This document shows, piece by piece, positions 1 to 64,000 of a stretch of 64,000 bases of DNA. The translations under genes were made by a program, and so were the position numbers. Position 1 is the stretch's first letter. Each line of letters begins with the position of its first letter. This stretch comes from Aerococcus sanguinicola (GTDB lineage Bacteria; Bacillota; Bacilli; Lactobacillales; Aerococcaceae). A model generated the notes under the pieces. That model was not told the origin of the DNA, did not search any database, and saw nothing but the letters and a program-made list of their open reading frames with translations. The stretch lies in assembly GCF_001543145.1 (NCBI RefSeq), contig NZ_CP014160.1:1488001-1552000 (forward strand), written 5' to 3'.

Positions 1-70
1 AAAGACTCGAAATAATAATGGCCACCATAACACCAATGCCAGTCTTAATCGTTCGGGCACCCAATTTCAT
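1..70 (-). CDS. Aromatic acid exporter family (DUF939-like) protein, N-terminal fragment
   Basis: Only the first 23 codons lie in the window; the gene runs off the left edge. Read on the minus strand it begins MKLGARTIKTGIGVM and continues into a hydrophobic stretch, the usual opening of the first membrane helix in aromatic-acid-exporter/DUF939 proteins of Firmicutes. An AAGGAGA ribosome binding site lies about 13 bases upstream of the ATG. The gene is divergent from perR, so they share the roughly 190 bp between them. The family call rests on a short N-terminus and is tentative. Confidence 0.55.
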   Translation of the reverse strand, partial: MKLGARTIKTGIGVMVAIIISSL

Positions 71-227
71 TTTTGCTTTTTGTCTCCTTTGCAGATAATT
101 TGTTGTAGCTTGCTTCCCTATAAGCTTACCATTGTTTGTTAGATAGTAAAGCCTTATTGCGCCATTTAGAATAAAATTTAAGGCTGGGGCTAGCGCCTCC
201 CTTTAATAAGAGGTATACTGATATAGA

Positions 228-242
228 ATGGAATAATTATAA
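228..242. promoter_or_regulatory. Possible Per box upstream of perR
   Basis: The 15-mer ending in ATTATAA matches the Bacillus Per-box consensus TTATAATNATTATAA at 11 of 14 defined positions. The right half is perfect and the left half is degenerate. It ends 20 bases before the perR ATG, a position where binding would block transcription. Autoregulation of perR is known in Bacillus. Here it is an inference from sequence match and position. Confidence 0.4.
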
Positions 243-261
243 TGTGAGAGGAGGAGAAAAG

Positions 262-732
262 ATGACGCGCCCTGTGATGGATAATGAAAGTAAATACGCC
301 AAAACCATTACTGCCCTACGCGAACATAAAGTGAGGATCACGCCCCAGCGAGAAGCAATTATTAAATACCTCATTGAGACCAAGGACCATCCGACAGCAG
401 AGGATATTTTCAATGAACTGTCGCCGCATTTTAAGAGCATGAGCCTGGCAACCGTCTATAATAATTTGAATCTCTTGACCCGGATGCACCTCGTCCGTGA
501 ATTGAATTATGGGGATGATGCTAGCCATTTCGACTTTGATTTGGATCGCCATTACCATGTGATCTGTGAGCACTGCGGCCGGATTGTCGACCTCTATTAT
601 CCGATTCTCTATGAGTTGGAGTCCTATGCGGCTGCCTATACAGGCTTTAAGGTCAATAACCATCGTTTAGAAATTTATGGCCTATGCCAAGACTGTCAAC
701 TTGAACGCCAAGAAACGGAAGACCATGGCTAG
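262..732 (+). CDS. perR: PerR-type peroxide-sensing Fur family repressor
   Basis: The 156-residue protein has a winged-helix DNA-binding half (about residues 15-85) and a C-terminal dimerisation half. Structural zinc cysteines form two CxxC pairs at 102-105 and 142-145. The regulatory-metal ligands expected in PerR are visible: His43 (HPTAED), Asp91, His97, His99 and Asp110 in the IVD motif. The HYHVICEHCGRIVDLYYP segment is very close to Bacillus PerR and unlike Fur or Zur. Metal-catalysed oxidation of such histidines by peroxide releases DNA. The ATG at 262 was chosen over an upstream GTG at 244 because a strong GAGGAGGAG site lies just before it. Confidence 0.88.
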   Translation: MTRPVMDNESKYAKTITALREHKVRITPQREAIIKYLIETKDHPTAEDIFNELSPHFKSMSLATVYNNLNLLTRMHLVRELNYGDDASHFDFDLDRHYHVICEHCGRIVDLYYPILYELESYAAAYTGFKVNNHRLEIYGLCQDCQLERQETEDHG

Positions 733-772
733 TCGAATTGCCTTAAAAATAAGTTATGATCAAGCGTGATGA

Positions 773-809
773 AAAAAGAAGCTAGGCTCATTGTCCCAGC
801 TTCTTCTTT
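773..809. terminator. Bidirectional terminator between perR and proC
   Basis: An inverted repeat AGAAGCT...AGCTTCT is flanked by an A-run on the left and TTCTTTA on the right. It lies between two convergent genes and could terminate both. Confidence 0.6.
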
Positions 810-818
810 ACTTTAGGC

Positions 819-1625
819 CTAGTCTTCGGCTAACTCCTTGGCCTTGTCATGGCCAGCTAGAAGGCTTTCGATTATAGTGGAGCGGATTCCCAAGGCTTCA
901 GCGGCTTGGACTTCAGCGATGGTTGTGCCGGCAGGCGTACAGACCATGTCCTTTAATTCACCAGGGTGGAGCTGGCTTTCTTGGGCCATCTTAGCTGCTC
1001 CCAGCATGGTCTGACTAGCAAAATCATAGGCATCTTGCCGGGGCATTCCAGTAAGAACTGCAGCATCCGCCATGGCTTCAAGGATCATGTACATGAGAGC
1101 TGGCCCTGATCCGGATAATGCCGTTACCGTATTCAAGAGGTCTTCACCCACAAAACGGGCTTGGCCTAAACTGGAAAAGATAGCTAGAAGGCCATTTCGG
1201 TCATCAGCTGTTAGGCGGTCATTGCCGACAATACCTGCCATTCCGGCACCAACCTGGGCAGGCGTGTTCGGCATAACGCGGGCAAATTTCTGGTCTGCTC
1301 CCAGTATTTGCTTGGCTCGCTCAAGGCTCAGGCTAGTGGCGATGGAGACCACTAGGGAAGAGGGAGCGAGTTGGTCTTGGATTTCCCGGATAACGCCTTC
1401 AATGTAGGCTGGTTTAAGGGCTAAGATCACATAGTCAGCCCCGGTAACCGCCTCTTGGTTGTCAGTGAAGCAAGTGATAGCAGGAAGCTTGGCAAATTTT
1501 TTAAGGGTATCGGCATTAGGATCTGCAAGGCGAACTTCCATCGTTTGGAAGGGCGGATTTTCTGAGATCCCCCGAGCGATAGCGCCGCCCATATTTCCTG
1601 CTCCGATAATCGAAATGATTGGCAT
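819..1625 (-). CDS. proC: Pyrroline-5-carboxylate reductase
   Basis: This cytoplasmic enzyme makes the last step of proline synthesis, NAD(P)H-dependent reduction of pyrroline-5-carboxylate. The 268-residue protein opens with a Rossmann dinucleotide motif, IIGAGNMGGAIARG, at residues 4-17. It has the family's C-terminal dimerisation signature including LSGSGPA and DMVCTPAGTTIAE. The length matches ProC (about 270). A longer reading frame continues upstream, but the MPIISIIGAG start is preceded by AAGGAG at normal spacing. The gene is convergent with perR and probably monocistronic; proA and proB are not in the window. Confidence 0.93.
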   Translation of the reverse strand: MPIISIIGAGNMGGAIARGISENPPFQTMEVRLADPNADTLKKFAKLPAITCFTDNQEAVTGADYVILALKPAYIEGVIREIQDQLAPSSLVVSIATSLSLERAKQILGADQKFARVMPNTPAQVGAGMAGIVGNDRLTADDRNGLLAIFSSLGQARFVGEDLLNTVTALSGSGPALMYMILEAMADAAVLTGMPRQDAYDFASQTMLGAAKMAQESQLHPGELKDMVCTPAGTTIAEVQAAEALGIRSTIIESLLAGHDKAKELAED

Positions 1626-1705
1626 AAATCTGACTCCTTTAATTTTTTTTACTATTATAGCACAAATCCTATTCCTCAAACTTAAATCCCAAGGAGGCCT
1701 AGCAA

Positions 1706-2500
1706 ATGTTGAGCGCAATCAAAAGCACCCTCAGTTACTGGACGAAAGTGTATTTAGCCTTTCGCCATCGTTTGTCCATTATTACTGGATCTCTTTTGCT
1801 CCTTTTAGCTACCATCATTCTTTGCCTGCCCTTTATCAATACTTATCAGGGAAAAGTGGACCAAGACTTGAGCCAAGAATTCACCCAGCTTGAACCCTAT
1901 TTTACTGGTCAGACACCGCGACATTTATCGGCTAATTCTTTTTCAGCTGGTTATTTTGAAGAAACGGACCATAGAGGACAAGACCAAGTTGCTGACTTGC
2001 ACTTCTACTATTTTCCTAGTGCTGAAGAGCTAGGAGAGATTGAAGCCTCTGACCAAGCTTACTTTGTTTTTTTACCAGACCAATATTTTTACCGGCTAAA
2101 AGATGGGCAAGGGGGACAGGGGGCCTACCCTAGTCATTGGCAAGTTCCACAAAGTATGGATAAATTATTAGATGACCTAGAAACTTTTCAAGAGAAAGAA
2201 CAAGCCCAAAGTCGCTTTGTGACTCTACTAGCTTTCCGCCATATTTTCTTTGTTTTTCTGGTATTTGCCTATAGCTTTTTAACAGCGACATATCTCAACC
2301 GGAGACGCCGGGTTTCTTTCCCCCAGTTGATGAATTTTGAAGATTGTTTTACTTTAGTGACCTTAGCAGCACTTCCAGGCTCAGTTTTAACCCTACTACC
2401 AGCCTTTTTCACCCAACAGCCAAGTCTTTTAGCTCTGAGCTTTATTATCATTACGAGTGGGCTTTTGTTGGGCCAAATCAAATTAATTGCAAAAAAATAG
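1706..2500 (+). CDS. DUF1189-like integral membrane protein
   Basis: The 264-residue protein has one hydrophobic helix near the N-terminus (about 24-45), an extracytoplasmic domain of about 130 residues, and three more helices in the last 90 residues. That topology and the YLNRRRRVSFPQLMNF segment between helices resemble DUF1189 proteins of Firmicutes, whose function is unknown. An AAGGAGG site precedes the ATG. It is divergent from proC and its stop codon lies only 10 bp before the first rRNA promoter, with no terminator between, so read-through into the rRNA operon is possible. The family assignment is from topology and is uncertain. Confidence 0.55.
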   Translation: MLSAIKSTLSYWTKVYLAFRHRLSIITGSLLLLLATIILCLPFINTYQGKVDQDLSQEFTQLEPYFTGQTPRHLSANSFSAGYFEETDHRGQDQVADLHFYYFPSAEELGEIEASDQAYFVFLPDQYFYRLKDGQGGQGAYPSHWQVPQSMDKLLDDLETFQEKEQAQSRFVTLLAFRHIFFVFLVFAYSFLTATYLNRRRRVSFPQLMNFEDCFTLVTLAALPGSVLTLLPAFFTQQPSLLALSFIIITSGLLLGQIKLIAKK

Positions 2501-2509
2501 AAAAAGTCT

Positions 2510-2538
2510 TTGACAAAAGAAGGAATACTTGGTAAACT
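2510..2538 (+). promoter_or_regulatory. rRNA operon promoter P1
   Basis: TTGACA at 2510-2515 and TAAACT at 2533-2538, with a 17-base spacer. This is the furthest upstream of three consensus-like sigma-A promoters for the rRNA operon. Confidence 0.8.
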
Positions 2539-2602
2539 AATTTTTGTCGTTTGAGAGAGCGCCAGTCGCTCGAAACGCAAACGAAAAAAATAAAAAAACT
2601 TG

Positions 2603-2631
2603 TTGACAAGAAACAGACAAGTTGATATGAT
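2603..2631 (+). promoter_or_regulatory. rRNA operon promoter P2
   Basis: TTGACA at 2603-2608 and TATGAT at 2626-2631, with a 17-base spacer. It is the second tandem rRNA promoter. Confidence 0.85.
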
Positions 2632-2695
2632 AGTTGAGTACTTCTCGAACGGGTTTAATTTTTTTAGAAAGAACAAAAAAACTTTTAAAAAATGC

Positions 2696-2725
2696 TTGAC
2701 ACGCATTCGAGAGATATGATATTAT
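2696..2725 (+). promoter_or_regulatory. rRNA operon promoter P3
   Basis: TTGACA at 2696-2701 is followed by TATTAT at 2720-2725 with an 18-base spacer. A TATGAT at 2715-2720 overlaps it but would give a spacer of only 13. This is the promoter closest to the 16S gene. Confidence 0.75.
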
Positions 2726-2756
2726 TAATGAGTCGCTTCGATGAGGTGGCGAGATA

Positions 2757-2780
2757 GACCTTTGAAAACTGAACAAAGAA
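2757..2780 (+). promoter_or_regulatory. BoxA-like antitermination signal in the rRNA leader
   Basis: The leader contains CCTTTGAAAACTGAAC, the form of boxA region usual in Firmicutes rRNA operons, where NusB/NusE-type complexes suppress Rho termination. A near copy, TTCTTTGAAAACTGAA, lies in the 16S-23S spacer at about 4722-4737. Confidence 0.6.
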
Positions 2781-2900
2781 GACGAACCAATTGTGTAGGG
2801 CATCAACTTCGAGTTGATGAACCAACAATTCAAACAATAAATAGTTGAGCAAACAACTATAAAAAGTCAGCAATAACGAGCTTATCAAAGCTCATGAATC

Positions 2901-4460
<1,560 letters not shown>

Positions 4461-4528
4461 AACGGAATACACAATCGTCACTTTGTTCAGTTTTGAGAGG
4501 CCTATCTCAAGCGAAATGGAAAGTAACC

Positions 4529-4602
<74 letters not shown>

Positions 4603-4624
4603 TTAATTAAATAAAAAATCCTAT

Positions 4625-4697
4625 GGGGGATTAGCTCAGCTGGGAGAGCGCCTGCTTTGCACGCAGGAGGTCAGCGGTTCGATCCCGCTATTCTCCA
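4625..4697 (+). tRNA. tRNA-Ala (TGC)
   Basis: This is the second spacer tRNA, 73 nt. Acceptor GGGGGAT pairs with ATTCTCC through two G-T wobbles; the anticodon is TGC. No encoded CCA. Confidence 0.95.
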
Positions 4698-4869
4698 TAG
4701 CAACCAATGCGGTTGCAACTTGTTCTTTGAAAACTGAATACTGCAAGTAATAACCATATTTTTAGCTGCGACCACCAGGAAGCGGTTAAGGATATAAACC
4801 AATTTTACCAAGAGTAAAAAACCGAAAGAGTTTAATTAAACTTTTCGCACATCATACAACTTAACCAAC

Positions 4870-7773
<2,904 letters not shown>

Positions 7774-7857
7774 AAAGGATAAGATTGTATGAGTGGTTGG
7801 GTCATTACGAGCAGATTCAGTTTTGAGAGAACAAGCTTTTCTCAACTAAATAGAAAT

Positions 7858-7976
7858 TGTGCGGTGGTAATGGCAAGAAGGTCACACCTGTTCCCATGCC
7901 GAACACAGCAGTTAAGCTTCTTAGCGCCGAATGTAGTTGGGGGTTGCCCCCTGTGAGACTAGGACGCTGCCGCGCA
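7858..7976 (+). rRNA. rrf: 5S ribosomal RNA
   Basis: This 119-nt gene has terminal strands TGTGCGG and CCGCGCA that pair. The central CCCATGCCGAACACAG is the diagnostic 5S core. It is placed 84 bp after 23S and begins the run into the tRNA cluster. Confidence 0.95.
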
Positions 7977-7985
7977 GTTCATTAT

Positions 7986-8059
7986 TCCGCAATAGCTCAG
8001 TTGGTAGTAGCGCTTGACTGTTAATCAAGATGTCGTAGGTTCGAGTCCTACTTGCGGAG
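7986..8059 (+). tRNA. tRNA-Asn (GTT)
   Basis: Acceptor TCCGCAA pairs with TTGCGGA; anticodon loop CTGTTAA gives GTT. It is the first of twelve tRNAs after 5S. CCA is not encoded. Confidence 0.95.
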
Positions 8060-8092
8060 TTGGTGAGTGAGGATAATCCTGCAATCCAGCCT

Positions 8093-8179
8093 GGAGAGTT
8101 GTCCGAGAGGCCGAAGGAGCATGATTGGAAATCATGTAAACGGGAAACTGTTTCAAGGGTTCGAATCCCTTACTCTCCG
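8093..8179 (+). tRNA. tRNA-Ser (GGA)
   Basis: An 87-nt class II tRNA with a long variable arm. Acceptor GGAGAGT pairs with ACTCTCC; the anticodon is GGA. CCA is not encoded. Confidence 0.95.
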
Positions 8180-8203
8180 TAACATTTAAATATTAAGTGT
8201 ATT

Positions 8204-8275
8204 GGCCCGTTGGTCAAGCGGTTAAGACACCGCCCTTTCACGGCGGTAACACGGGTTCGAATCCCGTACGGGTCA
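8204..8275 (+). tRNA. tRNA-Glu (TTC)
   Basis: Acceptor GGCCCGT pairs with ACGGGTC; anticodon stem CCGCC/GGCGG encloses a loop containing TTC. CCA is not encoded. Confidence 0.95.
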
Positions 8276-8295
8276 TTAAAAGTTGTCAATACACC

Positions 8296-8368
8296 GGAGA
8301 ATTAGCTCAGCTGGGAGAGCGTCTGCCTTACAAGCAGGATGTCGGGGGTTCGAACCCCTCATTCTCCA
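8296..8368 (+). tRNA. tRNA-Val (TAC)
   Basis: Acceptor GGAGAAT pairs with ATTCTCC; anticodon loop CTTACAA gives TAC. CCA is not encoded. Confidence 0.95.
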
Positions 8369-8391
8369 TAAGTAGTTTATTAAGCTACTAG

Positions 8392-8464
8392 GGTCCCGTG
8401 GTGTAGGGGTTATCACGCCTGCCTGTCACGCAGGAGATCGCGGGTTCAATTCCCGTCGGGACCG
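8392..8464 (+). tRNA. tRNA-Asp (GTC)
   Basis: Acceptor GGTCCCG pairs with CGGGACC; the anticodon loop contains GTC. CCA is not encoded. Confidence 0.95.
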
Positions 8465-8481
8465 TACAACTTTTAAAAAAA

Positions 8482-8554
8482 GGTCCAATAGCTCAGTTGG
8501 TAGAGCACTTGATTGAAGCTCAAGGTGTCGGCAGTTCGACTCTGTCTTGGACCA
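8482..8554 (+). tRNA. tRNA-Phe (GAA)
   Basis: Acceptor GGTCCAA pairs with TTGGACC; anticodon loop TTGAAGC gives GAA. CCA is not encoded. Confidence 0.95.
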
Positions 8555-8558
8555 CTCT

Positions 8559-8639
8559 GGTGGGATAGCGAAGTGGCTAAACGCGGCGGACTGTAAATCC
8601 GCTCCTTCGGGTTCATAGGTTCGAATCCTATTCCCACCA
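8559..8639 (+). tRNA. tRNA-Tyr (GTA)
   Basis: An 81-nt class II tRNA. Acceptor GGTGGGA pairs with TCCCACC; the anticodon is GTA. It follows tRNA-Phe by four bases. CCA is not encoded. Confidence 0.95.
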
Positions 8640-8678
8640 TTACAATCTTTTTAAAGGTTGTCAGGGATTTAATTGAAT

Positions 8679-8749
8679 AGGGACATAGTTTAACGGTAGA
8701 ACTACGGTCTCCAAAACCGTCAATGTGGGTTCGATTCCTACTGTCCCTG
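8679..8749 (+). tRNA. tRNA-Trp (CCA)
   Basis: Acceptor AGGGACA pairs with TGTCCCT and the discriminator base is G, as usual for bacterial Trp tRNA. The anticodon is CCA. Confidence 0.95.
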
Positions 8750-8767
8750 TTTTATCCATTTTAATAT

Positions 8768-8841
8768 GGCGGATGTGGCGAAGTGGTTAACGCATCGGAT
8801 TGTGGCTCCGACACTCGGGGGTTCGATTCCCCTCATTCGCC
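8768..8841 (+). tRNA. tRNA-His (GTG)
   Basis: The gene encodes the extra G at position -1 opposite discriminator C, the identity element of tRNA-His. The anticodon is GTG. Confidence 0.95.
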
Positions 8842-8849
8842 CTTATTAT

Positions 8850-8921
8850 TGGGGTATCGCCAAGTGGTAAGGCAACAGACTTTGACTCTGTTATGCGTTG
8901 GTTCGAATCCAGCTACCCCAG
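8850..8921 (+). tRNA. tRNA-Gln (TTG)
   Basis: Acceptor TGGGGTA pairs with TACCCCA; the anticodon is TTG. CCA is not encoded. Confidence 0.95.
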
Positions 8922-8939
8922 TTTTATATTTTAAAGTAT

Positions 8940-9010
8940 GGCGGTATAGCCAAGTGGTAAGGCATGGGTCTGCAAAACCTTGATCGCCGGTTCAAATCCG
9001 ACTACCGCCT
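8940..9010 (+). tRNA. tRNA-Cys (GCA)
   Basis: Acceptor GGCGGTA pairs with TACCGCC; the anticodon is GCA. The discriminator is T, as expected for Cys. Confidence 0.95.
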
Positions 9011-9031
9011 TTCTTTGCCTTCATACGATAT

Positions 9032-9117
9032 GCCGACGTGGCGGAATTGGCAGACGCGTTGGACTCAAAATCCAATGTCCTTTACCGGACGTGTGGGTTC
9101 GACCCCCACCGTCGGCA
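9032..9117 (+). tRNA. tRNA-Leu (CAA)
   Basis: An 86-nt class II tRNA with a long variable arm. Acceptor GCCGACG pairs with CGTCGGC; the anticodon is CAA. It is the last tRNA of the operon. Confidence 0.95.
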
Positions 9118-9150
9118 TTCTAAGCTCAAATAAGAGCGTCAAAGAATTTT

Positions 9151-9204
9151 AGAACATCCTAGAAATATTGTTAAATCAATGTTTCTAGGATGTTCTTTGT
9201 TTTA
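9151..9204 (+). terminator. Strong terminator of the rRNA-tRNA operon
   Basis: A perfect 15-bp inverted repeat (AGAACATCCTAGAAA and its complement) around a 16-base loop is followed by TTGTTTT. It closes the 6.6 kb rRNA-tRNA transcription unit. Confidence 0.9.
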
Positions 9205-9318
9205 GAAAAATCAAAAAGAATCAAAGAATATCCTTTTATTTTACTAGTCAAAATGGTTTTCTTTGCCTTCTAAAAGATGATAAAATATAGCTGAATTTAA
9301 AAAAAGGAGCTATTAGAC

Positions 9319-10062
9319 GTGAAAACACCCAAAAAAACACCGAGTGTGAGCTCGGCTTTAAGAAAAGATACCCTCAAAGTTCCTGATGTGATTCGTGACG
9401 CTTCTGGTATCCGGATCTATGGGCGTCGCTTAAAATCCTTTCTCTTTTCAACGGATGTTGCGACAATTTGCTATAGCAATGCAGATGCGATTCTGGCTGT
9501 TTATCCGCAAACGCCGCATCCATCTATTGTCTCAGCCATCTCAACTGTCAGCACAGCCCCAGTCTTTGCAGGCGTTGGTGGCGGCTTAACTAGCGGTAAG
9601 CGCAGCGCGGATATTGCTTTATTTGCAGAAGCAGAGGGAGTTATGGGCGTCGTTGTTAATGCCCCAATGCCGGTTGAAACTATCGAGATGATTGAGGGAA
9701 CCATTGATTCTCCCATTATCGCGACGATTGTATCTGCCTATAATGATATCGATGCCCGGCTCAAAGCAGGTGTGGATATTCTCAATGTTGCGAGCGGTAA
9801 GGATACCCCTAATTTGGTAGCCTGGATCCGTGAACGCTATCCAGATGTTCCTATCATTGCGACAGGGGGCAAGACTGATGACAGCATTCGCGAAGTCATT
9901 GCGGCGGGGGCCAATGCCATTTCTTGGACACCGCCTACGACGGGTGAGCTCTTCAAAAAGAAAATGGATGTCTACCGCAAGGAAAGACGGGAAGAATTCA
10001 TTGAAAGTCATGATGGGATGACTCTTAACGAGTATGAGCAACACTTAGAAGACCAAGATTAG
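9319..10062 (+). CDS. TIM-barrel protein of unknown function (putative hydrolase)
   Basis: The 247-residue protein shows repeated beta-alpha signatures of a phosphate-binding TIM barrel: FAGVGGGLTSG, PIIATIVSAYNDIDARLKAG, DILNVASG and PIIATGGKTDDSIREVIAAG, the last resembling the C-terminal phosphate-binding loop of ThiG or NanE-like barrels. I do not recognise a specific activity; related lactobacillal proteins are annotated only as hydrolases. The GTG at 9319 follows AAAGGAG at good spacing. The gene stands alone after the rRNA terminator, and its last four bases overlap the convergent small membrane protein. Confidence 0.6.
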   Translation: MKTPKKTPSVSSALRKDTLKVPDVIRDASGIRIYGRRLKSFLFSTDVATICYSNADAILAVYPQTPHPSIVSAISTVSTAPVFAGVGGGLTSGKRSADIALFAEAEGVMGVVVNAPMPVETIEMIEGTIDSPIIATIVSAYNDIDARLKAGVDILNVASGKDTPNLVAWIRERYPDVPIIATGGKTDDSIREVIAAGANAISWTPPTTGELFKKKMDVYRKERREEFIESHDGMTLNEYEQHLEDQD

Positions 10063-10262
10063 GATTTTTTGCGAAAGGCGAACCAGTAAATGGAGAGGCC
10101 AACACTGAGGAAAATAATAAGAAACATCAGGTAAACTAGTAGACGAACAACCAGGCTGGGTTGGAGGCTGAGGATATATAGACCTGAAAAAACCGCAGTA
10201 ACCATTAATATAATACTGGACAGAATGAGTAAAAATTCTTGAAATTTAGACTGTGGAGGCAT
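10059..10262 (-). CDS. Small two-helix membrane protein
   Basis: The 67-residue protein has two hydrophobic segments, about residues 9-31 and 37-60, ending in a basic FRKKS tail. A GAAAGGAAG ribosome binding site lies just before the ATG. It overlaps the 3' end of the convergent TIM-barrel gene by four bases. I do not recognise a family. The start signal and intact membrane pattern support a real gene, but nothing in the context points to a function. Confidence 0.55.
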   Translation of the reverse strand: MPPQSKFQEFLLILSSIILMVTAVFSGLYILSLQPSLVVRLLVYLMFLIIFLSVGLSIYWFAFRKKS

Positions 10263-10359
10263 GGAAACTTCCTTTCAATTACTTTTCTTTCATGATGACC
10301 TTTATTGCTAGGAAAGGCAAGTTAAAAGTTTAAAAAATTATTCAGAAGGTCTAATATGT

Positions 10360-10388
10360 TTTACAAAGCCCACTAAATCGTGTATTCT
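10360..10388 (+). promoter_or_regulatory. Promoter of the L,D-transpeptidase gene
   Basis: TTTACA at 10360-10365 and TATTCT at 10383-10388 are separated by 17 bases. The predicted leader is about 80 nt and contains the hairpin noted at 10421-10455. Confidence 0.55.
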
Positions 10389-10420
10389 ATAAGGTGTAGA
10401 AATAACTGAAAGTTTATTCA

Positions 10421-10455
10421 TGAGGACATCCTTAAAAGGAGGTCCTTTATTTATC
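10421..10455 (+). promoter_or_regulatory. Leader hairpin with U-tract before the L,D-transpeptidase
   Basis: AGGAC-A-TCCTT pairs with AAGGA-G-GTCCT and is followed by TTATTTAT. It lies between the promoter and the gene's ribosome binding site at 10465-10470. The shape is that of a weak attenuator or a 5' stabilising stem. No regulator is evident. Confidence 0.4.
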
Positions 10456-10476
10456 GAAGAAAATGGAGGGAAATAT

Positions 10477-11871
10477 ATGTCTAGGCAGAATGAGTCTTCG
10501 AAGGGACTAGTGTGGGGACTAGCTATCGCCCTTGTGGTTGTATTGGGACTATATGGTGGGGGAGCTTACTATTATACTCAGCATTTTCTTCCCCGTACTC
10601 AGGTCTCCGCTACGACGGTTTCAAATATGAGCTTAGAAGAAGCGGACCAAAAAGTTTCAGAAAAAATTGCGGGTCAAACTATTGATGTGAAAGAAGGGGA
10701 CAAGGAAGTTGCCCAACTGCCAATCGATAGTTTGGGACTGCCGATTGAAAGCCAAACCGCATTGAAAAAAATGCTCGATGAACAAAATCAATGGGCTTGG
10801 CCGCTCGCCTTCTTTACAGACCGTCAACTTCAAGGTAAGTATGTCGATGGAGACTTGGATGGGGCAACTATTGATAAGATTATGAACCAATTAGGGATTG
10901 ATAATTCCCAGCGTAAAGAATCCGAAAACGCTCGCTTGGAGAATTCTTCAGACCAAGGTTTCACAGTTGTTGACTCGGTCCAAGGGAATCAAATTTCAGC
11001 AGATGCCTTGCAAGATTTGTTCAATAAGAATATCGATAACGGCAACTACCAGGTTAACTTAGCGGATGCTTACATCCAACCAACCCTTAAGGAAGACGAT
11101 CCGAGCTTGCAATCTAAGATCAAAAAACTCGATGATATTAAGGGGTCAAAATTGGTCCTTAAAGGTGATGGTAAGGAACACCAGATTCCTGAAGAAGAAA
11201 TTGCTAGCTGGTTGTATATTGATGACCAAGGGGAGCCCGCTGTTGATATGGACCAGGTTAACGTCTATCTCCAAGGCTTAAACCAAGAAATTTCTGGTCT
11301 TTTAACTTCTCATGACTTCCAGTCCACCATGGCCGGTGTCGTGACAGTTCAGCCAGGGACTTACGGCTGGTATATCGACCGCTCCAAAGCAGCTGATGAA
11401 GTTGCCCAAGCAGCCTTAAAAGGTAAAGATACCGTCATCGAACCATCCATTGCTGGCTCCGGTTACGGGCAAGATAACTTCTTTGGTCAGGACTATGTGG
11501 AAGTCGATATGATTAACCAAAAGATGTTCATCTATCTCAATGGCGAATTGCAATTGAGCACGGATATCGTATCTGGTCACGATATGACCCCAACTAATCC
11601 AGGGGCTTTCGCAGTGAACAACATGCAGTCACCATCAGTCCTCCGCGGCTACGATCCAAAGACAGGTAACAAGTATGCCTCTCCTGTATCCTATTGGGTG
11701 CCCTTTGACTATGTCGGACAAGGCATCCACGACGCCAACTGGCAACCCGTCTTTGGCGGCGGTTGGTACCACCAAAACGGCTCAAACGGCTGCATCAACG
11801 TCCAACCCTCCGTCATGCCAACCGTCTACTCCCTCGTCCACGTCGGCATGCCAGTCGTCGTATTTAATTAA
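10477..11871 (+). CDS. Membrane-anchored L,D-transpeptidase (PG_binding_4 plus YkuD domains)
   Basis: The 464-residue protein would cross-link peptidoglycan by 3-3 bonds on the outer face of the membrane. One N-terminal helix (about 12-33) anchors it. A peptidoglycan-binding-4 type region follows, and the YkuD catalytic domain fills the last 125 residues with the cysteine in NGSNGCINV. Most YkuD enzymes have SHGC; here an asparagine replaces that histidine. The catalytic histidine candidate in GIHDANW is present. The ATG at 10477 follows GGAGGG and was preferred to an in-frame ATG at 10420. The last 50 codons are strikingly A/C-ending, and the stop codon directly abuts a family A repeat. Confidence 0.85.
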   Translation: MSRQNESSKGLVWGLAIALVVVLGLYGGGAYYYTQHFLPRTQVSATTVSNMSLEEADQKVSEKIAGQTIDVKEGDKEVAQLPIDSLGLPIESQTALKKMLDEQNQWAWPLAFFTDRQLQGKYVDGDLDGATIDKIMNQLGIDNSQRKESENARLENSSDQGFTVVDSVQGNQISADALQDLFNKNIDNGNYQVNLADAYIQPTLKEDDPSLQSKIKKLDDIKGSKLVLKGDGKEHQIPEEEIASWLYIDDQGEPAVDMDQVNVYLQGLNQEISGLLTSHDFQSTMAGVVTVQPGTYGWYIDRSKAADEVAQAALKGKDTVIEPSIAGSGYGQDNFFGQDYVEVDMINQKMFIYLNGELQLSTDIVSGHDMTPTNPGAFAVNNMQSPSVLRGYDPKTGNKYASPVSYWVPFDYVGQGIHDANWQPVFGGGWYHQNGSNGCINVQPSVMPTVYSLVHVGMPVVVFN

Positions 11872-12225
11872 GGGTGTGAAGGCTAGCGGGAGAAATAGAC
11901 CTCTGGAGCAAAGAGACAGAGAAGACTGCAAGTCTTCGACGTCTCTTTGTGAAGAGGAGCTATTTCTGCTAGCCTGAACCCGACTAAAAAGGGTGTGAGC
12001 GAAGACGGTTAGAAAGGAATGACTGGAGGCAAAAGGGATAAGAGCGGCTTTAGCCGGTCGTTCCCTTATGCTGAAGTCACTTCCTTTCTGTCTTTGCGAA
12101 CCCGACTAGGGTGTGAAAGCTAGTGGGAGAATAGCCCTCTTTGTGAAGAAGACCTATTTCTGCTAGCCTGAACCCAACTAGGCTGTGAGGGCTGGCGGTC
12201 AGCTCTTCTTCAAAGCCACAAGCTG
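11872..12225 (+). repeat. Family A structured repeat array (three units plus remnant)
   Basis: Unit 1 (11872-11986) folds end to end: GGGT pairs with ACCC, GGCTAGC with GCTAGCC, AGAAATAG with CTATTTCT, CTCT with AGAG, and CAAAG with CTTTG, closing on GAAGACT/AGTCTTC. Unit 2 (11991-12108) has unrelated stem sequence but the same feet and internal loop. Unit 3 (12109-12180) lacks the apical hairpin and has AACCCAACTA at the foot. A decayed fourth start runs from 12181. The array begins at the base after the upstream stop codon. Confidence 0.85.
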
Positions 12226-12252
12226 CTCATCAATCGGATACACTAAGAATCC

Positions 12253-12289
12253 ATTAAAGCCAACTCAAGGGGGTTGGCTTTTTTTAATG
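12253..12289 (+). terminator. Terminator after family A array
   Basis: AAAGCCAAC pairs with GTTGGCTTT around a short loop, followed by a run of T. It ends transcription from the L,D-transpeptidase gene through the repeat array. Confidence 0.8.
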
Positions 12290-12350
12290 GGATTTTTTGG
12301 TTATAATGGAAGCAGAATAAGCAAGTGAAGAAGTTACGAAGGAGGCCCTT

Positions 12351-13307
12351 ATGAAGATTAATTTACTTGAAAATTTAAGAGTTGATGACACTTATATCGA
12401 AGAACTCGCTCAAAAGCTGAAAGAAGCGGGGCATGACTTTACTTATTATAAAGACCGGACCACGGATCCAGATGAACTCCTCGCCCGTAGCCAGGATGCT
12501 GATATTGTCATTATCGGCAACACCCCTTATCCGGCAGAAGTGATTGAGCAATTAGACCAGACACAGTTGATTGATGTGGCCTTTACAGGGGTGGACCATG
12601 TCGACCAAGAGGCAGCAGCTAACAAGGGAATTGCCATTTGTAATGCGTCTGGCTATGCCAACCAGGCTGTTGCGGAATTGTCTCTTGGTCTTGCCTTATC
12701 GCTCTTCCGCCAGCTGCCAGCCAGTAACCAGGATGCCCGCAAAACGACTGATTTTCCAGGCCCTATCCAAGGACGGGAAATTAGCCAAGCGAAGGTAGGC
12801 ATTATTGGGACGGGGGCTATTGGTCTAGCAACGGCTAAGCTCTACCACGCTTTAGGGGCTGAGCTTATGGGCTATAATCGTTCAGAGAAGGAAGAAGCAA
12901 AGGCTTTGGGCATGCGCTATGCCAGCTTAGAGGAAGTCATGGCGGAATCCGATATTATTTCCATCCACCTGCCAGCTACTCCTGAAACAGAGGGCCTCAT
13001 CTCTAAAGAAATGATCGGTAAAATGAAGAAGGAGGCCACCCTGATCAATGTGGCAAGAGGACCGATCGTGGACAGCCAGGCACTGGCAGACGCGCTAAAT
13101 GAGGAAGCCATTGCCGGGGCAGGTATTGATGTTTTCGACCAAGAGCCACCACTTAATGAAGATGAGCCCTTGTTGTCAGCGAAGAATACCATCCTAACTC
13201 CGCATATCGGCTATCTGACCGATGAAGCCATGGTTCTCCGGGCGAACACCGCTTTTGAGAATGCCTTAGCCTTTGCGGAAGGACAGCCACAGAATTTAAT
13301 TAAATAA
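12351..13307 (+). CDS. D-isomer-specific 2-hydroxyacid dehydrogenase
   Basis: The 318-residue cytoplasmic NAD-dependent oxidoreductase would interconvert a 2-oxoacid and a D-2-hydroxyacid. The nucleotide-binding motif GIIGTGAIG sits near residue 147. The catalytic trio is visible as Arg in NVARGPIVD, Glu in DVFDQEPPL and His in LTPHIGYLT. The length is typical. AGGAGG lies a few bases before the ATG. It is monocistronic between two terminators. Substrate cannot be told from sequence; D-lactate, phosphoglycerate and hydroxyisocaproate enzymes all share these motifs. Confidence 0.85.
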   Translation: MKINLLENLRVDDTYIEELAQKLKEAGHDFTYYKDRTTDPDELLARSQDADIVIIGNTPYPAEVIEQLDQTQLIDVAFTGVDHVDQEAAANKGIAICNASGYANQAVAELSLGLALSLFRQLPASNQDARKTTDFPGPIQGREISQAKVGIIGTGAIGLATAKLYHALGAELMGYNRSEKEEAKALGMRYASLEEVMAESDIISIHLPATPETEGLISKEMIGKMKKEATLINVARGPIVDSQALADALNEEAIAGAGIDVFDQEPPLNEDEPLLSAKNTILTPHIGYLTDEAMVLRANTAFENALAFAEGQPQNLIK

Positions 13308-13323
13308 GAGAAAAGAATGCAAA

Positions 13324-13355
13324 AAAGAGGCTGGAGCTTTTATTCCAGCCTCTTT
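13324..13355. terminator. Bidirectional terminator between dehydrogenase and xpt
   Basis: AAAGAGGCTGGA pairs perfectly with TCCAGCCTCTTT, with A-runs on one side and TTTG on the other. It serves two convergent genes. Confidence 0.85.
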
Positions 13356-13382
13356 GTATTTATTTTCGTTAAAGAACCGAGA

Positions 13383-13964
13383 TTAATGCCCGTCATTAAA
13401 GCGAACTTGGTTGTTTTCAAGGGAAGCGATGCGGGCAGCAGAGTAAACTTCGTAGCCATGGTCTAGGATGCGTTGGCGACCATTTTGGAAAGATTTTTCG
13501 ATACAGATAGCGACACCGGCGACATCTGCTCCTGCTTGTTCAGCGATGGAGATCAAGCCCATGGCCGCTTCGCCGTTAGCAAGGAAGTCATCCACAACCA
13601 GGACCTTATCATCTGCATTGAGGAACTGTTTGGAAACAATAATATTGCTGTCCGTGTTTTTCGTATAACTATGGACTAATTCAGTATAGACTTCTTGGTT
13701 TTGTAGGGTAGAAGGTTCTTTTTTCTTAGCAAAGAGCATCGGTACATCAAACTTCTGTGCCACAAAGATAGCGGGTGCAATACCGGAGGCTTCGATGGTT
13801 AGGATCTTCGTGATGCCTGCGCTCTTGAAGTGTTGGTAGAAGTCATTGGCGATGCTGTACATGATGTGTGGGTCAATTTGATGGTTTAAGAAGGAATCAA
13901 CCTTCAAGACATTATTTGGAAAAACCTCGCCATCATCAATAATTCGTTGCTGTAAAATATTCAC
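13383..13964 (-). CDS. xpt: Xanthine phosphoribosyltransferase
   Basis: This purine-salvage enzyme converts xanthine and PRPP to XMP. The 193-residue protein aligns along its whole length with Bacillus Xpt, sharing VLKVDSFLNHQIDP, TIEASGIAPA and the PRPP-binding loop VLVVDDFLANGEA. The reading frame extends upstream, but a GTG at 13964 preceded by AGGGGAG eight bases away gives the family's normal length. In Bacillus xpt is followed by pbuX and controlled by a guanine riboswitch; here there is no pbuX, and I see no purine-riboswitch core in the upstream 120 bp. Confidence 0.92.
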   Translation of the reverse strand: MNILQQRIIDDGEVFPNNVLKVDSFLNHQIDPHIMYSIANDFYQHFKSAGITKILTIEASGIAPAIFVAQKFDVPMLFAKKKEPSTLQNQEVYTELVHSYTKNTDSNIIVSKQFLNADDKVLVVDDFLANGEAAMGLISIAEQAGADVAGVAICIEKSFQNGRQRILDHGYEVYSAARIASLENNQVRFNDGH

Positions 13965-14199
13965 TTTCAGAACTCCCCTCATAAATAATTTATTGAATCG
14001 ATTGCCTGTATGGACATTAAGTGTTACTCTATCATAGCACAAAGCCCCCCCAAAAAGGTAAAAAAATCGATCTTTTATCAAATTGTCGCAAATTTTTAGC
14101 GAATTCTCATGAAAATCAGACCTGGGTTAGATTGCAAAATATAGGGAATCGATTATAATTGTAAAGATCAGCAAGCTCATTTAGAAGGGAGGAGGACAA

Positions 14200-15399
14200 A
14201 TGGCAATGGATTGGCAAGTTGAAACCGAAAAAATTCGCCGGCTGGCTTTAGATGAAGTCGGCATGAATCTTGTCGGCTTTACCACTGCCGATGATTTCAC
14301 CCATATCCGCCAGTCCCTGGTAGAAGCTAAGGAAGAAGGGCGGACCACGGGCTTTGAACACCCGGTGATTGAGGAACGCCTCTACCCTAAAGCCTTGATG
14401 GAAGGGGCTGCTTCGATTATTAGTTTTGCTATGGCCTATCCCAATAAGCCCCTCTACCCTAAGGAGCATAGCCGCGGTGAACGGCGGGGACAATTTGCTC
14501 GCGCCAGTTGGGGGGAAGACTATCACAGTATCCTCCACCGGGCGGCTAGCGATTTGGTCCAGCGTTTAGAAGGGCTTTATCCTGATATCGAGACCAAAAC
14601 CATGGTCGATACGGGAGAGCTGCCTGATGTCGCGGTAGCTCAGCGGGCAGGCATCGGTTTTATCGGCCGCAATGGTCTGATCATTAATGAAAAATTTGGC
14701 TCTTTTATCTACCTGGGCGAGATTATTACCAACCTGCCCTTGGTGCCGGATACGCCCAAGGCCAATGCTTGTGGGGACTGCACCCGGTGTTTGGATTTCT
14801 GTCCGACAGGGGCCTTGATCGGGGATGGCAAGATGAATGCCAAGGTCTGTGTTTCCTATCTCACCCAGACCAAGGGCTATATTCCCCAAGAATTCAGGCG
14901 TCAAGTGGGCCATCAAATCTATGGCTGCGACATCTGCCAGCAGGTTTGTCCTTACAATCAGAATGTGGACAGCCATTACCATGGGGCCATGGAGCCCGAG
15001 CGCGAAGAAGTAGAGCCCTTGCTCCAACCCATGCTGACCATGTCCAACCGGGAATTTAAGGACAAGTTTGGCCACCTAGCAGGAGCTTGGCGGGGGAAGA
15101 AACCTCTCCAGCGCAATGCCATCTTAGCCTTAGCTAATTACCGGGACCGGTCGTCGATTCCACTCTTACTGGAATTGATTGAGAAAGACCCCCGACCCAT
15201 GATCCGAGGAACAGCCGCCTATGCGGTCAGCATCATCGAGCGGCATTTTAACCCAGAACTGCTGAGCTTCATGGAAGAGCGGCTGGAGGCTGAGCAGGCT
15301 CAGCCATCCCCTGACCAAGAGACAGTGGTTGAATTCAGCCAAGCCGTTGAAAGACTCAAAAAGAAAAGAAATAAAAGACAAAGGAAGCGATCAAGATGA
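14200..15399 (+). CDS. queG: Epoxyqueuosine reductase
   Basis: This cobalamin-dependent iron-sulphur enzyme performs the final reduction of epoxyqueuosine to queuosine at tRNA wobble position 34. The 399-residue protein has the N-terminal cobalamin-binding region, then two ferredoxin-type clusters, CGDCTRCLDFCPTGAL (about residue 191) and CDICQQVCPYN (about residue 244). A C-terminal HEAT-like helical region carries a basic KKKRNKRQRKRSR tail. GGAGGAGG precedes the ATG. It overlaps trmL by four bases (ATGA), so the two are translationally coupled and both act on position 34 of tRNA. Confidence 0.93.
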   Translation: MAMDWQVETEKIRRLALDEVGMNLVGFTTADDFTHIRQSLVEAKEEGRTTGFEHPVIEERLYPKALMEGAASIISFAMAYPNKPLYPKEHSRGERRGQFARASWGEDYHSILHRAASDLVQRLEGLYPDIETKTMVDTGELPDVAVAQRAGIGFIGRNGLIINEKFGSFIYLGEIITNLPLVPDTPKANACGDCTRCLDFCPTGALIGDGKMNAKVCVSYLTQTKGYIPQEFRRQVGHQIYGCDICQQVCPYNQNVDSHYHGAMEPEREEVEPLLQPMLTMSNREFKDKFGHLAGAWRGKKPLQRNAILALANYRDRSSIPLLLELIEKDPRPMIRGTAAYAVSIIERHFNPELLSFMEERLEAEQAQPSPDQETVVEFSQAVERLKKKRNKRQRKRSR

Positions 15400-15908
15400 C
15401 CAACCATATTGTATTATACGAACCCCTGATTCCACCAAACACCGGCAATATTGCTCGGACCTGTGCTGCGACTGACACCCACCTGCATCTCATCGAACCC
15501 CTGGGCTTTTCCTTGGATGACAAGCACCTCAAGCGGGCGGGTCTGGATTATTGGCACAGTGTGGATGTGACCTTGCACAAGGATTTAGAGCATTTTATGG
15601 CTTATTTAGGAGACCGCAAGCTCTACTTAATCACTAAGTTTGCCCACCATACCTATACAGAGGTTGACTACCGCCAGCAAGCGGATGAGGACCTCTTCTT
15701 GATGTTTGGTAAGGAAACAACAGGCCTTCCTGAAGACTTCATGCGCGACCACGAGGCTCAATGTTTACGCCTGCCCATGGATGATACCCATGTTCGTGCT
15801 CTGAACCTGTCGAATTGTGCCGCCATTGTGATCTACGAAGTGCTCCGCCAGCAAGACTTCAACCAGCTGGAGAAGAGCCACCATTACGACCATGATAAGC
15901 TGGACTAG
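15396..15908 (+). CDS. trmL: tRNA (cytidine/uridine-34 2'-O)-methyltransferase
   Basis: The 170-residue SPOUT-fold protein methylates the ribose of wobble base 34 in certain leucine tRNAs. It begins with NHIVLYEPLIPPNTGNIART, the family signature, and has the knotted SAM site LMFGKETTGLPEDF and LPMDDTHVRALNLSNCAAI near the C-terminus. The length is typical of TrmL. The start overlaps queG's stop codon. The pairing of queG with trmL is common in Firmicutes. The downstream intergenic stretch of about 120 bp has no clear terminator. Confidence 0.92.
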   Translation: MTNHIVLYEPLIPPNTGNIARTCAATDTHLHLIEPLGFSLDDKHLKRAGLDYWHSVDVTLHKDLEHFMAYLGDRKLYLITKFAHHTYTEVDYRQQADEDLFLMFGKETTGLPEDFMRDHEAQCLRLPMDDTHVRALNLSNCAAIVIYEVLRQQDFNQLEKSHHYDHDKLD

Positions 15909-16026
15909 GAGGATAAGTTTCGTTTAAGTTCCCCAGCAGAAATTGCAATTCCAAGCCCAACATGGGAAAATAGGAGAGTGGTTTAATCCGCCTTAGTTCA
16001 ATAGAAGAGAGAGTAGGAGATTATTT

Positions 16027-18168
16027 ATGCGCGGTGATAAAGGCCAAGCAAAACCAGTAAAGGGGGAAGAGCGCCAGGGCTTTAAGGAGAAGTTTAAAGC
16101 CTATTGGAAAAAATTCCGCCTGACCAAATGGCTTATCTTTATTGGCTTATTTTTTGCCTTGATTTTTGAAAGTTATTTATTAGTTAGTGCCAAGATGACC
16201 GATGTTGATAATCTGGAAAAACAACTCCAGGTCACGACAGAGGTTTATGATAATTCAGGCAACCTAGCGGGGACCCTGTCGTCAGACCACGGGACCTATG
16301 TAACCATCGATCAGATTTCAGATAATGTTAAAAACGCGGTAGTTTCAACGGAAGACAAGCGTTTCTATAAGCACCGGGGCTTCGACCCCATCGGGATTGC
16401 TCGGGCAGCGGTCGGCTATGTCCTTCACGGCGGTTCGGTTGTCGGTGGAGGGTCGACCTTGACCCAGCAATTAGTGAAGAACTCCTTCCTGACCAATGAG
16501 CAGAGCCTGATGCGGAAGTTTAAGGAGCTCTTTATTGCCCTTGAAATCGAAAAGACCTACCCCAAGGATAAGATTCTGGAAATGTATTTGAACCATTCTT
16601 ATTTCGGGAACGGGGTTTATGGGGTGGAAGATGCCAGTCAGAAATACTTTGGGACCTCAGCTGCTAACTTGGACTTAGCCAATGCGGCAGTCCTAGCGGG
16701 GGCCTTGAAGGGGCCGAGTATCTATAACCCGGTTGATAATTATGATGAAGCCCTCAACCGGCGTAACACGGTTCTTCAACTGATGGCTGACAATGGCTTC
16801 ATTTCTCAAGACGATGCCCAAGTTGCCATGGCTTCGGACATGCCCCAGCAGAATAATGATGTAGGTAGCGACCAGTATAAGTACCCTTACTACTTCGATG
16901 CGGTGATTGAAGAAGCCATTAATAAGCACGGGCTCAGTGAGGATGACTTGATGAAGGGGGGCTACCGGATCTATACCAACTTGGATCCCAACTACCAAGA
17001 AGGCCTCCAAGGTATCTATGACCAGAGCAATCTCTTCCCTGTCTCACCAGCGGGGAATACTGCCCAATCGGCAACGGTTGTTATGGACCCTTATAGTGGG
17101 GGTGTCCTGGCGACAGTTGGTGGCACTGGGGGTCACTCCTTTAGGGGCTTCAACCGAGCTACCCAGATGAAGCGCCAACCAGGCTCTACCTTGAAACCCT
17201 TGAACGTCTATGCCCCAGCCTTAGAGAATGGCTTTGAAGCCAATGATGTGATTCCAGATGAAGTCCAAGAGTACGGGACAGACAAGTACAAGCCTGAGAA
17301 CCACGACAAGCAGAGCCAGGGTGAAATTCTCCTCTGGCAGGCTTTAGCTAAGAGTAAGAACACCTCGGCGGTTTGGCTGATGAATAAGATCGGTGTCAAT
17401 ACCGCTATGGCCAAGTTGGATGACTTCGGCATTCCTTATAGCGATGGCGATAAGACCCTATCTTCTGCCTTAGGTGGCTTGTCTAAGGGGGCCTCGCCCA
17501 TGGAAATGGCTAGCGCCTATACGGCCTTTGTCAATAAGGGCAAACGCTCAGAAGGCGTCTTCATCCAAAAAATTGTGGACAGCTCGGGTAATATCATTGT
17601 CGAAGAACAGAAAGCCAAACAGAACCAAGCCCTCTCTGAGGCTGATGCCAAGGAAATGACCCGAATGATGCTCGATGTTTATAATGATGGCGGCACCGGG
17701 GCGGCCGTTGAACCAGCAGGCTATGAACTGGCGGGTAAGACCGGAACAGTTGAACTCAGCCAGGCTGGCAATAGCGGGGCCGGCGACGGGGTCAATGATG
17801 AATGGTACGTGGCTTATACGCCAGACATGGTGGTTGCTAGCTGGTATGGTTTTGACCAAACCAGCTCAGAAAACTATCTCTGGAATAGTTCGCCTGTCCA
17901 ATCAGGGAACACCTTCCAAAATATTATGGCGGAACTCCTGGCCAACAGTCCCAACACGCCTTTCAACCTGGAAGCCGCTTCGACCCGTTACTATAATGAA
18001 GTGAACGGGATTGCGTCCAATGATGGGGAAGAGACCAGCAACAACCAGGCCACGATTGAAGACAATGCCTCGAGCCTCTTAGACCGCTTGATGGAAGGGG
18101 CCCGCGACCTGATTTCTTCATTTTCCGGCCAAATCACTTTTCAAAACTGGCTGAACGTGATATATTAA
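16027..18168 (+). CDS. Class A penicillin-binding protein (transglycosylase/transpeptidase)
   Basis: This 713-residue bifunctional enzyme polymerises and cross-links peptidoglycan at the outer membrane surface. A basic cytoplasmic tail precedes one transmembrane helix (about 36-57). The glycosyltransferase domain carries EDKRFYKHRGFD and GGSTLTQQLVKN. The transpeptidase has the three penicillin motifs: GSTLKP, SKN in AKSKNTSAVW, and KTGT in LAGKTGTVE. The C-terminal 60 residues are N/S/E rich and end in a weakly hydrophobic stretch. TAGGAG precedes the ATG. It resembles PBP2a/PBP1a types, but the exact orthologue cannot be fixed from sequence alone. Confidence 0.93.
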   Translation: MRGDKGQAKPVKGEERQGFKEKFKAYWKKFRLTKWLIFIGLFFALIFESYLLVSAKMTDVDNLEKQLQVTTEVYDNSGNLAGTLSSDHGTYVTIDQISDNVKNAVVSTEDKRFYKHRGFDPIGIARAAVGYVLHGGSVVGGGSTLTQQLVKNSFLTNEQSLMRKFKELFIALEIEKTYPKDKILEMYLNHSYFGNGVYGVEDASQKYFGTSAANLDLANAAVLAGALKGPSIYNPVDNYDEALNRRNTVLQLMADNGFISQDDAQVAMASDMPQQNNDVGSDQYKYPYYFDAVIEEAINKHGLSEDDLMKGGYRIYTNLDPNYQEGLQGIYDQSNLFPVSPAGNTAQSATVVMDPYSGGVLATVGGTGGHSFRGFNRATQMKRQPGSTLKPLNVYAPALENGFEANDVIPDEVQEYGTDKYKPENHDKQSQGEILLWQALAKSKNTSAVWLMNKIGVNTAMAKLDDFGIPYSDGDKTLSSALGGLSKGASPMEMASAYTAFVNKGKRSEGVFIQKIVDSSGNIIVEEQKAKQNQALSEADAKEMTRMMLDVYNDGGTGAAVEPAGYELAGKTGTVELSQAGNSGAGDGVNDEWYVAYTPDMVVASWYGFDQTSSENYLWNSSPVQSGNTFQNIMAELLANSPNTPFNLEAASTRYYNEVNGIASNDGEETSNNQATIEDNASSLLDRLMEGARDLISSFSGQITFQNWLNVIY

Positions 18169-18199
18169 GCCAATGAAGACAAGTAAAGGAGGAAATGGA

Positions 18200-18568
18200 A
18201 TGGCCAATATTTATGACACCATTAACCAATTAGAACGGGAAATCCGTGACCACGAGGACTACCAAGGCTTAAAGAATGCCATGGAGGCAGTTGTCAAAGA
18301 CGAGGAAGCCTTTGCCCTCTATAATAAATTCCGCCAACTCCAAGTGGATGTTCAAACGAAGATGCAGTTAGGCAATGAAATCAGCCAAGAAGAAATCAAA
18401 GAAGCCCAAGACTTGGAGAAAGAAATGGCTGCGAATGAAACCATCAGCAAGCTTTTACAAGCTGAGAAGCAATTGAACCAATTGGTGGAAGAAATTAACA
18501 AGGTGGTTACTGAACCAATCTATGAAGTCTACCAAAAAGCCAATGAACAAAAAGGCGACCAAGCCTAA
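18200..18568 (+). CDS. YlbF/YmcA-type protein of the YheA (UPF0342) group
   Basis: The 122-residue, largely helical, acidic protein matches YheA of Bacillus in length and pattern (LKNAMEAVVKDEEA, EISQEEIKEAQDLEKEM, LLQAEKQLNQLVEEINK). Relatives YlbF and YmcA form a complex affecting RNase Y, but YheA itself has no firm function. The ATG at 18200 follows AAAGGAGG; an in-frame start at 18173 lacks such a site. It sits 31 bp after the PBP gene and in Bacillus neighbours the yha cluster, as it does here. Confidence 0.8.
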   Translation: MANIYDTINQLEREIRDHEDYQGLKNAMEAVVKDEEAFALYNKFRQLQVDVQTKMQLGNEISQEEIKEAQDLEKEMAANETISKLLQAEKQLNQLVEEINKVVTEPIYEVYQKANEQKGDQA

Positions 18569-18604
18569 GAATTAAGGCAAATATTTTTCTTATTAAATCG
18601 TGCT

Positions 18605-18783
18605 GGTGAGCATCCGTTGCGCTTTTGAATTTGATCGTTAAAGAGCCATGGCACCGGCTCGAGCCAAGGTCTCTCGCCTAGCGAGACTTAAACGGACCGT
18701 ACGGCTAAAGCCTAGGTTCCGTAATTCGCTACGCTTGCTTGTTCATGGCTAACGATCAAATTCAAAGCTCCACTTTTGCTCAA
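18605..18783 (+). repeat. Family B fold-back (MITE-like) element
   Basis: The ends are TGAGCATCCGTTGCGC and the inverted TTTTGCTCA. Just inside, TTGAATTTGATCGTTA is exactly complementary to TAACGATCAAATTCAA, a 16-bp terminal inverted repeat. CCATGGCACCGG and TCGCCTAGCGAG form the interior. The element codes for nothing. At least nine relatives lie elsewhere in the window. Confidence 0.8.
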
Positions 18784-18855
18784 AATTAGCTGATATATAA
18801 ATTATGTCTTAGTTAATTTCTAATCATCAATATTAGAAGTAGAGAATTAGAAAGT

Positions 18856-18896
18856 GTCCCCATAGCTCGGCAGGAGCTTGTGGGGGCATTTTTTTG
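18856..18896 (+). terminator. Terminator after family B element
   Basis: GTCCCCATAGCTC pairs with GAGCTTGTGGGGGC and is followed by seven T residues. It probably ends the PBP-YheA transcript. Confidence 0.8.
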
Positions 18897-18961
18897 TCTG
18901 AGATCAGCTGGCTGGGCCTTTGCTTCTGGCTTAGTTGGGCGCGAAAGTTTGTTCGGAATGA

Positions 18962-18991
18962 TTGTAAGCGGGGCTTTTGATATGGTAAACT
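18962..18991 (+). promoter_or_regulatory. Possible promoter of the yhaONM operon
   Basis: TTGTAA at 18962-18967 and TAAACT at 18986-18991, with an 18-base spacer, lie about 110 bp before yhaO and after the preceding terminator. The match is moderate. Confidence 0.35.
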
Positions 18992-19099
18992 TGTAAGGTA
19001 GGAGTAGTAGGCTAGTGGCGACTTTGCCCAAGCTAGAAAAAGATCTAAGAATGTAAAAATAACTATTCCCAGTTCAAGCCATTAGGAGAATTAAATACA

Positions 19100-20365
19100 A
19101 TGATACGATTTATACATGCGGCTGACTTGCACTTAGACCAGCCTTTTAAGAAAATATCGAAGACCAATCCCAGCTTATATGAGAAACTCCGCCAGGCCAC
19201 CACAGCTAGTTTCAATAATATTATTGAAACAGCGATAAATGAGACCGTTGATTTTGTGGTGGTGAGCGGGGATATTTACCACAATGAACCAGCTTCCCTC
19301 CAAGCCCAATTCACCTTCCGCCAGGGAATGGAACGTTTGGCTGAAGCGGGAATCCCAGCCATTGTGTGCCACGGTAACCACGATTATGTTCAAGGGGACG
19401 CCCATCGTTTGGCTATGCCAGATAATGTCTATATCTTCCCCGACCATGTTGATTCTTACCACTTCCAGGCTAAGTCAAGCGAGCACGTGATGCTGACCGG
19501 TTTTTCTTACGGACAAGCTTGGATTGAGCGGGATATGGTCCAAGACTTTCCCAAACGCCAAGCGGGTATTGATTTTCAAATCGGGGTCATCCATGGGGAA
19601 AACCAGCGCCATGAAGGCAAGCACCACTATGCGCCCTTCAATGTCTCTGACTTAACGGCCCTGGGCTATGATTATTGGGCGCTCGGGCATATCCATAAAC
19701 GGCAAATCTTAGCCGACCATCCACCGGTGGTTTATCCAGGGAACATCCAAGGTTCTAGCTTCAAGGAGAGCGGACCTAAGGGGGTCTACTTGGTTAGCTT
19801 GCAGAAGTACCAGGAGGCGGAACTTGAATTTGTCGAAACCACCGATTGGCAGTTCAGCGCGCCCTTAAGAGACCTGCCAAAACTTGAAAATATTGAAGAC
19901 TTGCGCAATGTGGTGGAGCGTGCCCTCCATGAAGAAGTCATGTATGCGAAGAATGAGGCGGTGAATCTGGTGATCCGCTTAGCCTTCCGTACAGATGGTG
20001 ATGAGGAGAGTCTCTACTGGTGGGACCGCTATGCTGAAGAATTGCGCGACCAATTGCAGTGGAGCTTGAGTAACCAGGACCAGTACCGCGACCAAGAGAT
20101 CTACCTGGCAGACCTGAAGCTTGTCATTGATGAACGGAGCTCTTGGTCCTATTCCAAGGCTTTCCAGGATGCGCTCCAGCAGAGCTTCCATCGCTTGCAA
20201 GCAGAGGGCGAATGGGAACAATTAATCCAGCCCCTGATGCAAAACCAGCTCTGGCAACGCTATATGCTGCCCCAGATTGATGGGGAGACCTTCAAGGCGG
20301 ATGTACTCAACCGAGCTGTCGAAAAGATTATCGTTCGCCAAGCGGTGGAACAAAAAGAAAATTAA
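19100..20365 (+). CDS. yhaO: YhaO, SbcD/Mre11-type metallophosphoesterase
   Basis: The 421-residue protein is a predicted DNA nuclease subunit. Its N-terminal calcineurin-like domain shows the metal ligands in order: HAADLHLDQPF, VSGDIYHNEP, CHGNHDYVQG, and GHIHKRQIL with VYPGNIQGSSF. The C-terminal 160 residues are a capping and partner-binding region. It is followed 13 bp later by yhaN, an SMC-like ATPase, so the two resemble an SbcCD or Mre11-Rad50 pair. The role in Bacillus is not settled. Translation starts at an ATG preceded by TTAGGAGA. Confidence 0.87.
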   Translation: MIRFIHAADLHLDQPFKKISKTNPSLYEKLRQATTASFNNIIETAINETVDFVVVSGDIYHNEPASLQAQFTFRQGMERLAEAGIPAIVCHGNHDYVQGDAHRLAMPDNVYIFPDHVDSYHFQAKSSEHVMLTGFSYGQAWIERDMVQDFPKRQAGIDFQIGVIHGENQRHEGKHHYAPFNVSDLTALGYDYWALGHIHKRQILADHPPVVYPGNIQGSSFKESGPKGVYLVSLQKYQEAELEFVETTDWQFSAPLRDLPKLENIEDLRNVVERALHEEVMYAKNEAVNLVIRLAFRTDGDEESLYWWDRYAEELRDQLQWSLSNQDQYRDQEIYLADLKLVIDERSSWSYSKAFQDALQQSFHRLQAEGEWEQLIQPLMQNQLWQRYMLPQIDGETFKADVLNRAVEKIIVRQAVEQKEN

Positions 20366-20378
20366 GTGAGGGTAAAAA

Positions 20379-23141
20379 ATGAAAATTCAAAAGATTGAAA
20401 TTTTTGGTTACGGGAAGTGGGTCGACCAGACCTTCTACCTAGAACCAAATTTGAATGTTTTTATTGGTGGGAATGGCTCGGGTAAGTCGACCTTGATGAG
20501 CTTTATTTTGTCGATTATGTTTGGCTTTCCGAATATGCGGCGCAAGCACAGCCGCAATTATGATGTTAACCCCAATGTGAACTACGGGGGACGTCTCTAT
20601 TTGACGGACACCATCTACGGCCAGGTGATGATTGAACGGATTAAGCAACAAGGCCGCCAGCAATTATTTATGACGGTGAATGACAATCCCCGTGAGGAGG
20701 TCTCTTCTTTCGATGAACTCTTTGAAGGCCTATCCAAGGAAGACTACCTAACCTACTTTGGTTTTGATGAGGAAGACTTGATAGCCTTTGTCTGGGAGGA
20801 TGAAGACCAGTTCGCTAAGAGTTTGGTCAGCTTGGGGGTTAGTGGCCGCCAAGTCCTCAACGGCATTACACCAGAATTGGAAGCCCAAGCCGCTGACCTC
20901 TACCTGCCTAATGGTCAAAAGCCTCAGCTGAACCAAGAACTCAACCAAGTCGCTGCGAGCAGCCAACGCCTGGACCAAGCCGCAGCTAATGAGCAGAATT
21001 ATTTTGCCTTAGAAGAAGAGCTCCAAGCCAACCAAGCCGAGCTCGAAGGCCTGCGCCAGCAAGAATCCCAGGCCCAAGATGAACAGGTTAAATTGCAGAT
21101 CGCTTCGCAAGAGACCGGTTCGGTGGAAGAGAAAAATGCTTTAGGCTTTGAATTGGCCGGCTATGATTTCCACAATTTCCCAGAAGGAGCAGCCGAGACT
21201 TGGCATGACTTGAACCAAGACCTGGCCCGCTATGAAGACCAGATGGACCAAACGGATGGTTTCCTGGTTCTCGATGAAGACCAGGCGGAAGAAGAGCCAA
21301 GCCAAGATAGCTTGCTGACGATTGGTCAAGAGTGGGTACTGAACCATGACCATGTTTCTGACCAGATGTTAGCTGAAGCCCGGGCTTACCGGGAACAGTT
21401 GAACAGTGATGAGGCGCTCAAGGAACAGCTCATCCAGAAGCGCTATGAAGAGCACCGGCTCTTGGCTGCCCTGGGTGCTGAATCCATTGATGAATTACCC
21501 GAAGAGTTAACGGCAAGTGAGCGCCAGGAATGGCAAAATCGCCGCCAGGAATTGGATAATCGCCGGATTTTCTATGAGAATACCAAGCATGACCTCCAGG
21601 ACCTCATGGCCGAAAACCAGGACCTCCACGATGAGTACGATGAAGTCCAATCGGAGTACAATAGCTTCAAGGGGACCATCAAAGAACGGACCAGTTCATG
21701 GTTGAAGACTTTTGGCTTAATTCTAATTGTTCTTGCTCTGATCCTCGCTATCCTCTACTTTGTAACCGATAAACCCTTCATGATGGGGTCAGGCCTTGCA
21801 GCAGGTGCCTTGGGAGCGCTCTTTACTATTATTGGTTTCTTACAGAGCGGTCTGGGCAAGCGTTCGGTAAAGAAAGAATCCCAGGCTTTCGACCTGGACT
21901 TGCGCGATATTGAAAGCGAGCAGGCGGAAATCCAACGCCGGATCGATATCCAAAATGACCAGTTAGCGGAATTAGAAAATGAATCACAGAACTTTATGGC
22001 GGAACTCCAAGCCCTCGTTCAAGAAAAGGGAGGTTCCGAATATATCCAGCCCCTGATCTGGTTGGACCATGACTACGTGGCTCAAATCAATGCCCTGGAA
22101 GCCGAAAGCAACCAATTAATCCAGGCGACAGGAGCGGCCCAGTATGCAGCGGCTCATGACCAGGAATGGCAAGATTATGCCCAGGCGATTTCTAACAATC
22201 CGCTGTCCCAGGATTCCGTCTTCCAAGCCTTTGAGGATGACTACCATAGCCTGCGTCAGTTGGAAATGGACCATGCTTTTACGGCTCAGACCTACCAAGC
22301 TGAGAAGAACCAGAAACAAGAACTCCACCAAAGCATCCAAAGCCTGCGTCGGGCCCGCCAAGACTTCTTGGACCGCTATGGCTTCGAATCAGCGGATGAG
22401 GTGGAAGATGTGCTGGCTAAGGAAGCGGAAATGTTGGCGAAGAAGGAACGTTTCGACCTCCTCAACCACTCGCTCAATCCCCAAGCTGCTCAGCTGCATG
22501 ACAAGGATGAGACCATCGACCAACAATTAGAGGATAATGTCCATACCCTGGGGCAATTGACCCAGCGCATCCAAGACTTGGTCCAACGCAATGCCCAGTT
22601 GGAAATGCAGATTCGTGAACTCGAAGCTAGTGGTCTAGTCAGCAAGCTTCAAGCCGACCATGCCAGTGATGTCGACCAAGCCTATGATTCAGCCGTTGAA
22701 TGGGCAGCTAATAAGATGGCTGTGGCTACCTTCGAACAGGCCAGTGTTGGTGAGGAAGGCGAGGCCTTAGAACGTGTCTTAGGCCATGCTAACCGCTATC
22801 TCTATGACCTGTCCAATGGGGAATTGGAGAAACTGCGCTATCAGAATGAAACGGTGGAAGTCCTTAGCGAAGATAATCTCTGGCTTGCTGTGGACCAACT
22901 CTCACGCGGAGAGAAGGCCTTACTCTTTGTGGCTATGCGCTTCGCCTTCTTGAATGCCCAGCTTGGCCAGTTGAATATGCCGATTCTAATCGATGAAGCC
23001 TTTGCCCATATTGATGACTACTACCGGCAAAACATTTACCGCTTCCTCGATGAACGGAGCCAGGACCAACAAATCATCCTGTTAACCATCGATGAGAGTG
23101 CAGCCCTCAACCGTGCCAGCAAGGAAGTTACCCGGATTTAA
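20379..23141 (+). CDS. yhaN: YhaN, SMC/Rad50-like ATPase with a central membrane hairpin
   Basis: The 920-residue protein has Walker A GGNGSGKSTL near residue 31 and a C-terminal half-site with LSRGEKALLFVAMRF as signature and ILIDEAFAHIDD as Walker B. Long coiled coils run through 170-430 and 500-770. Unusually for the SMC fold, two strongly hydrophobic segments lie at about 447-465 and 472-490 in the centre of the coiled coil, which would tether the arm tip to the membrane. It is co-transcribed with yhaO and yhaM. YhaO is the likely nuclease partner. Confidence 0.85.
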   Translation: MKIQKIEIFGYGKWVDQTFYLEPNLNVFIGGNGSGKSTLMSFILSIMFGFPNMRRKHSRNYDVNPNVNYGGRLYLTDTIYGQVMIERIKQQGRQQLFMTVNDNPREEVSSFDELFEGLSKEDYLTYFGFDEEDLIAFVWEDEDQFAKSLVSLGVSGRQVLNGITPELEAQAADLYLPNGQKPQLNQELNQVAASSQRLDQAAANEQNYFALEEELQANQAELEGLRQQESQAQDEQVKLQIASQETGSVEEKNALGFELAGYDFHNFPEGAAETWHDLNQDLARYEDQMDQTDGFLVLDEDQAEEEPSQDSLLTIGQEWVLNHDHVSDQMLAEARAYREQLNSDEALKEQLIQKRYEEHRLLAALGAESIDELPEELTASERQEWQNRRQELDNRRIFYENTKHDLQDLMAENQDLHDEYDEVQSEYNSFKGTIKERTSSWLKTFGLILIVLALILAILYFVTDKPFMMGSGLAAGALGALFTIIGFLQSGLGKRSVKKESQAFDLDLRDIESEQAEIQRRIDIQNDQLAELENESQNFMAELQALVQEKGGSEYIQPLIWLDHDYVAQINALEAESNQLIQATGAAQYAAAHDQEWQDYAQAISNNPLSQDSVFQAFEDDYHSLRQLEMDHAFTAQTYQAEKNQKQELHQSIQSLRRARQDFLDRYGFESADEVEDVLAKEAEMLAKKERFDLLNHSLNPQAAQLHDKDETIDQQLEDNVHTLGQLTQRIQDLVQRNAQLEMQIRELEASGLVSKLQADHASDVDQAYDSAVEWAANKMAVATFEQASVGEEGEALERVLGHANRYLYDLSNGELEKLRYQNETVEVLSEDNLWLAVDQLSRGEKALLFVAMRFAFLNAQLGQLNMPILIDEAFAHIDDYYRQNIYRFLDERSQDQQIILLTIDESAALNRASKEVTRI

Positions 23142-23173
23142 CTACGAAGACCCAGTTGTGAAAGGATGGGAGA

Positions 23174-24130
23174 ATGGAAACGACAAGACTCTTTGACGCT
23201 GCGATGGATACCAACTTTAAAAGCTTTGCCCTGATTAAAAATGCTGATATTCGCCAAGACCGGAATGGCAAGGACTACCTTGCTTTGACCTTCCAGGACC
23301 GGTCAGGCATCCTAGACGGCAAGCTCTGGGGGATGACGGACGCCGACGCAGAAAAGTTCCAAGTTGGACGGGTGGTCTACCTCTACGGCCGCCGGGAGCT
23401 CTTCAATGGTCAACCGCAATTTCGGATTGAACAGATGCGCCTGGCCGACCAGCATGAACCCAATGACCCCTTGCTCTATATGCCAGAAGGCCCCATGACT
23501 AAGGAAGAGATGCAAAAAGAAATCGAAGACACGCTGGCTGACTTCCAGCTGTCAGAAATCCAACAAGTGGTTCGCTATATCCTCGATGAGGTAGGGGATG
23601 ACTTTTACTATTATCCAGCAGCGAAGAAGCACCACCACGCCTTTGTCGGGGGCTTGGCCTATCATACGGTTTCTATGTTGGCTCTGGCCAAGGCCATCCA
23701 GCAGCTCTATCCTATCCTCAATGCGGACCTTCTCTATGCCGGCGTTATCCTCCACGATATCGCCAAAACGAGCGAGCTCTCCGATCCGCTCAGCGGTAAT
23801 TATACGGTCCAAGGCAATCTCTTAGGCCACATCTCTTTAGTGGCAGAGAAAGTAAGCCTGGCCATCCAGGCATTGGGCTTAGACCAAACTAGCGAAGAAC
23901 TCATGCTCTTGAAGCATATGGTCCTCGCCCACCACGGTAAGAAGGAGTACGGGAGTCCTGTGACGCCCCATGTCTTAGAAGCGGAAGTCCTCCACCGCAT
24001 TGATGACTTGGATGCTTCCATGTATATGGTGAGCGCCGCTCTGGAGAAGACCGCTCCTGGTGAATTCTCGGCCTATATTCCGGGGATGGACGGCCGGCCC
24101 TTCTACCGGCCTAAGTTAGACCAAGACTAA
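23174..24130 (+). CDS. yhaM: YhaM 3'-5' exoribonuclease
   Basis: The 318-residue enzyme degrades single-stranded RNA (and DNA) from the 3' end. The N-terminal OB-fold nucleic-acid-binding domain (residues 12-95) contains VGRVVYLYGRRELFNGQPQ. The HD phosphohydrolase domain shows HHHAFVGGLAYHT and AGVILHDIAKTSEL as metal-binding motifs, with a further histidine pair in VLAHHGKKEYG. The length matches Bacillus YhaM. It is last in the yhaO-yhaN-yhaM operon, 32 bp after yhaN, and is followed by a family B element rather than an immediate terminator. Confidence 0.92.
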   Translation: METTRLFDAAMDTNFKSFALIKNADIRQDRNGKDYLALTFQDRSGILDGKLWGMTDADAEKFQVGRVVYLYGRRELFNGQPQFRIEQMRLADQHEPNDPLLYMPEGPMTKEEMQKEIEDTLADFQLSEIQQVVRYILDEVGDDFYYYPAAKKHHHAFVGGLAYHTVSMLALAKAIQQLYPILNADLLYAGVILHDIAKTSELSDPLSGNYTVQGNLLGHISLVAEKVSLAIQALGLDQTSEELMLLKHMVLAHHGKKEYGSPVTPHVLEAEVLHRIDDLDASMYMVSAALEKTAPGEFSAYIPGMDGRPFYRPKLDQD

Positions 24131-24141
24131 GCAATGTGTTG

Positions 24142-24320
24142 ATGAGCATTCGTTCCGCTTTTGAATTTGATCGCTGAAGAGCCATGGCACCGGCTCGAGC
24201 CAAGGTCTCTCACCTAGCGAGCTTCAAACGGCTAGTAACGGCTTACGCCGACTATCCGTAATTCACATCGCTTGCTTGTTCATGGCTAACGTTCAAATTC
24301 AAAGCTCCACTTCTGCTCAT
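24142..24320 (+). repeat. Family B fold-back element
   Basis: Same layout as the copy at 18605: TGAGCATTCGTTCCGC start, TTTGAATTTGATCG and its inverted partner CGTTCAAATTCAAAG, and CTTCTGCTCAT end. The interior ends CCGTAATTCACATCGCTTGCTTG. This interior gives the uninterrupted reference for sites where family A lies inside B. Confidence 0.8.
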
Positions 24321-24344
24321 AAACATGTTCATCAGTATATTTTA

Positions 24345-24373
24345 TTGACATCGGTCAGCGATTTTAATAAATT
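24345..24373 (+). promoter_or_regulatory. Promoter upstream of the LOG-family gene
   Basis: TTGACA at 24345-24350 and TAAATT at 24368-24373, with a 17-base spacer, start 25 bp after the end of the family B element. Transcripts would meet a terminator-like hairpin before reaching the gene. Confidence 0.5.
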
Positions 24374-24393
24374 AAAGCAAATAAACAGAAAAG

Positions 24394-24440
24394 AGGACCC
24401 AGTTAAGTCCCTGCTGAAGGGGTGCTGGGTCTGTTTTTCT
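24394..24440 (+). terminator. Terminator or leader attenuator before the LOG-family gene
   Basis: GACCCAG pairs with CTGGGTC around a 22-base loop and is followed by TGTTTTTCTTC. It lies downstream of a good promoter and 25 bp before the next start codon, so it may act as a leader attenuator as well as ending yhaM read-through. Confidence 0.65.
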
Positions 24441-24464
24441 TCTAAGAGAAAGAAGTGATAATCA

Positions 24465-25043
24465 ATGGATATACTTGTTTATTGTGGGGCCAATCCTGGT
24501 AAGGATCCTGTTTATGCAGAGGCTGCACGTGAACTGGGGCAATGGATCGCTCAATCTGGCCACCGCCTAGTTTATGGTGGCGGCCGGACAGGGCTCATGG
24601 GGATCCTAGCAGATGAGGTCCTGGCCCAGGGAGGAGAGGTCTACGGTGTGATGCCAGCCTTTCTTAAAGACCATGAAATTGCCCACCAAGGTCTCACGCA
24701 CCTAGAAATTGTGGACACCATGGCCGAACGCAAGACGCGGATGCTTGACCTATCTGACGCTTGCCTGGCCCTCCCCGGCGGACCAGGAACCCTGGAAGAA
24801 ATTTCGGAAGCCATCTCTCTGGCACGTTTAGGCCAATCAGACCGGCCCTGCGTCTTTATCAATGTGGCTGATTACTACCGGCCCATGCAGGAGCTTTTCA
24901 TGAATATGTGTCAGGCAGGATTTCTAGCCCAGGAGGACTATGAGCGGATTAATTTTATTTCTGACCTGTCTGAGCTCGACGATATCCTGACCCACTACCA
25001 AGTTCGACAAGTAAAGAGCTATGACCGTTTAAGTGATCAATAA
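24465..25043 (+). CDS. LOG-family nucleoside 5'-monophosphate phosphoribohydrolase (TIGR00730)
   Basis: The 192-residue Rossmann-fold protein has the LOG-family signature LPGGPGTLEEISEA near residue 106 and the substrate loop MAERKTRMLDLSDA. Family members release the base from cytokinin or purine nucleoside monophosphates; in bacteria the physiological substrate is usually unknown. The length matches the family. The upstream AGAAAGAAGTG is a weak ribosome binding site. The gene stands alone, preceded by its own promoter and a hairpin. Confidence 0.85.
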   Translation: MDILVYCGANPGKDPVYAEAARELGQWIAQSGHRLVYGGGRTGLMGILADEVLAQGGEVYGVMPAFLKDHEIAHQGLTHLEIVDTMAERKTRMLDLSDACLALPGGPGTLEEISEAISLARLGQSDRPCVFINVADYYRPMQELFMNMCQAGFLAQEDYERINFISDLSELDDILTHYQVRQVKSYDRLSDQ

Positions 25044-25107
25044 AAGCGAACATACTTGTTCTATAAGCTGTATCGAGTGATAGCTTTTAAATCGGTCAAA
25101 TTAGCCG

Positions 25108-25148
25108 TATACTAGAATTTATATCGAACCAATTGATCGGTTCTAACG
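25108..25148 (+). promoter_or_regulatory. Possible -10 element and palindrome upstream of the MetE-like gene
   Basis: TATACT at 25108-25113 is followed about 12 bp later by the palindrome GAACCAATTGATCGGTTC. The arms AACC and GGTT flank an AT-rich centre. It could be an operator or a leader stem. No regulator is identifiable, and it does not fit an S-box or T-box. Confidence 0.3.
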
Positions 25149-25170
25149 AACAAAAAATGGAGGATTTAAA

Positions 25171-26319
25171 ATGGGAGAATTTACAAAACGTCAACAACAA
25201 CCCTATCGCTTTGACACAGTGGGAAGCTTTTTACGCCCAGCTCGATTAAAAGAAGCACGCAAGGCTTATGAAGCAGGCGAAATTGATGCCCAGGCTTTAC
25301 GCCAGGTTGAAGATGAAGAAATTATCAAATTGATTCAAAAACAAGAAGAAGCAGGCTTACAAGCTGTTTCCGACGGTGAATTCCGTCGCAGCTGGTGGCA
25401 CTACGACTTCATGTGGGGCTTAAATGGGATTGAAAAGCGCTTCATCGATGAAGGTGGCCAGTTCCACGATATGAAGACTCGGGCAGAAACTGCTTCCTTA
25501 ACAAGCCGTGAATTAGATGGTCATAAGCATCCTTTTGTGGAAGATTTTAAATTCGTCCGCGACCATAAGTCGGCCGACCGTGAAGTGAAGCAAACAGTTC
25601 CAGCACCTGCTCAATTGTTACAAGAGTTACTCAAACCACACAACCAAGAGACTACCCAAGCTTTCTATGGAGAAGATGAACACCGCGAATTAGCCCAAGC
25701 CATCGCTAAGGCTTATATCGATGTCCTAGAAGATTTCGCAGCTGAAGGCGCTAAAGTGATCCAGTTCGATGACTGTACCTGGGGACGTTTGGTGGACATC
25801 CACCTCGAAGACTATCCAGAAGACGAACGTCAGGCTAAGGCTGATGAAAAAGCCTACTTAGCAGGCCTCTACCGCTATGTCAATAACCTGGCAATCGACG
25901 GGGCACCTGAAGGCCTAACCATCACTAGCCACGTTTGCCGGGGCAACTACCGGTCACACTGGTTTGGCCAAGGTGGCTATGACTCCGTAGCAGACGAACT
26001 ATTCGCTAAGGAACACGCCCAAGCCTATTACCTGGAATACGACTCAGACCGCGCTGGTGGCTTTGAACCCCTAGCTAAGGTGGGCGATGACCGCTTAGTC
26101 GTCCTCGGCCTAATCACCTCGAAGACAGGGGAATTAGAAGACCGGGAAGCGGTCATCAAACGCATCCACGAAGCAGCCAAATATATTCCATTAGACAACC
26201 TCTGCCTCAGCCCCCAATGCGGCTTCTCCTCAACTGAAGAAGGCAACAGCCTAACAGAAGACCAACAATGGGAAAAACTAGCCCTCGTCCGCTCCATCGC
26301 AGAAGAAGTCTGGGGATAA
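25171..26319 (+). CDS. MetE C-terminal-like methyltransferase (YxjG/YxjH family)
   Basis: The 382-residue protein corresponds to the catalytic C-terminal half of cobalamin-independent methionine synthase. Zinc ligands are visible: His and Cys in TSHVCRGNY, Glu in YYLEYDSDRAG and Cys in LSPQCGFSST. Bacillus YxjG and YxjH share this form and may methylate homocysteine with an alternative donor. An ATGGAGGAT ribosome binding site precedes the ATG. The final 50 or so codons are almost all A- or C-ending, and a family A array starts three bases after the stop codon. Confidence 0.83.
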   Translation: MGEFTKRQQQPYRFDTVGSFLRPARLKEARKAYEAGEIDAQALRQVEDEEIIKLIQKQEEAGLQAVSDGEFRRSWWHYDFMWGLNGIEKRFIDEGGQFHDMKTRAETASLTSRELDGHKHPFVEDFKFVRDHKSADREVKQTVPAPAQLLQELLKPHNQETTQAFYGEDEHRELAQAIAKAYIDVLEDFAAEGAKVIQFDDCTWGRLVDIHLEDYPEDERQAKADEKAYLAGLYRYVNNLAIDGAPEGLTITSHVCRGNYRSHWFGQGGYDSVADELFAKEHAQAYYLEYDSDRAGGFEPLAKVGDDRLVVLGLITSKTGELEDREAVIKRIHEAAKYIPLDNLCLSPQCGFSSTEEGNSLTEDQQWEKLALVRSIAEEVWG

Positions 26320-26322
26320 AAA

Positions 26323-26710
26323 GGGTGTGAGCAGTTGCGTACAGACTTGAATGACTGGAGCCCAAACGGAAAAGAGCGGCTCTAGCCGATCGTTCCGATT
26401 GGGTGAAGTCACTTCAAGTCTGCAACTGCGAACCCGACTAGAAAAGGATGTGAGGGCTGGCGCTTAGCTTTCCTTCACTGGAGCAAGTCGCCAGAGCAGC
26501 TTGAGACTGCTGCGGAGACTTGTGAAGTGACAGGAAAGCTGCCAGATCGAACCCGACTAGACAGGGTGTGAGGGAGCGCGTGTAGGAGTGGACCTCTGGA
26601 GCAAAGCAACAGAGAAGACTAAAAGTCTTCGGCGGCGCTTTGTGAAGAGGAGCCACTTCTGCGCGACCGAACCCGACTAGGAAGGGTGAGAGCAAGAGCT
26701 CAGAATACAT
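26323..26710 (+). repeat. Family A structured repeat array (three units plus truncated fourth)
   Basis: Unit 1 (26323-26440) has CAGACTTGAA/TTCAAGTCTG and GCAGTTGC/GCAACTGC stems. Unit 2 (26446-26559) has AGCTTTCCT/AGGAAAGCT and an apical AGCAG/CTGCT. Unit 3 (26564-26679) has CCTCT/AGAGG and GAAGACT/AGTCTTC. All three keep TGGAG opposite GTGAAG and end GAACCCGACTA. A bare GGGTGAGAGC foot at 26683 leads into the terminator. Confidence 0.85.
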
Positions 26711-26723
26711 AAACAATTGACGA

Positions 26724-26770
26724 ACAATCTAGCTCGGCGCAGTTCAGCCGGGCTAGATTGTTTTCATTCT
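26724..26770 (+). terminator. Terminator closing family A array
   Basis: ACAATCTAGC-TCGGC pairs with GCCGG-GCTAGATTGT and is followed by TTTTCATTCTT. The same tail pattern (TTTTC, purine, TTCTTA) follows the terminator at 37919. Confidence 0.85.
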
Positions 26771-26789
26771 TAAAAAAAGGGTAATTTAA

Positions 26790-27045
26790 ATGAGCAAGTT
26801 GTGAATAGAGGGATCGTTTGAGACTTCCTGATCTTCTACTCGCGAACGGAGCTGCCATTAGCAAGTTGCCCTTGTCCTAGTTGCAAACGGGGCCATCATT
26901 CAAAAGTTGACACTGGTCAACTCGCAAACGGATCCATCATTTGCAAGTTGCTGATGTTCTAGTCGCAAACAGGACCATCATTAGCAAGTTGCCAATACCC
27001 TAGTCGCTAATACTGGCGCTGTTAGCGACTTGCCAAGGCATTATG
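26790..27045. repeat. Family C degenerate tandem repeats
   Basis: About five imperfect units of roughly 41-43 bp follow the pattern CCATCATTAGCAAGTTGCC...CTAGTCGCAAACGG. Alternating TTAGCAAGTTG and CGCAAACGGG boxes are conserved and the rest drifts. It contains no coding region and directly follows the family A array and its terminator. Confidence 0.7.
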
Positions 27046-27090
27046 CGCTGAGACCCTCTCATTAGAAAGTGCAAGGTCATCATTCCAAAC

Positions 27091-27138
27091 AAAAAAGCCA
27101 GGAAAACTAGCCCGATGAGCTTGTTTTCCTGGCTTTTA
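27091..27138 (-). terminator. Terminator of prsA
   Basis: Read on the minus strand, AAAAGCCAGGAAAAC pairs with GTTTTCCTGGCTTTT and is followed by TTGTTT. It lies 28 bp after the prsA stop codon. Confidence 0.88.
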
Positions 27139-27165
27139 AATAGATTATATTTTTTGTATAGAGAA

Positions 27166-28128
27166 CTACTTGCTTTCTTCGCTAGCTTCTTCAGCTTCAG
27201 CCTGTTTTTTAGCGGCTTCTTGGTCATTGGAAGTTTGGAAGGTGTCTAGCGCATTCTTGAAGTCCTTGTCAGTAATTTTAACTTGGTATTTGTCTAAGAC
27301 GTCTTTGAGCACTTGTTGGACTTGTTTAGGGTCATCCATCTTTTCTTTACGGAGTTGTTTTTCAAGTTTCTCCTTCTCTTCGTCGAAAGATCCCTTGTTG
27401 CCAACCTCGTCTACCTTGATAATGTGCCAGCCGTATTGACTTTTGACAGGTTCTTGAGTCATTTCACCGGCTTTGAGCTTGAAAGCAGGCTCTTCGAATT
27501 CCTTAACCATCATACCCTTAGTGACTTCTCCCAGGCTACCACCTTCTTTGGCTGAGCCCTTGTCTTCAGAATTCTCTTCTGCTAATTTGGCGAAGTCGCC
27601 GCCCTCATTAATTTGTTTAATCAGGTCTTTAGCCTTGTCTTCGTCCTTGACCAGGATGTGGGAGACCTTACGAGGAGCTTCGTAGTTTTCATAGGCTTTC
27701 TTCACTTCGTCGTCAGAAACATTGATATTCTTAGAAATGGTTTCTGTTAATAGCTTGAAGTAGCGGAGGGCTTTCTTGTATTCATCCACACTGCTATAGC
27801 CATTAGCGGCAACGACTTCTTTGAACTTGTCCTCGTCGCCATACTGGGCCACGAGTTTGACCGTATCGGCGTCCACTTCATCTTCGATTTCTTTAACCCG
27901 GTCCTTGCCTAGTTCATTTTCAAAGATTTCGCCGAAAACCAATTGTTGGACAGCGGCATTGCCGGCTGAAGCCTTAAGTTCTTTAACTAATTCATCTTCC
28001 GTTACCTCGATGCCTTCACCTTTGGCAATCACATTCTGGCCTGCTTCATTCTGGCTGGAGCAAGCGGCGAGGCTGAGGACTGCGGCGCAGGTAAGGGCGC
28101 CTAAGCTTAATTTTTTATTCCAATTCAT
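27166..28128 (-). CDS. prsA: PrsA foldase lipoprotein (peptidyl-prolyl isomerase)
   Basis: This lipoprotein assists folding of exported proteins at the membrane-wall interface. A signal peptide ends in the lipobox LSLAAC (Cys23), giving a lipid anchor. A parvulin PpiC domain spans about residues 150-240, with KVSHILVKDEDKAKDL and QYGWHIIKVDEV. The length of 320 is typical, and the C-terminal 20 residues are E/A/K rich. AAGGAG precedes the ATG. It lies near hit and ecsAB, as in Bacillus, where Ecs mutants also affect secretion. Confidence 0.93.
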   Translation of the reverse strand: MNWNKKLSLGALTCAAVLSLAACSSQNEAGQNVIAKGEGIEVTEDELVKELKASAGNAAVQQLVFGEIFENELGKDRVKEIEDEVDADTVKLVAQYGDEDKFKEVVAANGYSSVDEYKKALRYFKLLTETISKNINVSDDEVKKAYENYEAPRKVSHILVKDEDKAKDLIKQINEGGDFAKLAEENSEDKGSAKEGGSLGEVTKGMMVKEFEEPAFKLKAGEMTQEPVKSQYGWHIIKVDEVGNKGSFDEEKEKLEKQLRKEKMDDPKQVQQVLKDVLDKYQVKITDKDFKNALDTFQTSNDQEAAKKQAEAEEASEESK

Positions 28129-28223
28129 GCGATGACTCCTTGATCAAAATTCTTTTTTTTGTAGCTTAAATATAACATAAGTCGACTCATGCTGAGCAGT
28201 ATTCTAGGATCCTTTAAAGAAAT

Positions 28224-28598
28224 TTACTCTTTATCAGCTTGGAGTCTTTCTTCTAGGTCTTCTAGGCTCATTTGGGTCTGTTCAAGGTCCGCATTGATCT
28301 TGGCAAGTTTCTCCTGGATGGCATTGCGATGGGGAAGGGTAGAGGTCTGGAAGTCACGAATGGCTTCACTGAGGTCATCACGAGCGACTTTAGCCGTCGA
28401 CAAACCTTGGTTGGCTAGGTCTGATAGGGCAATCTGGGTTTCGGCTAGACTGCCTTCCAGTTTCCGGGAAGCTGCGGTAATATCTTGGCTGTAGGCGCGT
28501 AACTTGCGTCGGTTTTCTTCACCAGTATTAGGGTTTTTGAGCAGGGCTGTGACACCGCCCAAAACAGCACCGGTCAATAAACCTTTAAAAAAACTCAT
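28224..28598 (-). CDS. YtxH-type small membrane-associated protein (YhaH-like)
   Basis: The 124-residue protein opens with FFKGLLTGAVLGGVTALL, the short glycine-rich hydrophobic segment of YtxH-family proteins. A long helical, probably coiled-coil region with regular leucines and charged residues follows. The start is either this ATG or one two codons upstream (28604); both follow a GAGGTG site that overlaps the end of hit. In Bacillus the neighbouring yhaH gene is of the same type. The function is unknown. Confidence 0.7.
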   Translation of the reverse strand: MSFFKGLLTGAVLGGVTALLKNPNTGEENRRKLRAYSQDITAASRKLEGSLAETQIALSDLANQGLSTAKVARDDLSEAIRDFQTSTLPHRNAIQEKLAKINADLEQTQMSLEDLEERLQADKE

Positions 28599-28605
28599 GG
28601 CCATC

Positions 28606-29037
28606 CTACACCTCAACCTTTTCGTGGATACGTTGGGCGAGTTTAGCGAGGTCTTCGTCCGTATATTGGTCGCCATTATCCGGCATGACAACTTTGAAAT
28701 CATCGCCATCGCGGCTATAGCGAGGGATCAGATGGATATGGGAGTGGAAGACACTTTGGTAAGCGACTTCTCCATTATTATTGAGGATATTAACTCCCTG
28801 CATATCCGGCAAGGCAGCTTGAAGGGCTTGGACAACAATCGGAATACGACGGAAGATAGCGCCAGAATCCTTGATGTCATAGTCATAGATATCCTTAAGG
28901 TGCTTCTTAGGCACAATGAGGGTATGACCTTCCGTTACTTGGCTGGTGTCCAAGAAGGCAGTCACAACTTCATCTTCATAGACGATATTGGTCGGGATTT
29001 CCCCATTGGCTAACTTACAAAAGATACAATCAGTCAT
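28606..29037 (-). CDS. hit: HIT-family nucleotide hydrolase
   Basis: The 143-residue protein carries the histidine triad VFHSHIHLIPRY near its C-terminus and an N-terminal zinc-like CIFCKLANGEIP. HIT proteins hydrolyse nucleoside phosphoramidates and related adenylated compounds. The ATG at 29037 follows a GGTGG site and gives the normal family length, so a start six codons upstream was rejected. It is divergent from ecsA and followed immediately by the YtxH gene, matching the Bacillus hit/ecs/prsA neighbourhood. Confidence 0.9.
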   Translation of the reverse strand: MTDCIFCKLANGEIPTNIVYEDEVVTAFLDTSQVTEGHTLIVPKKHLKDIYDYDIKDSGAIFRRIPIVVQALQAALPDMQGVNILNNNGEVAYQSVFHSHIHLIPRYSRDGDDFKVVMPDNGDQYTDEDLAKLAQRIHEKVEV

Positions 29038-29226
29038 TTGATCCACCACTTTCAATTGATAATTCTTATACTAGGCTCATTTTAGCATAATCTAGGGAAG
29101 GGGACAATTGAAGCGCGGACTATCAAGGTCCCTGTCTTAGCTAAAACTTTAAACTTTAAAGTTAAATTCGCTAGCAAACTTTGATAAACTAGACTTAAAT
29201 TGAAAAAAGAGGAGAGGAAGACAAGA

Positions 29227-29955
29227 ATGAGTCTCAGCGTCAAGAAGCTGACAGGCGGTTATCTCAACCGGCCCGTCATCCATGACATAAGTTTTGATAT
29301 CCAAGCGGGGGAAATTATCGGACTGATTGGCTTGAATGGAGCAGGCAAGTCCACCTTGATTAAGCATATTATCGGCCTACTCAAAGCCCAGACCGGGGAG
29401 ATCCGCCTCAATGGCCAGACCCTGGATGAAGATAACCAGGCCTACCGCCAGGCTTTTACCTATATTCCGGAGATGCCGATGATTTATGATGAGCTGACCC
29501 TGCGTGAACACCTGAATATGATTGGTCTCGCCTACCAGATCGACAAGGGGGAAATTCTAGACCGAGCCATGCCCATGTTGAAGACCTTCCGCTTGGATGA
29601 GAAGCTTGATTGGATGCCCAAACACTTCTCTAAGGGAATGCGGCAGAAGCTGATGATTGTCTGCGCCATGATGGTTGAAGCTGACCTCTATATTATTGAT
29701 GAACCCTTCCTGGGCTTGGATCCCTTAGCAACCCATGACTTTATCCAAATCCTGGAGGCCAAGCGGGCAGCGGGGGCCATGGTCTTGATGTCGACCCACG
29801 TTCTCGCTAATGCGGAGACGTATTGCGACCGCTTCCTCTTTCTCCACGAGGGCTATTTGCGCGCCCAGGGGAGCTTGGAAGATATCCGCCAGGTCTTTGG
29901 CCAAGATGAAGCTAGCCTGGAAGAGCTTTATATCCAACTGGCAAGGGAGGGTTAA
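29227..29955 (+). CDS. ecsA: ABC transporter ATPase EcsA
   Basis: The 242-residue ATPase has Walker A GLNGAGKSTL near residue 39, the signature FSKGMRQKL, Walker B LYIIDEP and a switch histidine in MSTHVLAN. It pairs with the membrane protein encoded 2 bp downstream. In Bacillus, Ecs influences competence, secretion and intramembrane proteolysis, and the transported substrate is unresolved. The ATG at 29227 follows GAGGAGAGG; an upstream in-frame ATG lacks a ribosome binding site. Confidence 0.9.
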   Translation: MSLSVKKLTGGYLNRPVIHDISFDIQAGEIIGLIGLNGAGKSTLIKHIIGLLKAQTGEIRLNGQTLDEDNQAYRQAFTYIPEMPMIYDELTLREHLNMIGLAYQIDKGEILDRAMPMLKTFRLDEKLDWMPKHFSKGMRQKLMIVCAMMVEADLYIIDEPFLGLDPLATHDFIQILEAKRAAGAMVLMSTHVLANAETYCDRFLFLHEGYLRAQGSLEDIRQVFGQDEASLEELYIQLAREG

Positions 29956-29957
29956 AT

Positions 29958-31193
29958 TTGAAAGAACTCTTCAAAAAACGTCAAGAAAAAGCCCTTCAAG
30001 ATTTTCTCCACTACAGTCGCTATATCTTTAATGACCACTTTGTTATTGCCCTGATGTTTCTTGTGGGGGCGCTTTCACTCAATTATTCGACCTGGGTCCA
30101 CCAACTCCAAGGCAGGGACCTGGTCGCAGATGGCATCCTGGTCCTAGCCTTTACCCTGCTGACTTGGGCAGGGGGCGTAAGGACCTATCTGAAGGAGGCG
30201 GATATCCAATTCCTCCTCCCCCTAGAAACAGAATGGCGGTCTTATTTTAAAGAAGCCTTCAAGTCATCGCTTCTTAAACAAGCTTTACTGGCTCCCCTGC
30301 TCTGCCTGGTCGCTTGGCCTTATCTTAAATGGGGCCAGCAGTGGACAGGCTGGGAAGTCTTAGCTCTCGGTGCAAGCTTTGTGCTTTTGAAGGCGGCAAG
30401 TCTGATGAGGGCAATCCGTGGCTTCCAGGACCAAGGCAAGCAAGCAAATGGGCTAGGCTTGGTATTCCCCCTCCTGACCTATCTCTTGGCCTTTACCTTC
30501 CATCCAGTTTGGGCCTTGGGCTTGGCGACTCTTTTCTGTCTTTGGCAAGGCGGCCATTTGACTTGGGGCGACCGCTGGGATTGGCAGAATCTCCTCGTGA
30601 GCGAAGGACAGAGCAAGCAAGCCATGACTGCCTTCCTGTCTTTATTCGTCGATTTAAAAGCAGGCAAGAAGCAGACCAAGCGCCGGGCCTATCTCGACGG
30701 CTTGAACCTGTCCTTGGCCAAGGCGCCTTCTGCCCATGCTTATCTCTATAGCCGCAGTTTTTGGCGGTCGACGGACCTCTTTCCTATCTGGCGGCGCTTG
30801 ACCCTCCTGAGCCTCTTACTGGCCTTCACCCTGCCCAAACATCCTTTAAGCCTCCTCGTCTTCCTCCTCTTAAATTATGCTAGTCACTTCCAACTCTTAC
30901 CCCTGGCTAGCCTCAAGCAGGGGCAGACCATGTTGAAGATTTACCCAGAAGCAGAAGAAGCGGGTCACCAGGCCTTCCAAAGCTTACTCTGGCAAGTTTA
31001 CACTTTCCAAGTGATCGCTTTGAATCTGGCTCTCTTCTTAGCAGCTTTTGGGCTTCTGGCTGCTTTCTACCTAGTAGCTGGTCTCCTTTTAGAATTTCTT
31101 TTTATCCGTTTCTACTTACCAGCTAGGCTCCAAAAGAAAAAGACAGGACGTCGGCGCGGCAGAAAGAGCCAAAAGATCCAACGAAATGATTGA
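29958..31193 (+). CDS. ecsB: ABC transporter membrane subunit EcsB
   Basis: The 411-residue polytopic protein starts with a basic cytoplasmic segment, then HFVIALMFLVGALSLNY and several later helices; a very basic KKKTGRRRGRKSQK tail ends it. This matches the EcsB membrane subunit. Translation begins at a TTG preceded by GGGAGGG. It is coupled to ecsA with two bases between. ecsC is absent; the next gene, ccrZ, is 100 bp downstream. Confidence 0.86.
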   Translation: MKELFKKRQEKALQDFLHYSRYIFNDHFVIALMFLVGALSLNYSTWVHQLQGRDLVADGILVLAFTLLTWAGGVRTYLKEADIQFLLPLETEWRSYFKEAFKSSLLKQALLAPLLCLVAWPYLKWGQQWTGWEVLALGASFVLLKAASLMRAIRGFQDQGKQANGLGLVFPLLTYLLAFTFHPVWALGLATLFCLWQGGHLTWGDRWDWQNLLVSEGQSKQAMTAFLSLFVDLKAGKKQTKRRAYLDGLNLSLAKAPSAHAYLYSRSFWRSTDLFPIWRRLTLLSLLLAFTLPKHPLSLLVFLLLNYASHFQLLPLASLKQGQTMLKIYPEAEEAGHQAFQSLLWQVYTFQVIALNLALFLAAFGLLAAFYLVAGLLLEFLFIRFYLPARLQKKKTGRRRGRKSQKIQRND

Positions 31194-31292
31194 CTATATG
31201 GAAAATAATGACTACAATAATGAATGCTTTAGTTTTTCTTTTGCACCGTTTGGAAAAGGAAAATCATCTTAAAGAAAAGGGAGGGGACAGCA

Positions 31293-32093
31293 TTGGAATA
31301 TCAGTTTGATAAGGAGTGGACCTTGCATCCGATTGGCGGGGATACGGGCCAGGCCTTCATGGGCACCCATAAGCAGGAGCGTGTCTTCCTCAAACGCAAT
31401 TCTTCTCCTTTCCTTGCTGCTCTCTCCATGGAGGGAATTACGCCGCGCTTGATCTGGTCAAAACGGACCAGTACGGGAGATACCTTCTCGGCCCAAGAAT
31501 GGCTGCGCGGCCACACCCTGACGGAACAAGAGATGCACCAAAGCCAGGTTATCAAGCTCATCCACCGCTACCAACATTCGGACCATCTCTATAAGATGCT
31601 AGTGAAGATTGGAGGTCAGGAATGGGCATGCAGTGACTTTATCGCTGACTATGAAGACCAGCTCCACGACCACTTGGCTTCCCATAGCCTCTTGAATGAG
31701 GTCTTGGCTTATTTAGAAGAGACGGCTCCCTTCATTAAGCAATCCCTTAAGACGGTTTGCCACGGCGACCTCAACCGTAAGAATTTTTTACTGTCTGAAC
31801 AGAACCGCCTCTACCTAGTCGACTGGGAATCGGTTCGGATTGCGGATCCCATCTCGGACTTGACCCAGGTTCTTGTCCAATATATCCCGAGTGAAGACTG
31901 GGAGAGCTGGTGGGAGCGCTATGGCCTCCAGGTGGATGAAAGTTCTTATCTGCGGATCGAGTGGTTTGCCTTAATTAATCTGTTACTCTTAATTAAGGAA
32001 AGCTACCGCAAGGATCGGCAAGTGGATGTCAATGAAGCGATTTTGAAACTGAGACATATTTACGATAACCGGTATTTCCAAGACCAGTATTAA
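31293..32093 (+). CDS. ccrZ: CcrZ/YtmP-type aminoglycoside-phosphotransferase-fold protein
   Basis: The 266-residue protein has the kinase-like Brenner motif CHGDLNRKNFLL near residue 153 and a following metal-binding LVDWESV. This combination, with trmB next downstream, is the arrangement of ytmP-trmB in Firmicutes. The pneumococcal orthologue CcrZ links FtsZ to DnaA-dependent replication initiation, and a role as a small-substrate kinase has been proposed. It starts at TTG after GGGAGGGG. The intervening 415 bp to trmB contain a family B element. Confidence 0.82.
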   Translation: MEYQFDKEWTLHPIGGDTGQAFMGTHKQERVFLKRNSSPFLAALSMEGITPRLIWSKRTSTGDTFSAQEWLRGHTLTEQEMHQSQVIKLIHRYQHSDHLYKMLVKIGGQEWACSDFIADYEDQLHDHLASHSLLNEVLAYLEETAPFIKQSLKTVCHGDLNRKNFLLSEQNRLYLVDWESVRIADPISDLTQVLVQYIPSEDWESWWERYGLQVDESSYLRIEWFALINLLLLIKESYRKDRQVDVNEAILKLRHIYDNRYFQDQY

Positions 32094-32137
32094 CTTTAGA
32101 CAGAATAGAAGGATTCTTTGCCAAAATCAAATGGGCG

Positions 32138-32313
32138 AGAGCATTCGTTCCGCTTTTGAATTTGATCGTTAAAGAGCCATGGCACCGGTTCGGGCCAAGG
32201 TCCCTCACCTAGCGAGCTTCAAAGGGCTAGTAAGGCTAAAGCCAACTATCCCTAATTCACATCGCTTGCTTGTTCATGGCTAACGATCAAATTCAAAGCT
32301 TCACTACTGCTCA
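32138..32313 (+). repeat. Family B fold-back element
   Basis: It starts GAGAGCATTCGTTCCGC and ends CTACTGCTCA, with TTTGAATTTGATCGTTA and TAACGATCAAATTCAAA as inner inverted repeats. The interior includes CACCGGTTCGGGCCAAGGTCC. It separates ccrZ and trmB, which are adjacent in related genomes. Confidence 0.8.
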
Positions 32314-32510
32314 AAATTAGCTGATAAAGAAAATATCCCTTAATTAATAACTAGTCACCAACACTAAAAGTAGGGAATTAATAGAAGCAGGCAGGTTCTT
32401 TTAGAGTGCTTGGCCCGCTTTTATTTTTGCTATAAGACTAGTCTTTTGGACCTGCTTGGATAGATTTTGAAAGTAGACTAAGGATTGAAAGCGAAATAAG
32501 GAGGCGCATG

Positions 32511-33167
32511 ATGCGTGTAAGACATAAACCTTGGGCAATCGATATGATTAAAGATTACCCTAATATTGTGATTCCAGAACCGGACCAGGCTCAGGGCAAG
32601 TGGGACCAGGTCTTTGACCAGGCCCAGCCCCTCCATGTGGAAGTGGGGACGGGCAAGGGCCAATTCCTGATTGGTATGGCCAAGGCCCATCCAGAGATTA
32701 ACTATGTAGGGATTGAGATGTACTCGGACGTCCTTGTCATGGCCCTGCAGAAGGTCTTGGATGAAGACCAAGACTTGCCTAACTTGCGCTTTATCCGGTC
32801 AGATGGCCGTGAGATTTCAAACTTTTTTGAAGCCCACAGCTTAGACCGCATCTATTTGAATTTCTCGGATCCATGGCCTAAGCGCCGCCACACCAAGCGC
32901 CGGTTGACCAGTCCTAATTTCTTAGCTCAATACCAGGAAGTTCTCAAGCCAGAAGGGGAGATCCACTTTAAGACCGATAACCAGGGACTTTTTGAATATT
33001 CCCTGGCCAGTATGTCCCAATATGGCATGGCCTTCCGCCAAGTTTGGTTAGATCTCCATGCCAGTGATTTTGAGGGCAATATCATGACGGAGTATGAAGA
33101 GAAGTTTGCGGCTAAGGGCCAGCCCATTTACCGTTTGGAGGCCTACTACCCTCAACATGAAAGTTAA
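32511..33167 (+). CDS. trmB: tRNA (guanine-N7)-methyltransferase
   Basis: The 218-residue enzyme methylates G46 of tRNA using SAM. It starts [13 protein letters not shown], matching Bacillus TrmB. The SAM loop is [15 protein letters not shown] and the catalytic region [24 protein letters not shown] lies before two adjacent ATGs; the second, at 32511, gives both better spacing and the family N-terminus. A terminator follows ten bases after the stop. Confidence 0.94.
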
Positions 33168-33176
33168 ATAAAACAC

Positions 33177-33214
33177 AAAAAAGTTCGGCGCGTTTTAACT
33201 GCCGAACTTTTTTA
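33177..33214. terminator. Terminator of trmB
   Basis: AAAAAAGTTCGGC pairs with GCCGAACTTTTTT around an 11-base loop. The symmetric A and T runs suit termination in both directions. Confidence 0.9.
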
Positions 33215-33279
33215 TTGATGCGGGAAGAGGCTAGTACAAAAATTCCTGCTTCTTTTTAAACCAAGAACTTTTTTTAAAT

Positions 33280-33389
33280 CTGTTCCAAAAGTCAGGCCTG
33301 ACATCCACTTCACAAAGTCTGATGATCGTTTGTAACGATCTTCAGGCTTTGTTCCAGTGATTCAGGTCTGAAGGACTTTTGTCACGCTC
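33280..33389 (-). repeat. Family A variant unit with alternative feet (A3 type)
   Basis: On the minus strand it reads GAGCGTGACAAAAGTCC ... CACTGGAACAAAG ... CTTTGTGAAGTGG ... GACTTTTGGAACAG. The CTGGA/TGTGAAG internal loop of family A is kept, but the feet are GACAAAAGTC and GACTTTTG instead of GGGTGTGA and GAACCC. The apex is GATCGTT/AACGATC. A second copy of this type lies at 62759. Confidence 0.75.
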
Positions 33390-33403
33390 TTTTCTTTTTG
33401 TTT

Positions 33404-33766
33404 TTAGACTTGGTAGAGGTCGATGATTTGACCGCTTTGGGCGTCTGCAATGAATTCGTATTGGACTAAGTGGCCTTTTTCTTGGCGGGAGACGCCACCG
33501 AAGTAAAGCACTTGTTCTTGGCCGTAGCGCTCTTTCTTCAGGGGTTGGAGCTCAATCCAAGAGCCTTCAATCTCGCCATCCTGAGCTAAGAGGGCCTTGA
33601 CTTCTTCAATCACGCTCTGACCGTCTACTTTGGCCCGTTCATTCTTGTCCCGGCTATCGATGTAGAGGGCAGTCGAGACAGCCCCAATGACAGCGCCACA
33701 GACGAATAGGGTACCAGCTAGGGCATAGGCCTTATTTTTTAAATTATCCTTTAAATCAAATACCAA
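33404..33766 (-). CDS. Membrane-anchored PepSY-like protein
   Basis: The 120-residue protein has one N-terminal helix (about 13-37) followed by an extracytoplasmic domain. Its last 40 residues (VLYFGGVSRQEKGH, FIADAQSGQIIDLYQV) look like a single PepSY-type unit. Translation probably starts at TTG 33766, eight bases after a GAGGAG site; a GTG at 33775 is a less well spaced alternative. The final 20 codons are nearly all A/C-ending, and an A3-type family A unit starts 15 bp after the stop. Confidence 0.65.
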   Translation of the reverse strand: MVFDLKDNLKNKAYALAGTLFVCGAVIGAVSTALYIDSRDKNERAKVDGQSVIEEVKALLAQDGEIEGSWIELQPLKKERYGQEQVLYFGGVSRQEKGHLVQYEFIADAQSGQIIDLYQV

Positions 33767-33900
33767 AAGAAACACTCCTCTCTTCTATTAGTCCTATTAT
33801 AGCAAGAAAAAGCTTAAATTAAAACGCTAACAGATGGAAAGGCAAGGAAAGCTGAATTTGGCGAATTTCTTGAATAATTCCAGCCTATGATGGAGGGGCG

Positions 33901-33929
33901 TTGCCTTTTTTAGGTAAAAAGTATATAAT
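33901..33929 (+). promoter_or_regulatory. Promoter of the ytpR-murC-galU region
   Basis: TTGCCT at 33901-33906 and a perfect TATAAT at 33924-33929, with a 17-base spacer. The predicted start is near 33936, and transcripts enter the short leader ORF and terminator that follow. Confidence 0.7.
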
Positions 33930-33946
33930 TTGAAAGGAATGATCTG

Positions 33947-33979
33947 ATGCTTTATATTGAGAAGGCTTGTCTAGTTTAG
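33947..33979 (+). CDS. Possible 10-residue leader peptide
   Basis: ATG at 33947 follows AAAGGA at nine bases and encodes MLYIEKACLV before TAG. The stop codon lies in the 5' arm and loop of the downstream terminator hairpin, so a ribosome finishing the peptide would cover the hairpin. This is the arrangement expected for translation-coupled attenuation. No amino-acid run points to a sensed amino acid. It is an inference from layout. Confidence 0.35.
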   Translation: MLYIEKACLV

Positions 33980-34001
33980 AAATTAACTAGACTATTTTTT
34001 C
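33967..34001 (+). terminator. Leader terminator upstream of ytpR
   Basis: GTCTAGTT pairs perfectly with AACTAGAC across an eight-base loop, followed by TATTTTTTC. It lies about 35 nt after the predicted transcription start and 70 bp before ytpR, so it is an attenuator candidate, or it ends a small RNA of about 65 nt. Confidence 0.7.
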
Positions 34002-34069
34002 ATCTAGGGATGAAGCCAAAGCAAGGTAGCAAGTGCTGCCAGTAAATGAAGAAAAGGAGCAAATTATTC

Positions 34070-34705
34070 ATGTGGATCTGTTTTTACAATCCGAAGGGCG
34101 TCGGCGATGTCTTGATGGTGACACGCGGCCAATTACAAAAAGACCAAATCGCAACGGAAACCATTGCAGGAATTACACGGATTTATAACAAAGAGACGGA
34201 TAATACCATGGGCTATAACTTCCATTCCATCTCTGACTATATTAAATTAGAGGGCTCAGGCCAAGTTCACTTGAGCGATGAGCAGCTCGATACCCTTAAT
34301 CAATTGCTCTATGAGAAGGGCTTTGAAACAATCAGTACTAATAATGACCCAGCGATTGTGGTGGGCTATGTCAAGTCCTGCGTTGACCACGAGGATTCGG
34401 ACCATCTCCATATTACGGAAACTCAGGTTGGCGAAGACCAAACTTATCAGATTGTCTGTGGGGCAGCCAATGTCCACCAAGACATGAAGGTCGTTGTGGC
34501 CTTGCCGGGTGCCGTGATGCCAGATGGCCTGGTGATTTGGCCAAGCGAATTGCGCGGCGTGCAGAGTTCAGGCATGCTGTGTTCAGCTTATGAATTGGGC
34601 GTTGACCCTGAACATAAGCTCCAAGGCATTATTGAAATTAAAGACGATGTGCCAATTGGAACACCATTTTCAGAACTTGACCTATCAAGTTTAACGACCG
34701 ATTAG
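34070..34705 (+). CDS. ytpR: YtpR tRNA-binding domain protein
   Basis: The 211-residue protein has an N-terminal DUF4479 half and a C-terminal EMAP/Trbp-type OB fold like that at the N-terminus of bacterial PheT. The domain is visible in VVGYVKSCVDHEDSDHLHITETQVG, IVCGAANVHQ and LRGVQSSGMLCSAYELG. The exact role is unknown; tRNA binding is inferred from the family. AAGGAG precedes the ATG at 34070, which was preferred to an in-frame ATG at 34046. It is first in a likely unit with the Q/R-rich protein, murC and galU. Confidence 0.88.
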   Translation: MWICFYNPKGVGDVLMVTRGQLQKDQIATETIAGITRIYNKETDNTMGYNFHSISDYIKLEGSGQVHLSDEQLDTLNQLLYEKGFETISTNNDPAIVVGYVKSCVDHEDSDHLHITETQVGEDQTYQIVCGAANVHQDMKVVVALPGAVMPDGLVIWPSELRGVQSSGMLCSAYELGVDPEHKLQGIIEIKDDVPIGTPFSELDLSSLTTD

Positions 34706-34736
34706 AAGAGACCTAAGAAGCTAAGGAGGGGGAGCC

Positions 34737-35537
34737 TTGAAATGGAATGATGAACGGTTGAAGCGTGAGCGTGAAGAGCATTTTCAGCCCTTCTACCAAA
34801 AGAAGGACGACAAGCTCTTAGCCGATGACGTGAAGAAACCCTACTTTCCAAATTATATGAACTGGCGGTCTGACCTCAATGAGCAGAAACGCGACCGTCA
34901 GCCACAGAATTATGAGAATTGGTGGACCCCTCAAAGCCATCAACAGGAAGCTAAACGCCAGCACCGCTTCGACCAGGCCCGCCAACAACCGCTCAATAAT
35001 TTACAAAGGCCAGCTTCGAATCATCGCCGGCCCAATCGCCAACATGAGGGGCAGCAAGACTATGCCCTCTACCGGGATGAGGACCGAGAAGCCCGCTATG
35101 AGAAGATTCGGCGAGACTTGCGCGCTTACGAGAACTATCAATTCCGGCGGCCTTTCCGCCCCTCGGAAGTCCCTTCGATCCAGCAGAAGGCCCAGTCGCA
35201 TGCGGTCCAGAGCTCGGAAAAAAAGGACCATGAACGAGACAAGAAGCGGCGTCAAGAAAGGACCAAGGCCCGGTCAAACACGGTCAGCCAGCAACCAAGC
35301 AAAGCCAATGCCACGCGTAAGGCAGCTAGTCAGCCGGCTAAGTCGACTGAACATAAGCCGGCCCAGACCAAGCCACGTCAGGGGGGCCTTAACCGAGATT
35401 TTAAAGCGATTATGGCCCAAGAGCGACCACGCTACGCCAAGGGGAGTGTCTTTGCTGGCCTGAGCGATGAAGACAGCGACCAGACCCCTTATTATTCGAA
35501 ACACCAAGGAACAGGAGATAAGCATAACCATGAATAA
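34737..35537 (+). CDS. Q/R-rich low-complexity protein of unknown function
   Basis: The 266-residue protein is very hydrophilic, with many Gln, Arg, Lys, Asn and Pro and no membrane segment or recognisable fold. Short aromatic motifs (YFPNYMNW, NYENWW, NYQFRRPFRPSEVP) interrupt the charged stretches. Translation starts at TTG six bases after AAGGAGGGG and overlaps murC by eight bases. In Bacillus this place, between ytpR and murC, holds sftA, a DNA translocase with a long disordered N-terminal part; this gene could be a remnant or replacement, but no motor domain is present. Confidence 0.55.
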   Translation: MKWNDERLKREREEHFQPFYQKKDDKLLADDVKKPYFPNYMNWRSDLNEQKRDRQPQNYENWWTPQSHQQEAKRQHRFDQARQQPLNNLQRPASNHRRPNRQHEGQQDYALYRDEDREARYEKIRRDLRAYENYQFRRPFRPSEVPSIQQKAQSHAVQSSEKKDHERDKKRRQERTKARSNTVSQQPSKANATRKAASQPAKSTEHKPAQTKPRQGGLNRDFKAIMAQERPRYAKGSVFAGLSDEDSDQTPYYSKHQGTGDKHNHE

Positions 35538-36849
35538 AGAAACGATCTATCACTTCACAGGAATCAAGGGTTCAGGGATGAGTGCCCTGGCACTCGTTTT
35601 ACACGGAGCAGGCTATAAGGTACAAGGCTCAGATGTGGAGACTTATTTCTTTACCCAACAAGGTTTAGAAGCGGCAGATATTCGTATCTTAGATTTCGAC
35701 CCGAATAATATTCATGAAGGTATGGAAATTATCCTAGGCAATGCCTTCCCCGATGACCATCCTGAGGTGAAGAAGGCTGAAGCGCTCGGCTTAAAAGTTA
35801 CCCGCTACCATAAGTTCTTAGGACATTTTATCAAAAATTATACCAGTGTGGCCATTACCGGCTCGCACGGCAAGACCTCAACCACTGGGCTCATGTCCCA
35901 TGTCCTCTCCCTCAATGTTCCTACCTCTTATCTAATTGGGGACGGCACAGGTTATGGCGACGAGCAGGCCGAATACTTTGTCCTAGAAGCGGATGAATAT
36001 CGGGAACATTTTCTCGCCTATGAACCCGACTATGCCATCTTTACCAATATTGATTTTGACCACCCCGACTACTACCAAAATATTGAACAGGTTTTTGACG
36101 CTAATAGCCAGTTCGCTAACCAGGTGCAAAAGAAGGCCATCATGTACGGGGATGACCCTTACCTCCAACGTCTAGCGGACAAGGACCATGTGCTCTACTA
36201 CGGCATTGACGGGGACTATGATATTGTTGCCCATCATGTGGTCCGCGATACGACCGGCTGCCAGTTTGATGTAGAAGTTCTAGGTAAGCATTACGGCCAG
36301 TTTCGGATCAAGGGCTGCGGGGAGCACAATATCCTCAATAGCCTGGCTGTAATTGGTTTCTGCTGTTTGGAAGAATTTCCGGCTGATAAGGTCCAAGAAG
36401 CCCTGTCAAGCTTTGCGGGCGTAAAACGACGCTTCAATGTGACGGAAGTGGCTGATATGACCCTGGTGGACGACTATGCCCACCATCCCTCAGAAATTAA
36501 AGCTACGCTAGACGCCGCCAAGCAGCGCTATCCAGAGAAGCAAATCATTGCCGTCTTCCAGCCCCATACCTATAGCCGGACCCTGGCCTTGATGGATGAA
36601 TTCGCTCAAGCCCTCGACCAAGCTGATGAAGTCTTCTTGTGTGAGATCTTCGCTTCAGCCCGCGAACAGGATACCCACCAAGTCTCCAGTGAAGACTTAG
36701 CTGCCAAAGTGACCAAGCCTGTGCAAATTCTAAATTTAGACGATATGGGACCACTCATGGGCTACCACGATGCTGTTGTCCTCTTCATGGGAGCAGGGGA
36801 TGTACCTAAGTATGGTCGAGCTTACGCTGAAGCCTTGAAATCACGTTAG
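35530..36849 (+). CDS. murC: UDP-N-acetylmuramate--L-alanine ligase
   Basis: This cytoplasmic ATP-dependent enzyme adds the first amino acid of the peptidoglycan stem peptide. The 439-residue protein begins with the MurC signature YHFTGIKGSGMSALA and has the Mur-ligase ATP loop AITGSHGKTSTTGLM near residue 108, then LEADEYREHF and VDDYAHHPSEI. An ATG at 35530 was chosen because it matches the family N-terminus, although its AGGAG is 14 bases away; the start lies inside the previous gene, suggesting coupling. Confidence 0.95.
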   Translation: MNKETIYHFTGIKGSGMSALALVLHGAGYKVQGSDVETYFFTQQGLEAADIRILDFDPNNIHEGMEIILGNAFPDDHPEVKKAEALGLKVTRYHKFLGHFIKNYTSVAITGSHGKTSTTGLMSHVLSLNVPTSYLIGDGTGYGDEQAEYFVLEADEYREHFLAYEPDYAIFTNIDFDHPDYYQNIEQVFDANSQFANQVQKKAIMYGDDPYLQRLADKDHVLYYGIDGDYDIVAHHVVRDTTGCQFDVEVLGKHYGQFRIKGCGEHNILNSLAVIGFCCLEEFPADKVQEALSSFAGVKRRFNVTEVADMTLVDDYAHHPSEIKATLDAAKQRYPEKQIIAVFQPHTYSRTLALMDEFAQALDQADEVFLCEIFASAREQDTHQVSSEDLAAKVTKPVQILNLDDMGPLMGYHDAVVLFMGAGDVPKYGRAYAEALKSR

Positions 36850-36887
36850 AGACTGAGCCGTAAACTGTGCTGAAAGGAGCCAAGCAA

Positions 36888-37784
36888 GTGAAAAAGATTA
36901 GAAAAGCTGTTATTCCAGTGGCTGGTTTAGGGACCCGTTTTCTCCCCGCAACTAAGTCTATGGCCAAGGAAATTATTCCCGTTATGGATAAGCCAGCCGT
37001 CCAATTTGTCGTTGAAGAAGCCCTAGCAGCTGGCATTGAAGAAATTCTTGTGATTACCGGTCGTCACAAACGCTCGGTGGAAGATCATTTCGATGCCAAT
37101 ATTGAACTGGAAGAGAATTTGGAAGCCAAGGGCAAGGATGAACTCCTAGCTATGGTCCAAGATTCTACACTCGAGAATATCCAATTCAAACGCCAGCACT
37201 ATCCTAAGGGCCTGGGCGACGCGGTTGCCCTAGCTGAATCCTTTGTGGGGGAAGAACCCTTCCTCTTGATGCTGAGCGATAATATTTTGGTGAGCGAAGA
37301 ACCAGCTTCTCAAGCCTTGATGGCAGCCTACAACAAGACCGGCAAGAGTTCTGTCTTAGTCCAAGAAATTGACGAAGAATTGACCCAACTTTATGGCATC
37401 CTAGACCCTGACCAAGAAGCTGAAGATGGCATCTTACCCGCACGTAATGTGGTCGAAAAACCTCAGGACCAAGCCCCCAGCCAGTACGCCATCTGTGGCC
37501 GCTATGTCTTAGACCAAAGCATCTTCCGCGCCCTAGAAGGCCAAGAAGTCAATCCCTTATCAGGCGAAATCGAACTCAGTGATGCCCTCAGCCAAATCGC
37601 CCAAGACCAGGGCGTCAATGGTCTTGTTTTTACCGGTGAATGGTACGAAGTCGGCGAACCCCTAGGCATGGTCAAAGCCAGCATCCAATACGCCCTCCGC
37701 CACAAACAAACCGGCCCCGAATTCAAAGACTACCTCAAAAACGAAATAATCCCTAAACTAAAGGGTGAGAGGGAGCGCGGGTAG
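36888..37784 (+). CDS. galU: UTP--glucose-1-phosphate uridylyltransferase with repeat-derived C-terminus
   Basis: The 298-residue enzyme makes UDP-glucose for glycolipids and wall polymers. It begins KAVIPVAGLGTRFLPATKS, the nucleotide-binding signature, and has LMLSDNILVSEEP and GEIELSDALSQI as family landmarks. A GTG at 36888 follows AAAGGAG. The natural end appears to be NEIIPKLK; the next codons GERERG and the TAG come from a family A repeat that begins at 37763, so the repeat supplies the stop codon. The last 35 codons are almost all A/C-ending. Confidence 0.92.
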   Translation: MKKIRKAVIPVAGLGTRFLPATKSMAKEIIPVMDKPAVQFVVEEALAAGIEEILVITGRHKRSVEDHFDANIELEENLEAKGKDELLAMVQDSTLENIQFKRQHYPKGLGDAVALAESFVGEEPFLLMLSDNILVSEEPASQALMAAYNKTGKSSVLVQEIDEELTQLYGILDPDQEAEDGILPARNVVEKPQDQAPSQYAICGRYVLDQSIFRALEGQEVNPLSGEIELSDALSQIAQDQGVNGLVFTGEWYEVGEPLGMVKASIQYALRHKQTGPEFKDYLKNEIIPKLKGERERG

Positions 37785-37878
37785 AAGTGGATCTCTGGAG
37801 CAAAAGATCGAAGAAGTCTGAAAGACTTCGGCGGAATTTTGTGAAGAGAAGCCACTTCTGCGCGACCGAACCCGACTA
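37763..37878 (+). repeat. Family A structured repeat (single unit overlapping the galU 3' end)
   Basis: GGGTGAGAG starts the unit. AGAAGTGG pairs with CCACTTCT, and AGAAGTCT with AGACTTC near the apex. TGGAG lies opposite GTGAAG and the foot is GACCGAACCCGACTA. The first 22 bases are read as galU codons. A bare GGGTGAGAGC foot follows at 37882. Confidence 0.85.
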
Positions 37879-37918
37879 AAGAGGGTGAGAGCAGAGGCGC
37901 TTAAAAATATAAAATAAT

Positions 37919-37964
37919 AAATAACCTAGTAAGGATGATTGACTTCTTACTAGGTTATTTTCGT
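37919..37964 (+). terminator. Terminator after galU and family A unit
   Basis: AATAACCTAGTAAG pairs perfectly with CTTACTAGGTTATT and is followed by TTCGTTCTTA, the same tail type as at 26724-26770. Confidence 0.88.
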
Positions 37965-37974
37965 TCTTAGACTT

Positions 37975-38060
37975 GGTTCAAGTTGCAAACGAGGACTCCA
38001 TTAGCAAGTAGAGCCTGAGCAACTTTCAAATGAGGGCTCTATTAGCAAGTAGCCCCACAA
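37975..38060. repeat. Family C short tandem remnant
   Basis: About two degenerate units have the boxes CAAGTTGCAAACGAGGAC, CCATTAGCAAGTAG, CAACTTTCAAATGAGGGC and ATTAGCAAGTAG. It follows a family A unit and terminator, as at 26790. Confidence 0.6.
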
Positions 38061-38073
38061 AAATCCCAGAATA

Positions 38074-38116
38074 GGCCCCCCTCCATCAGCATAGAAATCT
38101 AATGGAGGGGGTTATT
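38074..38116. terminator. Terminator between galU region and DUF924 gene
   Basis: CCCCCTCCAT pairs with ATGGAGGGGG around a 15-base loop, then TTATTTTA. It is placed to serve the convergent DUF924 gene and anything reading from the left. Confidence 0.65.
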
Positions 38117-38128
38117 TTACTTGATATT

Positions 38129-38668
38129 TTAGAAACCCTTATTATGTTTCAAATATTCTTCTTCTTCGGGTGTGTTTTCCCGGCCTAGTGTCTCATTGCG
38201 GTAAGGGTAGCGGCCGTATTTTTCAATGATTTCATAGTGGGCTTTTTCATACTTTAGATTGTTGGCTAGGGCTTCTTCTGAGGAGAAGAGTTCCATGGCT
38301 TGGTCGTGGATGACGAGGGATTCGGAGTGCATGAAGGGCATGTAGATGAAACTGCGAGCTTCTGGACTGAGCGAAGAGAGGTCTTCCAGCCGGATGCATT
38401 CTTGGGCCAGGGCGAGCGCCATATCGTCTTGGGCATAAGCTTGGCCACTCCCCCGATAGAGATTTCTGGAAAATTGGTCCAGGACAATAATTTCTGCCAA
38501 GCGTCCGCGCAGGCTTTCCCGCCAATCCGCATGTTCACCGTCTTTGACTTCCTGGTGGAGCTGGCTAAAGCGGTCGGCAATGGCTTGGTCTACGCTTTCA
38601 CCACCATTAAACCACTGCTCCGGACCCAATTCTTCAAACCAAAAATTTAAAACTGCTTCGATTGACAT
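38129..38668 (-). CDS. DUF924 family protein
   Basis: The 179-residue helical protein shows DUF924 landmarks: VLNFWFEELGPEQWF at the N-terminus, IIVLDQFSRNLYRGS near residue 60, FIYMPFMHSES, and HYEIIEKYGRYPYRNETLGR toward the end. The family adopts a TPR-like helical fold and has no established biochemical role. AAAGGAGG precedes the ATG. It is a single gene between a terminator and the divergent nucleoid-associated gene. Confidence 0.88.
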   Translation of the reverse strand: MSIEAVLNFWFEELGPEQWFNGGESVDQAIADRFSQLHQEVKDGEHADWRESLRGRLAEIIVLDQFSRNLYRGSGQAYAQDDMALALAQECIRLEDLSSLSPEARSFIYMPFMHSESLVIHDQAMELFSSEEALANNLKYEKAHYEIIEKYGRYPYRNETLGRENTPEEEEYLKHNKGF

Positions 38669-38810
38669 TGTTGGCCTCCTTTAATTTTATTTTAATCATA
38701 GCATAAAATAGCTTAGGGGTCCTGTTTCGGGCCTGGCGAATTTGATTCGCTTTTTAGCTGTAAATTCGTTAAAATGAAGGGGTGTAATTTATCTAGAAAG
38801 AGGGAAGACC

Positions 38811-39812
38811 ATGATTCAAATTCGGGATGCTATCCTCCATATTTACGATGTCAACACCAGTGAACCCATCCTCTCCCAAGCGGCTTTAGACTTTCGGGAT
38901 GAGACTATTATTCACTATGTCGACTGCAAGGTGAACCAGGTCATGCAGACAGGCAAGCAGAAGAATGGTGTGATCCCTGAAACGGCGCCCATCTATGAGA
39001 ACCTTCAGAGCCTGGCTAGGGACTTCCAAGCAACGACCCGACCCATGACCTCTAAATTCTTCCAGATCCTGCGCCTAAATCCGGACATCCCACCGGCAGA
39101 CCTACTATGGGTATCGATTGTGCTCAATGATTTTCCCTTCGTCGGGATGTTCAAGTTGAACCACAATGAATCCTTCACCCACTTTGTCGCAACGGATGAG
39201 GAGGTCCTGCGCAATGATTTAATTGTCCACCGGTCCATCCTGCCCAAGGCCAAACAAGCCATTGATGAGGGCTTTCTCTATTGTCCGACGACAAGCGAGT
39301 ACTTCCTGATTGAAAAAAATCATTTGATGGAAGAAACGGGCGAGCGGATGCCTTATTTGAGCGAAGTCTTCTTGGGAATCGAAGCCAATCTCAATATGAA
39401 TGAAAACATTAAAATTATAAGAAAAGGCGTTGAAAAGACGGCCAAGCATTACAATGAAGCAGACTACCAAGCTCTGGCAGAGGCTAAAGATATTCTCTAC
39501 CACGCGGTTTATGACGACCAAGAGTTCGATAACCGCAAACTGGCTGACCAGCTCTACGGCGACAATGTCAGCCAGAAACAGACCTATCTGCGGGAAACTG
39601 AAGAAATGGGAATGATTCACCAACAAGCTGCCAGTCCAGACATGCTATCGGCCAAAATGCAGCGTCAAAAACTTAAATTCGACAACGGCATTGAATTGAC
39701 CATTCCTCTTGAGCTCTTCAATGACCCTGAAGTGGTGGAAATTAAGAATAATCCGGATGGGACCATTGGCATCGAATTGAAGAATATTGAAAGTATCAAA
39801 AATATGTTCTAA
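38811..39812 (+). CDS. Nucleoid-associated protein (NA37/YejK family)
   Basis: The 333-residue protein matches the 37-kDa nucleoid-associated family widespread in lactobacilli, with the opening IRDAILHIYDVNT and a C-terminal module ending VEIKNNPDGTIGIELKNI. E. coli YejK of this family associates with the nucleoid; its role in Firmicutes is unproven. The gene follows AAAGAGGGAAG and precedes the ECF S-component gene by 21 bp, so the two may be co-transcribed, but no functional link is known. Confidence 0.8.
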   Translation: MIQIRDAILHIYDVNTSEPILSQAALDFRDETIIHYVDCKVNQVMQTGKQKNGVIPETAPIYENLQSLARDFQATTRPMTSKFFQILRLNPDIPPADLLWVSIVLNDFPFVGMFKLNHNESFTHFVATDEEVLRNDLIVHRSILPKAKQAIDEGFLYCPTTSEYFLIEKNHLMEETGERMPYLSEVFLGIEANLNMNENIKIIRKGVEKTAKHYNEADYQALAEAKDILYHAVYDDQEFDNRKLADQLYGDNVSQKQTYLRETEEMGMIHQQAASPDMLSAKMQRQKLKFDNGIELTIPLELFNDPEVVEIKNNPDGTIGIELKNIESIKNMF

Positions 39813-39833
39813 AGTAGAAGAGGAAAAACAAAA

Positions 39834-40388
39834 ATGAAAATACCCAAATTAGACCTGGACCTGGTCCGCTATCCAAACTTCCAGCAGCTCTCATTAACCC
39901 GTCGTTTGACCAATCTGAGCCTCTGGGTAGCAGTTGCCGTGGTGGGACGGGTCTTAGTCAGTGGCCTGCCTAATGTCCAACCTGTGACGGATATGGTCAT
40001 CCTAGCTGTGCCACTCTTTGGCCTGTCAGGGGGCTTAATTGTCGCCACCCTCATCATGCTTCTCAGCAACCTCATCCTCGGTATGGGACCTTGGACCCTG
40101 GGGCAGATCCTAGCCTATGGGGCGGTCGTCTTGATCAGCTACCTCTTAATGAAGCTAGGCCTCTTCAAATACCCCCTAGCCGTCCTCGCCTGGTCCCTAG
40201 TCGCAGGCTACTGTTACGGCCTCATTGTCAGCTACATGATGCTCATCCTCTTCGGCCTAGGCATGCCCTTCTGGACCTACTACCTAGCCGGCCTCCCTTA
40301 CGACACCGGCCACGCCCTAGGCAACCTCGCCTTCATGCTTATCCTAGTCCCCATCTGCCAACGCCTCATCCGCGAAAAAATATTGTAA
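39834..40388 (+). CDS. ECF transporter S component
   Basis: The 184-residue membrane protein has about six hydrophobic segments and the substrate-binding-subunit pattern of energy-coupling-factor transporters, including LPNVQPVTDMVIL, GPWTLGQILAYG and YYLAGLPYDTGHALGNLAF. S components bind a vitamin or precursor and use a shared EcfAAT module encoded elsewhere. The ligand is not clear; the sequence resembles HmpT- or CblT-like subunits. From about codon 100 the codons are nearly all A/C-ending, and a family A array starts three bases after the stop. Confidence 0.8.
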   Translation: MKIPKLDLDLVRYPNFQQLSLTRRLTNLSLWVAVAVVGRVLVSGLPNVQPVTDMVILAVPLFGLSGGLIVATLIMLLSNLILGMGPWTLGQILAYGAVVLISYLLMKLGLFKYPLAVLAWSLVAGYCYGLIVSYMMLILFGLGMPFWTYYLAGLPYDTGHALGNLAFMLILVPICQRLIREKIL

Positions 40389-40391
40389 AAA

Positions 40392-40770
40392 GGGTGTGAA
40401 GGTTAGCGGGAGAAATAGACCTCTGGAGCAAAAAGCCAGAGAAGACTGAAGGTCTTCGGCGGATTTTTGTGAAGAGGAGCTATTTCTGCTAACCTGAACC
40501 CGACTAAAAAAGGGTGTGAGGGCTGGCGGTTAGGCTTGGATGATTGGAGCAAGTCAGAATAAGAGCAAAATATTCGCTCGTTTCTGACTTGTGAAATCAC
40601 TCCAAAGCTGCTCTTGCGAACCCGACTAAGAAAGGGTGAGAGGGAGCGCGGTTAGAAGTGGACCTCTGGAGCAAAGCAACAGAGAAGACTGCAAGGCTTC
40701 GGCGGCGCTTTGTGAAGAGGAGCCACTTCTGCGCGACCGAACCCGACTAAAAAAGGATGTGAAGGTTGGC
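40392..40770 (+). repeat. Family A structured repeat array (three units plus remnant)
   Basis: Unit 1 (40392-40506) pairs GGTTAGC with GCTAACC and AGAAATAG with CTATTTCT. Unit 2 (40512-40628) has an unrelated stem, AAGTCAGAA/TTCTGACTT, and apex GAGC/GCTC. Unit 3 (40634-40749) pairs AGAAGTGG with CCACTTCT. All end in GAACCCGACTA. A fourth foot, GGATGTGAAGGTTGGC, starts at about 40755 and is cut short. Confidence 0.85.
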
Positions 40771-40794
40771 ATATAATTCTAACTGCCTAACGCA

Positions 40795-41065
40795 TTACCT
40801 AATTGCATTCGGAGGGCCCGAATGCAAATATCAGGCGGCCAATCTTCACTCAGAGAGCCCGAATACAGATAGCAAGTGTCCAATTTGCACTCGGAGGCCC
40901 TGAATGCAGATAGCAAGTAATCAATTTGCACTCAGAAGGCTCGAGTACAGATAGCGGATGCTCAATTTGCATTCGGAGGGCTCGAGTACAGATAGCAAGT
41001 GTTCAATCTACACTCGGAAGGTCCGAATGCAGATAGCAAGCATCAATCTGACGCGATGCCCCTGT
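40795..41065. repeat. Family C degenerate tandem repeats
   Basis: About five units of roughly 50-55 bp follow the pattern TTTGCACTCGGAGG, then a box ending GAATGCAGATAGCAAGT, then a variable CAA-rich link. GAATGCAGATAGCAAG recurs with single changes. It has no coding capacity and adjoins the family A array on its 3' side. Confidence 0.75.
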
Positions 41066-41181
41066 ATGCCAATAGAAAACATACTTTTTCGACCAACAGG
41101 CAAATAGCGAGCCTAATCAAATCAATTTTCAAGAAACACCTACCATTATTTTAAGCTCACACAACAATTAAGGAGGATTCA

Positions 41182-42987
41182 ATGACTTATCCAAACACTT
41201 GGCAGCTCGACGACCTCTACCCAGGCGGGGTGGAAGGGTCAGCTTTTAAGGAAAGCCTTGAAGCTGCCAAAATTGAAAAAGAACTTTTAAGTAAGAAAGT
41301 GAAAGCTTTTGAAGCGAAAGGCGAAGCAGCGGACCAAGCCCTCTACCAACTCATCCAAGACTTGGAAGGCCTGGAAGAGGAACTAGTGACCCTGGATAGC
41401 TTTGCCCAAATGGCAGCGGATACTGATATTCAAGCAGAGGTGCCAGTCTTAGCCCTCGACCGGGTGGGCCAACTTCTGGAGAGCTTCGACGGGCTTGCTT
41501 TAAACTTTGACCAAAAGCTCCTTGCCTGGTCTGAAGAAGAATGGCAAGACCTCTTGGCGAGTCCAGTGCTTGCGCCTTACCGCTTCCATTTAGAAGAGCG
41601 CCGCCGGGAAGCTAGTCAGGCCTTGGACCCTAAGACAGAACGTTTGCTTTTGGCCTTGGACCGCGATGGTATCGAAGCTTGGTCCCAGACCTATGATAGC
41701 CTGGTCGCCTGCCTTCATATCCAACCTGAAGGCAGCAAGACCACATATTCAGTCGGCCAGGCCATGAACCATATGCTGGATGATCCGGATCCCAAGAAAC
41801 GGGCAGCTTTCTTCAAGGCCTGGGAAGCCGCTTTTACTGAAATGGGGCCGGTTTTTGCCCGCATTCTAAACCACCTGGCAGGCTACCGGATGACTGAGCA
41901 GAAGGCCCACGGGGACGACTTTCTCGAGGAGCCTCTGCGCCAGAACCGGATGACCTACCATACTTTAGGAGCCATGTGGGAAGCGGTAGACGCGGCTCGT
42001 CCGGACCTCCTGCAATTCCTTAAGACCAAACAAAAATTATTGCAACTGGATAAGTTGAATTGGCAAGACATCGCTGCACCCTTGACCCTCAGTGACAGCC
42101 AGGTTCAGCGCTATACTTGGGAAGAAGCCTGCCAATTTGTTGTAGACCACTTCCGGAAGACTAGTGAAGAAATGGCGGACTTTGCGGACCAAGCCCTCAA
42201 GGCAGGCTGGGTGGAAGCGGAAGACCGGCCAGGTAAGCGTCCAGGCGGTTACTGCACGGAGCCCCTGGCCAATGGCGAATCGCGGATCTTTATGACCTTC
42301 ACCGGGTCTGCCCAAGATGTGAGTACCCTAGCCCATGAGTTGGGCCACGCCTTCCATTCCTATGTCATGCGGGACTTATCGACCTGGCAGCAGGGCTATG
42401 CCATGAATGTGGCGGAGACTGCTTCTACCTTGGCAGAAAACTTGATTGCGAGCAGCCAATTAGCGGAAGCCAAAGACCCTGGCCAGCGTCTCCAATTGCT
42501 CAACGCCAAACTGGAGAACACGACAGCTATGTTTATGGATATCCGAGCCCGCTATCTCTTTGAGAAGAATTTTTATAGTGAACGTCAGGCCGGCTATGTG
42601 GGGGAAGAGCGTCTGAACCAGCTCATGGTATCGGCTCAGCGCGAAGCCTTTGCGGGCGCACTGGATAGCTATCACCCGCATTTCTGGGCCAGCAAGCTGC
42701 ATTTCTTTATTTCAGATGTGCCTTTTTACAACTTCCCTTATAGCTTTGGCTATCTCTTTAGCCAGGGGATTTTGGCCGAATTGATGAAAGATCCGGACCA
42801 CTTCACTGAACGTTATGTGGCCCTCTTGCGGGATACGGCGGTGATGACCGTCGAAGATTTGGCGGCTAAACACTTAGGCGTTGACCTGACCCAGATCGAT
42901 TTCTGGCAGGAAGGCGTCGCGCTAGCCCTCCAAGATGTCCGTGCCTTTGTCCACGAAGGGCAAGCTTATTTAGAAAACAATCAATAG
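41182..42987 (+). CDS. M3 family oligoendopeptidase (PepF-like)
   Basis: The 601-residue zinc metallopeptidase would cleave short peptides in the cytoplasm. The HEXXH zinc motif lies in TLAHELGHAFHSYVM near residue 385, followed by the downstream glutamate in NVAETASTLAEN. The N-terminal helical region opens TYPNTWQLDDLYPGG, as in PepF/M3B enzymes. AAGGAGG precedes the ATG. It lies 10 bp before folC, but a metabolic link to folate genes is not expected. The 5' intergenic region is filled by family A and C repeats. Confidence 0.9.
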   Translation: MTYPNTWQLDDLYPGGVEGSAFKESLEAAKIEKELLSKKVKAFEAKGEAADQALYQLIQDLEGLEEELVTLDSFAQMAADTDIQAEVPVLALDRVGQLLESFDGLALNFDQKLLAWSEEEWQDLLASPVLAPYRFHLEERRREASQALDPKTERLLLALDRDGIEAWSQTYDSLVACLHIQPEGSKTTYSVGQAMNHMLDDPDPKKRAAFFKAWEAAFTEMGPVFARILNHLAGYRMTEQKAHGDDFLEEPLRQNRMTYHTLGAMWEAVDAARPDLLQFLKTKQKLLQLDKLNWQDIAAPLTLSDSQVQRYTWEEACQFVVDHFRKTSEEMADFADQALKAGWVEAEDRPGKRPGGYCTEPLANGESRIFMTFTGSAQDVSTLAHELGHAFHSYVMRDLSTWQQGYAMNVAETASTLAENLIASSQLAEAKDPGQRLQLLNAKLENTTAMFMDIRARYLFEKNFYSERQAGYVGEERLNQLMVSAQREAFAGALDSYHPHFWASKLHFFISDVPFYNFPYSFGYLFSQGILAELMKDPDHFTERYVALLRDTAVMTVEDLAAKHLGVDLTQIDFWQEGVALALQDVRAFVHEGQAYLENNQ

Positions 42988-42996
42988 GAGAAAATT

Positions 42997-44292
42997 ATGG
43001 ATTATGAAACATTAGAAGAGCTCTTACCCCTAGCCGAAGAAGGGAAAATGGTTCTCGGCTTGGATACCATGGCTCAATTAATGGCAGACTTGGGCAATCC
43101 CCAAGATCACTTGCCCACTATCCACATTGCTGGAACCAATGGCAAGGGATCAGCGGCTATGATGCTAGCAACAATTCTAGAAGAAGCGGGCTATAAAGTG
43201 GGGCTTTATACCTCACCCTCCATCATGTCCTTCAATGAGCGGATCATGGTCAACCGGGTGCCTATCTCCGATGAAGCGATTATTCGGGCAGCTCAGGCTA
43301 TCAAGGGGTCCTGTGAGCGCTTGGACCTCCACCTGACAGAGTTTGAAGTCTATACTGCCATGGCTTGGTTAATCTTTGCCGACCAGGATTGCGATCTGAT
43401 TGTTCTGGAGGTAGGGCTGGGGGGCCGCTTGGATGCGACCAACCTGGTGAAAGCACCTCTTCTGACCTTGCTGATGAAGATTGCCTTCGACCATGTCGGT
43501 ATCTTAGGTCATACTTTAGGGGAAATCGCTGGTGAAAAAGCAGGCATTATTAAAGCCGGCCGCCCCGTGATTTCCTACCCTCAGGATCCTGAAGCCCAAG
43601 CTGTTATCCAAGCTAGGGCGAAAGAAATGGGTGCGCCGTATTTAGAAGTTGATCCTGACGACATCCAAGACCTGCCTAGCAACCAAGCCCGTAAGCAAGT
43701 CTTTAGCTATAAGGGACAGACTTGGCAGCTTAACCTCCTGGAAGCCCACCAATTGCAGAATGCTAGTGTGGTCCTGGAGGCTGTCGAGAGCTTGCGCCAG
43801 CAGGGCTATCCCATTTCTGACCAAGCCCTTGCCCGAGGCCTGGACCAAGTGAAATGGCAAGCCCGTTTTGAAATTATGCACGACCAGCCCACCATTGTTG
43901 TCGATGGTTCGCATAATTTAGATGGGGTCAGCCAGCTTAAGCTCAATCTCGAGCGCTATTTTCCCGACCAACGCATCGTTGCCATTATGGGCATGCTGGC
44001 GGATAAGGACGTGACCCATGCGGTTGCTGAGATTGCTCCGATCCTGGATCAGATTGTGACTGTCCGTCCCAATACGCCCCGCGCTTTAAGTGCTCAAGAA
44101 CTCAGGAATAAAATCGTTTCCATATACCCTGAACAATATGATACAATAGTCCCAGCTGTTTCTTATGAAGACGCCTTCACAATAGCAATGGATCTCTTGG
44201 ATGAGGACGCCGTCTTGGTAATTTTTGGGAGTTTCTATTATGTAGGCTATATGAGAAATCTAATTAATAAGAAGTTAGGAAATGATATTTAA
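42997..44292 (+). CDS. folC: Dihydrofolate synthase / folylpolyglutamate synthase
   Basis: The 431-residue ligase adds glutamate to dihydropteroate and to folates. The Mur-ligase-type ATP loop is IAGTNGKGSAAMMLA near residue 49, and the FolC landmark VGLGGRLDATNLV follows. The C-terminal domain has TIVVDGSHNLDGVSQL. AGGAG precedes the ATG. It opens a folC-folE-folB-folK run: folE's ATG directly follows the folC stop codon. folP (dihydropteroate synthase) is missing from this cluster. Confidence 0.93.
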   Translation: MDYETLEELLPLAEEGKMVLGLDTMAQLMADLGNPQDHLPTIHIAGTNGKGSAAMMLATILEEAGYKVGLYTSPSIMSFNERIMVNRVPISDEAIIRAAQAIKGSCERLDLHLTEFEVYTAMAWLIFADQDCDLIVLEVGLGGRLDATNLVKAPLLTLLMKIAFDHVGILGHTLGEIAGEKAGIIKAGRPVISYPQDPEAQAVIQARAKEMGAPYLEVDPDDIQDLPSNQARKQVFSYKGQTWQLNLLEAHQLQNASVVLEAVESLRQQGYPISDQALARGLDQVKWQARFEIMHDQPTIVVDGSHNLDGVSQLKLNLERYFPDQRIVAIMGMLADKDVTHAVAEIAPILDQIVTVRPNTPRALSAQELRNKIVSIYPEQYDTIVPAVSYEDAFTIAMDLLDEDAVLVIFGSFYYVGYMRNLINKKLGNDI

Positions 44293-44850
44293 ATGGATAA
44301 AGTAAAGATTGAACAAGCAATTCGTGACTTATTAATCGGGATTGGGGAAGACCCCGACCGGGAAGGTTTGCAGGAAACGCCGAAACGGGTGGCTAAGATG
44401 TATGCTGAACTCTTGGATGGTTACCAAAGAACCCCCGCCCAACACATGGAAAAGCAATTCACGGCTGAAGACAGTGAACTAGTCTTAGTCAAGGATATTC
44501 CCTTCCATTCTATGTGTGAGCACCACCTCTTGCCCTTCTACGGGGTTGGCCATATTGCCTATGTACCCGGAGCAGACAAGGTAGTTGGCTTAAGCAAACT
44601 GGCGCGAATCTTAGAGGATATCAGCCTCCGTCTCCAATTACAGGAACAGATCACGACAGAAGTGGCGCATACGATTGCTGATAATCTCGAAGTGGAAGGG
44701 GTCTTCGTTGTACTTGAAGCAGAGCACATGTGCATGTCCATCCGTGGCGTCCACAAAGAAGGGGCTTCTACCGTCACCAAATCTGCTCTCGGTTGCTTTA
44801 AGGAAAACTCTGAACTGCGTAAAGAAGTCCTATCGATGATTCGAGCTTAG
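44293..44850 (+). CDS. folE: GTP cyclohydrolase I
   Basis: The 185-residue enzyme converts GTP to dihydroneopterin triphosphate, the first step of folate synthesis. Zinc ligands are in SMCEHHLLPFYG (Cys and His) and in AEHMCMSIRGV (second Cys). The length is typical for type I. The ATG follows the folC stop with no gap and only a distant AGGA, so translation is probably coupled to folC. Confidence 0.95.
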   Translation: MDKVKIEQAIRDLLIGIGEDPDREGLQETPKRVAKMYAELLDGYQRTPAQHMEKQFTAEDSELVLVKDIPFHSMCEHHLLPFYGVGHIAYVPGADKVVGLSKLARILEDISLRLQLQEQITTEVAHTIADNLEVEGVFVVLEAEHMCMSIRGVHKEGASTVTKSALGCFKENSELRKEVLSMIRA

Positions 44851-44861
44851 GAGTGGGGCTT

Positions 44862-45230
44862 GTGAAAAAAGATTGCATTTATTTAAATGGTTTAAATTTC
44901 TATGCCTACCACGGTCTCTTTCCTGAAGAGACCAAACTTGGCCAGCGTTTCATCGTTGACCTGGCTCTCTACTTGGATCTGAGCCGGGCCGGTCAGACGG
45001 ACCAAATGACTGATAGTGCCCACTATGGCGAGGTCTATGACAGTGTCAAGCGTGTTGTCGAAGGGGAGCCCTTCAAGCTGATTGAACGTCTGGCCCAAGC
45101 CATTGCCGATGAGGTCCTGGCTAGCCAAGCTTTAGTGGACGCCTTGCAGGTCAAGGTCACCAAGCCCGATCCACCGATTCCGGGCCACTACGATTCAGTC
45201 GCTGTTGAGATTTACCGTGAACGTCATTAG
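44862..45230 (+). CDS. folB: Dihydroneopterin aldolase
   Basis: The 122-residue protein shows the FolB signature LNGLNFYAYHGLFPEET at its start, with the catalytic region VTKPDPPIPGHYDSVAVEIYR at its end. It cleaves dihydroneopterin to 6-hydroxymethyl-dihydropterin. The start is taken as GTG 44862, eight bases after AGGAG; the GTG at 44853 overlaps that ribosome binding site and was rejected. It lies between folE and folK in the operon. Confidence 0.92.
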   Translation: MKKDCIYLNGLNFYAYHGLFPEETKLGQRFIVDLALYLDLSRAGQTDQMTDSAHYGEVYDSVKRVVEGEPFKLIERLAQAIADEVLASQALVDALQVKVTKPDPPIPGHYDSVAVEIYRERH

Positions 45231-45244
45231 GAAGGAGAGCAGAT

Positions 45245-45748
45245 ATGCCAGTTGAAACCCACCATGCCTATATTGCCCTGGGGTCTAACATTGAGCCGCG
45301 CCGGGAGTTTTTGAACCGGGCGATTAAGGCTTTGGACCGGAATGAATCCACCTCTGTTGTCCAAAAGTCCCACATCTATGAAACGGTACCCAAGGGCTAT
45401 GCCGACCAAGCAGACTTCTTGAATATGGTTCTCGAAGTCGAAACCACCTGCGATCCCTTCGCCTTATTAGGGATTGCCCAGCAGATTGAAGATGATCTCA
45501 ACCGGGTGCGGACGATTAAGAACGGGCCACGAACTATTGACGTGGACCTGCTTGCTTATGAAGACCAAATTATTGACCATGAAATTTTAGAATTGCCCCA
45601 TCCTCGCATTCAAGAGCGCGCCTTTGTCCTCTTCCCCATGGCAGAGATTGCAGCGGACTTTGTCTTACCTGGTACGGGTCAGACCATCCAAGCCCTGCGT
45701 GATGCCCTGCCTGAAGCTGAAAAGGCGGATGTCCGGATTTACGAATAG
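45245..45748 (+). CDS. folK: HPPK, 6-hydroxymethyl-dihydropterin pyrophosphokinase
   Basis: The 167-residue kinase activates the pterin for joining to p-aminobenzoate. It begins AYIALGSNIEPRREFLNRAI, the HPPK hallmark, and has the metal and ATP motif RTIDVDLLAYEDQ followed by LPHPRIQERAFVLFPM. AAGGAGAG precedes the ATG. It is the last gene of the folate operon, and a terminator follows immediately. Confidence 0.95.
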   Translation: MPVETHHAYIALGSNIEPRREFLNRAIKALDRNESTSVVQKSHIYETVPKGYADQADFLNMVLEVETTCDPFALLGIAQQIEDDLNRVRTIKNGPRTIDVDLLAYEDQIIDHEILELPHPRIQERAFVLFPMAEIAADFVLPGTGQTIQALRDALPEAEKADVRIYE

Positions 45749-45752
45749 CGTG

Positions 45753-45782
45753 ATGCCCAGCGACGAGATGTCCTGGGCTTTT
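45753..45782 (+). terminator. Terminator of the folate operon
   Basis: GCCCAG pairs with CTGGGC around an 11-base loop, followed by TTTTCTTCT. It starts a few bases after folK. Confidence 0.75.
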
Positions 45783-45800
45783 CTTCTAAAATTGGGCGAA

Positions 45801-45862
45801 TGAGCATGCCTTCCGCTTTTGAATTTGATTGTTAAATTTTGAAAGGATCAATATCGTCTGGA
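45801..45862 (+). repeat. Truncated family B element
   Basis: TGAGCATGCCTTCCGCTTTTG and AATTTGATTGTTAAAT match the left end of family B. The copy stops after about 60 bases and lacks the right inverted repeat. Confidence 0.65.
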
Positions 45863-46015
45863 AAAAAGTCTTAGCTATGTTTTAGATATGCGACTTTTGA
45901 CAAGGCTCTCTTTCTAGATTTTCTTGAAGGCTTATACTTTGGTATTTCAATGATTTTATGCTATTGTAAACATAAATCTAGCAAGTTAATTAAAGAGAGA
46001 AAAGAGTGATTCAAA

Positions 46016-46513
46016 ATGGCTGAAGAAATCAAGCAAGAAAATGATTTAAATTTTGATGCGCAAGCGATTGAAACAATTGCGAGCCGTGCCGTTCTAGAAG
46101 TCGATGGGGTCCTAACTACTCAAGGGAACGCCTTCAATACGGCCTTGTCCCAAGCCGCTAACTTCGCTGACCAAGTTAAAGAAAAAACTCAAGAAAGCTT
46201 CTCTGATGACGACCAAGGGGATAAGCAAGAAGGTCAAGATCAAGAAGAAGACAAGGGACATGAAGAAGGGGACCACTACCAAGACGGCGTGAACGCTGAA
46301 GTTGGTAATGTGGAAGTTGCCGTGGACCTCGATATTGTCGTGGCTTATGGTAAGGAAATTCCTAAGATCTTCGATGAAATTGTTGAAAATGTCAGCAAAC
46401 GTATCCATGAAGCAACGGGTTTAGAAGTTGTGGAAGTGAATGTCAATGTTCGCGATATCATGACGGAAGAAGACTATCGCAAGGTTCACTACAAACAATT
46501 TCCTGATGACTAA
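46016..46513 (+). CDS. Asp23/Gls24 family protein with acidic insert
   Basis: The 165-residue cytoplasmic stress-envelope protein has the Asp23 pattern in two halves: IASRAVLEVDGVLTTQGN and VAVDLDIVVAYGKEIPKIFDEIVENVSKRI with GLEVVEVNVNVRDI. Between them (about 62-88) lies a D/E/Q/G-rich stretch not seen in the second paralogue at 56777. Asp23 is known to gather at the membrane through AmaP. This copy stands alone with its own terminator, outside the amaP operon, so its anchor is unclear. Confidence 0.85.
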   Translation: MAEEIKQENDLNFDAQAIETIASRAVLEVDGVLTTQGNAFNTALSQAANFADQVKEKTQESFSDDDQGDKQEGQDQEEDKGHEEGDHYQDGVNAEVGNVEVAVDLDIVVAYGKEIPKIFDEIVENVSKRIHEATGLEVVEVNVNVRDIMTEEDYRKVHYKQFPDD

Positions 46514-46531
46514 TTAGCATGCAATTGAACA

Positions 46532-46577
46532 AATTCCCTAGAGATCCAGGCGTGTGGATAGCTAGGGAGTTTTTTGT
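46532..46577 (+). terminator. Terminator of the first asp23-like gene
   Basis: TTCCCTAG pairs with CTAGGGAG around an 18-base loop, followed by TTTTTTG. Confidence 0.8.
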
Positions 46578-46589
46578 TTGGCTACTTTT

Positions 46590-46830
46590 TATTGAAGCTT
46601 CCATTTGAAAGTTGGCCTGGTTCTACTTGCTAATGGGGACTCCATTTGAAAGTTGGCCCGGTTCTACTTTCTAACGGAGCCCTCATTTGAAAGTTGGCCC
46701 GGTTCTACTTGCTAATGGAGCCTTCGTTTGAAAGTTGACCTGATCCTACTTGCTAATGGGGACTCCATTTGAGAGTTGGCTTGATCCTACTTGTTAACGG
46801 AGCCTCCGTTTGAAACTTGCTCCAGATCTA
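46590..46830. repeat. Family C tandem repeats (about 44 bp period)
   Basis: Five units repeat CCATTTGAAAGTTGGCC...TTCTACTTGCTAATGGGGACT with small changes. This is the cleanest family C array. Its right edge runs into a truncated family A foot, where GCTCCAGA (TCTGGAGC on the other strand) is the family A internal-loop motif. Confidence 0.8.
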
Positions 46831-46852
46831 AGAATCTTGCTCTCACCCTCCC

Positions 46853-47090
46853 TAGTCGGGTTCGGTCGTGCAGAAGTGGCTCCTCTTCACCAAAAGCCGC
46901 CGAAGACTTTCAGTCTTCTCTGGCTTTTGGCTCCAGAGGCCTATTTCTCCCGCTAGCTTTCACACCCTCCTTAGTCGGGTTCGCAAAGGCAGAAAGGAAG
47001 TGACTTCAGCGAAAGGGAACGACCGGCTAGAGCCGCTCTTATCCCTTTCGCCTCCAGTCATTCCTTTCTGAACGCCTTTGCTCTCACCCT
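46853..47090 (-). repeat. Family A structured repeat array in reverse orientation (two units)
   Basis: The first unit in its own orientation (47090 down to 46972) is of the AGCGGCT-apex type with AGAAAGGAA/TTCCTTTCT stems. The second (46967 to 46853) has a mismatched outer stem: 5' arm GCTAGCGGGAGAAATAG but 3' arm CCACTTCTGCACGACC, as if two subtypes had recombined. A cut-short foot (GGGTGAGAGC) runs on to about 46837. Confidence 0.85.
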
Positions 47091-47159
47091 CCCTTTTTTT
47101 GTGTTTCTTTTGTGGATTTGATAGAATGAGTAGAGATAATTAGGAAGTGAGGGTGTGTT

Positions 47160-47690
47160 ATGGTGGCTTATAATAATGATGATGGTTTGTCTTTTGGCAA
47201 GCCTCTGCATGCGATTGATGTGGGGGATACGTTTACCATGACGGAGCGTTTTCGGGAGCGGGATATTCTCCTCTACATGGGGGTAACGAATGATATTAAT
47301 CCCCGCTATTTGAAGACGGAGGAGGCCCACCAGGTGGTTGATCTGGAGACGGTGATTCCTCCGATTGCCTTGATGGGGGCGATTACGCGGACGGTTTCTA
47401 TGCATTTCCCGGGGCCGGGGTCCATGTTGGTAGAGATGAATTTCACGATTAATAAGGCTATCCGCCACGATTCGACCATTACCTATCATTTTGAAGTGAT
47501 CCGGATCGAGGAATGGCGGGGTTACGTGACCATCCATGTCATCGGCAATAATGAAACCACCGGGGAGGACCGGGTCCTGGATGCCATGCTGATGGTTCTT
47601 CCGCCCGAAGAAGCCCTGACTGACCAACCCAAAATTATTGATTCGAGTGAATTGAAGCGTGTCGATGGAGGCGATGTAAACAGTGACTAA
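47160..47690 (+). CDS. MaoC-like hot-dog fold protein
   Basis: The 176-residue protein looks like an (R)-hydratase/MaoC-type hot-dog domain, with the motif GVTNDINPRY resembling the hydratase catalytic D...N...P/H box and the central LMGAITRTVSMHFPGPG. The C-terminal 40 residues are not part of the fold. Substrate is unknown. It overlaps polA by eight bases. The first 30 or so codons end almost only in G or T, the mirror image of the A/C skew seen next to family A on the other strand; a reverse-oriented family A array lies 70 bp upstream. Confidence 0.65.
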   Translation: MVAYNNDDGLSFGKPLHAIDVGDTFTMTERFRERDILLYMGVTNDINPRYLKTEEAHQVVDLETVIPPIALMGAITRTVSMHFPGPGSMLVEMNFTINKAIRHDSTITYHFEVIRIEEWRGYVTIHVIGNNETTGEDRVLDAMLMVLPPEEALTDQPKIIDSSELKRVDGGDVNSD

Positions 47691-50352
47691 AAATAATAAA
47701 TTACTTTTATTTGATGGCTCTTCTTTGGCTTTCCGGGCCTTCTATGCGATTCAAAATTTGGATTCTTTTGTCAATAAGAATGGCTTGCATACCAATGCCC
47801 TCTATGCCTTCCATGCCATGCTGAAGACGGTCTTAGATAAGGAAGAACCGACTCATGCCTTGGTGGCTTGGGATGCGGGGAAGACCACCTTCCGGACGGA
47901 GATGTATGATGATTACAAGGGCGGCCGGCAGAGTGCACCGGATGAATTCCGGGAGCAGATGCCTTTCTTTAACGTCTTATTAGATGCTTTCGGCCTGGCC
48001 CATTATGAACTGGCTAACTATGAAGCTGATGATATTATCGGGACCCTGGCCTTGCAGGCTGATCCAGAGACCTTCGATGTGGTGGTTATTTCGGGTGACC
48101 GGGACTTGACCCAGCTGGCCCGCGACAATATCCGCGTGGACATTACCAAGCGCGGGGTGAGCCAACTAGAAGCCTATACACCTGCTTCTATCCAAGATGC
48201 CTGGCAGATCACCCCTGAGCAGATTGTGGACATGAAGGGACTCATGGGCGATTCTTCCGATAATTATCCTGGGGTGACCGGTATCGGCGAGAAAACGGCC
48301 CTCAAGCTCCTCCACGAATTTGGGTCTATGGAGGGCGTTTACGACAATATTGATAAGGTTTCCGGCAAAAAGCGTAAAGAAAACCTCATCAAGGACAAAG
48401 AAGCTGCCTTCCTATCCAAAAAGCTTGCCCGGATCCTGGACGATGCCCCGCTAGAAATTGGCTACGATGACATTAAGAAGCGGGACCTTGACCAAGAAGC
48501 CCTAGTTGACTTTTACAAAGAAATGAATTTCAACCGCTTTATGGCCGACCTCTTGGAAGACGCCGATCTTTCGGACCAAGTCCAAGCAGAAGCTCGGGAC
48601 ATTCCTTACCAAGTTTTGATAGAAACTGACCAAGTGACGACTGAGATTTTTCAAGCGGAAGAGATGGCCTTCTATGGTGAAATGTTTGCCAAGAACTACC
48701 ACCAAGGGGAGATTATTGCCTTCGCTCTGGGGAATTCCGACCAGGTCTATGTCCTGCCCAAGGAAGTGGCCCTGGACTCGTCAGCCTTTAGGGAATGGGC
48801 AGAAGATGCTAGTCGCACCAAGCAGGTCTTCGATGCCAAGCGGACCAAGGTGATGTTGGCCCGGGAAGGGATCGACTTCAAAGGGGTGTCAGAAGATGTC
48901 CTGATTGCTTCCTACTTGGTCCACGCCAAGGATAATTCCAATGACCTAGCGGAAGCGGCGCGTGAATTCGGAATTGATGACCTGGCCTATGACGAAATGG
49001 TCTACGGCAAGGGCAAAAAGCAGGCCGTCCCAGAAGATGAAAGCCAGATGCACGACCACCTGGCTCGGAAGATTGATGTGATCTGCCGGATGGTGCCCCT
49101 AGCCAAAGAACGCCTGGCAGCGGACCAGATGACAGAACTCTACCGCGACATGGAATTGCCCCTGGCCCTCGTTCTTGCTAACATGGAGATTCGGGGGATC
49201 CGTGTTGAGCGGTCCACCCTGGAAAGCATGCATGAAGCCATCGAAGGCCAGCTGGATGACCTAGAAGCCGCCATCTATCAAGAAGCTGGCCATGAGTTTA
49301 ATATCAACTCCACCCAACAATTGAGCGATGTCCTCTTCGAGGAAATGGGCTTGCCAGCTGGTAAAAAGACCAAATCCGGCCACTATTCGACGGCCCAATC
49401 GGAATTGGAGAAATTACAGGGCAAGGCAGAGATTGTCGACTTGATCTTGGACTACCGCCAGCTGGCTAAGTTGCAATCGACTTATATCGAGGGCATCCAG
49501 AACTTTATCCAGGAGGACCACAAAGTCCACACCCGCTTTATCCAGACCCTGACCACTACGGGACGCTTGTCTTCGGCAGACCCTAACCTGCAAAATATTC
49601 CGATTCGGACAGAGAACGGTCGGAAGATCCGCCAAGCCTTTGTGCCATCTGAACCCGGTTGGAAGATCTTTTCATCGGACTATTCGCAGATTGAACTCCG
49701 GGTCCTCGCCCATATTTCAGGAGACGAGCACCTGCAGAAGGCCTTCAAGGAGAATCGGGATATCCACCGAACCACGGCTAGCCGCGTTCTCGGTATTGAC
49801 GAGGCAGATGTAACGCCTAACCAGCGTCGGGACGCCAAGGCAGTGAACTTTGGGATTGTCTATGGGATTTCCGACTATGGACTCAGTAAGAACCTCAATA
49901 TTTCCCGGCCCCAAGCCAAGGCCTTTATTGATTCTTACTTCGATAACTTCCCCAAGGTTAAGGTCTACATGGATGAGATTGTGGAATCTGCCCGCGAGAA
50001 GGGTTATGTGGAAACCCTCTTTCACCGCCGCCGCTACCTGCCTGACATTAGGGCACGCAACTTTAACGTGCGGTCCTTCGCCGAACGGACGGCCATGAAT
50101 ACGCCTATCCAGGGGACAGCCGCTGATATTATCAAGCTGGCCATGTTGAAGATGGAGACTGCCTTAGAAGAGGAGGGCCTCCAAGCCAAACTGCTCATCC
50201 AAGTCCACGATGAGCTGATCTTCGAAGCACCCGAAGAAGAAATCGCCCGCTTGGAAGAATTGGTCCCTCAAGTGATGGAATCCGCCGTTGAACTGGACGT
50301 GCCTCTGATTGTAGATAGTAACTACGGTGATACTTGGTACGATGCCAAATAA
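47683..50352 (+). CDS. polA: DNA polymerase I
   Basis: This 889-residue repair and Okazaki-processing polymerase has an N-terminal 5'-3' exonuclease (LLFDGSSLAFRAFYA, ANYEADDIIG, VISGDRDLTQL), a middle 3'-5' exonuclease-like domain whose metal-binding acidic residues I cannot find, as in Bacillus-type PolA, and a complete polymerase domain (SSDYSQIELRVLAHIS, RDAKAVNFGIVYGIS, LIQVHDELIFEAP). Translation starts at GTG within the preceding gene, after GGAGG. It is followed by a decayed family B element. Confidence 0.95.
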   Translation: MTKNNKLLLFDGSSLAFRAFYAIQNLDSFVNKNGLHTNALYAFHAMLKTVLDKEEPTHALVAWDAGKTTFRTEMYDDYKGGRQSAPDEFREQMPFFNVLLDAFGLAHYELANYEADDIIGTLALQADPETFDVVVISGDRDLTQLARDNIRVDITKRGVSQLEAYTPASIQDAWQITPEQIVDMKGLMGDSSDNYPGVTGIGEKTALKLLHEFGSMEGVYDNIDKVSGKKRKENLIKDKEAAFLSKKLARILDDAPLEIGYDDIKKRDLDQEALVDFYKEMNFNRFMADLLEDADLSDQVQAEARDIPYQVLIETDQVTTEIFQAEEMAFYGEMFAKNYHQGEIIAFALGNSDQVYVLPKEVALDSSAFREWAEDASRTKQVFDAKRTKVMLAREGIDFKGVSEDVLIASYLVHAKDNSNDLAEAAREFGIDDLAYDEMVYGKGKKQAVPEDESQMHDHLARKIDVICRMVPLAKERLAADQMTELYRDMELPLALVLANMEIRGIRVERSTLESMHEAIEGQLDDLEAAIYQEAGHEFNINSTQQLSDVLFEEMGLPAGKKTKSGHYSTAQSELEKLQGKAEIVDLILDYRQLAKLQSTYIEGIQNFIQEDHKVHTRFIQTLTTTGRLSSADPNLQNIPIRTENGRKIRQAFVPSEPGWKIFSSDYSQIELRVLAHISGDEHLQKAFKENRDIHRTTASRVLGIDEADVTPNQRRDAKAVNFGIVYGISDYGLSKNLNISRPQAKAFIDSYFDNFPKVKVYMDEIVESAREKGYVETLFHRRRYLPDIRARNFNVRSFAERTAMNTPIQGTAADIIKLAMLKMETALEEEGLQAKLLIQVHDELIFEAPEEEIARLEELVPQVMESAVELDVPLIVDSNYGDTWYDAK

Positions 50353-50511
50353 GGTGTTTGTTGTTTAATGGGTAATCGTAAGGGCATATAGAAGCATTTG
50401 GTGTGCTTAATGCTAATTATTTGATAACAATTTCCTATAAAACAGGAAATATAATTTCAAAACTTTTTAATAACTAGCAGCGAGTATAAAAAATATCTGC
50501 TTTGTTATTTG

Positions 50512-50593
50512 TGAGCAGGAGTGAAGCTTTGAATTTGATCCTTGTATTTTAGAGGGGTAATAAGCGCTAACGCCTATTATCCCTAATTCTATC
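50512..50593 (+). repeat. Family B element interrupted by family A
   Basis: It starts GTGAGCAGGAGTGAAGC and TTTGAATTTGATCC, then AGAGGGGTAATAAGC, and continues to CCCTAATTCTAT, where the family A array starts. The uninterrupted copies at 24142 and 32138 read TAATTCACATCGCTTG at that point. No clear right end remains beyond the array. Confidence 0.65.
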
Positions 50594-50829
50594 TAGTTGG
50601 GTTCGCAAGAGCAGCTTTGGAGTGCTTTCGCAAGTTGGAAACGTGCAAGCGATGCTTGCCCTTATTCCAACTTACTCCAAGCATCCAAAGCTAAACGCTC
50701 TTGCTCACAACCTATAGTCGGGTTCGGGCTAGCAGAAATATCTCCTCTTCACAAATAGCCGCCGAAGACTTTCGGTCTTCTCTGGCTATTTGCTCCAGAG
50801 GTCTATTTCTATCGCTAGCCCTCACACCC
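50594..50829 (-). repeat. Family A structured repeat array in reverse orientation (two units)
   Basis: In its own orientation the first unit (50829-50715) is of the GAAGAC-apex type with AGAAATAG-like arms. The second (50712-50594) has a distinct stem, TTAGCTTTGG/CCAAAGCTG, and an apex GCAAGC/GCTTGC. Feet are GGGTGTGA or GGTTGTGA and GAACCCGACTA or GAACCCAACTA. Confidence 0.8.
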
Positions 50830-50838
50830 TTACTTTAT

Positions 50839-50880
50839 GCTTGGCCGCAAATAGCGTTGCGGCCAGGCTTTTCGTTTTCG
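50839..50880 (+). terminator. Terminator upstream of mutM
   Basis: GGCCGCAA pairs perfectly with TTGCGGCC around six bases, followed by AGGCTTTTCGTTTTC. It blocks read-through from polA and the repeats into mutM. Confidence 0.75.
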
Positions 50881-50899
50881 TATGAAGGGAGGATGAAAG

Positions 50900-51733
50900 A
50901 TGCCAGAATTACCTGAAGTGGACCGTGTCCGCCAGGGGTTGGAAGACTTAGTGCTAGGAGCCAGGGTGACCGGGCTTAGCTTAAGCTGGCCCAAGATCAT
51001 TGACCAGCCCAGCCCTGAAGAATTTGAAACGATTATGCTGGGCCTCCGCCTCGAAGGCTTAGGCCGCCGGGGCAAGTATTTAATCTTTGACTGGGGGGAA
51101 TGGGCCTGGATTAGCCACTTGCGGATGGAAGGCAAGTGGCTGGTCCTGCCTAGCGACCAGGCCGTGGATAAGCACACTCACCTCGTTCTCCAGCTCGATG
51201 ATGGCCGCGACTTGCGCTACCATGATGTGCGCAAGTTTGGTCGTATCCGGCTGTTTCCCAAGGCGCAATTGGATGAGGAATTAGCCCGGCTTAACTTGGG
51301 ACCGGAACCTTGGGATTTGGATGCCGATACTTTTTACCAGCAGCTACAGCGGCGCAAGTTGGCTATTAAATTGGTACTCTTGGACCAACATGTGGTGGCT
51401 GGTATCGGCAATATCTATGCTGACGAAATTCTCTACCGGGCCCGCCTCCATCCTGAGCAGCCGGCCAATACGGTGTCTAGGATTAAGTCCAACCGCTTAG
51501 TCCATTATGCTGGGAAAGTGATTGAAGAGGCCATGGCCAAGGGTGGGACAACGATTCGGTCCTACACCGATGCCCTAGGTCACAGTGGGGGCTTCCAGCA
51601 GACCCTCAATGCTTATGGACGGGCAGGGCTGCCTTGTCCCCGCTGTCAGACCCCGATGAAGAAGATCAAGGTCGGGCAGAGAGGGACCACTTTTTGTCCG
51701 CGCTGCCAAGTCTTAAAGAAGGAAAGGAGATAA
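50900..51733 (+). CDS. mutM: Formamidopyrimidine-DNA glycosylase
   Basis: The 277-residue base-excision enzyme removes 8-oxoguanine and ring-opened purines. The N-terminal proline nucleophile and Glu are in MPELPEVD. The helix-two-turn-helix region has VVAGIGNIYADEILYRA, and the C-terminal zinc finger is CPRCQTPMKK...CPRCQ. GGGAGGATG precedes the ATG. It begins a unit mutM-coaE, with one base between the genes, and then nrdR-dnaB-dnaI; the mutM-coaE-nrdR-dnaB-dnaI order is also found in Bacillus. Confidence 0.95.
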   Translation: MPELPEVDRVRQGLEDLVLGARVTGLSLSWPKIIDQPSPEEFETIMLGLRLEGLGRRGKYLIFDWGEWAWISHLRMEGKWLVLPSDQAVDKHTHLVLQLDDGRDLRYHDVRKFGRIRLFPKAQLDEELARLNLGPEPWDLDADTFYQQLQRRKLAIKLVLLDQHVVAGIGNIYADEILYRARLHPEQPANTVSRIKSNRLVHYAGKVIEEAMAKGGTTIRSYTDALGHSGGFQQTLNAYGRAGLPCPRCQTPMKKIKVGQRGTTFCPRCQVLKKERR

Positions 51734-51734
51734 G

Positions 51735-52352
51735 ATGACATTTCATTTAGGATTAACCGGATCTATTGCGACGGGCAAGAGCTCGGTCAGCAAGCACTTC
51801 CAGTCCCTAGGCTATCCCATTGTCGATGCCGACTTGGGCAGCCGGGCCGTGGTGGAACCCGGCCAACCAGGATTGGAAGCTATCCGGGAACATTTTGGGG
51901 AGGACTATATCTTTCCCAACCAGACCATTAACCGGAAAAAAATAGGCCAGCTCATTTTTGCGGATGACCGGGCCCGCCAAGAGCTGAACCAGCTGCTCCA
52001 ACCCCATATCCGCCAGTGGATCATCCAGGAGGCCCAAGCCTATGATGCTGCAGGGCACGAGTTAGTCGTTCTTGACATTCCCTTGCTCTATGAAGAGGGC
52101 TACCAGGAAGACTGTGACCAGGTGATGGTGGTCTACTGTTCCGAGTCGGTTCAACTGGAACGCTTGATGGCCCGCGACCAGCTCAGTGAAGGGGAGGCCT
52201 TCCAGCGGATTTGTTCCCAGATCTCTATCGAACGCAAGGCGGAGTGGGCGGATATTTTGATCGATAATGGCAGAGACCTGTCCTATACCTACCAACAGCT
52301 GGATGCTTGGCTAGGAATCAGCGGTTTTAGGCCAAATCCTGTCGCTGAATAG
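51735..52352 (+). CDS. coaE: Dephospho-CoA kinase
   Basis: The 205-residue kinase performs the last step of coenzyme A synthesis. The P-loop is GLTGSIATGKSSVS near the N-terminus; the lid and substrate motifs include DADLGSRAVVEPG and VLDIPLLYEEG. The length is normal. The start follows the mutM stop codon by one base, with AAGGAG within the mutM end. Confidence 0.94.
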   Translation: MTFHLGLTGSIATGKSSVSKHFQSLGYPIVDADLGSRAVVEPGQPGLEAIREHFGEDYIFPNQTINRKKIGQLIFADDRARQELNQLLQPHIRQWIIQEAQAYDAAGHELVVLDIPLLYEEGYQEDCDQVMVVYCSESVQLERLMARDQLSEGEAFQRICSQISIERKAEWADILIDNGRDLSYTYQQLDAWLGISGFRPNPVAE

Positions 52353-52414
52353 CTGGGCTTATGCTATAATAGGCATGAAAACGTCCTTCTTGTAAAGAAA
52401 TAGGTGAGAATCTT

Positions 52415-52921
52415 ATGCAATGCCCAAAATGCCATCATGATAATACCAAAGTGGTGGATAGCCGTCCCACCGAGGAAGGGAGTGCTATCCGCCGTCGCCG
52501 GGCTTGTTTGGCCTGCGACTACCGCTTTACCACCTTTGAGCGGGTGGAACAGCCGCCACTACTAGTGATTAAGCGCGACGGTAACCGCCAGGAATTCTCA
52601 CGTGAGAAATTACTGCGCGGCATGGTCCGGTCTTGTGAGAAGCGACCCGTTGCCTTGGAGGACTTGAAGCGCTTAGTGTCAGAGATTGAGTCTGAGTTGC
52701 GGGCCCGGCCCCATGATGAAGTCTCCTCCCAAGATATTGGGGAGATGGTCATGGACCGCCTGCCTGCTATTGATGAAGTGGCCTATATCCGTTATGCGAG
52801 TGTCTACCGCCGTTTCGAAGATCCAACTGTCTTCTTAGAAGAGATTGAATCCCTCCGCCAATTGCAACGTAAACAGGTTGAGGGCCAGCAGAACCTCGAT
52901 TTGGATGGAGACACGGACTAG
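52415..52921 (+). CDS. nrdR: NrdR transcriptional repressor
   Basis: The 168-residue repressor controls ribonucleotide reductase genes. A four-cysteine zinc ribbon ([16 protein letters not shown] ... [16 protein letters not shown]) precedes an ATP-cone domain beginning [20 protein letters not shown]. The C-terminal 20 residues are Q-rich. It lies between coaE and dnaB. Whether NrdR boxes occur near nrd genes cannot be seen here, as no nrd operon is in the window. Confidence 0.95.
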
Positions 52922-52935
52922 AAGGGAGTGTTAAT

Positions 52936-54387
52936 TTGGCCTTTATGCCATGGGAAAATTTAGAACCACAGAGCGGCCTTATCATCTACCAGAAAGAATG
53001 GCTTTCGGAAAATGATATGGCTGTTTTTCTTCACCTCTACCAGCCCATGCTGGGGGCGGAGAGCGCAGCCCTCTATCAGAGCTTGCGGGCCCAGATTGAA
53101 ATAGGGGCCTGGCACTCCTCGATTCTCCGTCACTCGGACTTGATGGAGCAATTGGTGATGGGCAAGGAAGAGTATATCCGGGCGAGGCAGCGGCTGGAGG
53201 CCCTGGGCTTGGTCCAAGTCTTCCACAACCAGAATCCCGACAAGCAGGTCCAGACCCGCTATGATTTGTTGGCGCCCTTGCCGGCGGATAAATTCTTTAC
53301 AGATTCACTGATGTCATCCCTACTCATTTATTATGTGGGCGAGGACCGCTTTCACCGCTTGGTTGACCGCTTCTCCTGGCAGCCTTACCAGGCTTTGGAG
53401 CAGGCGGACTGGCGGGAAGTGACCGCTTCCTTCCGTGATGTCTACCGCTTGCCCCAGGCTATCTACCCGGTCAGTCAGGAGACAAGGGAACACTTGGTCC
53501 GTACCAATGAAGGGGACAAGCATTTTGACCTGGGCCAAAACTCTAAGTTCGATCTCCAGGCCTTCAAGGAACTCCTCCAGGGCAGCTTTGTGGGGGAGAA
53601 GGCGCTCACTAAAGAAGTGATCGATATGACCCAGACCCTCCATGAGATTTTTGGCTACGATGAGGTCAGCCTCCAGCGCATGGCCCTAGAAGCTTGTGAT
53701 ATCAAGGAAAATAAGATTGACCTGGACAAGTACCAGGCCATTGCCCTGGCTCAGGCTGAGGCCGATAACAAGGCCCCACTCAAGGAACGCAGCCAAGAAT
53801 TGCAGGAAGTTCAAGCCCAGGCCCAGGAAGAGGCCCAGAAGCTCTGGAAAGAACAGGGCTTGAGTGATGAGGACCTGGAATTTACAGCAACCCTGCGCAA
53901 TTATCCCTCAGTGCCTTTTGCCAAGTCGATCAAGGACCAGCAGGGGGGGTTTTTGACCAAGAATGAGACCCAGGCTATTGGAGACATCCTCCAGATGGGC
54001 ATTCTCAATCCGTCTACTCTTAATGTTATGATTCACTATTACCTAGTGGAAGATGGCAAGGACCGCTTGAGCCGCCCCTTGTTAGAAGCCACGGCAGATG
54101 ATTGGACCCAGCATAAGGTGGATTCACCCGAAGCCGCCTTGCTCTACCTGCGCGGCCGCCTCGACCATCAAAAACAAGCCAAGATTAAGCGGATGCAGCA
54201 GCAACGCCAAGCCCGCTACCAAAAGAAAAATTATCAAAAACGCTCAGGCCGCGAGGAGGTCAAGCCCAAGTGGTTCAAAACTGGTGGAGAAGCGCCCAAG
54301 CCAGCTGACCAAACGAACCAACAAACGACGGACCAGTCTCAAAACCTGCGCGACCTAATCGCCCAAAGGCACAAGGAGGATCGTTAA
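52936..54387 (+). CDS. dnaB: Replication initiation and membrane attachment protein DnaB
   Basis: The 483-residue protein is the Firmicutes DnaB primosome component that, with DnaD and DnaI, loads the replicative helicase (DnaC) at oriC and restart sites. It is not the E. coli helicase of the same name. The pattern is two DnaB/DnaD-type winged and helical modules, with YYLVEDGKDRLSRP leading into a basic, Q-rich C-terminus. Translation starts at TTG after AAGGGAG. It lies one base before dnaI. Confidence 0.88.
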   Translation: MAFMPWENLEPQSGLIIYQKEWLSENDMAVFLHLYQPMLGAESAALYQSLRAQIEIGAWHSSILRHSDLMEQLVMGKEEYIRARQRLEALGLVQVFHNQNPDKQVQTRYDLLAPLPADKFFTDSLMSSLLIYYVGEDRFHRLVDRFSWQPYQALEQADWREVTASFRDVYRLPQAIYPVSQETREHLVRTNEGDKHFDLGQNSKFDLQAFKELLQGSFVGEKALTKEVIDMTQTLHEIFGYDEVSLQRMALEACDIKENKIDLDKYQAIALAQAEADNKAPLKERSQELQEVQAQAQEEAQKLWKEQGLSDEDLEFTATLRNYPSVPFAKSIKDQQGGFLTKNETQAIGDILQMGILNPSTLNVMIHYYLVEDGKDRLSRPLLEATADDWTQHKVDSPEAALLYLRGRLDHQKQAKIKRMQQQRQARYQKKNYQKRSGREEVKPKWFKTGGEAPKPADQTNQQTTDQSQNLRDLIAQRHKEDR

Positions 54388-54388
54388 G

Positions 54389-55315
54389 ATGCAAAATATC
54401 GGACCAGAAATCAAAAAAATCCTAGAGCAAAAGGATTACAAAGAAAGACTTAAGGAAATTCAAGCAGAGGCCCTCAGCGATCCCGATGTCCAAGCCTTTA
54501 TCGACCAGCACCAGGACCAGGTGGATGAGCCTATGATCCAGCGCAGTCTGTCCAAGATCTATGAATTCGTCCAAGAAAAGAAGCGAATCCAAGCGGGCTA
54601 TGAGCCCAAGATCCCTAATTTCCACCCCCAATTGCAGATGAATGTGAACTATATTGATGTCCAATATGTGGCTAATGAGGACTATTTGGCCAAGCAAGCG
54701 GAACTCAAGCGCGACCGCCGGATTACCCTGGTGGACCTGCCCAAGTCTCTGCGTGAAGCGAATTTCGACCAATTCGACGTCGACGACCCTGCCCGCCAGG
54801 AAGCGGCTAGCCGGGCGCTGACCTTTACTACGGACTATCTCAAGGCCCCCGACCGTTTTCACAAGGGCCTCTATTTCCACGGGGCCTTCGGGGTGGGGAA
54901 GACCTTCCTCCTTGCGGCCATTGCCAATGACTTGGCAGACAAGGGGTATGAAACGACGCTAGTCCACTACCCCCAGTTTGCCCAGTCGATCAAGCAGAGC
55001 ATCGCTAGCAATACTGTTCAGGACAAGCTGGAAGCCCTGCAGAAGGCGCCCCTCCTCATGCTGGATGACATCGGAGCTGAGAGCAATTCCGCCTGGCTTA
55101 GGGACGACATCCTTGGAGTTATCCTCCAGTACCGGATGAACGAACAGCTGCCCACCTTCTTTTCTTCTAACTTTAACTTTGAAGAATTGGAGACCCACCT
55201 AGCGCGAACTAATTCTGGTGATATCGAACCCGTCAAGGCGGGCCGGATTATGGAACGAATTGCCTTTCTGGCCGAAGAAATCGAAGTTGGTGGACGCAAC
55301 CGCCGCCATGATTAA
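54389..55315 (+). CDS. dnaI: Primosomal helicase loader DnaI
   Basis: The 308-residue AAA+ ATPase delivers the replicative helicase to DNA. Walker A is FHGAFGVGKTFLL near residue 167 and Walker B LLMLDDIGAES near residue 227; a sensor arginine is expected in RIMERIAFLAEEI. The N-terminal half is a helical helicase-binding domain (DUF1071-like). It follows dnaB with an AAGGAGG site and is closed by a strong terminator 30 bp downstream. Confidence 0.93.
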   Translation: MQNIGPEIKKILEQKDYKERLKEIQAEALSDPDVQAFIDQHQDQVDEPMIQRSLSKIYEFVQEKKRIQAGYEPKIPNFHPQLQMNVNYIDVQYVANEDYLAKQAELKRDRRITLVDLPKSLREANFDQFDVDDPARQEAASRALTFTTDYLKAPDRFHKGLYFHGAFGVGKTFLLAAIANDLADKGYETTLVHYPQFAQSIKQSIASNTVQDKLEALQKAPLLMLDDIGAESNSAWLRDDILGVILQYRMNEQLPTFFSSNFNFEELETHLARTNSGDIEPVKAGRIMERIAFLAEEIEVGGRNRRHD

Positions 55316-55342
55316 GAACATTATTGTATGTTTTAGCTGACA

Positions 55343-55390
55343 AAAAGTCTCTCAACTAGGCTACATCAAGGGTCTAGTTGAGAGACTTTT
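55343..55390. terminator. Terminator of the mutM-dnaI unit
   Basis: AAAGTCTCTCAACTAG pairs almost perfectly with CTAGTTGAGAGACTTTT around a 13-base loop. Confidence 0.88.
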
Positions 55391-55451
55391 AAATTATTTT
55401 TTCACTTTACATAGCTGATGACAAATTTAATGTCGGCAGAGCGCTTGATTA

Positions 55452-55760
55452 TGAGCAGGAGTGAAGCGTTGAAGGTGATCGTTAGCCATGAAAAGTAAGC
55501 AATTTGAATTAGGGCTCGTAGACTTTAGTCGTACGAGCCCTTTGAAAATTGTTAGGTGAGAAGAAGGTAGCAACGCTGCTGACGCAGCCTTGAACTTCAT
55601 CTCTAAGTCGCTTCGCTCCAAGAGCTGAAGCTGCTCGAGCCGGTGCTATGCTTTAGCCGTTGGAGCTTTAGCGACTTACGGATAAAGTACAAGACGGCTT
55701 CAGCCGTGTTGATCATCTGAACATTTAACGATCAACTTCGGAAGCGTAACGGATGCTCAC
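55452..55760 (-). repeat. Long family B element in reverse orientation
   Basis: The left end TGAGCAGGAGTGAAGC and the right end GCGTAACGGATGCTCA are the usual family B termini reversed. Inside are CTCGAGCCGGTGC, TCCGTAAGTCGC in reverse, and several hairpins such as GGGCTCGTA/TACGAGCCC. At about 310 bp it is the longest uninterrupted copy. Confidence 0.75.
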
Positions 55761-55921
55761 AAATGCAATTTGTTTTAGAGAGTTTTATTTGAGGGACAGC
55801 TAGGATTTTTTCTGGATTAAAAGTCATATAATTTGCATTCGAGGGAAATAAAGGCTAATCTAAAGGTATAAGAGATACTTGTTATTTTTTAAATTGAATA
55901 TGAATAGGGGGGAGCCTTCCT

Positions 55922-56491
55922 ATGAACGGATTTGTTAAATTCATCCAAGTTCTAGGTGCTTTAATTGCAATCTTAGCCTTGCTTGCAGCTATTGCTGTGC
56001 TGTATCCGATTCCTTACTTGACGGAATTTGTTGCCTATTATGTCTTAGGCATTCCGGAAGTCAGCACCACGGTTGCTATTGTCTTGGCTATAGTAGCTGC
56101 AATTGCGCTCATCTTCCTGCTCTATGCTTGCTTTGCCACCTCGAAGAAGGCCTGGTTGCAAGTGGACACTGAGCATGGTGAGGTTAGGGTTGACCACACA
56201 GTAGCAGAAGCAGCTGCGACACATGCTGCGCGCTCAGTTGATGCGGTCAAGCACCCACAAGCTGAAGCTAAGATGGGCAATCATCCAGGGGACACCAAGC
56301 TGGAAGTTACCGTAGATGTTAGCCAAGACGCACCCGTTGCGACCATTGCTAAAGCTGTCCAAGAACAGGTGGAAGCAGCAGTTAGCCGTAAACTCGGTGG
56401 CAAGCCAGGGTCCGTCAATGTTAAAGTTAACCAAATTGATACCCGCGCGGCTCAAGCTCAAGCAGCTCAGAATGCACCACGCGTGAGATAG
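55922..56491 (+). CDS. amaP: Alkaline shock response membrane anchor protein AmaP
   Basis: The 189-residue protein has two hydrophobic helices in its first 75 residues (about 6-28 and 48-70) and a cytoplasmic Asp23-like C-terminal domain (KLEVTVDVSQDAPVATIAKAVQEQVEAAV, NVKVNQID). AmaP tethers Asp23 to the membrane in Staphylococcus. The layout amaP, DUF2273 gene, asp23 is the standard operon. GGGGGGAG lies before the ATG. The tail from about 175 is A/Q rich. Confidence 0.9.
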   Translation: MNGFVKFIQVLGALIAILALLAAIAVLYPIPYLTEFVAYYVLGIPEVSTTVAIVLAIVAAIALIFLLYACFATSKKAWLQVDTEHGEVRVDHTVAEAAATHAARSVDAVKHPQAEAKMGNHPGDTKLEVTVDVSQDAPVATIAKAVQEQVEAAVSRKLGGKPGSVNVKVNQIDTRAAQAQAAQNAPRVR

Positions 56492-56511
56492 TTAAAGGAG
56501 GAGGCCTTGCA

Positions 56512-56685
56512 ATGAAACAACCACCAGAGTCATGGTATGCCTATAGATGGCGTATTATCTGTACCGCTGCAGCTTTCTTATTTACTGTCATCAGTTTGGC
56601 AAGCAATATTGGGACCGCTATTTTGGTGGCCGTCCTTGCGGTAGCTGGTTTTTACGCTGGTAAATATTTTGACAAGAATTTATAA
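56512..56685 (+). CDS. DUF2273 small integral membrane protein
   Basis: A 57-residue ORF begins at ATG 56512 after AAAGGAGGAGG and encodes MKQPPESWYAYRWRI followed by two hydrophobic segments (about 13-30 and 34-50) ending KYFDKNL. DUF2273 proteins of this size sit between amaP and asp23 in many Bacilli. The function is unknown. The ribosome binding site is among the best in the region, supporting a real gene. Confidence 0.85.
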   Translation: MKQPPESWYAYRWRIICTAAAFLFTVISLASNIGTAILVAVLAVAGFYAGKYFDKNL

Positions 56686-56776
56686 AAATTCGAAGGCATA
56701 TTATTTGAAATAATTTGAGAAATCAGTATGATTAGAGTACAAGCAATTGTAATAAAATTTTTGGAGGATGATAATC

Positions 56777-57253
56777 ATGGCAGAACAAAAAGCTAATGAA
56801 CAAAACCAAGTACAACACGAAAATGAATTAACTTTCGCTGACAAAGTTCTCGAAAAAATCGCGAACTATTCAGTACAAGGCGTTGAAGGAATCCTTGAAT
56901 TACAAGGTGGCTTCACTTCTGGTATTAAAGGCTTCTTCTCAGGCTCTGGCGAAGACGAAACAAGAGGCGTTAGCGCTGAAGTAGGTAAAAAAGAAGTTGC
57001 TTTAGACTTAGAAGTTATTGCTGAATACGGCAAGGACATTCCTGCTGCTTTCGAATCAGCAATCAAGAAAATTACTGAAAATGTTGACAAGATGACTGGC
57101 TTAAAAGTTGTTGAAGTTAACATGAACGTTAACGACGTTGTAACTCGCGGTGAATGGGAACGTAAACAAAACGAAGACCAACGTAAAGCTGCTGAAGAAC
57201 GTCGTCGTGCACACGAAGACGGTGAATACTCAGACGGTTCACGCGTTCAATAA
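56777..57253 (+). CDS. asp23: Alkaline shock protein Asp23
   Basis: The 158-residue protein forms a membrane-associated layer through AmaP under envelope stress. Asp23 landmarks are IANYSVQGVEGILELQGG, VALDLEVIAEYGKDIPAAFESAIKKI and GLKVVEVNMNVNDVV. The C-terminus is rich in E, R and K. The ATG at 56777 follows GGAGG by ten bases; an ATG three codons upstream would sit too near it. A-, C- and T-ending optimal codons suggest high expression. It is last in the amaP operon. Confidence 0.92.
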   Translation: MAEQKANEQNQVQHENELTFADKVLEKIANYSVQGVEGILELQGGFTSGIKGFFSGSGEDETRGVSAEVGKKEVALDLEVIAEYGKDIPAAFESAIKKITENVDKMTGLKVVEVNMNVNDVVTRGEWERKQNEDQRKAAEERRRAHEDGEYSDGSRVQ

Positions 57254-57270
57254 TTCGTTAAACACCAGCA

Positions 57271-57300
57271 AAGCTTGGGCTCCTTGCCCAGGCTTTTTAT
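57271..57300 (+). terminator. Terminator of the amaP-asp23 operon
   Basis: AGCTTGGGC pairs with GCCCAGGCT (one G-T) around a short loop, then TTTTTATTTT. Confidence 0.85.
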
Positions 57301-57323
57301 TTTGATCTTTATAACGTTGTGCA

Positions 57324-57404
57324 GTGATCCTCCGTTTCGCTTTTGAATTTAATCGTTATAGAGTCATGGCTAACGATCAAATTCAAAGCTCCACTCCAGC
57401 TCAC
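57324..57404 (+). repeat. Minimal family B element
   Basis: Only the two ends remain: GTGATCCTCCGTTTCGC and TTTGAATTTAATCGTTA, then a 12-base link, then CTAACGATCAAATTCAAAG and CTCCAGCTCAC. The whole 80 bp folds into one hairpin. It is an internal-deletion derivative, as is typical of MITEs. Confidence 0.75.
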
Positions 57405-57589
57405 AAACGAACTGTTATAAAAATTATTGTTTAATTACTGGTGTTTAGTACCTTCTTAGCCGGAAGTTCAAGGAAAAAAGGAGGTAAGTTCAGGCAAGTA
57501 GAATCTTTGGCAAAGGATCTATCGGATTGAGCCCAGGTCCTTCACCTAGCGGCCGTCAACTTTGGGGCTTAGGAATGAATTTATTAAAT

Positions 57590-57830
57590 AGCTGTTTGAG
57601 TTTGCGCACAGAACAGCTGAATGCAAATGGCACGCTTGAGTTTGCGCTCAGAACTGTTGAATGCAAATGGCACTTTTGAGTTTGCGCTCGGAACAGCTGA
57701 ATGCAAATTGCACTCTTCAGTTTGTCCTCAGAACAGCTGAATGCAAATTCCAGCTTCCGACTTGCCCTCAAAGCTCCTGAATACAGATGGCGTCCTTCAG
57801 TTTGTCCTCAAAGCCTCCCAAGGCAAAAGG
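57590..57830. repeat. Family C tandem repeats
   Basis: Five units of about 45 bp follow GAGTTTGCGCTCAGAACAG and CTGAATGCAAATGGCAC, decaying to the right. There is no family A unit beside this array, unlike the other four. The block ends just before the thrS promoter. Confidence 0.75.
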
Positions 57831-57882
57831 CTAGCTGATAGATGCAGGGTGAGCTCCAGTCAGCTTTTTTGAAAAGCTTGAC

Positions 57883-57911
57883 TTGCTTTTTCATCTGAAT
57901 AGTGCTTTAAT
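57883..57911 (+). promoter_or_regulatory. Promoter of thrS
   Basis: TTGCTT at 57883-57888 and TTTAAT at 57906-57911 with 17 bases between. An overlapping TTGACT at 57878 would give a 22-base spacer. Transcription would enter the T-box leader. Confidence 0.45.
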
Positions 57912-57917
57912 AGGGTT

Positions 57918-58165
57918 AGACTAGTTAAGCGCCAGTGATGGAGACAAAGTTTTTGTTTGAATGCTAGAGACGGATTGTTTGGTGGAAGATCCGCAAACAG
58001 AGATGGCGACCACTCCGGAGGCTTTCAATGATTGAAGTTGAACGGTGAACCCCGATATCGGTCATGAACGAGTGCCTAAATAGGCAAAAATTGGGTGGAA
58101 CCACGTATTGATTAAGATCACGTCCCTAATTGAAGGAAACTTCAGTTAGGGCTTTTTTATTTTTT
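57918..58165 (+). promoter_or_regulatory. T-box riboswitch of thrS
   Basis: The leader contains the T-box core TTGGGTGGAACCACG at about 58092-58105, which pairs with the uncharged tRNA acceptor end. A terminator stem CCCTAATTGAAG/CTTCAGTTAGGG with TTTTTTATTTTTT lies at 58122-58165. A threonine ACC in the stem I region (GCGACCACTCC) is a plausible specifier codon, which fits the downstream gene. Uncharged tRNA-Thr would favour the antiterminator and turn on thrS. Confidence 0.85.
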
Positions 58166-58178
58166 AAGGAGGATAACC

Positions 58179-60116
58179 ATGCAAATTACATTCCCAGATG
58201 GTGCGGTGAAAGAATTCAACGCAGGCGTTACGGGCCGCGAAGTAGCCAAATCTATTTCCAACAGCTTGGCTAAACGCGTTTTGGCTTATAAATTAGATGG
58301 TCAGTTGAAGGGCCTAGATGATCCCATCGAAGAGGCTGGGGCGATTGAATTGATCGATCCTAAGTCCAATGAAGAGGAAGCCTTGGAAATCTTGCGCCAC
58401 TCCAGCGCCCACTTATTAGCCCAAGCCCTGCGCCGGATCTATCCAAACATCCACTTCGGTGTAGGTCCTGCTATTGAGAATGGTTTCTACTATGACACCG
58501 ACAATGGGGAAGGCCAACAAGTCAAGGAAGAAGACCTGCCAGCCATCCAAGCAGAAATGGAAAAGATTGTCCAAGAAGACTTCCCAATCGAAGGCCGCGA
58601 AGTGAGCCGGGAAGAAGCCAAGGAAATCTTCAAGGAAGACCCTTACAAGCTTGAATTAATCCACGACCTTCCTGAAGATGAGAAGATTACCATCTACAGC
58701 CAAGGGGAATTTACCGACCTCTGCCGCGGCGGCCACGTGCCATCAACCGGCTATATCAAGCACTTCCAATTGTTATCATTAGCCGGCGCTTACTGGCGCG
58801 GAGACTCTGACCGTCCAATGATGCAACGGGTTTATGGGACGGCCTACTTCAATGAAAAAGATCTGAAAGCTGACCTCAAACGTCGGGAAGAAGCCAAGGA
58901 ACGCGACCATCGGAAACTAGGTAAGGAATTAGACCTCTTCTTAGTCTCCCCTGAAGTGGGTCAAGGCCTACCTTTCTGGTTACCTGAAGGGGCAACTATC
59001 CGCCGTATTCTCGAACGCTACATTGTGGACAAGGAAGTGGCTCAAGGCTACGAACATGTTTATACGCCAATCATGGCCAATGTCGACCTCTACAAGAAGT
59101 CAGGTCACTGGGACCACTACCGTGATGACATGTTCCCACCAATGGATATGGGCGACGGCGAACAATTAGTGCTCCGCCCAATGAACTGCCCCCACCACAT
59201 GGAAGTTTACCAAAACCATATCCACTCCTACCGCGAACTCCCTATCCGGATCGCAGAACTTGGGATGATGCACCGCTATGAAAAATCCGGGTCTCTATCT
59301 GGGCTCCAACGTGTCCGTGAAATGACCTTGAACGACGCCCACATCTTTGTTCGTCCAGACCAAATCAAGGATGAATTCACCCGCGTCCTCAAGCTCATCC
59401 GTGAAGTTTACGAAGACTTCCACATCACCGACTACCGCTTCCGTCTGTCCTACCGCGACCCTAACGACACCGATAAATACTTCGATGACGATGAAATGTG
59501 GGAAAAGGCACAGACTATGTTGAAGGAAGCGATGGATGACTTAGGCTTAGACTACTTCGAAGCAGAAGGGGAAGCAGCCTTCTACGGGCCTAAACTAGAC
59601 GTTCAAACCAAGACCGCCCTAGGGACAGAAGAAACCCTGTCAACGGTTCAATTGGACTTCCTCTTACCTGAACGCTTCAACATCACTTATGTGGGTGAAG
59701 ACGGACAAAATACCCACCGTCCCGTTGTTATCCACCGGGGTGTCATCTCAACCATGGAACGCTTCGTTGCCTACCTGATCGAAGAATACAAGGGGGCCTT
59801 CCCAACTTGGTTAGCGCCAACCCAAGCTGTTCTGATCCCAGTTAACGAAGATGCCCACGCTGACTATGTCTACAAGATTGCTGACCAAATGAAGGCAAAA
59901 GGCTTCCGCGTGAAGGTTGATGACCGCAATGAAAAAATGGGCTACAAGATCCGTGAAGCCCAAACCCATAAGATTCCATTCCAACTTGTCTTTGGGGACA
60001 AGGAAATTGAAGAAGGTTCGGTAACGGTCCGCCGCTACGGCTCGAAGAAGACTGAAAGCCAAGACTTCCAAGAATTCTTCGCCAGCTTGCAAGAAGCTGT
60101 TGAAAACCACGAATAA
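58179..60116 (+). CDS. thrS: Threonyl-tRNA synthetase
   Basis: The 645-residue class II synthetase has an N-terminal TGS domain ([16 protein letters not shown]), an editing domain with [13 protein letters not shown] and the zinc-ligand region [10 protein letters not shown], and a catalytic core with [10 protein letters not shown], the motif 2 region [18 protein letters not shown] and motif 3 [17 protein letters not shown]. The C-terminal anticodon-binding domain ends in EAVENHE. AAGGAGG precedes the ATG. It is a single gene controlled by a T-box and closed by a terminator. Confidence 0.97.
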
Positions 60117-60128
60117 TTGAATCACTTT

Positions 60129-60158
60129 AAGCCCAGCTGTTTTTGGCTGGGCTTTTTT
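60129..60158 (+). terminator. Terminator of thrS
   Basis: AGCCCAGC pairs perfectly with GCTGGGCT around TGTTTTTG, then TTTTTCTG. Confidence 0.88.
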
Positions 60159-60184
60159 CTGAAATTCTTTAATAAATCGCGCTG

Positions 60185-60361
60185 GTGAGCATGCGTTGCG
60201 CTGTTGAATTTGGTCCTTGAAGAGCCATGGCACCGGCTCGAGCCTCGGTCTCTCGCCTAGCAAGAGTCAAACGGATCGTACGGCTTACACCTACGATCCG
60301 TAATTCCCTTTGATTGCTTTTCATGGCTAAGGACCAACTTCAACGCTCCACTCCTGCTCAC
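60185..60361 (+). repeat. Family B fold-back element
   Basis: It starts GTGAGCATGCGTTGCGC and ends CACTCCTGCTCA, with TTGAATTTGGTCCTTGA and AAGGACCAACTTCAA as diverged inner inverted repeats that keep partial complementarity. CACCGGCTCGAGCC lies inside. Confidence 0.75.
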
Positions 60362-60423
60362 GATTGAATTGCTGCCAAATCAAAAAAATGGGTATTTAAT
60401 AAGTATTGAATAAAAAGATGGTG

Positions 60424-60590
60424 CTAATAAGCATGCGTTCCGTCTTGAGTTTGATCGTTAAATATTCAGGGGATCAACACGGTTGAAGCCGTCTTGTACT
60501 TTATCCGTAAGTCGCTAGCGCTCCAACGGCTAAAGCATAGCACCGTCTCGAGCAGCTTCAGCTCTTGGAGCGAAGCGACTTAGATTAAGC
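60424..60590 (+). repeat. Truncated family B element
   Basis: The left end is AAGCATGCGTTCCGTC and the interior ACTTTATCCGTAAGTCGC...GGAGCGAAGCGACTTAG matches the long copy at 55452. The right terminus is missing. It stops about 30 bp before the SirTM promoter region. Confidence 0.65.
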
Positions 60591-60660
60591 AGAAATTCAT
60601 GAAGAAAGCGCTCATATGCGTTATAATAGACGGTGTATGATAGAGAAGGAGGCGGCGAAT

Positions 60661-61554
60661 TTGACGAGTAATTGGCAGGTTTTAGAATCACAAGGACAGC
60701 TGTCCCAGGCTGAGCTTTTAGAGGCGGCTTTGGATGAGGCTGATGCGATCTTAGTGGGAGTAGGTGCTGGCATGGGGGCCGCGGATGGCTTCGCTTATGT
60801 GGGGCCGCGCTTCCAGGATGCCTTTCCGGATTTTATTGCCAAGTACGGTTGGCTGGATATGTTCCAGGCTTCGGTCTTTCCCTTTGCCAACGAGGCGGAG
60901 TCCTGGGCCTTCTTCAGCCGTTTTGTCAAGCTGAATTATTTGGACCAGGGGCTAGGGGCATCTTATGTCCGTCTGCGTCAGGCCTTGGAGGGGCGCAATT
61001 ACCACATCATTACTTCCAACGCGGATAATGCTTTCGAGAAGGCGGACTATGACCCGGACAAGGTCTTCGACGTCCAGGGCAAGTATATCCTCATGCAGTG
61101 CATGTATGGTTGCCATCCCAAGCGCTACCGGATCGATGATTTGGTAGTGGAAATGGTGGATCGTCAAGAAAACATGAGGGTGCCAGCTGACCTGATTCCC
61201 CGGTGCCCAGAATGCGGCCAGCGGATGGAATTAAACCGGCGCAACCACTGGGATTGGATGGTGGAAGACCAGGCCTTCAAGGAAGAAAAAGCCCGCTATG
61301 ACAGCTTCCTAGCCCGCAATCAGGATAAAAAGATCCTGCTCCTCGAGATGGGTTGCGGCTATATGGCGCCCCAGGTCATTAAACATCCCTTCCAAGCCAT
61401 GACTGAGGCCTTCCCCCAGGCCCTTTATCTAACGGTCAACCTAAAGGACTATCGGATTCCGCCAGCTATCCGGCCTCAAACGATTTGGCTGGAAGCGGAT
61501 ATCCGCCAACTTTTGGAAGACCTTGAGAATTTAGACGAAAGAAGTGATCGATAA
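60661..61554 (+). CDS. SirTM-type (class M) sirtuin ADP-ribosyltransferase
   Basis: The 297-residue SIR2-fold protein has the NAD-binding loop LVGVGAGMGAADG near residue 33 and ITSNADNAFEKADY where deacetylases have the QNID/H box, the pattern of class M sirtuins that ADP-ribosylate rather than deacetylate. Zinc ligands are in MQCMYGCHPKRY and RCPECGQRM. In staphylococci and streptococci SirTM modifies a lipoylated GcvH-like carrier encoded with a macrodomain protein and LplA2. Here only a lipoate ligase follows. Start is TTG after AAGGAGG. Confidence 0.85.
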   Translation: MTSNWQVLESQGQLSQAELLEAALDEADAILVGVGAGMGAADGFAYVGPRFQDAFPDFIAKYGWLDMFQASVFPFANEAESWAFFSRFVKLNYLDQGLGASYVRLRQALEGRNYHIITSNADNAFEKADYDPDKVFDVQGKYILMQCMYGCHPKRYRIDDLVVEMVDRQENMRVPADLIPRCPECGQRMELNRRNHWDWMVEDQAFKEEKARYDSFLARNQDKKILLLEMGCGYMAPQVIKHPFQAMTEAFPQALYLTVNLKDYRIPPAIRPQTIWLEADIRQLLEDLENLDERSDR

Positions 61555-61555
61555 G

Positions 61556-62584
61556 ATGTATATTATTGAAATGAAACGCGACGGCGAGTGGATCTATAAT
61601 GGTGCGGTAGCCATGGCCATGCAGGTCTACGCCCAGAACCACATTTTCTTGGACGAACCCATTCTTTTTCCATATATGACCGATCCTTTTGTTCAGATTG
61701 GTCGCTACCAGAACGCCATGGAAGAAGTGAATATGGACTATGTGGAGGCGAATGATATTCAGATGGTTCGCCGGGATACGGGCGGCGGCACGGTTTACCT
61801 GGACCGGGGTGAGATTAATATCTGCTTTTTGATGGACAGCCAGGACACCAATGCCTTCTCCAATTTCGATAAGATGTACCAGCCCGTGATGCAGATCCTT
61901 CGTGAGATCGGGGTTGACCAGGTCGAGAAGAGTGGGCGTAACGACTTGATGGTGGACGGCAAGAAGGTTTCCGGGGCCGCTATGACCATGAAGAATGGCC
62001 GGGTCTACGGGGGCTATTCCTTGCTCTTCGACGTGGATATGGACAACATGGTCAATGCCCTCCGTCCTAACCAGAAAAAAATCGAGTCGAAAGGGATCAA
62101 GTCTGTGCGCAGCCGGGTCGGGAACTTGCGCGACTATGTGGACCCTGAATACAAGGACCTGACTAGTGAAGAATTCCTAGAACTCATCCTAGTGAAGACA
62201 GCGGGCGTCGAATCCTATGACCAGATCAAAAAATACCAACTAACCGATGAAGACTGGGCAGCCATCGACCAAATGATGGAAGAAAAATATGCCAACTGGG
62301 ATTGGATCTTTGGTGCCTCTCCACGCTTCGAATACAACCGCAATGAACACTTCAAGGGGGGTACCTTCGACATTAGCCTGGCCATCGAACAAGGCCGGAT
62401 CAAGGACTGCAAGATCTACGGCGACTTCTTCGGCAGCCAACCCATCTCGGATATTGAATCGGCCCTGGTTGGCACCCCACTCCGCCGCCAAGACCTCCTC
62501 GACCAGCTCAAGCAATTTGACCTCAGCCAATACTTCGGAACCATCACAGCAGATGAGATTGTGGGCTTGATTTTGGAGCAGTAA
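61556..62584 (+). CDS. lplA: Lipoate--protein ligase
   Basis: The 342-residue enzyme attaches lipoate to carrier proteins. Landmarks are VRRDTGGGTVYLDRGEINI near residue 73 and RNDLMVDGKKVSGAAM with lysine for lipoyl-AMP binding, plus a C-terminal accessory domain. Translation starts at ATG one base after the sirtuin stop codon, with only a weak site, so coupling is likely. Codons in the region 62200-62550 are A/C-skewed. Pairing with SirTM suggests it may serve the ADP-ribosylation pathway rather than general lipoylation. Confidence 0.9.
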   Translation: MYIIEMKRDGEWIYNGAVAMAMQVYAQNHIFLDEPILFPYMTDPFVQIGRYQNAMEEVNMDYVEANDIQMVRRDTGGGTVYLDRGEINICFLMDSQDTNAFSNFDKMYQPVMQILREIGVDQVEKSGRNDLMVDGKKVSGAAMTMKNGRVYGGYSLLFDVDMDNMVNALRPNQKKIESKGIKSVRSRVGNLRDYVDPEYKDLTSEEFLELILVKTAGVESYDQIKKYQLTDEDWAAIDQMMEEKYANWDWIFGASPRFEYNRNEHFKGGTFDISLAIEQGRIKDCKIYGDFFGSQPISDIESALVGTPLRRQDLLDQLKQFDLSQYFGTITADEIVGLILEQ

Positions 62585-62758
62585 GAGAAGTTAAATCGCG
62601 GAGGTGAGCATCCGTTCCGCTTTGAAATTGATCATTAAATTTCAGAGGGTCAAGAACGGCTTTCGCCGTTTTGTACTTTATCCGTAAGTCGCTAGCGCTC
62701 CAACGGCTAAAGCAGCACCGGGGCGAGCCAAGGTCTCTCGCCTAGCGAGATTCAAAAT

Positions 62759-62872
62759 TAGAGTGCGACAAAAGTCGTTAAGCTCTGAACCACTGGAATA
62801 AAGGATGGAAGAGCCTTGAAGAGGCTCGGCCAACCTTTGTGAAGTGGAGTCAGAGCTGACTTTTGGAGCAGG
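62759..62872 (+). repeat. Family A variant unit (A3 type) inside family B
   Basis: GAGTGCGACAAAAGTCG starts and GACTTTTGGAGCAGG ends the unit. AGCTCTGA pairs with TCAGAGCT, CACTGGA faces TGTGAAGTGG, and the apex is AGAGCCT/AGGCTC. It is the second copy with these alternative feet (see 33280). Confidence 0.75.
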
Positions 62873-62915
62873 TTTTGGCTTGTACGGCTTACGCCGACTA
62901 GCCGTAATTCACATC

Positions 62916-63032
62916 TAGTCGGGTTCGGTCTGGCAGCTTTCGTGTCACTTCACAAGTCTCCGCCGCAGTCTTGCAGACTACTCTGGCGACTTGCTCCAGT
63001 GAACGAAAGCTAACCGCCAGCCCTCTCACCCT
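62916..63032 (-). repeat. Family A structured repeat (single reverse unit) inside family B
   Basis: In its own orientation the unit reads AGGGTGAGAGGGCTGGCGG, TTAGCTTTCG, CACTGGAGCAAG, apex GTCT/AGAC, CTTGTGAAGTG, CGAAAGCT, then GACCGAACCCGACTA. TTAGCTTTCG pairs with CGAAAGCT and CACT with AGTG. Confidence 0.85.
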
Positions 63033-63149
63033 GAAACTTGCTTGGTCACGGCTAAGGGCCAACTTCAACGCTTCACTCCTGCTCACAATTAATCTGCTTA
63101 GCTGCTCTTATGGAAGTGTTGATAGCTGTTGATATAAATAACTGCAAAT

Positions 63150-63192
63150 TAAAAAGCACGATGCCTTGTTTTGGCAGCCGTGCTTTTAAAAA
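63150..63192 (-). terminator. Terminator of tag
   Basis: AAAAAGCACG-AT-GCC pairs with GGC-AG-CCGTGCTTTT. The A-run on the left makes it a minus-strand terminator for tag; TTTTAAAA on the right may serve the plus strand. Confidence 0.75.
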
Positions 63193-63246
63193 TGCTTGTA
63201 TGAAACGGATGCTCAATCATACGATTGAAGAAATAATTTTATAAAT

Positions 63247-63771
63247 TTACGCCCAATCACAGGCCGCTTGGTGGGGGTTGAAGGCGCCGATGGCTTCGAG
63301 GAAGGCGGTCATGGTGGCGGGGCCGATGTAGGTGAAGCCGTCCTTCTTCATCGCCTTGAGGATTTTTTGGCTCATTGCGTCATTGGAGTCGCTTTGCTTC
63401 TTGGTGTCATCGATCAGGTCCCAGAGATAATCAGCGAAAGTTTCCCCCTCCGCCAAACGGTCAACCAAGACTTGGGCATTGTGGATAATGGCCTGGATCT
63501 TGCGCCGGTTGCGGATAAGTCGGCTGTCTTGGAGGAGCCCTTGGTACTTGTAGCGGTCATAGCGGGCGATCTTTCGGTAGTCGAACTGGTCGTAGGCTGA
63601 ATCGAAGTCCTCAGCTTTCTTAAGGACGGTTTCCCAGGACAGGCCACCTTGCATGATTTCCAGGCTTAGGGCTTTGAAGAGGGCCTGGTCATCAGTGGTC
63701 GGTCTGCCCCAAATCTGGTCGTGGTAGGCAATAAGTTCGGGCGTCGTGGCCCAGCTGCAACGTGCTGTCAT
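63247..63771 (-). CDS. tag: DNA-3-methyladenine glycosylase I
   Basis: The 174-residue repair enzyme excises 3-methyladenine. Tag hallmarks are CSWATTPELIAYHDQIWGRP, LEIMQGGLSWETVLKK and RLIRNRRKIQAIIHNAQ. The family's C-terminus usually reads about ten residues further; here it ends FNPHQAACDWA, slightly short. An AAAGGATG lies 13 bases before the ATG. Its 3' codons up to the last six are A/C-skewed. It is convergent with the lplA region and separated from it by nested repeats. Confidence 0.9.
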   Translation of the reverse strand: MTARCSWATTPELIAYHDQIWGRPTTDDQALFKALSLEIMQGGLSWETVLKKAEDFDSAYDQFDYRKIARYDRYKYQGLLQDSRLIRNRRKIQAIIHNAQVLVDRLAEGETFADYLWDLIDDTKKQSDSNDAMSQKILKAMKKDGFTYIGPATMTAFLEAIGAFNPHQAACDWA

Positions 63772-63939
63772 CTGTTTGCGTCATCCTTTCCATTTGCTTT
63801 ACTACCATTATAGCATGCTTGTTCAGGAATGATGGGGAAGAACTATCAGTCGGGAGAGGCTTTCATTTCTCAAAGGACAAGGAATGTGTTAGACTAAGAC
63901 CATAAAACTTATAAAAAGTAAGCAGATAGGAGTGTTCGT

Positions 63940-64000
63940 ATGCACAAATTTAAAACAGCAGTCCTTGCCGTCTTGGCTCTCTTGACTCTGGGAGCTTGCG
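63940..64000 (+). CDS. Lipoprotein, N-terminal fragment
   Basis: Only the signal peptide is in the window: MHKFKTAVLAVLALLTLGAC, with the lipobox LGAC at the right edge. GATAGGAGTG precedes the ATG. The mature protein and its function lie beyond the window. Confidence 0.75.
   Translation, partial: MHKFKTAVLAVLALLTLGAC

Follow-up and report, generated by a model that had tools for sequence, protein, structure and literature searches.

Among the described systems that resemble the repeats considered here, REP and BIME elements are repeated palindromes of enterobacteria with an associated Y1 (RAYT-type) transposase. Synonymous codons are known to be adapted locally to mRNA structure, for example by weak structure at gene starts, and the deamination of single-stranded DNA is known to be strand-asymmetric. 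Ribosome stalling has been reported for E. coli REPs located within 15 nt of a stop codon (PMC12306157), and the termination factor Rho is described as binding unstructured C-rich, G-poor RNA of at least 70–80 nt (PMC6407284).

Like REP and BIME elements, the family A repeats of the studied Aerococcus genome are intergenic, palindromic, multicopy, often clustered and concentrated just behind stop codons, so that the description "repeated palindromes outside genes near stop codons" applies to them. In total, 268 unit matches were found in 801 kb (39% of the chromosome), in stretches chosen non-randomly around arrays from the best 150 scored unit matches and exact foot-to-foot joins; genes were called there by codon log-odds and not by curated annotation. 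Among the arrays behind gene ends, 76 of 96 start no more than 20 bp from the stop codon. Unlike REP and BIME elements, the hairpin-forming units are about 115 nt long, contain conserved internal loops and occur singly or in head-to-tail arrays, the codons beside them are skewed, and this genome yielded no Y1 transposase. A Y1_Tnp search gave no match in this genome (G000) or in that of its sister species (G001) and gave matches in 5 of 15 genomes of the genus, and mobilisation of the IS200/RAYT type was dropped for this reason. In 228 of 230 units the RNA of the array strand folds better than that of its complement, a G.U pair is retained on the array strand in all 12 units of the window (the whole analysed stretch of 64,000 nucleotides), and changes on both sides with pairing kept were found in 24 of 33 pairs. 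Rfam models at the gathering score gave 17 matches in the window, all of them rRNA or tRNA, and no known RNA family for the units. The unit ends in GAACCCGACTA and has no T run, so it is not the GC-rich hairpin with an immediate T run of an intrinsic terminator. Terminator-like sites lie within 160 bp past the array in 37% of 89 end-side arrays versus 32% of 239 array-less ends.

The codon skew beside family A arrays is real, strong and genome-wide. In genes running into the arrays, G and T are shunned on the repeat's strand at silent codon positions: 78–86% of silent third positions are A or C within 150 bp of the array 5' edge, compared with 54% far off, and the excess declines with distance and has faded by 600–1000 bp. 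It is confined to the 5' side; no A/C rise was seen on the 3' side in the same 801 kb. Gene ends within about 20 bp of an array of the strict set (13 of 124 clusters, having no near-complete unit, were left out) show a mean A/C of 0.812 (n = 64) versus 0.572 at 239 array-less transcript ends, where both end and start classes exclude genes shorter than about 130–150 codons or too near the end of a stretch. This difference of 0.240 lies beyond all 20,000 permutations, the largest of which gave 0.080. Values of 0.75 or more are seen in 72% of the 67 ends that have an array on the same strand no further than 120 bp away; the share is 17% among 72 array-less ends with a terminator, 8% among 167 other ends and 0.6% among 162 operon-internal ends. 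The skew grows with the number of units, from 0.723 for one (16 genes) through 0.809 for two (24) and 0.843 for three (18) to 0.864 for four (5) and 0.822 for five (2) (rho 0.37, p 0.002). At four-fold sites 50–100 bp from the array C makes up 0.67 and G 0.04; purines at such sites decrease from 0.37 to 0.22 toward the array, G falling most. At 150–250 bp A is favoured equally with C relative to the baseline, and the order of preference at the flank is A and C, then T, then G.

The skew was also found in the reversed arrangement. Genes starting beside the array 5' edge and reading away from it contain 0.639 G/T in their first 50 codons (n = 16) versus 0.483 at 474 array-less starts; none of 20,000 permutations was as high, and 9 of the 16 starts reach 0.65. 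Starts behind the array 3' side give 0.488 (n = 16). The G/T excess beside antisense arrays means that the skew belongs to the strand of the repeat and not to the direction of the gene. Replication strand was rejected as a cause, since array-adjacent ends have A/C of 0.80 on the leading strand (39 genes) and 0.83 on the lagging strand (25); the starts comprise 14 leading and only 2 lagging genes.

Some skew occurs apart from the arrays. Array-less lagging-strand ends are raised as well (0.678 in 57 genes, their own upstream parts 0.595), and array-less ends before an intrinsic terminator are raised mildly (0.604 versus 0.527 at operon-internal ends). Noncoding spacers on the array 5' side respond weakly, both at gene starts (0.58 A/C, n = 17, versus about 0.52 in 242 controls) and at gene ends (0.507, n = 7, versus 0.478). 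The test on the first position of Leu codons and on positions 1 and 2 was mixed (p 0.053), and none of the k-mers listed as enriched in the flanks was complementary to the foot of the unit. The repeats of family B show a weaker effect of the same kind in 43 genes, divided into seven orientation groups with small numbers.

In the window, the five gene ends named in the initial annotation are skewed as described. The L,D-transpeptidase-like gene, with A/C of 0.91 in its last 50 codons (11722..11871, plus strand), precedes an array of three unit matches, the last partial (11872..12180, plus), and a presumed MetE-like gene, with 0.94 in its last 50 codons (26170..26319, plus), precedes three units at 26323..26679 (plus). 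A presumed ECF S gene (40239..40388, plus, 0.93) is followed by three units at 40392..40749 (plus). A minus-strand gene (last 50 codons 33404..33553, minus, 0.80) ends beside a divergent variant unit (33283..33385, minus) that covers only profile positions 5–108. For galU the skew was confirmed (0.83) and the position of its end was corrected: 37762 is the unit's foot, and the frame runs to 37784 (last 50 codons 37635..37784, plus), inside a single unit at 37763..37878 (plus). The gene at 47160 runs opposite to the array, as had been stated; its first 50 codons (47160..47312, plus) are 0.83 G/T, that is, A/C 0.17 on the gene strand and the complementary A/C excess on the strand of the two-unit array (46853..47089, minus). 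This antisense array is separated from the upstream gene by a terminator-like hairpin and further repeats. The strand rule has an exception in the gene starting at 50900 on the plus strand, which shows A/C of 0.60 and no G/T skew beside the two-unit minus-strand array at 50594..50829. A minus-strand gene ending at 63247, 215 bp from the unit at 62916..63031 (minus), has A/C of 0.78 in its last 50 codons. The gene at 58179–60116, presumably thrS, had been cited as showing partly similar codons with no unit nearby; its A/C is 0.65 over the whole gene, and 0.56 and 0.64 over the first and the last 50 codons, so its pattern is a different one.

Comparison with the sister species reveals how the flanks evolve. 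Crossing substitutions in the flank occur at 0.63 times the rate of the genes' own upstream codons (controls 0.86). Loss of A/C is suppressed both by transition (0.60 [0.46–0.80]) and by transversion (0.34 [0.16–0.52]), A/C gain by transition is raised (1.37 [1.06–1.79]), and A<->C changes are unsuppressed (1.25 [0.66–2.23]); 118 control genes give 0.87 for transition loss, 0.96 for transversion loss and 1.00 for A<->C. In these tests a gene was counted as array-bearing when either sister has the array, and pairs with an array in one sister only were kept in. Of 12 such pairs listed, three correspond to runs of N in G001, one to sequence of G000 outside the stretches analysed and three to variant units. 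At gene starts the constraint test covers a small set of six gene pairs with 30 crossing changes. As loss of A/C is suppressed with transversions included and A<->C changes are spared, these substitution patterns suggest that selection, or a fixation bias acting like it, upholds the skew, which would then be no scar left by mutation.

Across the genus the skew is strong in the sister pair, moderate in G014 and weak in G012, which has units (8 genes, 0.55–0.58 versus 0.50) and no start effect in four genes. The sister species shows the same effect at ends (21 genes) and a weak one at starts (8 genes, 0.43–0.48 A/C versus 0.51–0.52). Loss of Rho was rejected as a predictor of skew strength, given the weak skew in Rho-less G012 and the moderate one in Rho-bearing G014. 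The expectation that orthologues without the repeat would be unskewed was borne out in part. In G004, a species without units, none of 265 gene ends reaches 0.75, but sites between the sisters where an array was lost remain skewed. Two arrays present in G000 only are located at ends unskewed in both sisters, at 519617 (0.47/0.42) and 323472 (0.55/0.61).

What was observed is the association, its strand rule and one-sidedness, and a constraint that keeps A/C from being lost by transition or transversion. In our opinion, they may be explained by a selection-like fixation bias on silent sites that keeps the array strand unpaired just 5' of the hairpins, a tentative reading to which we give somewhat less than an even chance. 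Family A units are structured elements with the array strand as the folding strand and, single or tandem, lie mostly directly behind a stop codon; according to this reading, 5' of an established array A and C would be taken on the array strand wherever the protein permits, because pairing is possible for G and T(U) but not between A and C. The selected property would be an unpaired stretch leading into the hairpins, and array-sense RNA, while being transcribed, is its most likely site: the part upstream of the array is made before the array folds, the part downstream only later. Such RNA might serve in transcript-end formation, in protection or in the stopping of antisense transcripts. The stronger disfavour of G than of T follows pairing capacity and argues for this reading, as do the strand rule and the one-sidedness, the suppressed A/C loss, the better folding of the array strand with its retained G.U pair, the increase of skew with unit number and the mild rise at array-less ends before an intrinsic terminator. 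Folding is predicted to be weaker in the last 50 codons (-31.5 kcal/mol) than further up in these genes (-39.4), and the corresponding controls give -38.9 and -39.7. Synonymous permutation gave no structure avoidance beyond composition (z -0.31, controls -0.61), and such additional avoidance was dropped from consideration. At the RNA level, antisense arrays beside gene starts are difficult to account for, since the array-sense RNA would have to come from a source other than the annotated genes. The weak spacer response, the equally skewed array-less ends (27 of 380), the weak skew in G012, the weak start effect in G001 and the mixed Leu test were also counted against the unpaired stretch. A more far-reaching and rather improbable idea is that in this Rho-less Aerococcus lineage structured arrays in tandem, together with a leader poor in G and U, act as a novel factor-dependent signal in RNA by which array-direction transcripts are ended or capped, with the neighbours' silent sites re-coded over hundreds of bases to serve it; if so, it would act in sense at gene ends and in antisense at gene starts.

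Strand-biased gene conversion, in which array-provoked recombination would use one strand as donor at the 5' edge and unequal mismatch repair would favour A and C, is unlikely. It would need particular mismatch-repair preferences. Biased conversion imitates selection, so the constraint pattern does not separate the two, and a DNA process would suit both the reach of several hundred bases and the lack of dependence on gene direction. However, the response of noncoding spacers, on which no codon constraint acts, would then be expected to match or exceed that of codons, and it does not.

It is more doubtful that the element simply lands beside sequence already A/C-rich on its own strand, the skew having another cause. 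Among the 27 equally skewed array-less ends, 26 are transcript ends, and at 502228 the sister has no trace of an array and is skewed all the same (0.86), as an insertion preference would predict. The unskewed ends at 519617 and 323472 and the absence of skewed ends from unit-less G004 stand against it, and preference alone leaves the constraint against A/C loss unexplained.

The initial annotation favoured a mutational cause next to the array, such as strand-specific deamination or a cDNA step, which now appears very improbable. The strand specificity, the grading with distance, the steep fall of G and the raised transition gain would suit it. Nevertheless, with forward mutation one expects the flank to collect more substitutions and A/C to be lost at an unchanged rate, and the opposite was found; neither deamination nor a cDNA step is therefore supported. 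Deamination producing transitions only is largely refuted by composition, in view of the purine decrease at four-fold sites, and by divergence, and the spacers respond weakly. Reverse transcription (cDNA, DGR- or retron-like) was rejected because RVT_1 was not found in six unit-bearing genomes (G002, G005, G009, G010, G012 and G013), though it is present in G000, G001, G006, G008 and G014.

Translational codon choice near array-proximal stops, for example easing ribosome stalling at the hairpin, is at least as improbable, and the earlier doubt about codon selection holds. The effect does sit at third positions, the arrays begin close to stop codons, and E. coli REPs so placed are reported to stall ribosomes (PMC12306157). 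But the codons are reversed, to G/T, at starts beside antisense arrays, and two ribosomal-protein genes, on which alone expression-type codons were rejected, favour T and A at four-fold sites where the flanks favour C. The flanks resemble the RNA bound by Rho (PMC6407284), yet rut sites, C-rich and G-poor RNA ahead of a termination zone, are hardly conceivable here, as A is favoured as much as C and Rho itself is refuted, its RNA-binding domain, found in 12 of 15 genus genomes, being absent from G000, G001 and G012 and a full-length Rho query giving no match in G000 and G001.

If the association is as described, synonymous codon choice in many neighbouring genes would be shaped by a repeat family, on the strand of the repeat and whatever the direction of the gene, and the 64 array-adjacent ends were measured in only 39% of the genome. 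Local codon bias of this type is otherwise ascribed to expression, horizontal transfer or mutation, and no counterpart linked to repeats was found in the literature searched. Species of the genus differ both in arrays and in Rho, so the cause is directly testable there.

Summarizing the likeness to known systems, the family A flank, as in rut sites, gives G-poor, C-rich RNA that is predicted to be weakly folded and lies ahead of an end signal; unlike them, it is mostly coding, graded over several hundred bases and favoured in A too, in a genome where Rho is missing. With strand-asymmetric deamination it shares a strand-specific, distance-graded composition, but A/C loss is suppressed with transversions included, and the raised substitution by transitions only of a deaminated flank is not seen. 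Local codon adaptation to mRNA structure would likewise rest on weak selection for reduced pairing at synonymous sites, whereas the family A skew is tied to a repeat, extends over hundreds of bases and follows the repeat strand even where this is the non-coding one.

Genes ending 5' of a family A array (hairpin-forming units, single or in tandem) and lying on its strand are rich in A and C at degenerate third codon positions. As means over arrays, read on the array strand, the A/C share is 0.78 at 0–50 bp, 0.86 at 50–100 bp, 0.79 at 100–150 bp and 0.71 at 150–200 bp, and then 0.67 (200–300 bp), 0.63 (300–400 bp), 0.60 (400–600 bp) and 0.57 (600–1000 bp), with a baseline of 0.54 at 2000–4000 bp. 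Four-fold sites at 50–100 bp contain C 0.67, A 0.17, T 0.12 and G 0.04 (called genes overall: C 0.41, A 0.14, T 0.23, G 0.23). The same profile gave no A/C rise on the 3' side. One exception to this one-sidedness is the gene 38129–38668 (−), facing the 3' side of the array 37763–37878, whose final 100 codons show A/C shares of 0.78 and 0.70.

Mean A/C was 0.812 at 64 array-adjacent gene ends vs. 0.572 at 239 array-free transcript ends. Among 527 gene ends compared by class, A/C of at least 0.75 was found in 72% of 67 genes with a same-strand array within 120 bp, 17% of 72 with a terminator and no array, 8% of 167 others without an array, 0.6% of 162 operon-internal genes, 4% of 28 with an opposite-strand array within 300 bp, 14% of 29 with an array 120–500 bp away and one of two with a foot remnant. 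Array-free ends reached this value in 27 of 380 cases (e.g., G000:C1:480470–481804, 850365–851558 and 1605082–1606194); 26 of the 27 are transcript ends, 18 are on the lagging strand and many precede ordinary terminator hairpins. The likely origin and terminus of replication are near 930 kb and 1.9 Mb of this chromosome, where both GC skew and gene direction switch. Genes beside family B repeats (18608–18849, 24144–24332, 32139–32380 and 60187–60428; no longer than about 240 nt and ending in inverted repeats) have a similar, weaker skew, in small numbers.

The initial annotation claimed that the skew follows the strand of the repeat and not gene direction, and gene starts bear this out, with exceptions. 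In 16 genes that start up to 260 bp from the 5' edge of a strict array (one with a near-complete unit), the first 50 codons have a G/T share of 0.639; it is 0.483 in 474 array-free genes and, for 16 genes behind the 3' side, 0.488. For leading-strand genes alone, A/C is 0.355 (n = 14) vs. 0.495 (n = 340; p = 2.6e-5), and by hand calculation the log-odds change at 150–250 bp is roughly equal for both gene orientations. Exceptions are 7 of the 16 starts, which stay below 0.65 G/T, and the window gene at 50900, which has no G/T skew despite its array; the effect is weak in eight genes of the sister species (G001).

This sister is close to A. sanguinicola (weighted mean identity 89.5% across 83 aligned blocks of at least 500 bases, many of the longest at 91–97%; GalU 98% identical vs. 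49–59% in 13 other genus genomes). In one scan of named genomes, the closest named record was Aerococcus sp. HMSC062A02, with an L,D-transpeptidase-like protein 99% identical. Of 195 aligned orthologue pairs, 33 have an end array in either or both species, 29 of them with enough upstream sequence; 118 genes served as controls. Relative to upstream codons of the same genes, the last 51 codons show A/C↔G/T substitutions at 0.63 [0.49–0.80] in flanks and 0.86 [0.77–0.96] in controls. A/C loss is 0.47 (controls 0.81) and gain 1.21 [0.91–1.58] (controls 0.93). At four-fold sites, loss is 0.60 by transition and 0.34 by transversion (controls 0.87 and 0.96), gain 1.37 and 0.78 (0.98 and 1.08), and A↔C 1.25 with a wide interval, 0.66–2.23 (1.00). 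The symmetrised counts presuppose near-equilibrium.

A deamination-like cause, proposed earlier, is not supported, since A/C loss is suppressed, transversions included. The sole reverse-transcriptase domain found in the genome lies at G000:C1:1141638–1142252 (−), within a 587-aa open frame. A mutator beside the array would lift gain and leave loss untouched, but loss is lowered; after a past mutational pulse loss would be normal; and a lower local mutation rate would also depress A↔C. What remains, therefore, is a fixation bias, arising either from selection or from biased conversion, which mimics it.

The two sisters differ in arrays at five sites that involve neither assembly gaps nor variant units. 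A/C in the last 50 codons (A. sanguinicola/sister) is 0.80/0.82 at 477290 (array/foot only), 0.82/0.86 at 502228 (array/no trace), 0.89/0.78 at 320002 (remnant/array), and 0.47/0.42 at 519617 and 0.55/0.61 at 323472 (both array/none). So, in these small numbers, skew can exist without an array and an array without skew; the former sites may reflect array loss and the latter recent gain. In the last three 17-codon blocks of array-adjacent genes, A/C is 0.75, 0.84 and 0.76 in the sister (21 genes), 0.67, 0.68 and 0.60 in G014 (13 genes; other genes 0.48–0.57) and 0.58, 0.55 and 0.57 in G012 (eight genes; others 0.46–0.50). In G004, which has no units, none of 265 gene ends reaches 0.75.

In our opinion, the explanation tentatively to be favoured, at somewhat under even chances, is selection that keeps array-sense RNA unpaired where it leads into the array, because the order of preference at silent sites (A,C > T > G) follows pairing capacity, the skewed side is transcribed ahead of the hairpin, and the skewed strand is the one on which the array folds. 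Its weak points are the antisense cases, the weak response of noncoding 5'-side DNA (A/C about +0.06), flanks with no structure signal beyond composition, the array-free skewed ends and the weak skew in G012. Strand-biased gene conversion fits the substitution-derived bias as well as selection does, and we consider it the less likely of the two. Translational codon preference does not fit: two ribosomal-protein genes adjoining an L2 match, presumably L4 and L23, favour T (0.43) and A (0.31) over C (0.18) and G (0.08) at four-fold sites, vs. C in flanks. Nor does an intrinsic-terminator link, terminator-like sites following 37% of 89 arrays behind gene ends and a similar 32% of 239 other ends. 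Rho itself is dismissed as a cause, being missing from both sisters. Rho was also not found in G012 (three of 15 genus genomes in all), where a full-length query gave a single weak, partial match (E = 8.9e-4).

The genome is a single contig of 2,033,849 bases, with the window at G000:C1:1488001–1552000. A profile search of 801 kb of it (60 joined stretches) gave 268 unit matches in 124 clusters, 111 of them strict; joined feet occur 92 times genome-wide (reversed control, 0). Strict arrays lie between converging genes (46), 3' of one gene and 5' of the next on the same strand (43), antisense between co-directional genes (19) or between diverging genes (3). In a wider set, 96 of 123 arrays follow a gene end on their 5' side; 76 of the 96 begin no more than 20 bp from the stop codon, most of them at 5 bp or less. 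The stop is TGA in nine of the 76, and in several of the nine this TGA belongs to the foot of the unit itself. Tandem arrays of a 40–41-bp repeat lie at 26795–27040, 40803–41081, 46541–46827 and 57595–57834, three of them close to family A arrays, on their 3' side.

The unit (about 114–118 nt; 5' foot GGGTGTGAG, 3' foot GAACCCGACTA) folds into a single long stem interrupted by asymmetric internal loops, which are conserved (eight units, z −4.6 to −9.4). Across 12 units of the window, standard pairs fill 94.7% of pair cells (shuffles, 72%), 24 of 33 stem pairs have changes on both sides, and one G·U pair is invariant in all 12. Folding is stronger for the array strand than for its complement in 228 of 230 units under RNA parameters and in 60 of 60 under DNA parameters, so the array strand is likely the functional one. 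Covariance-model matches occur in 11 of 15 genus genomes and are absent from G003, G004, G007 and G011. An Rfam search returned no matching family, and a limited survey of open-licence papers gave no account of the repeat or of repeat-linked synonymous skew. The internal loops contain opposed GA steps (e.g., in 11872–12180), which to us resemble kink-turn or sheared G·A motifs.
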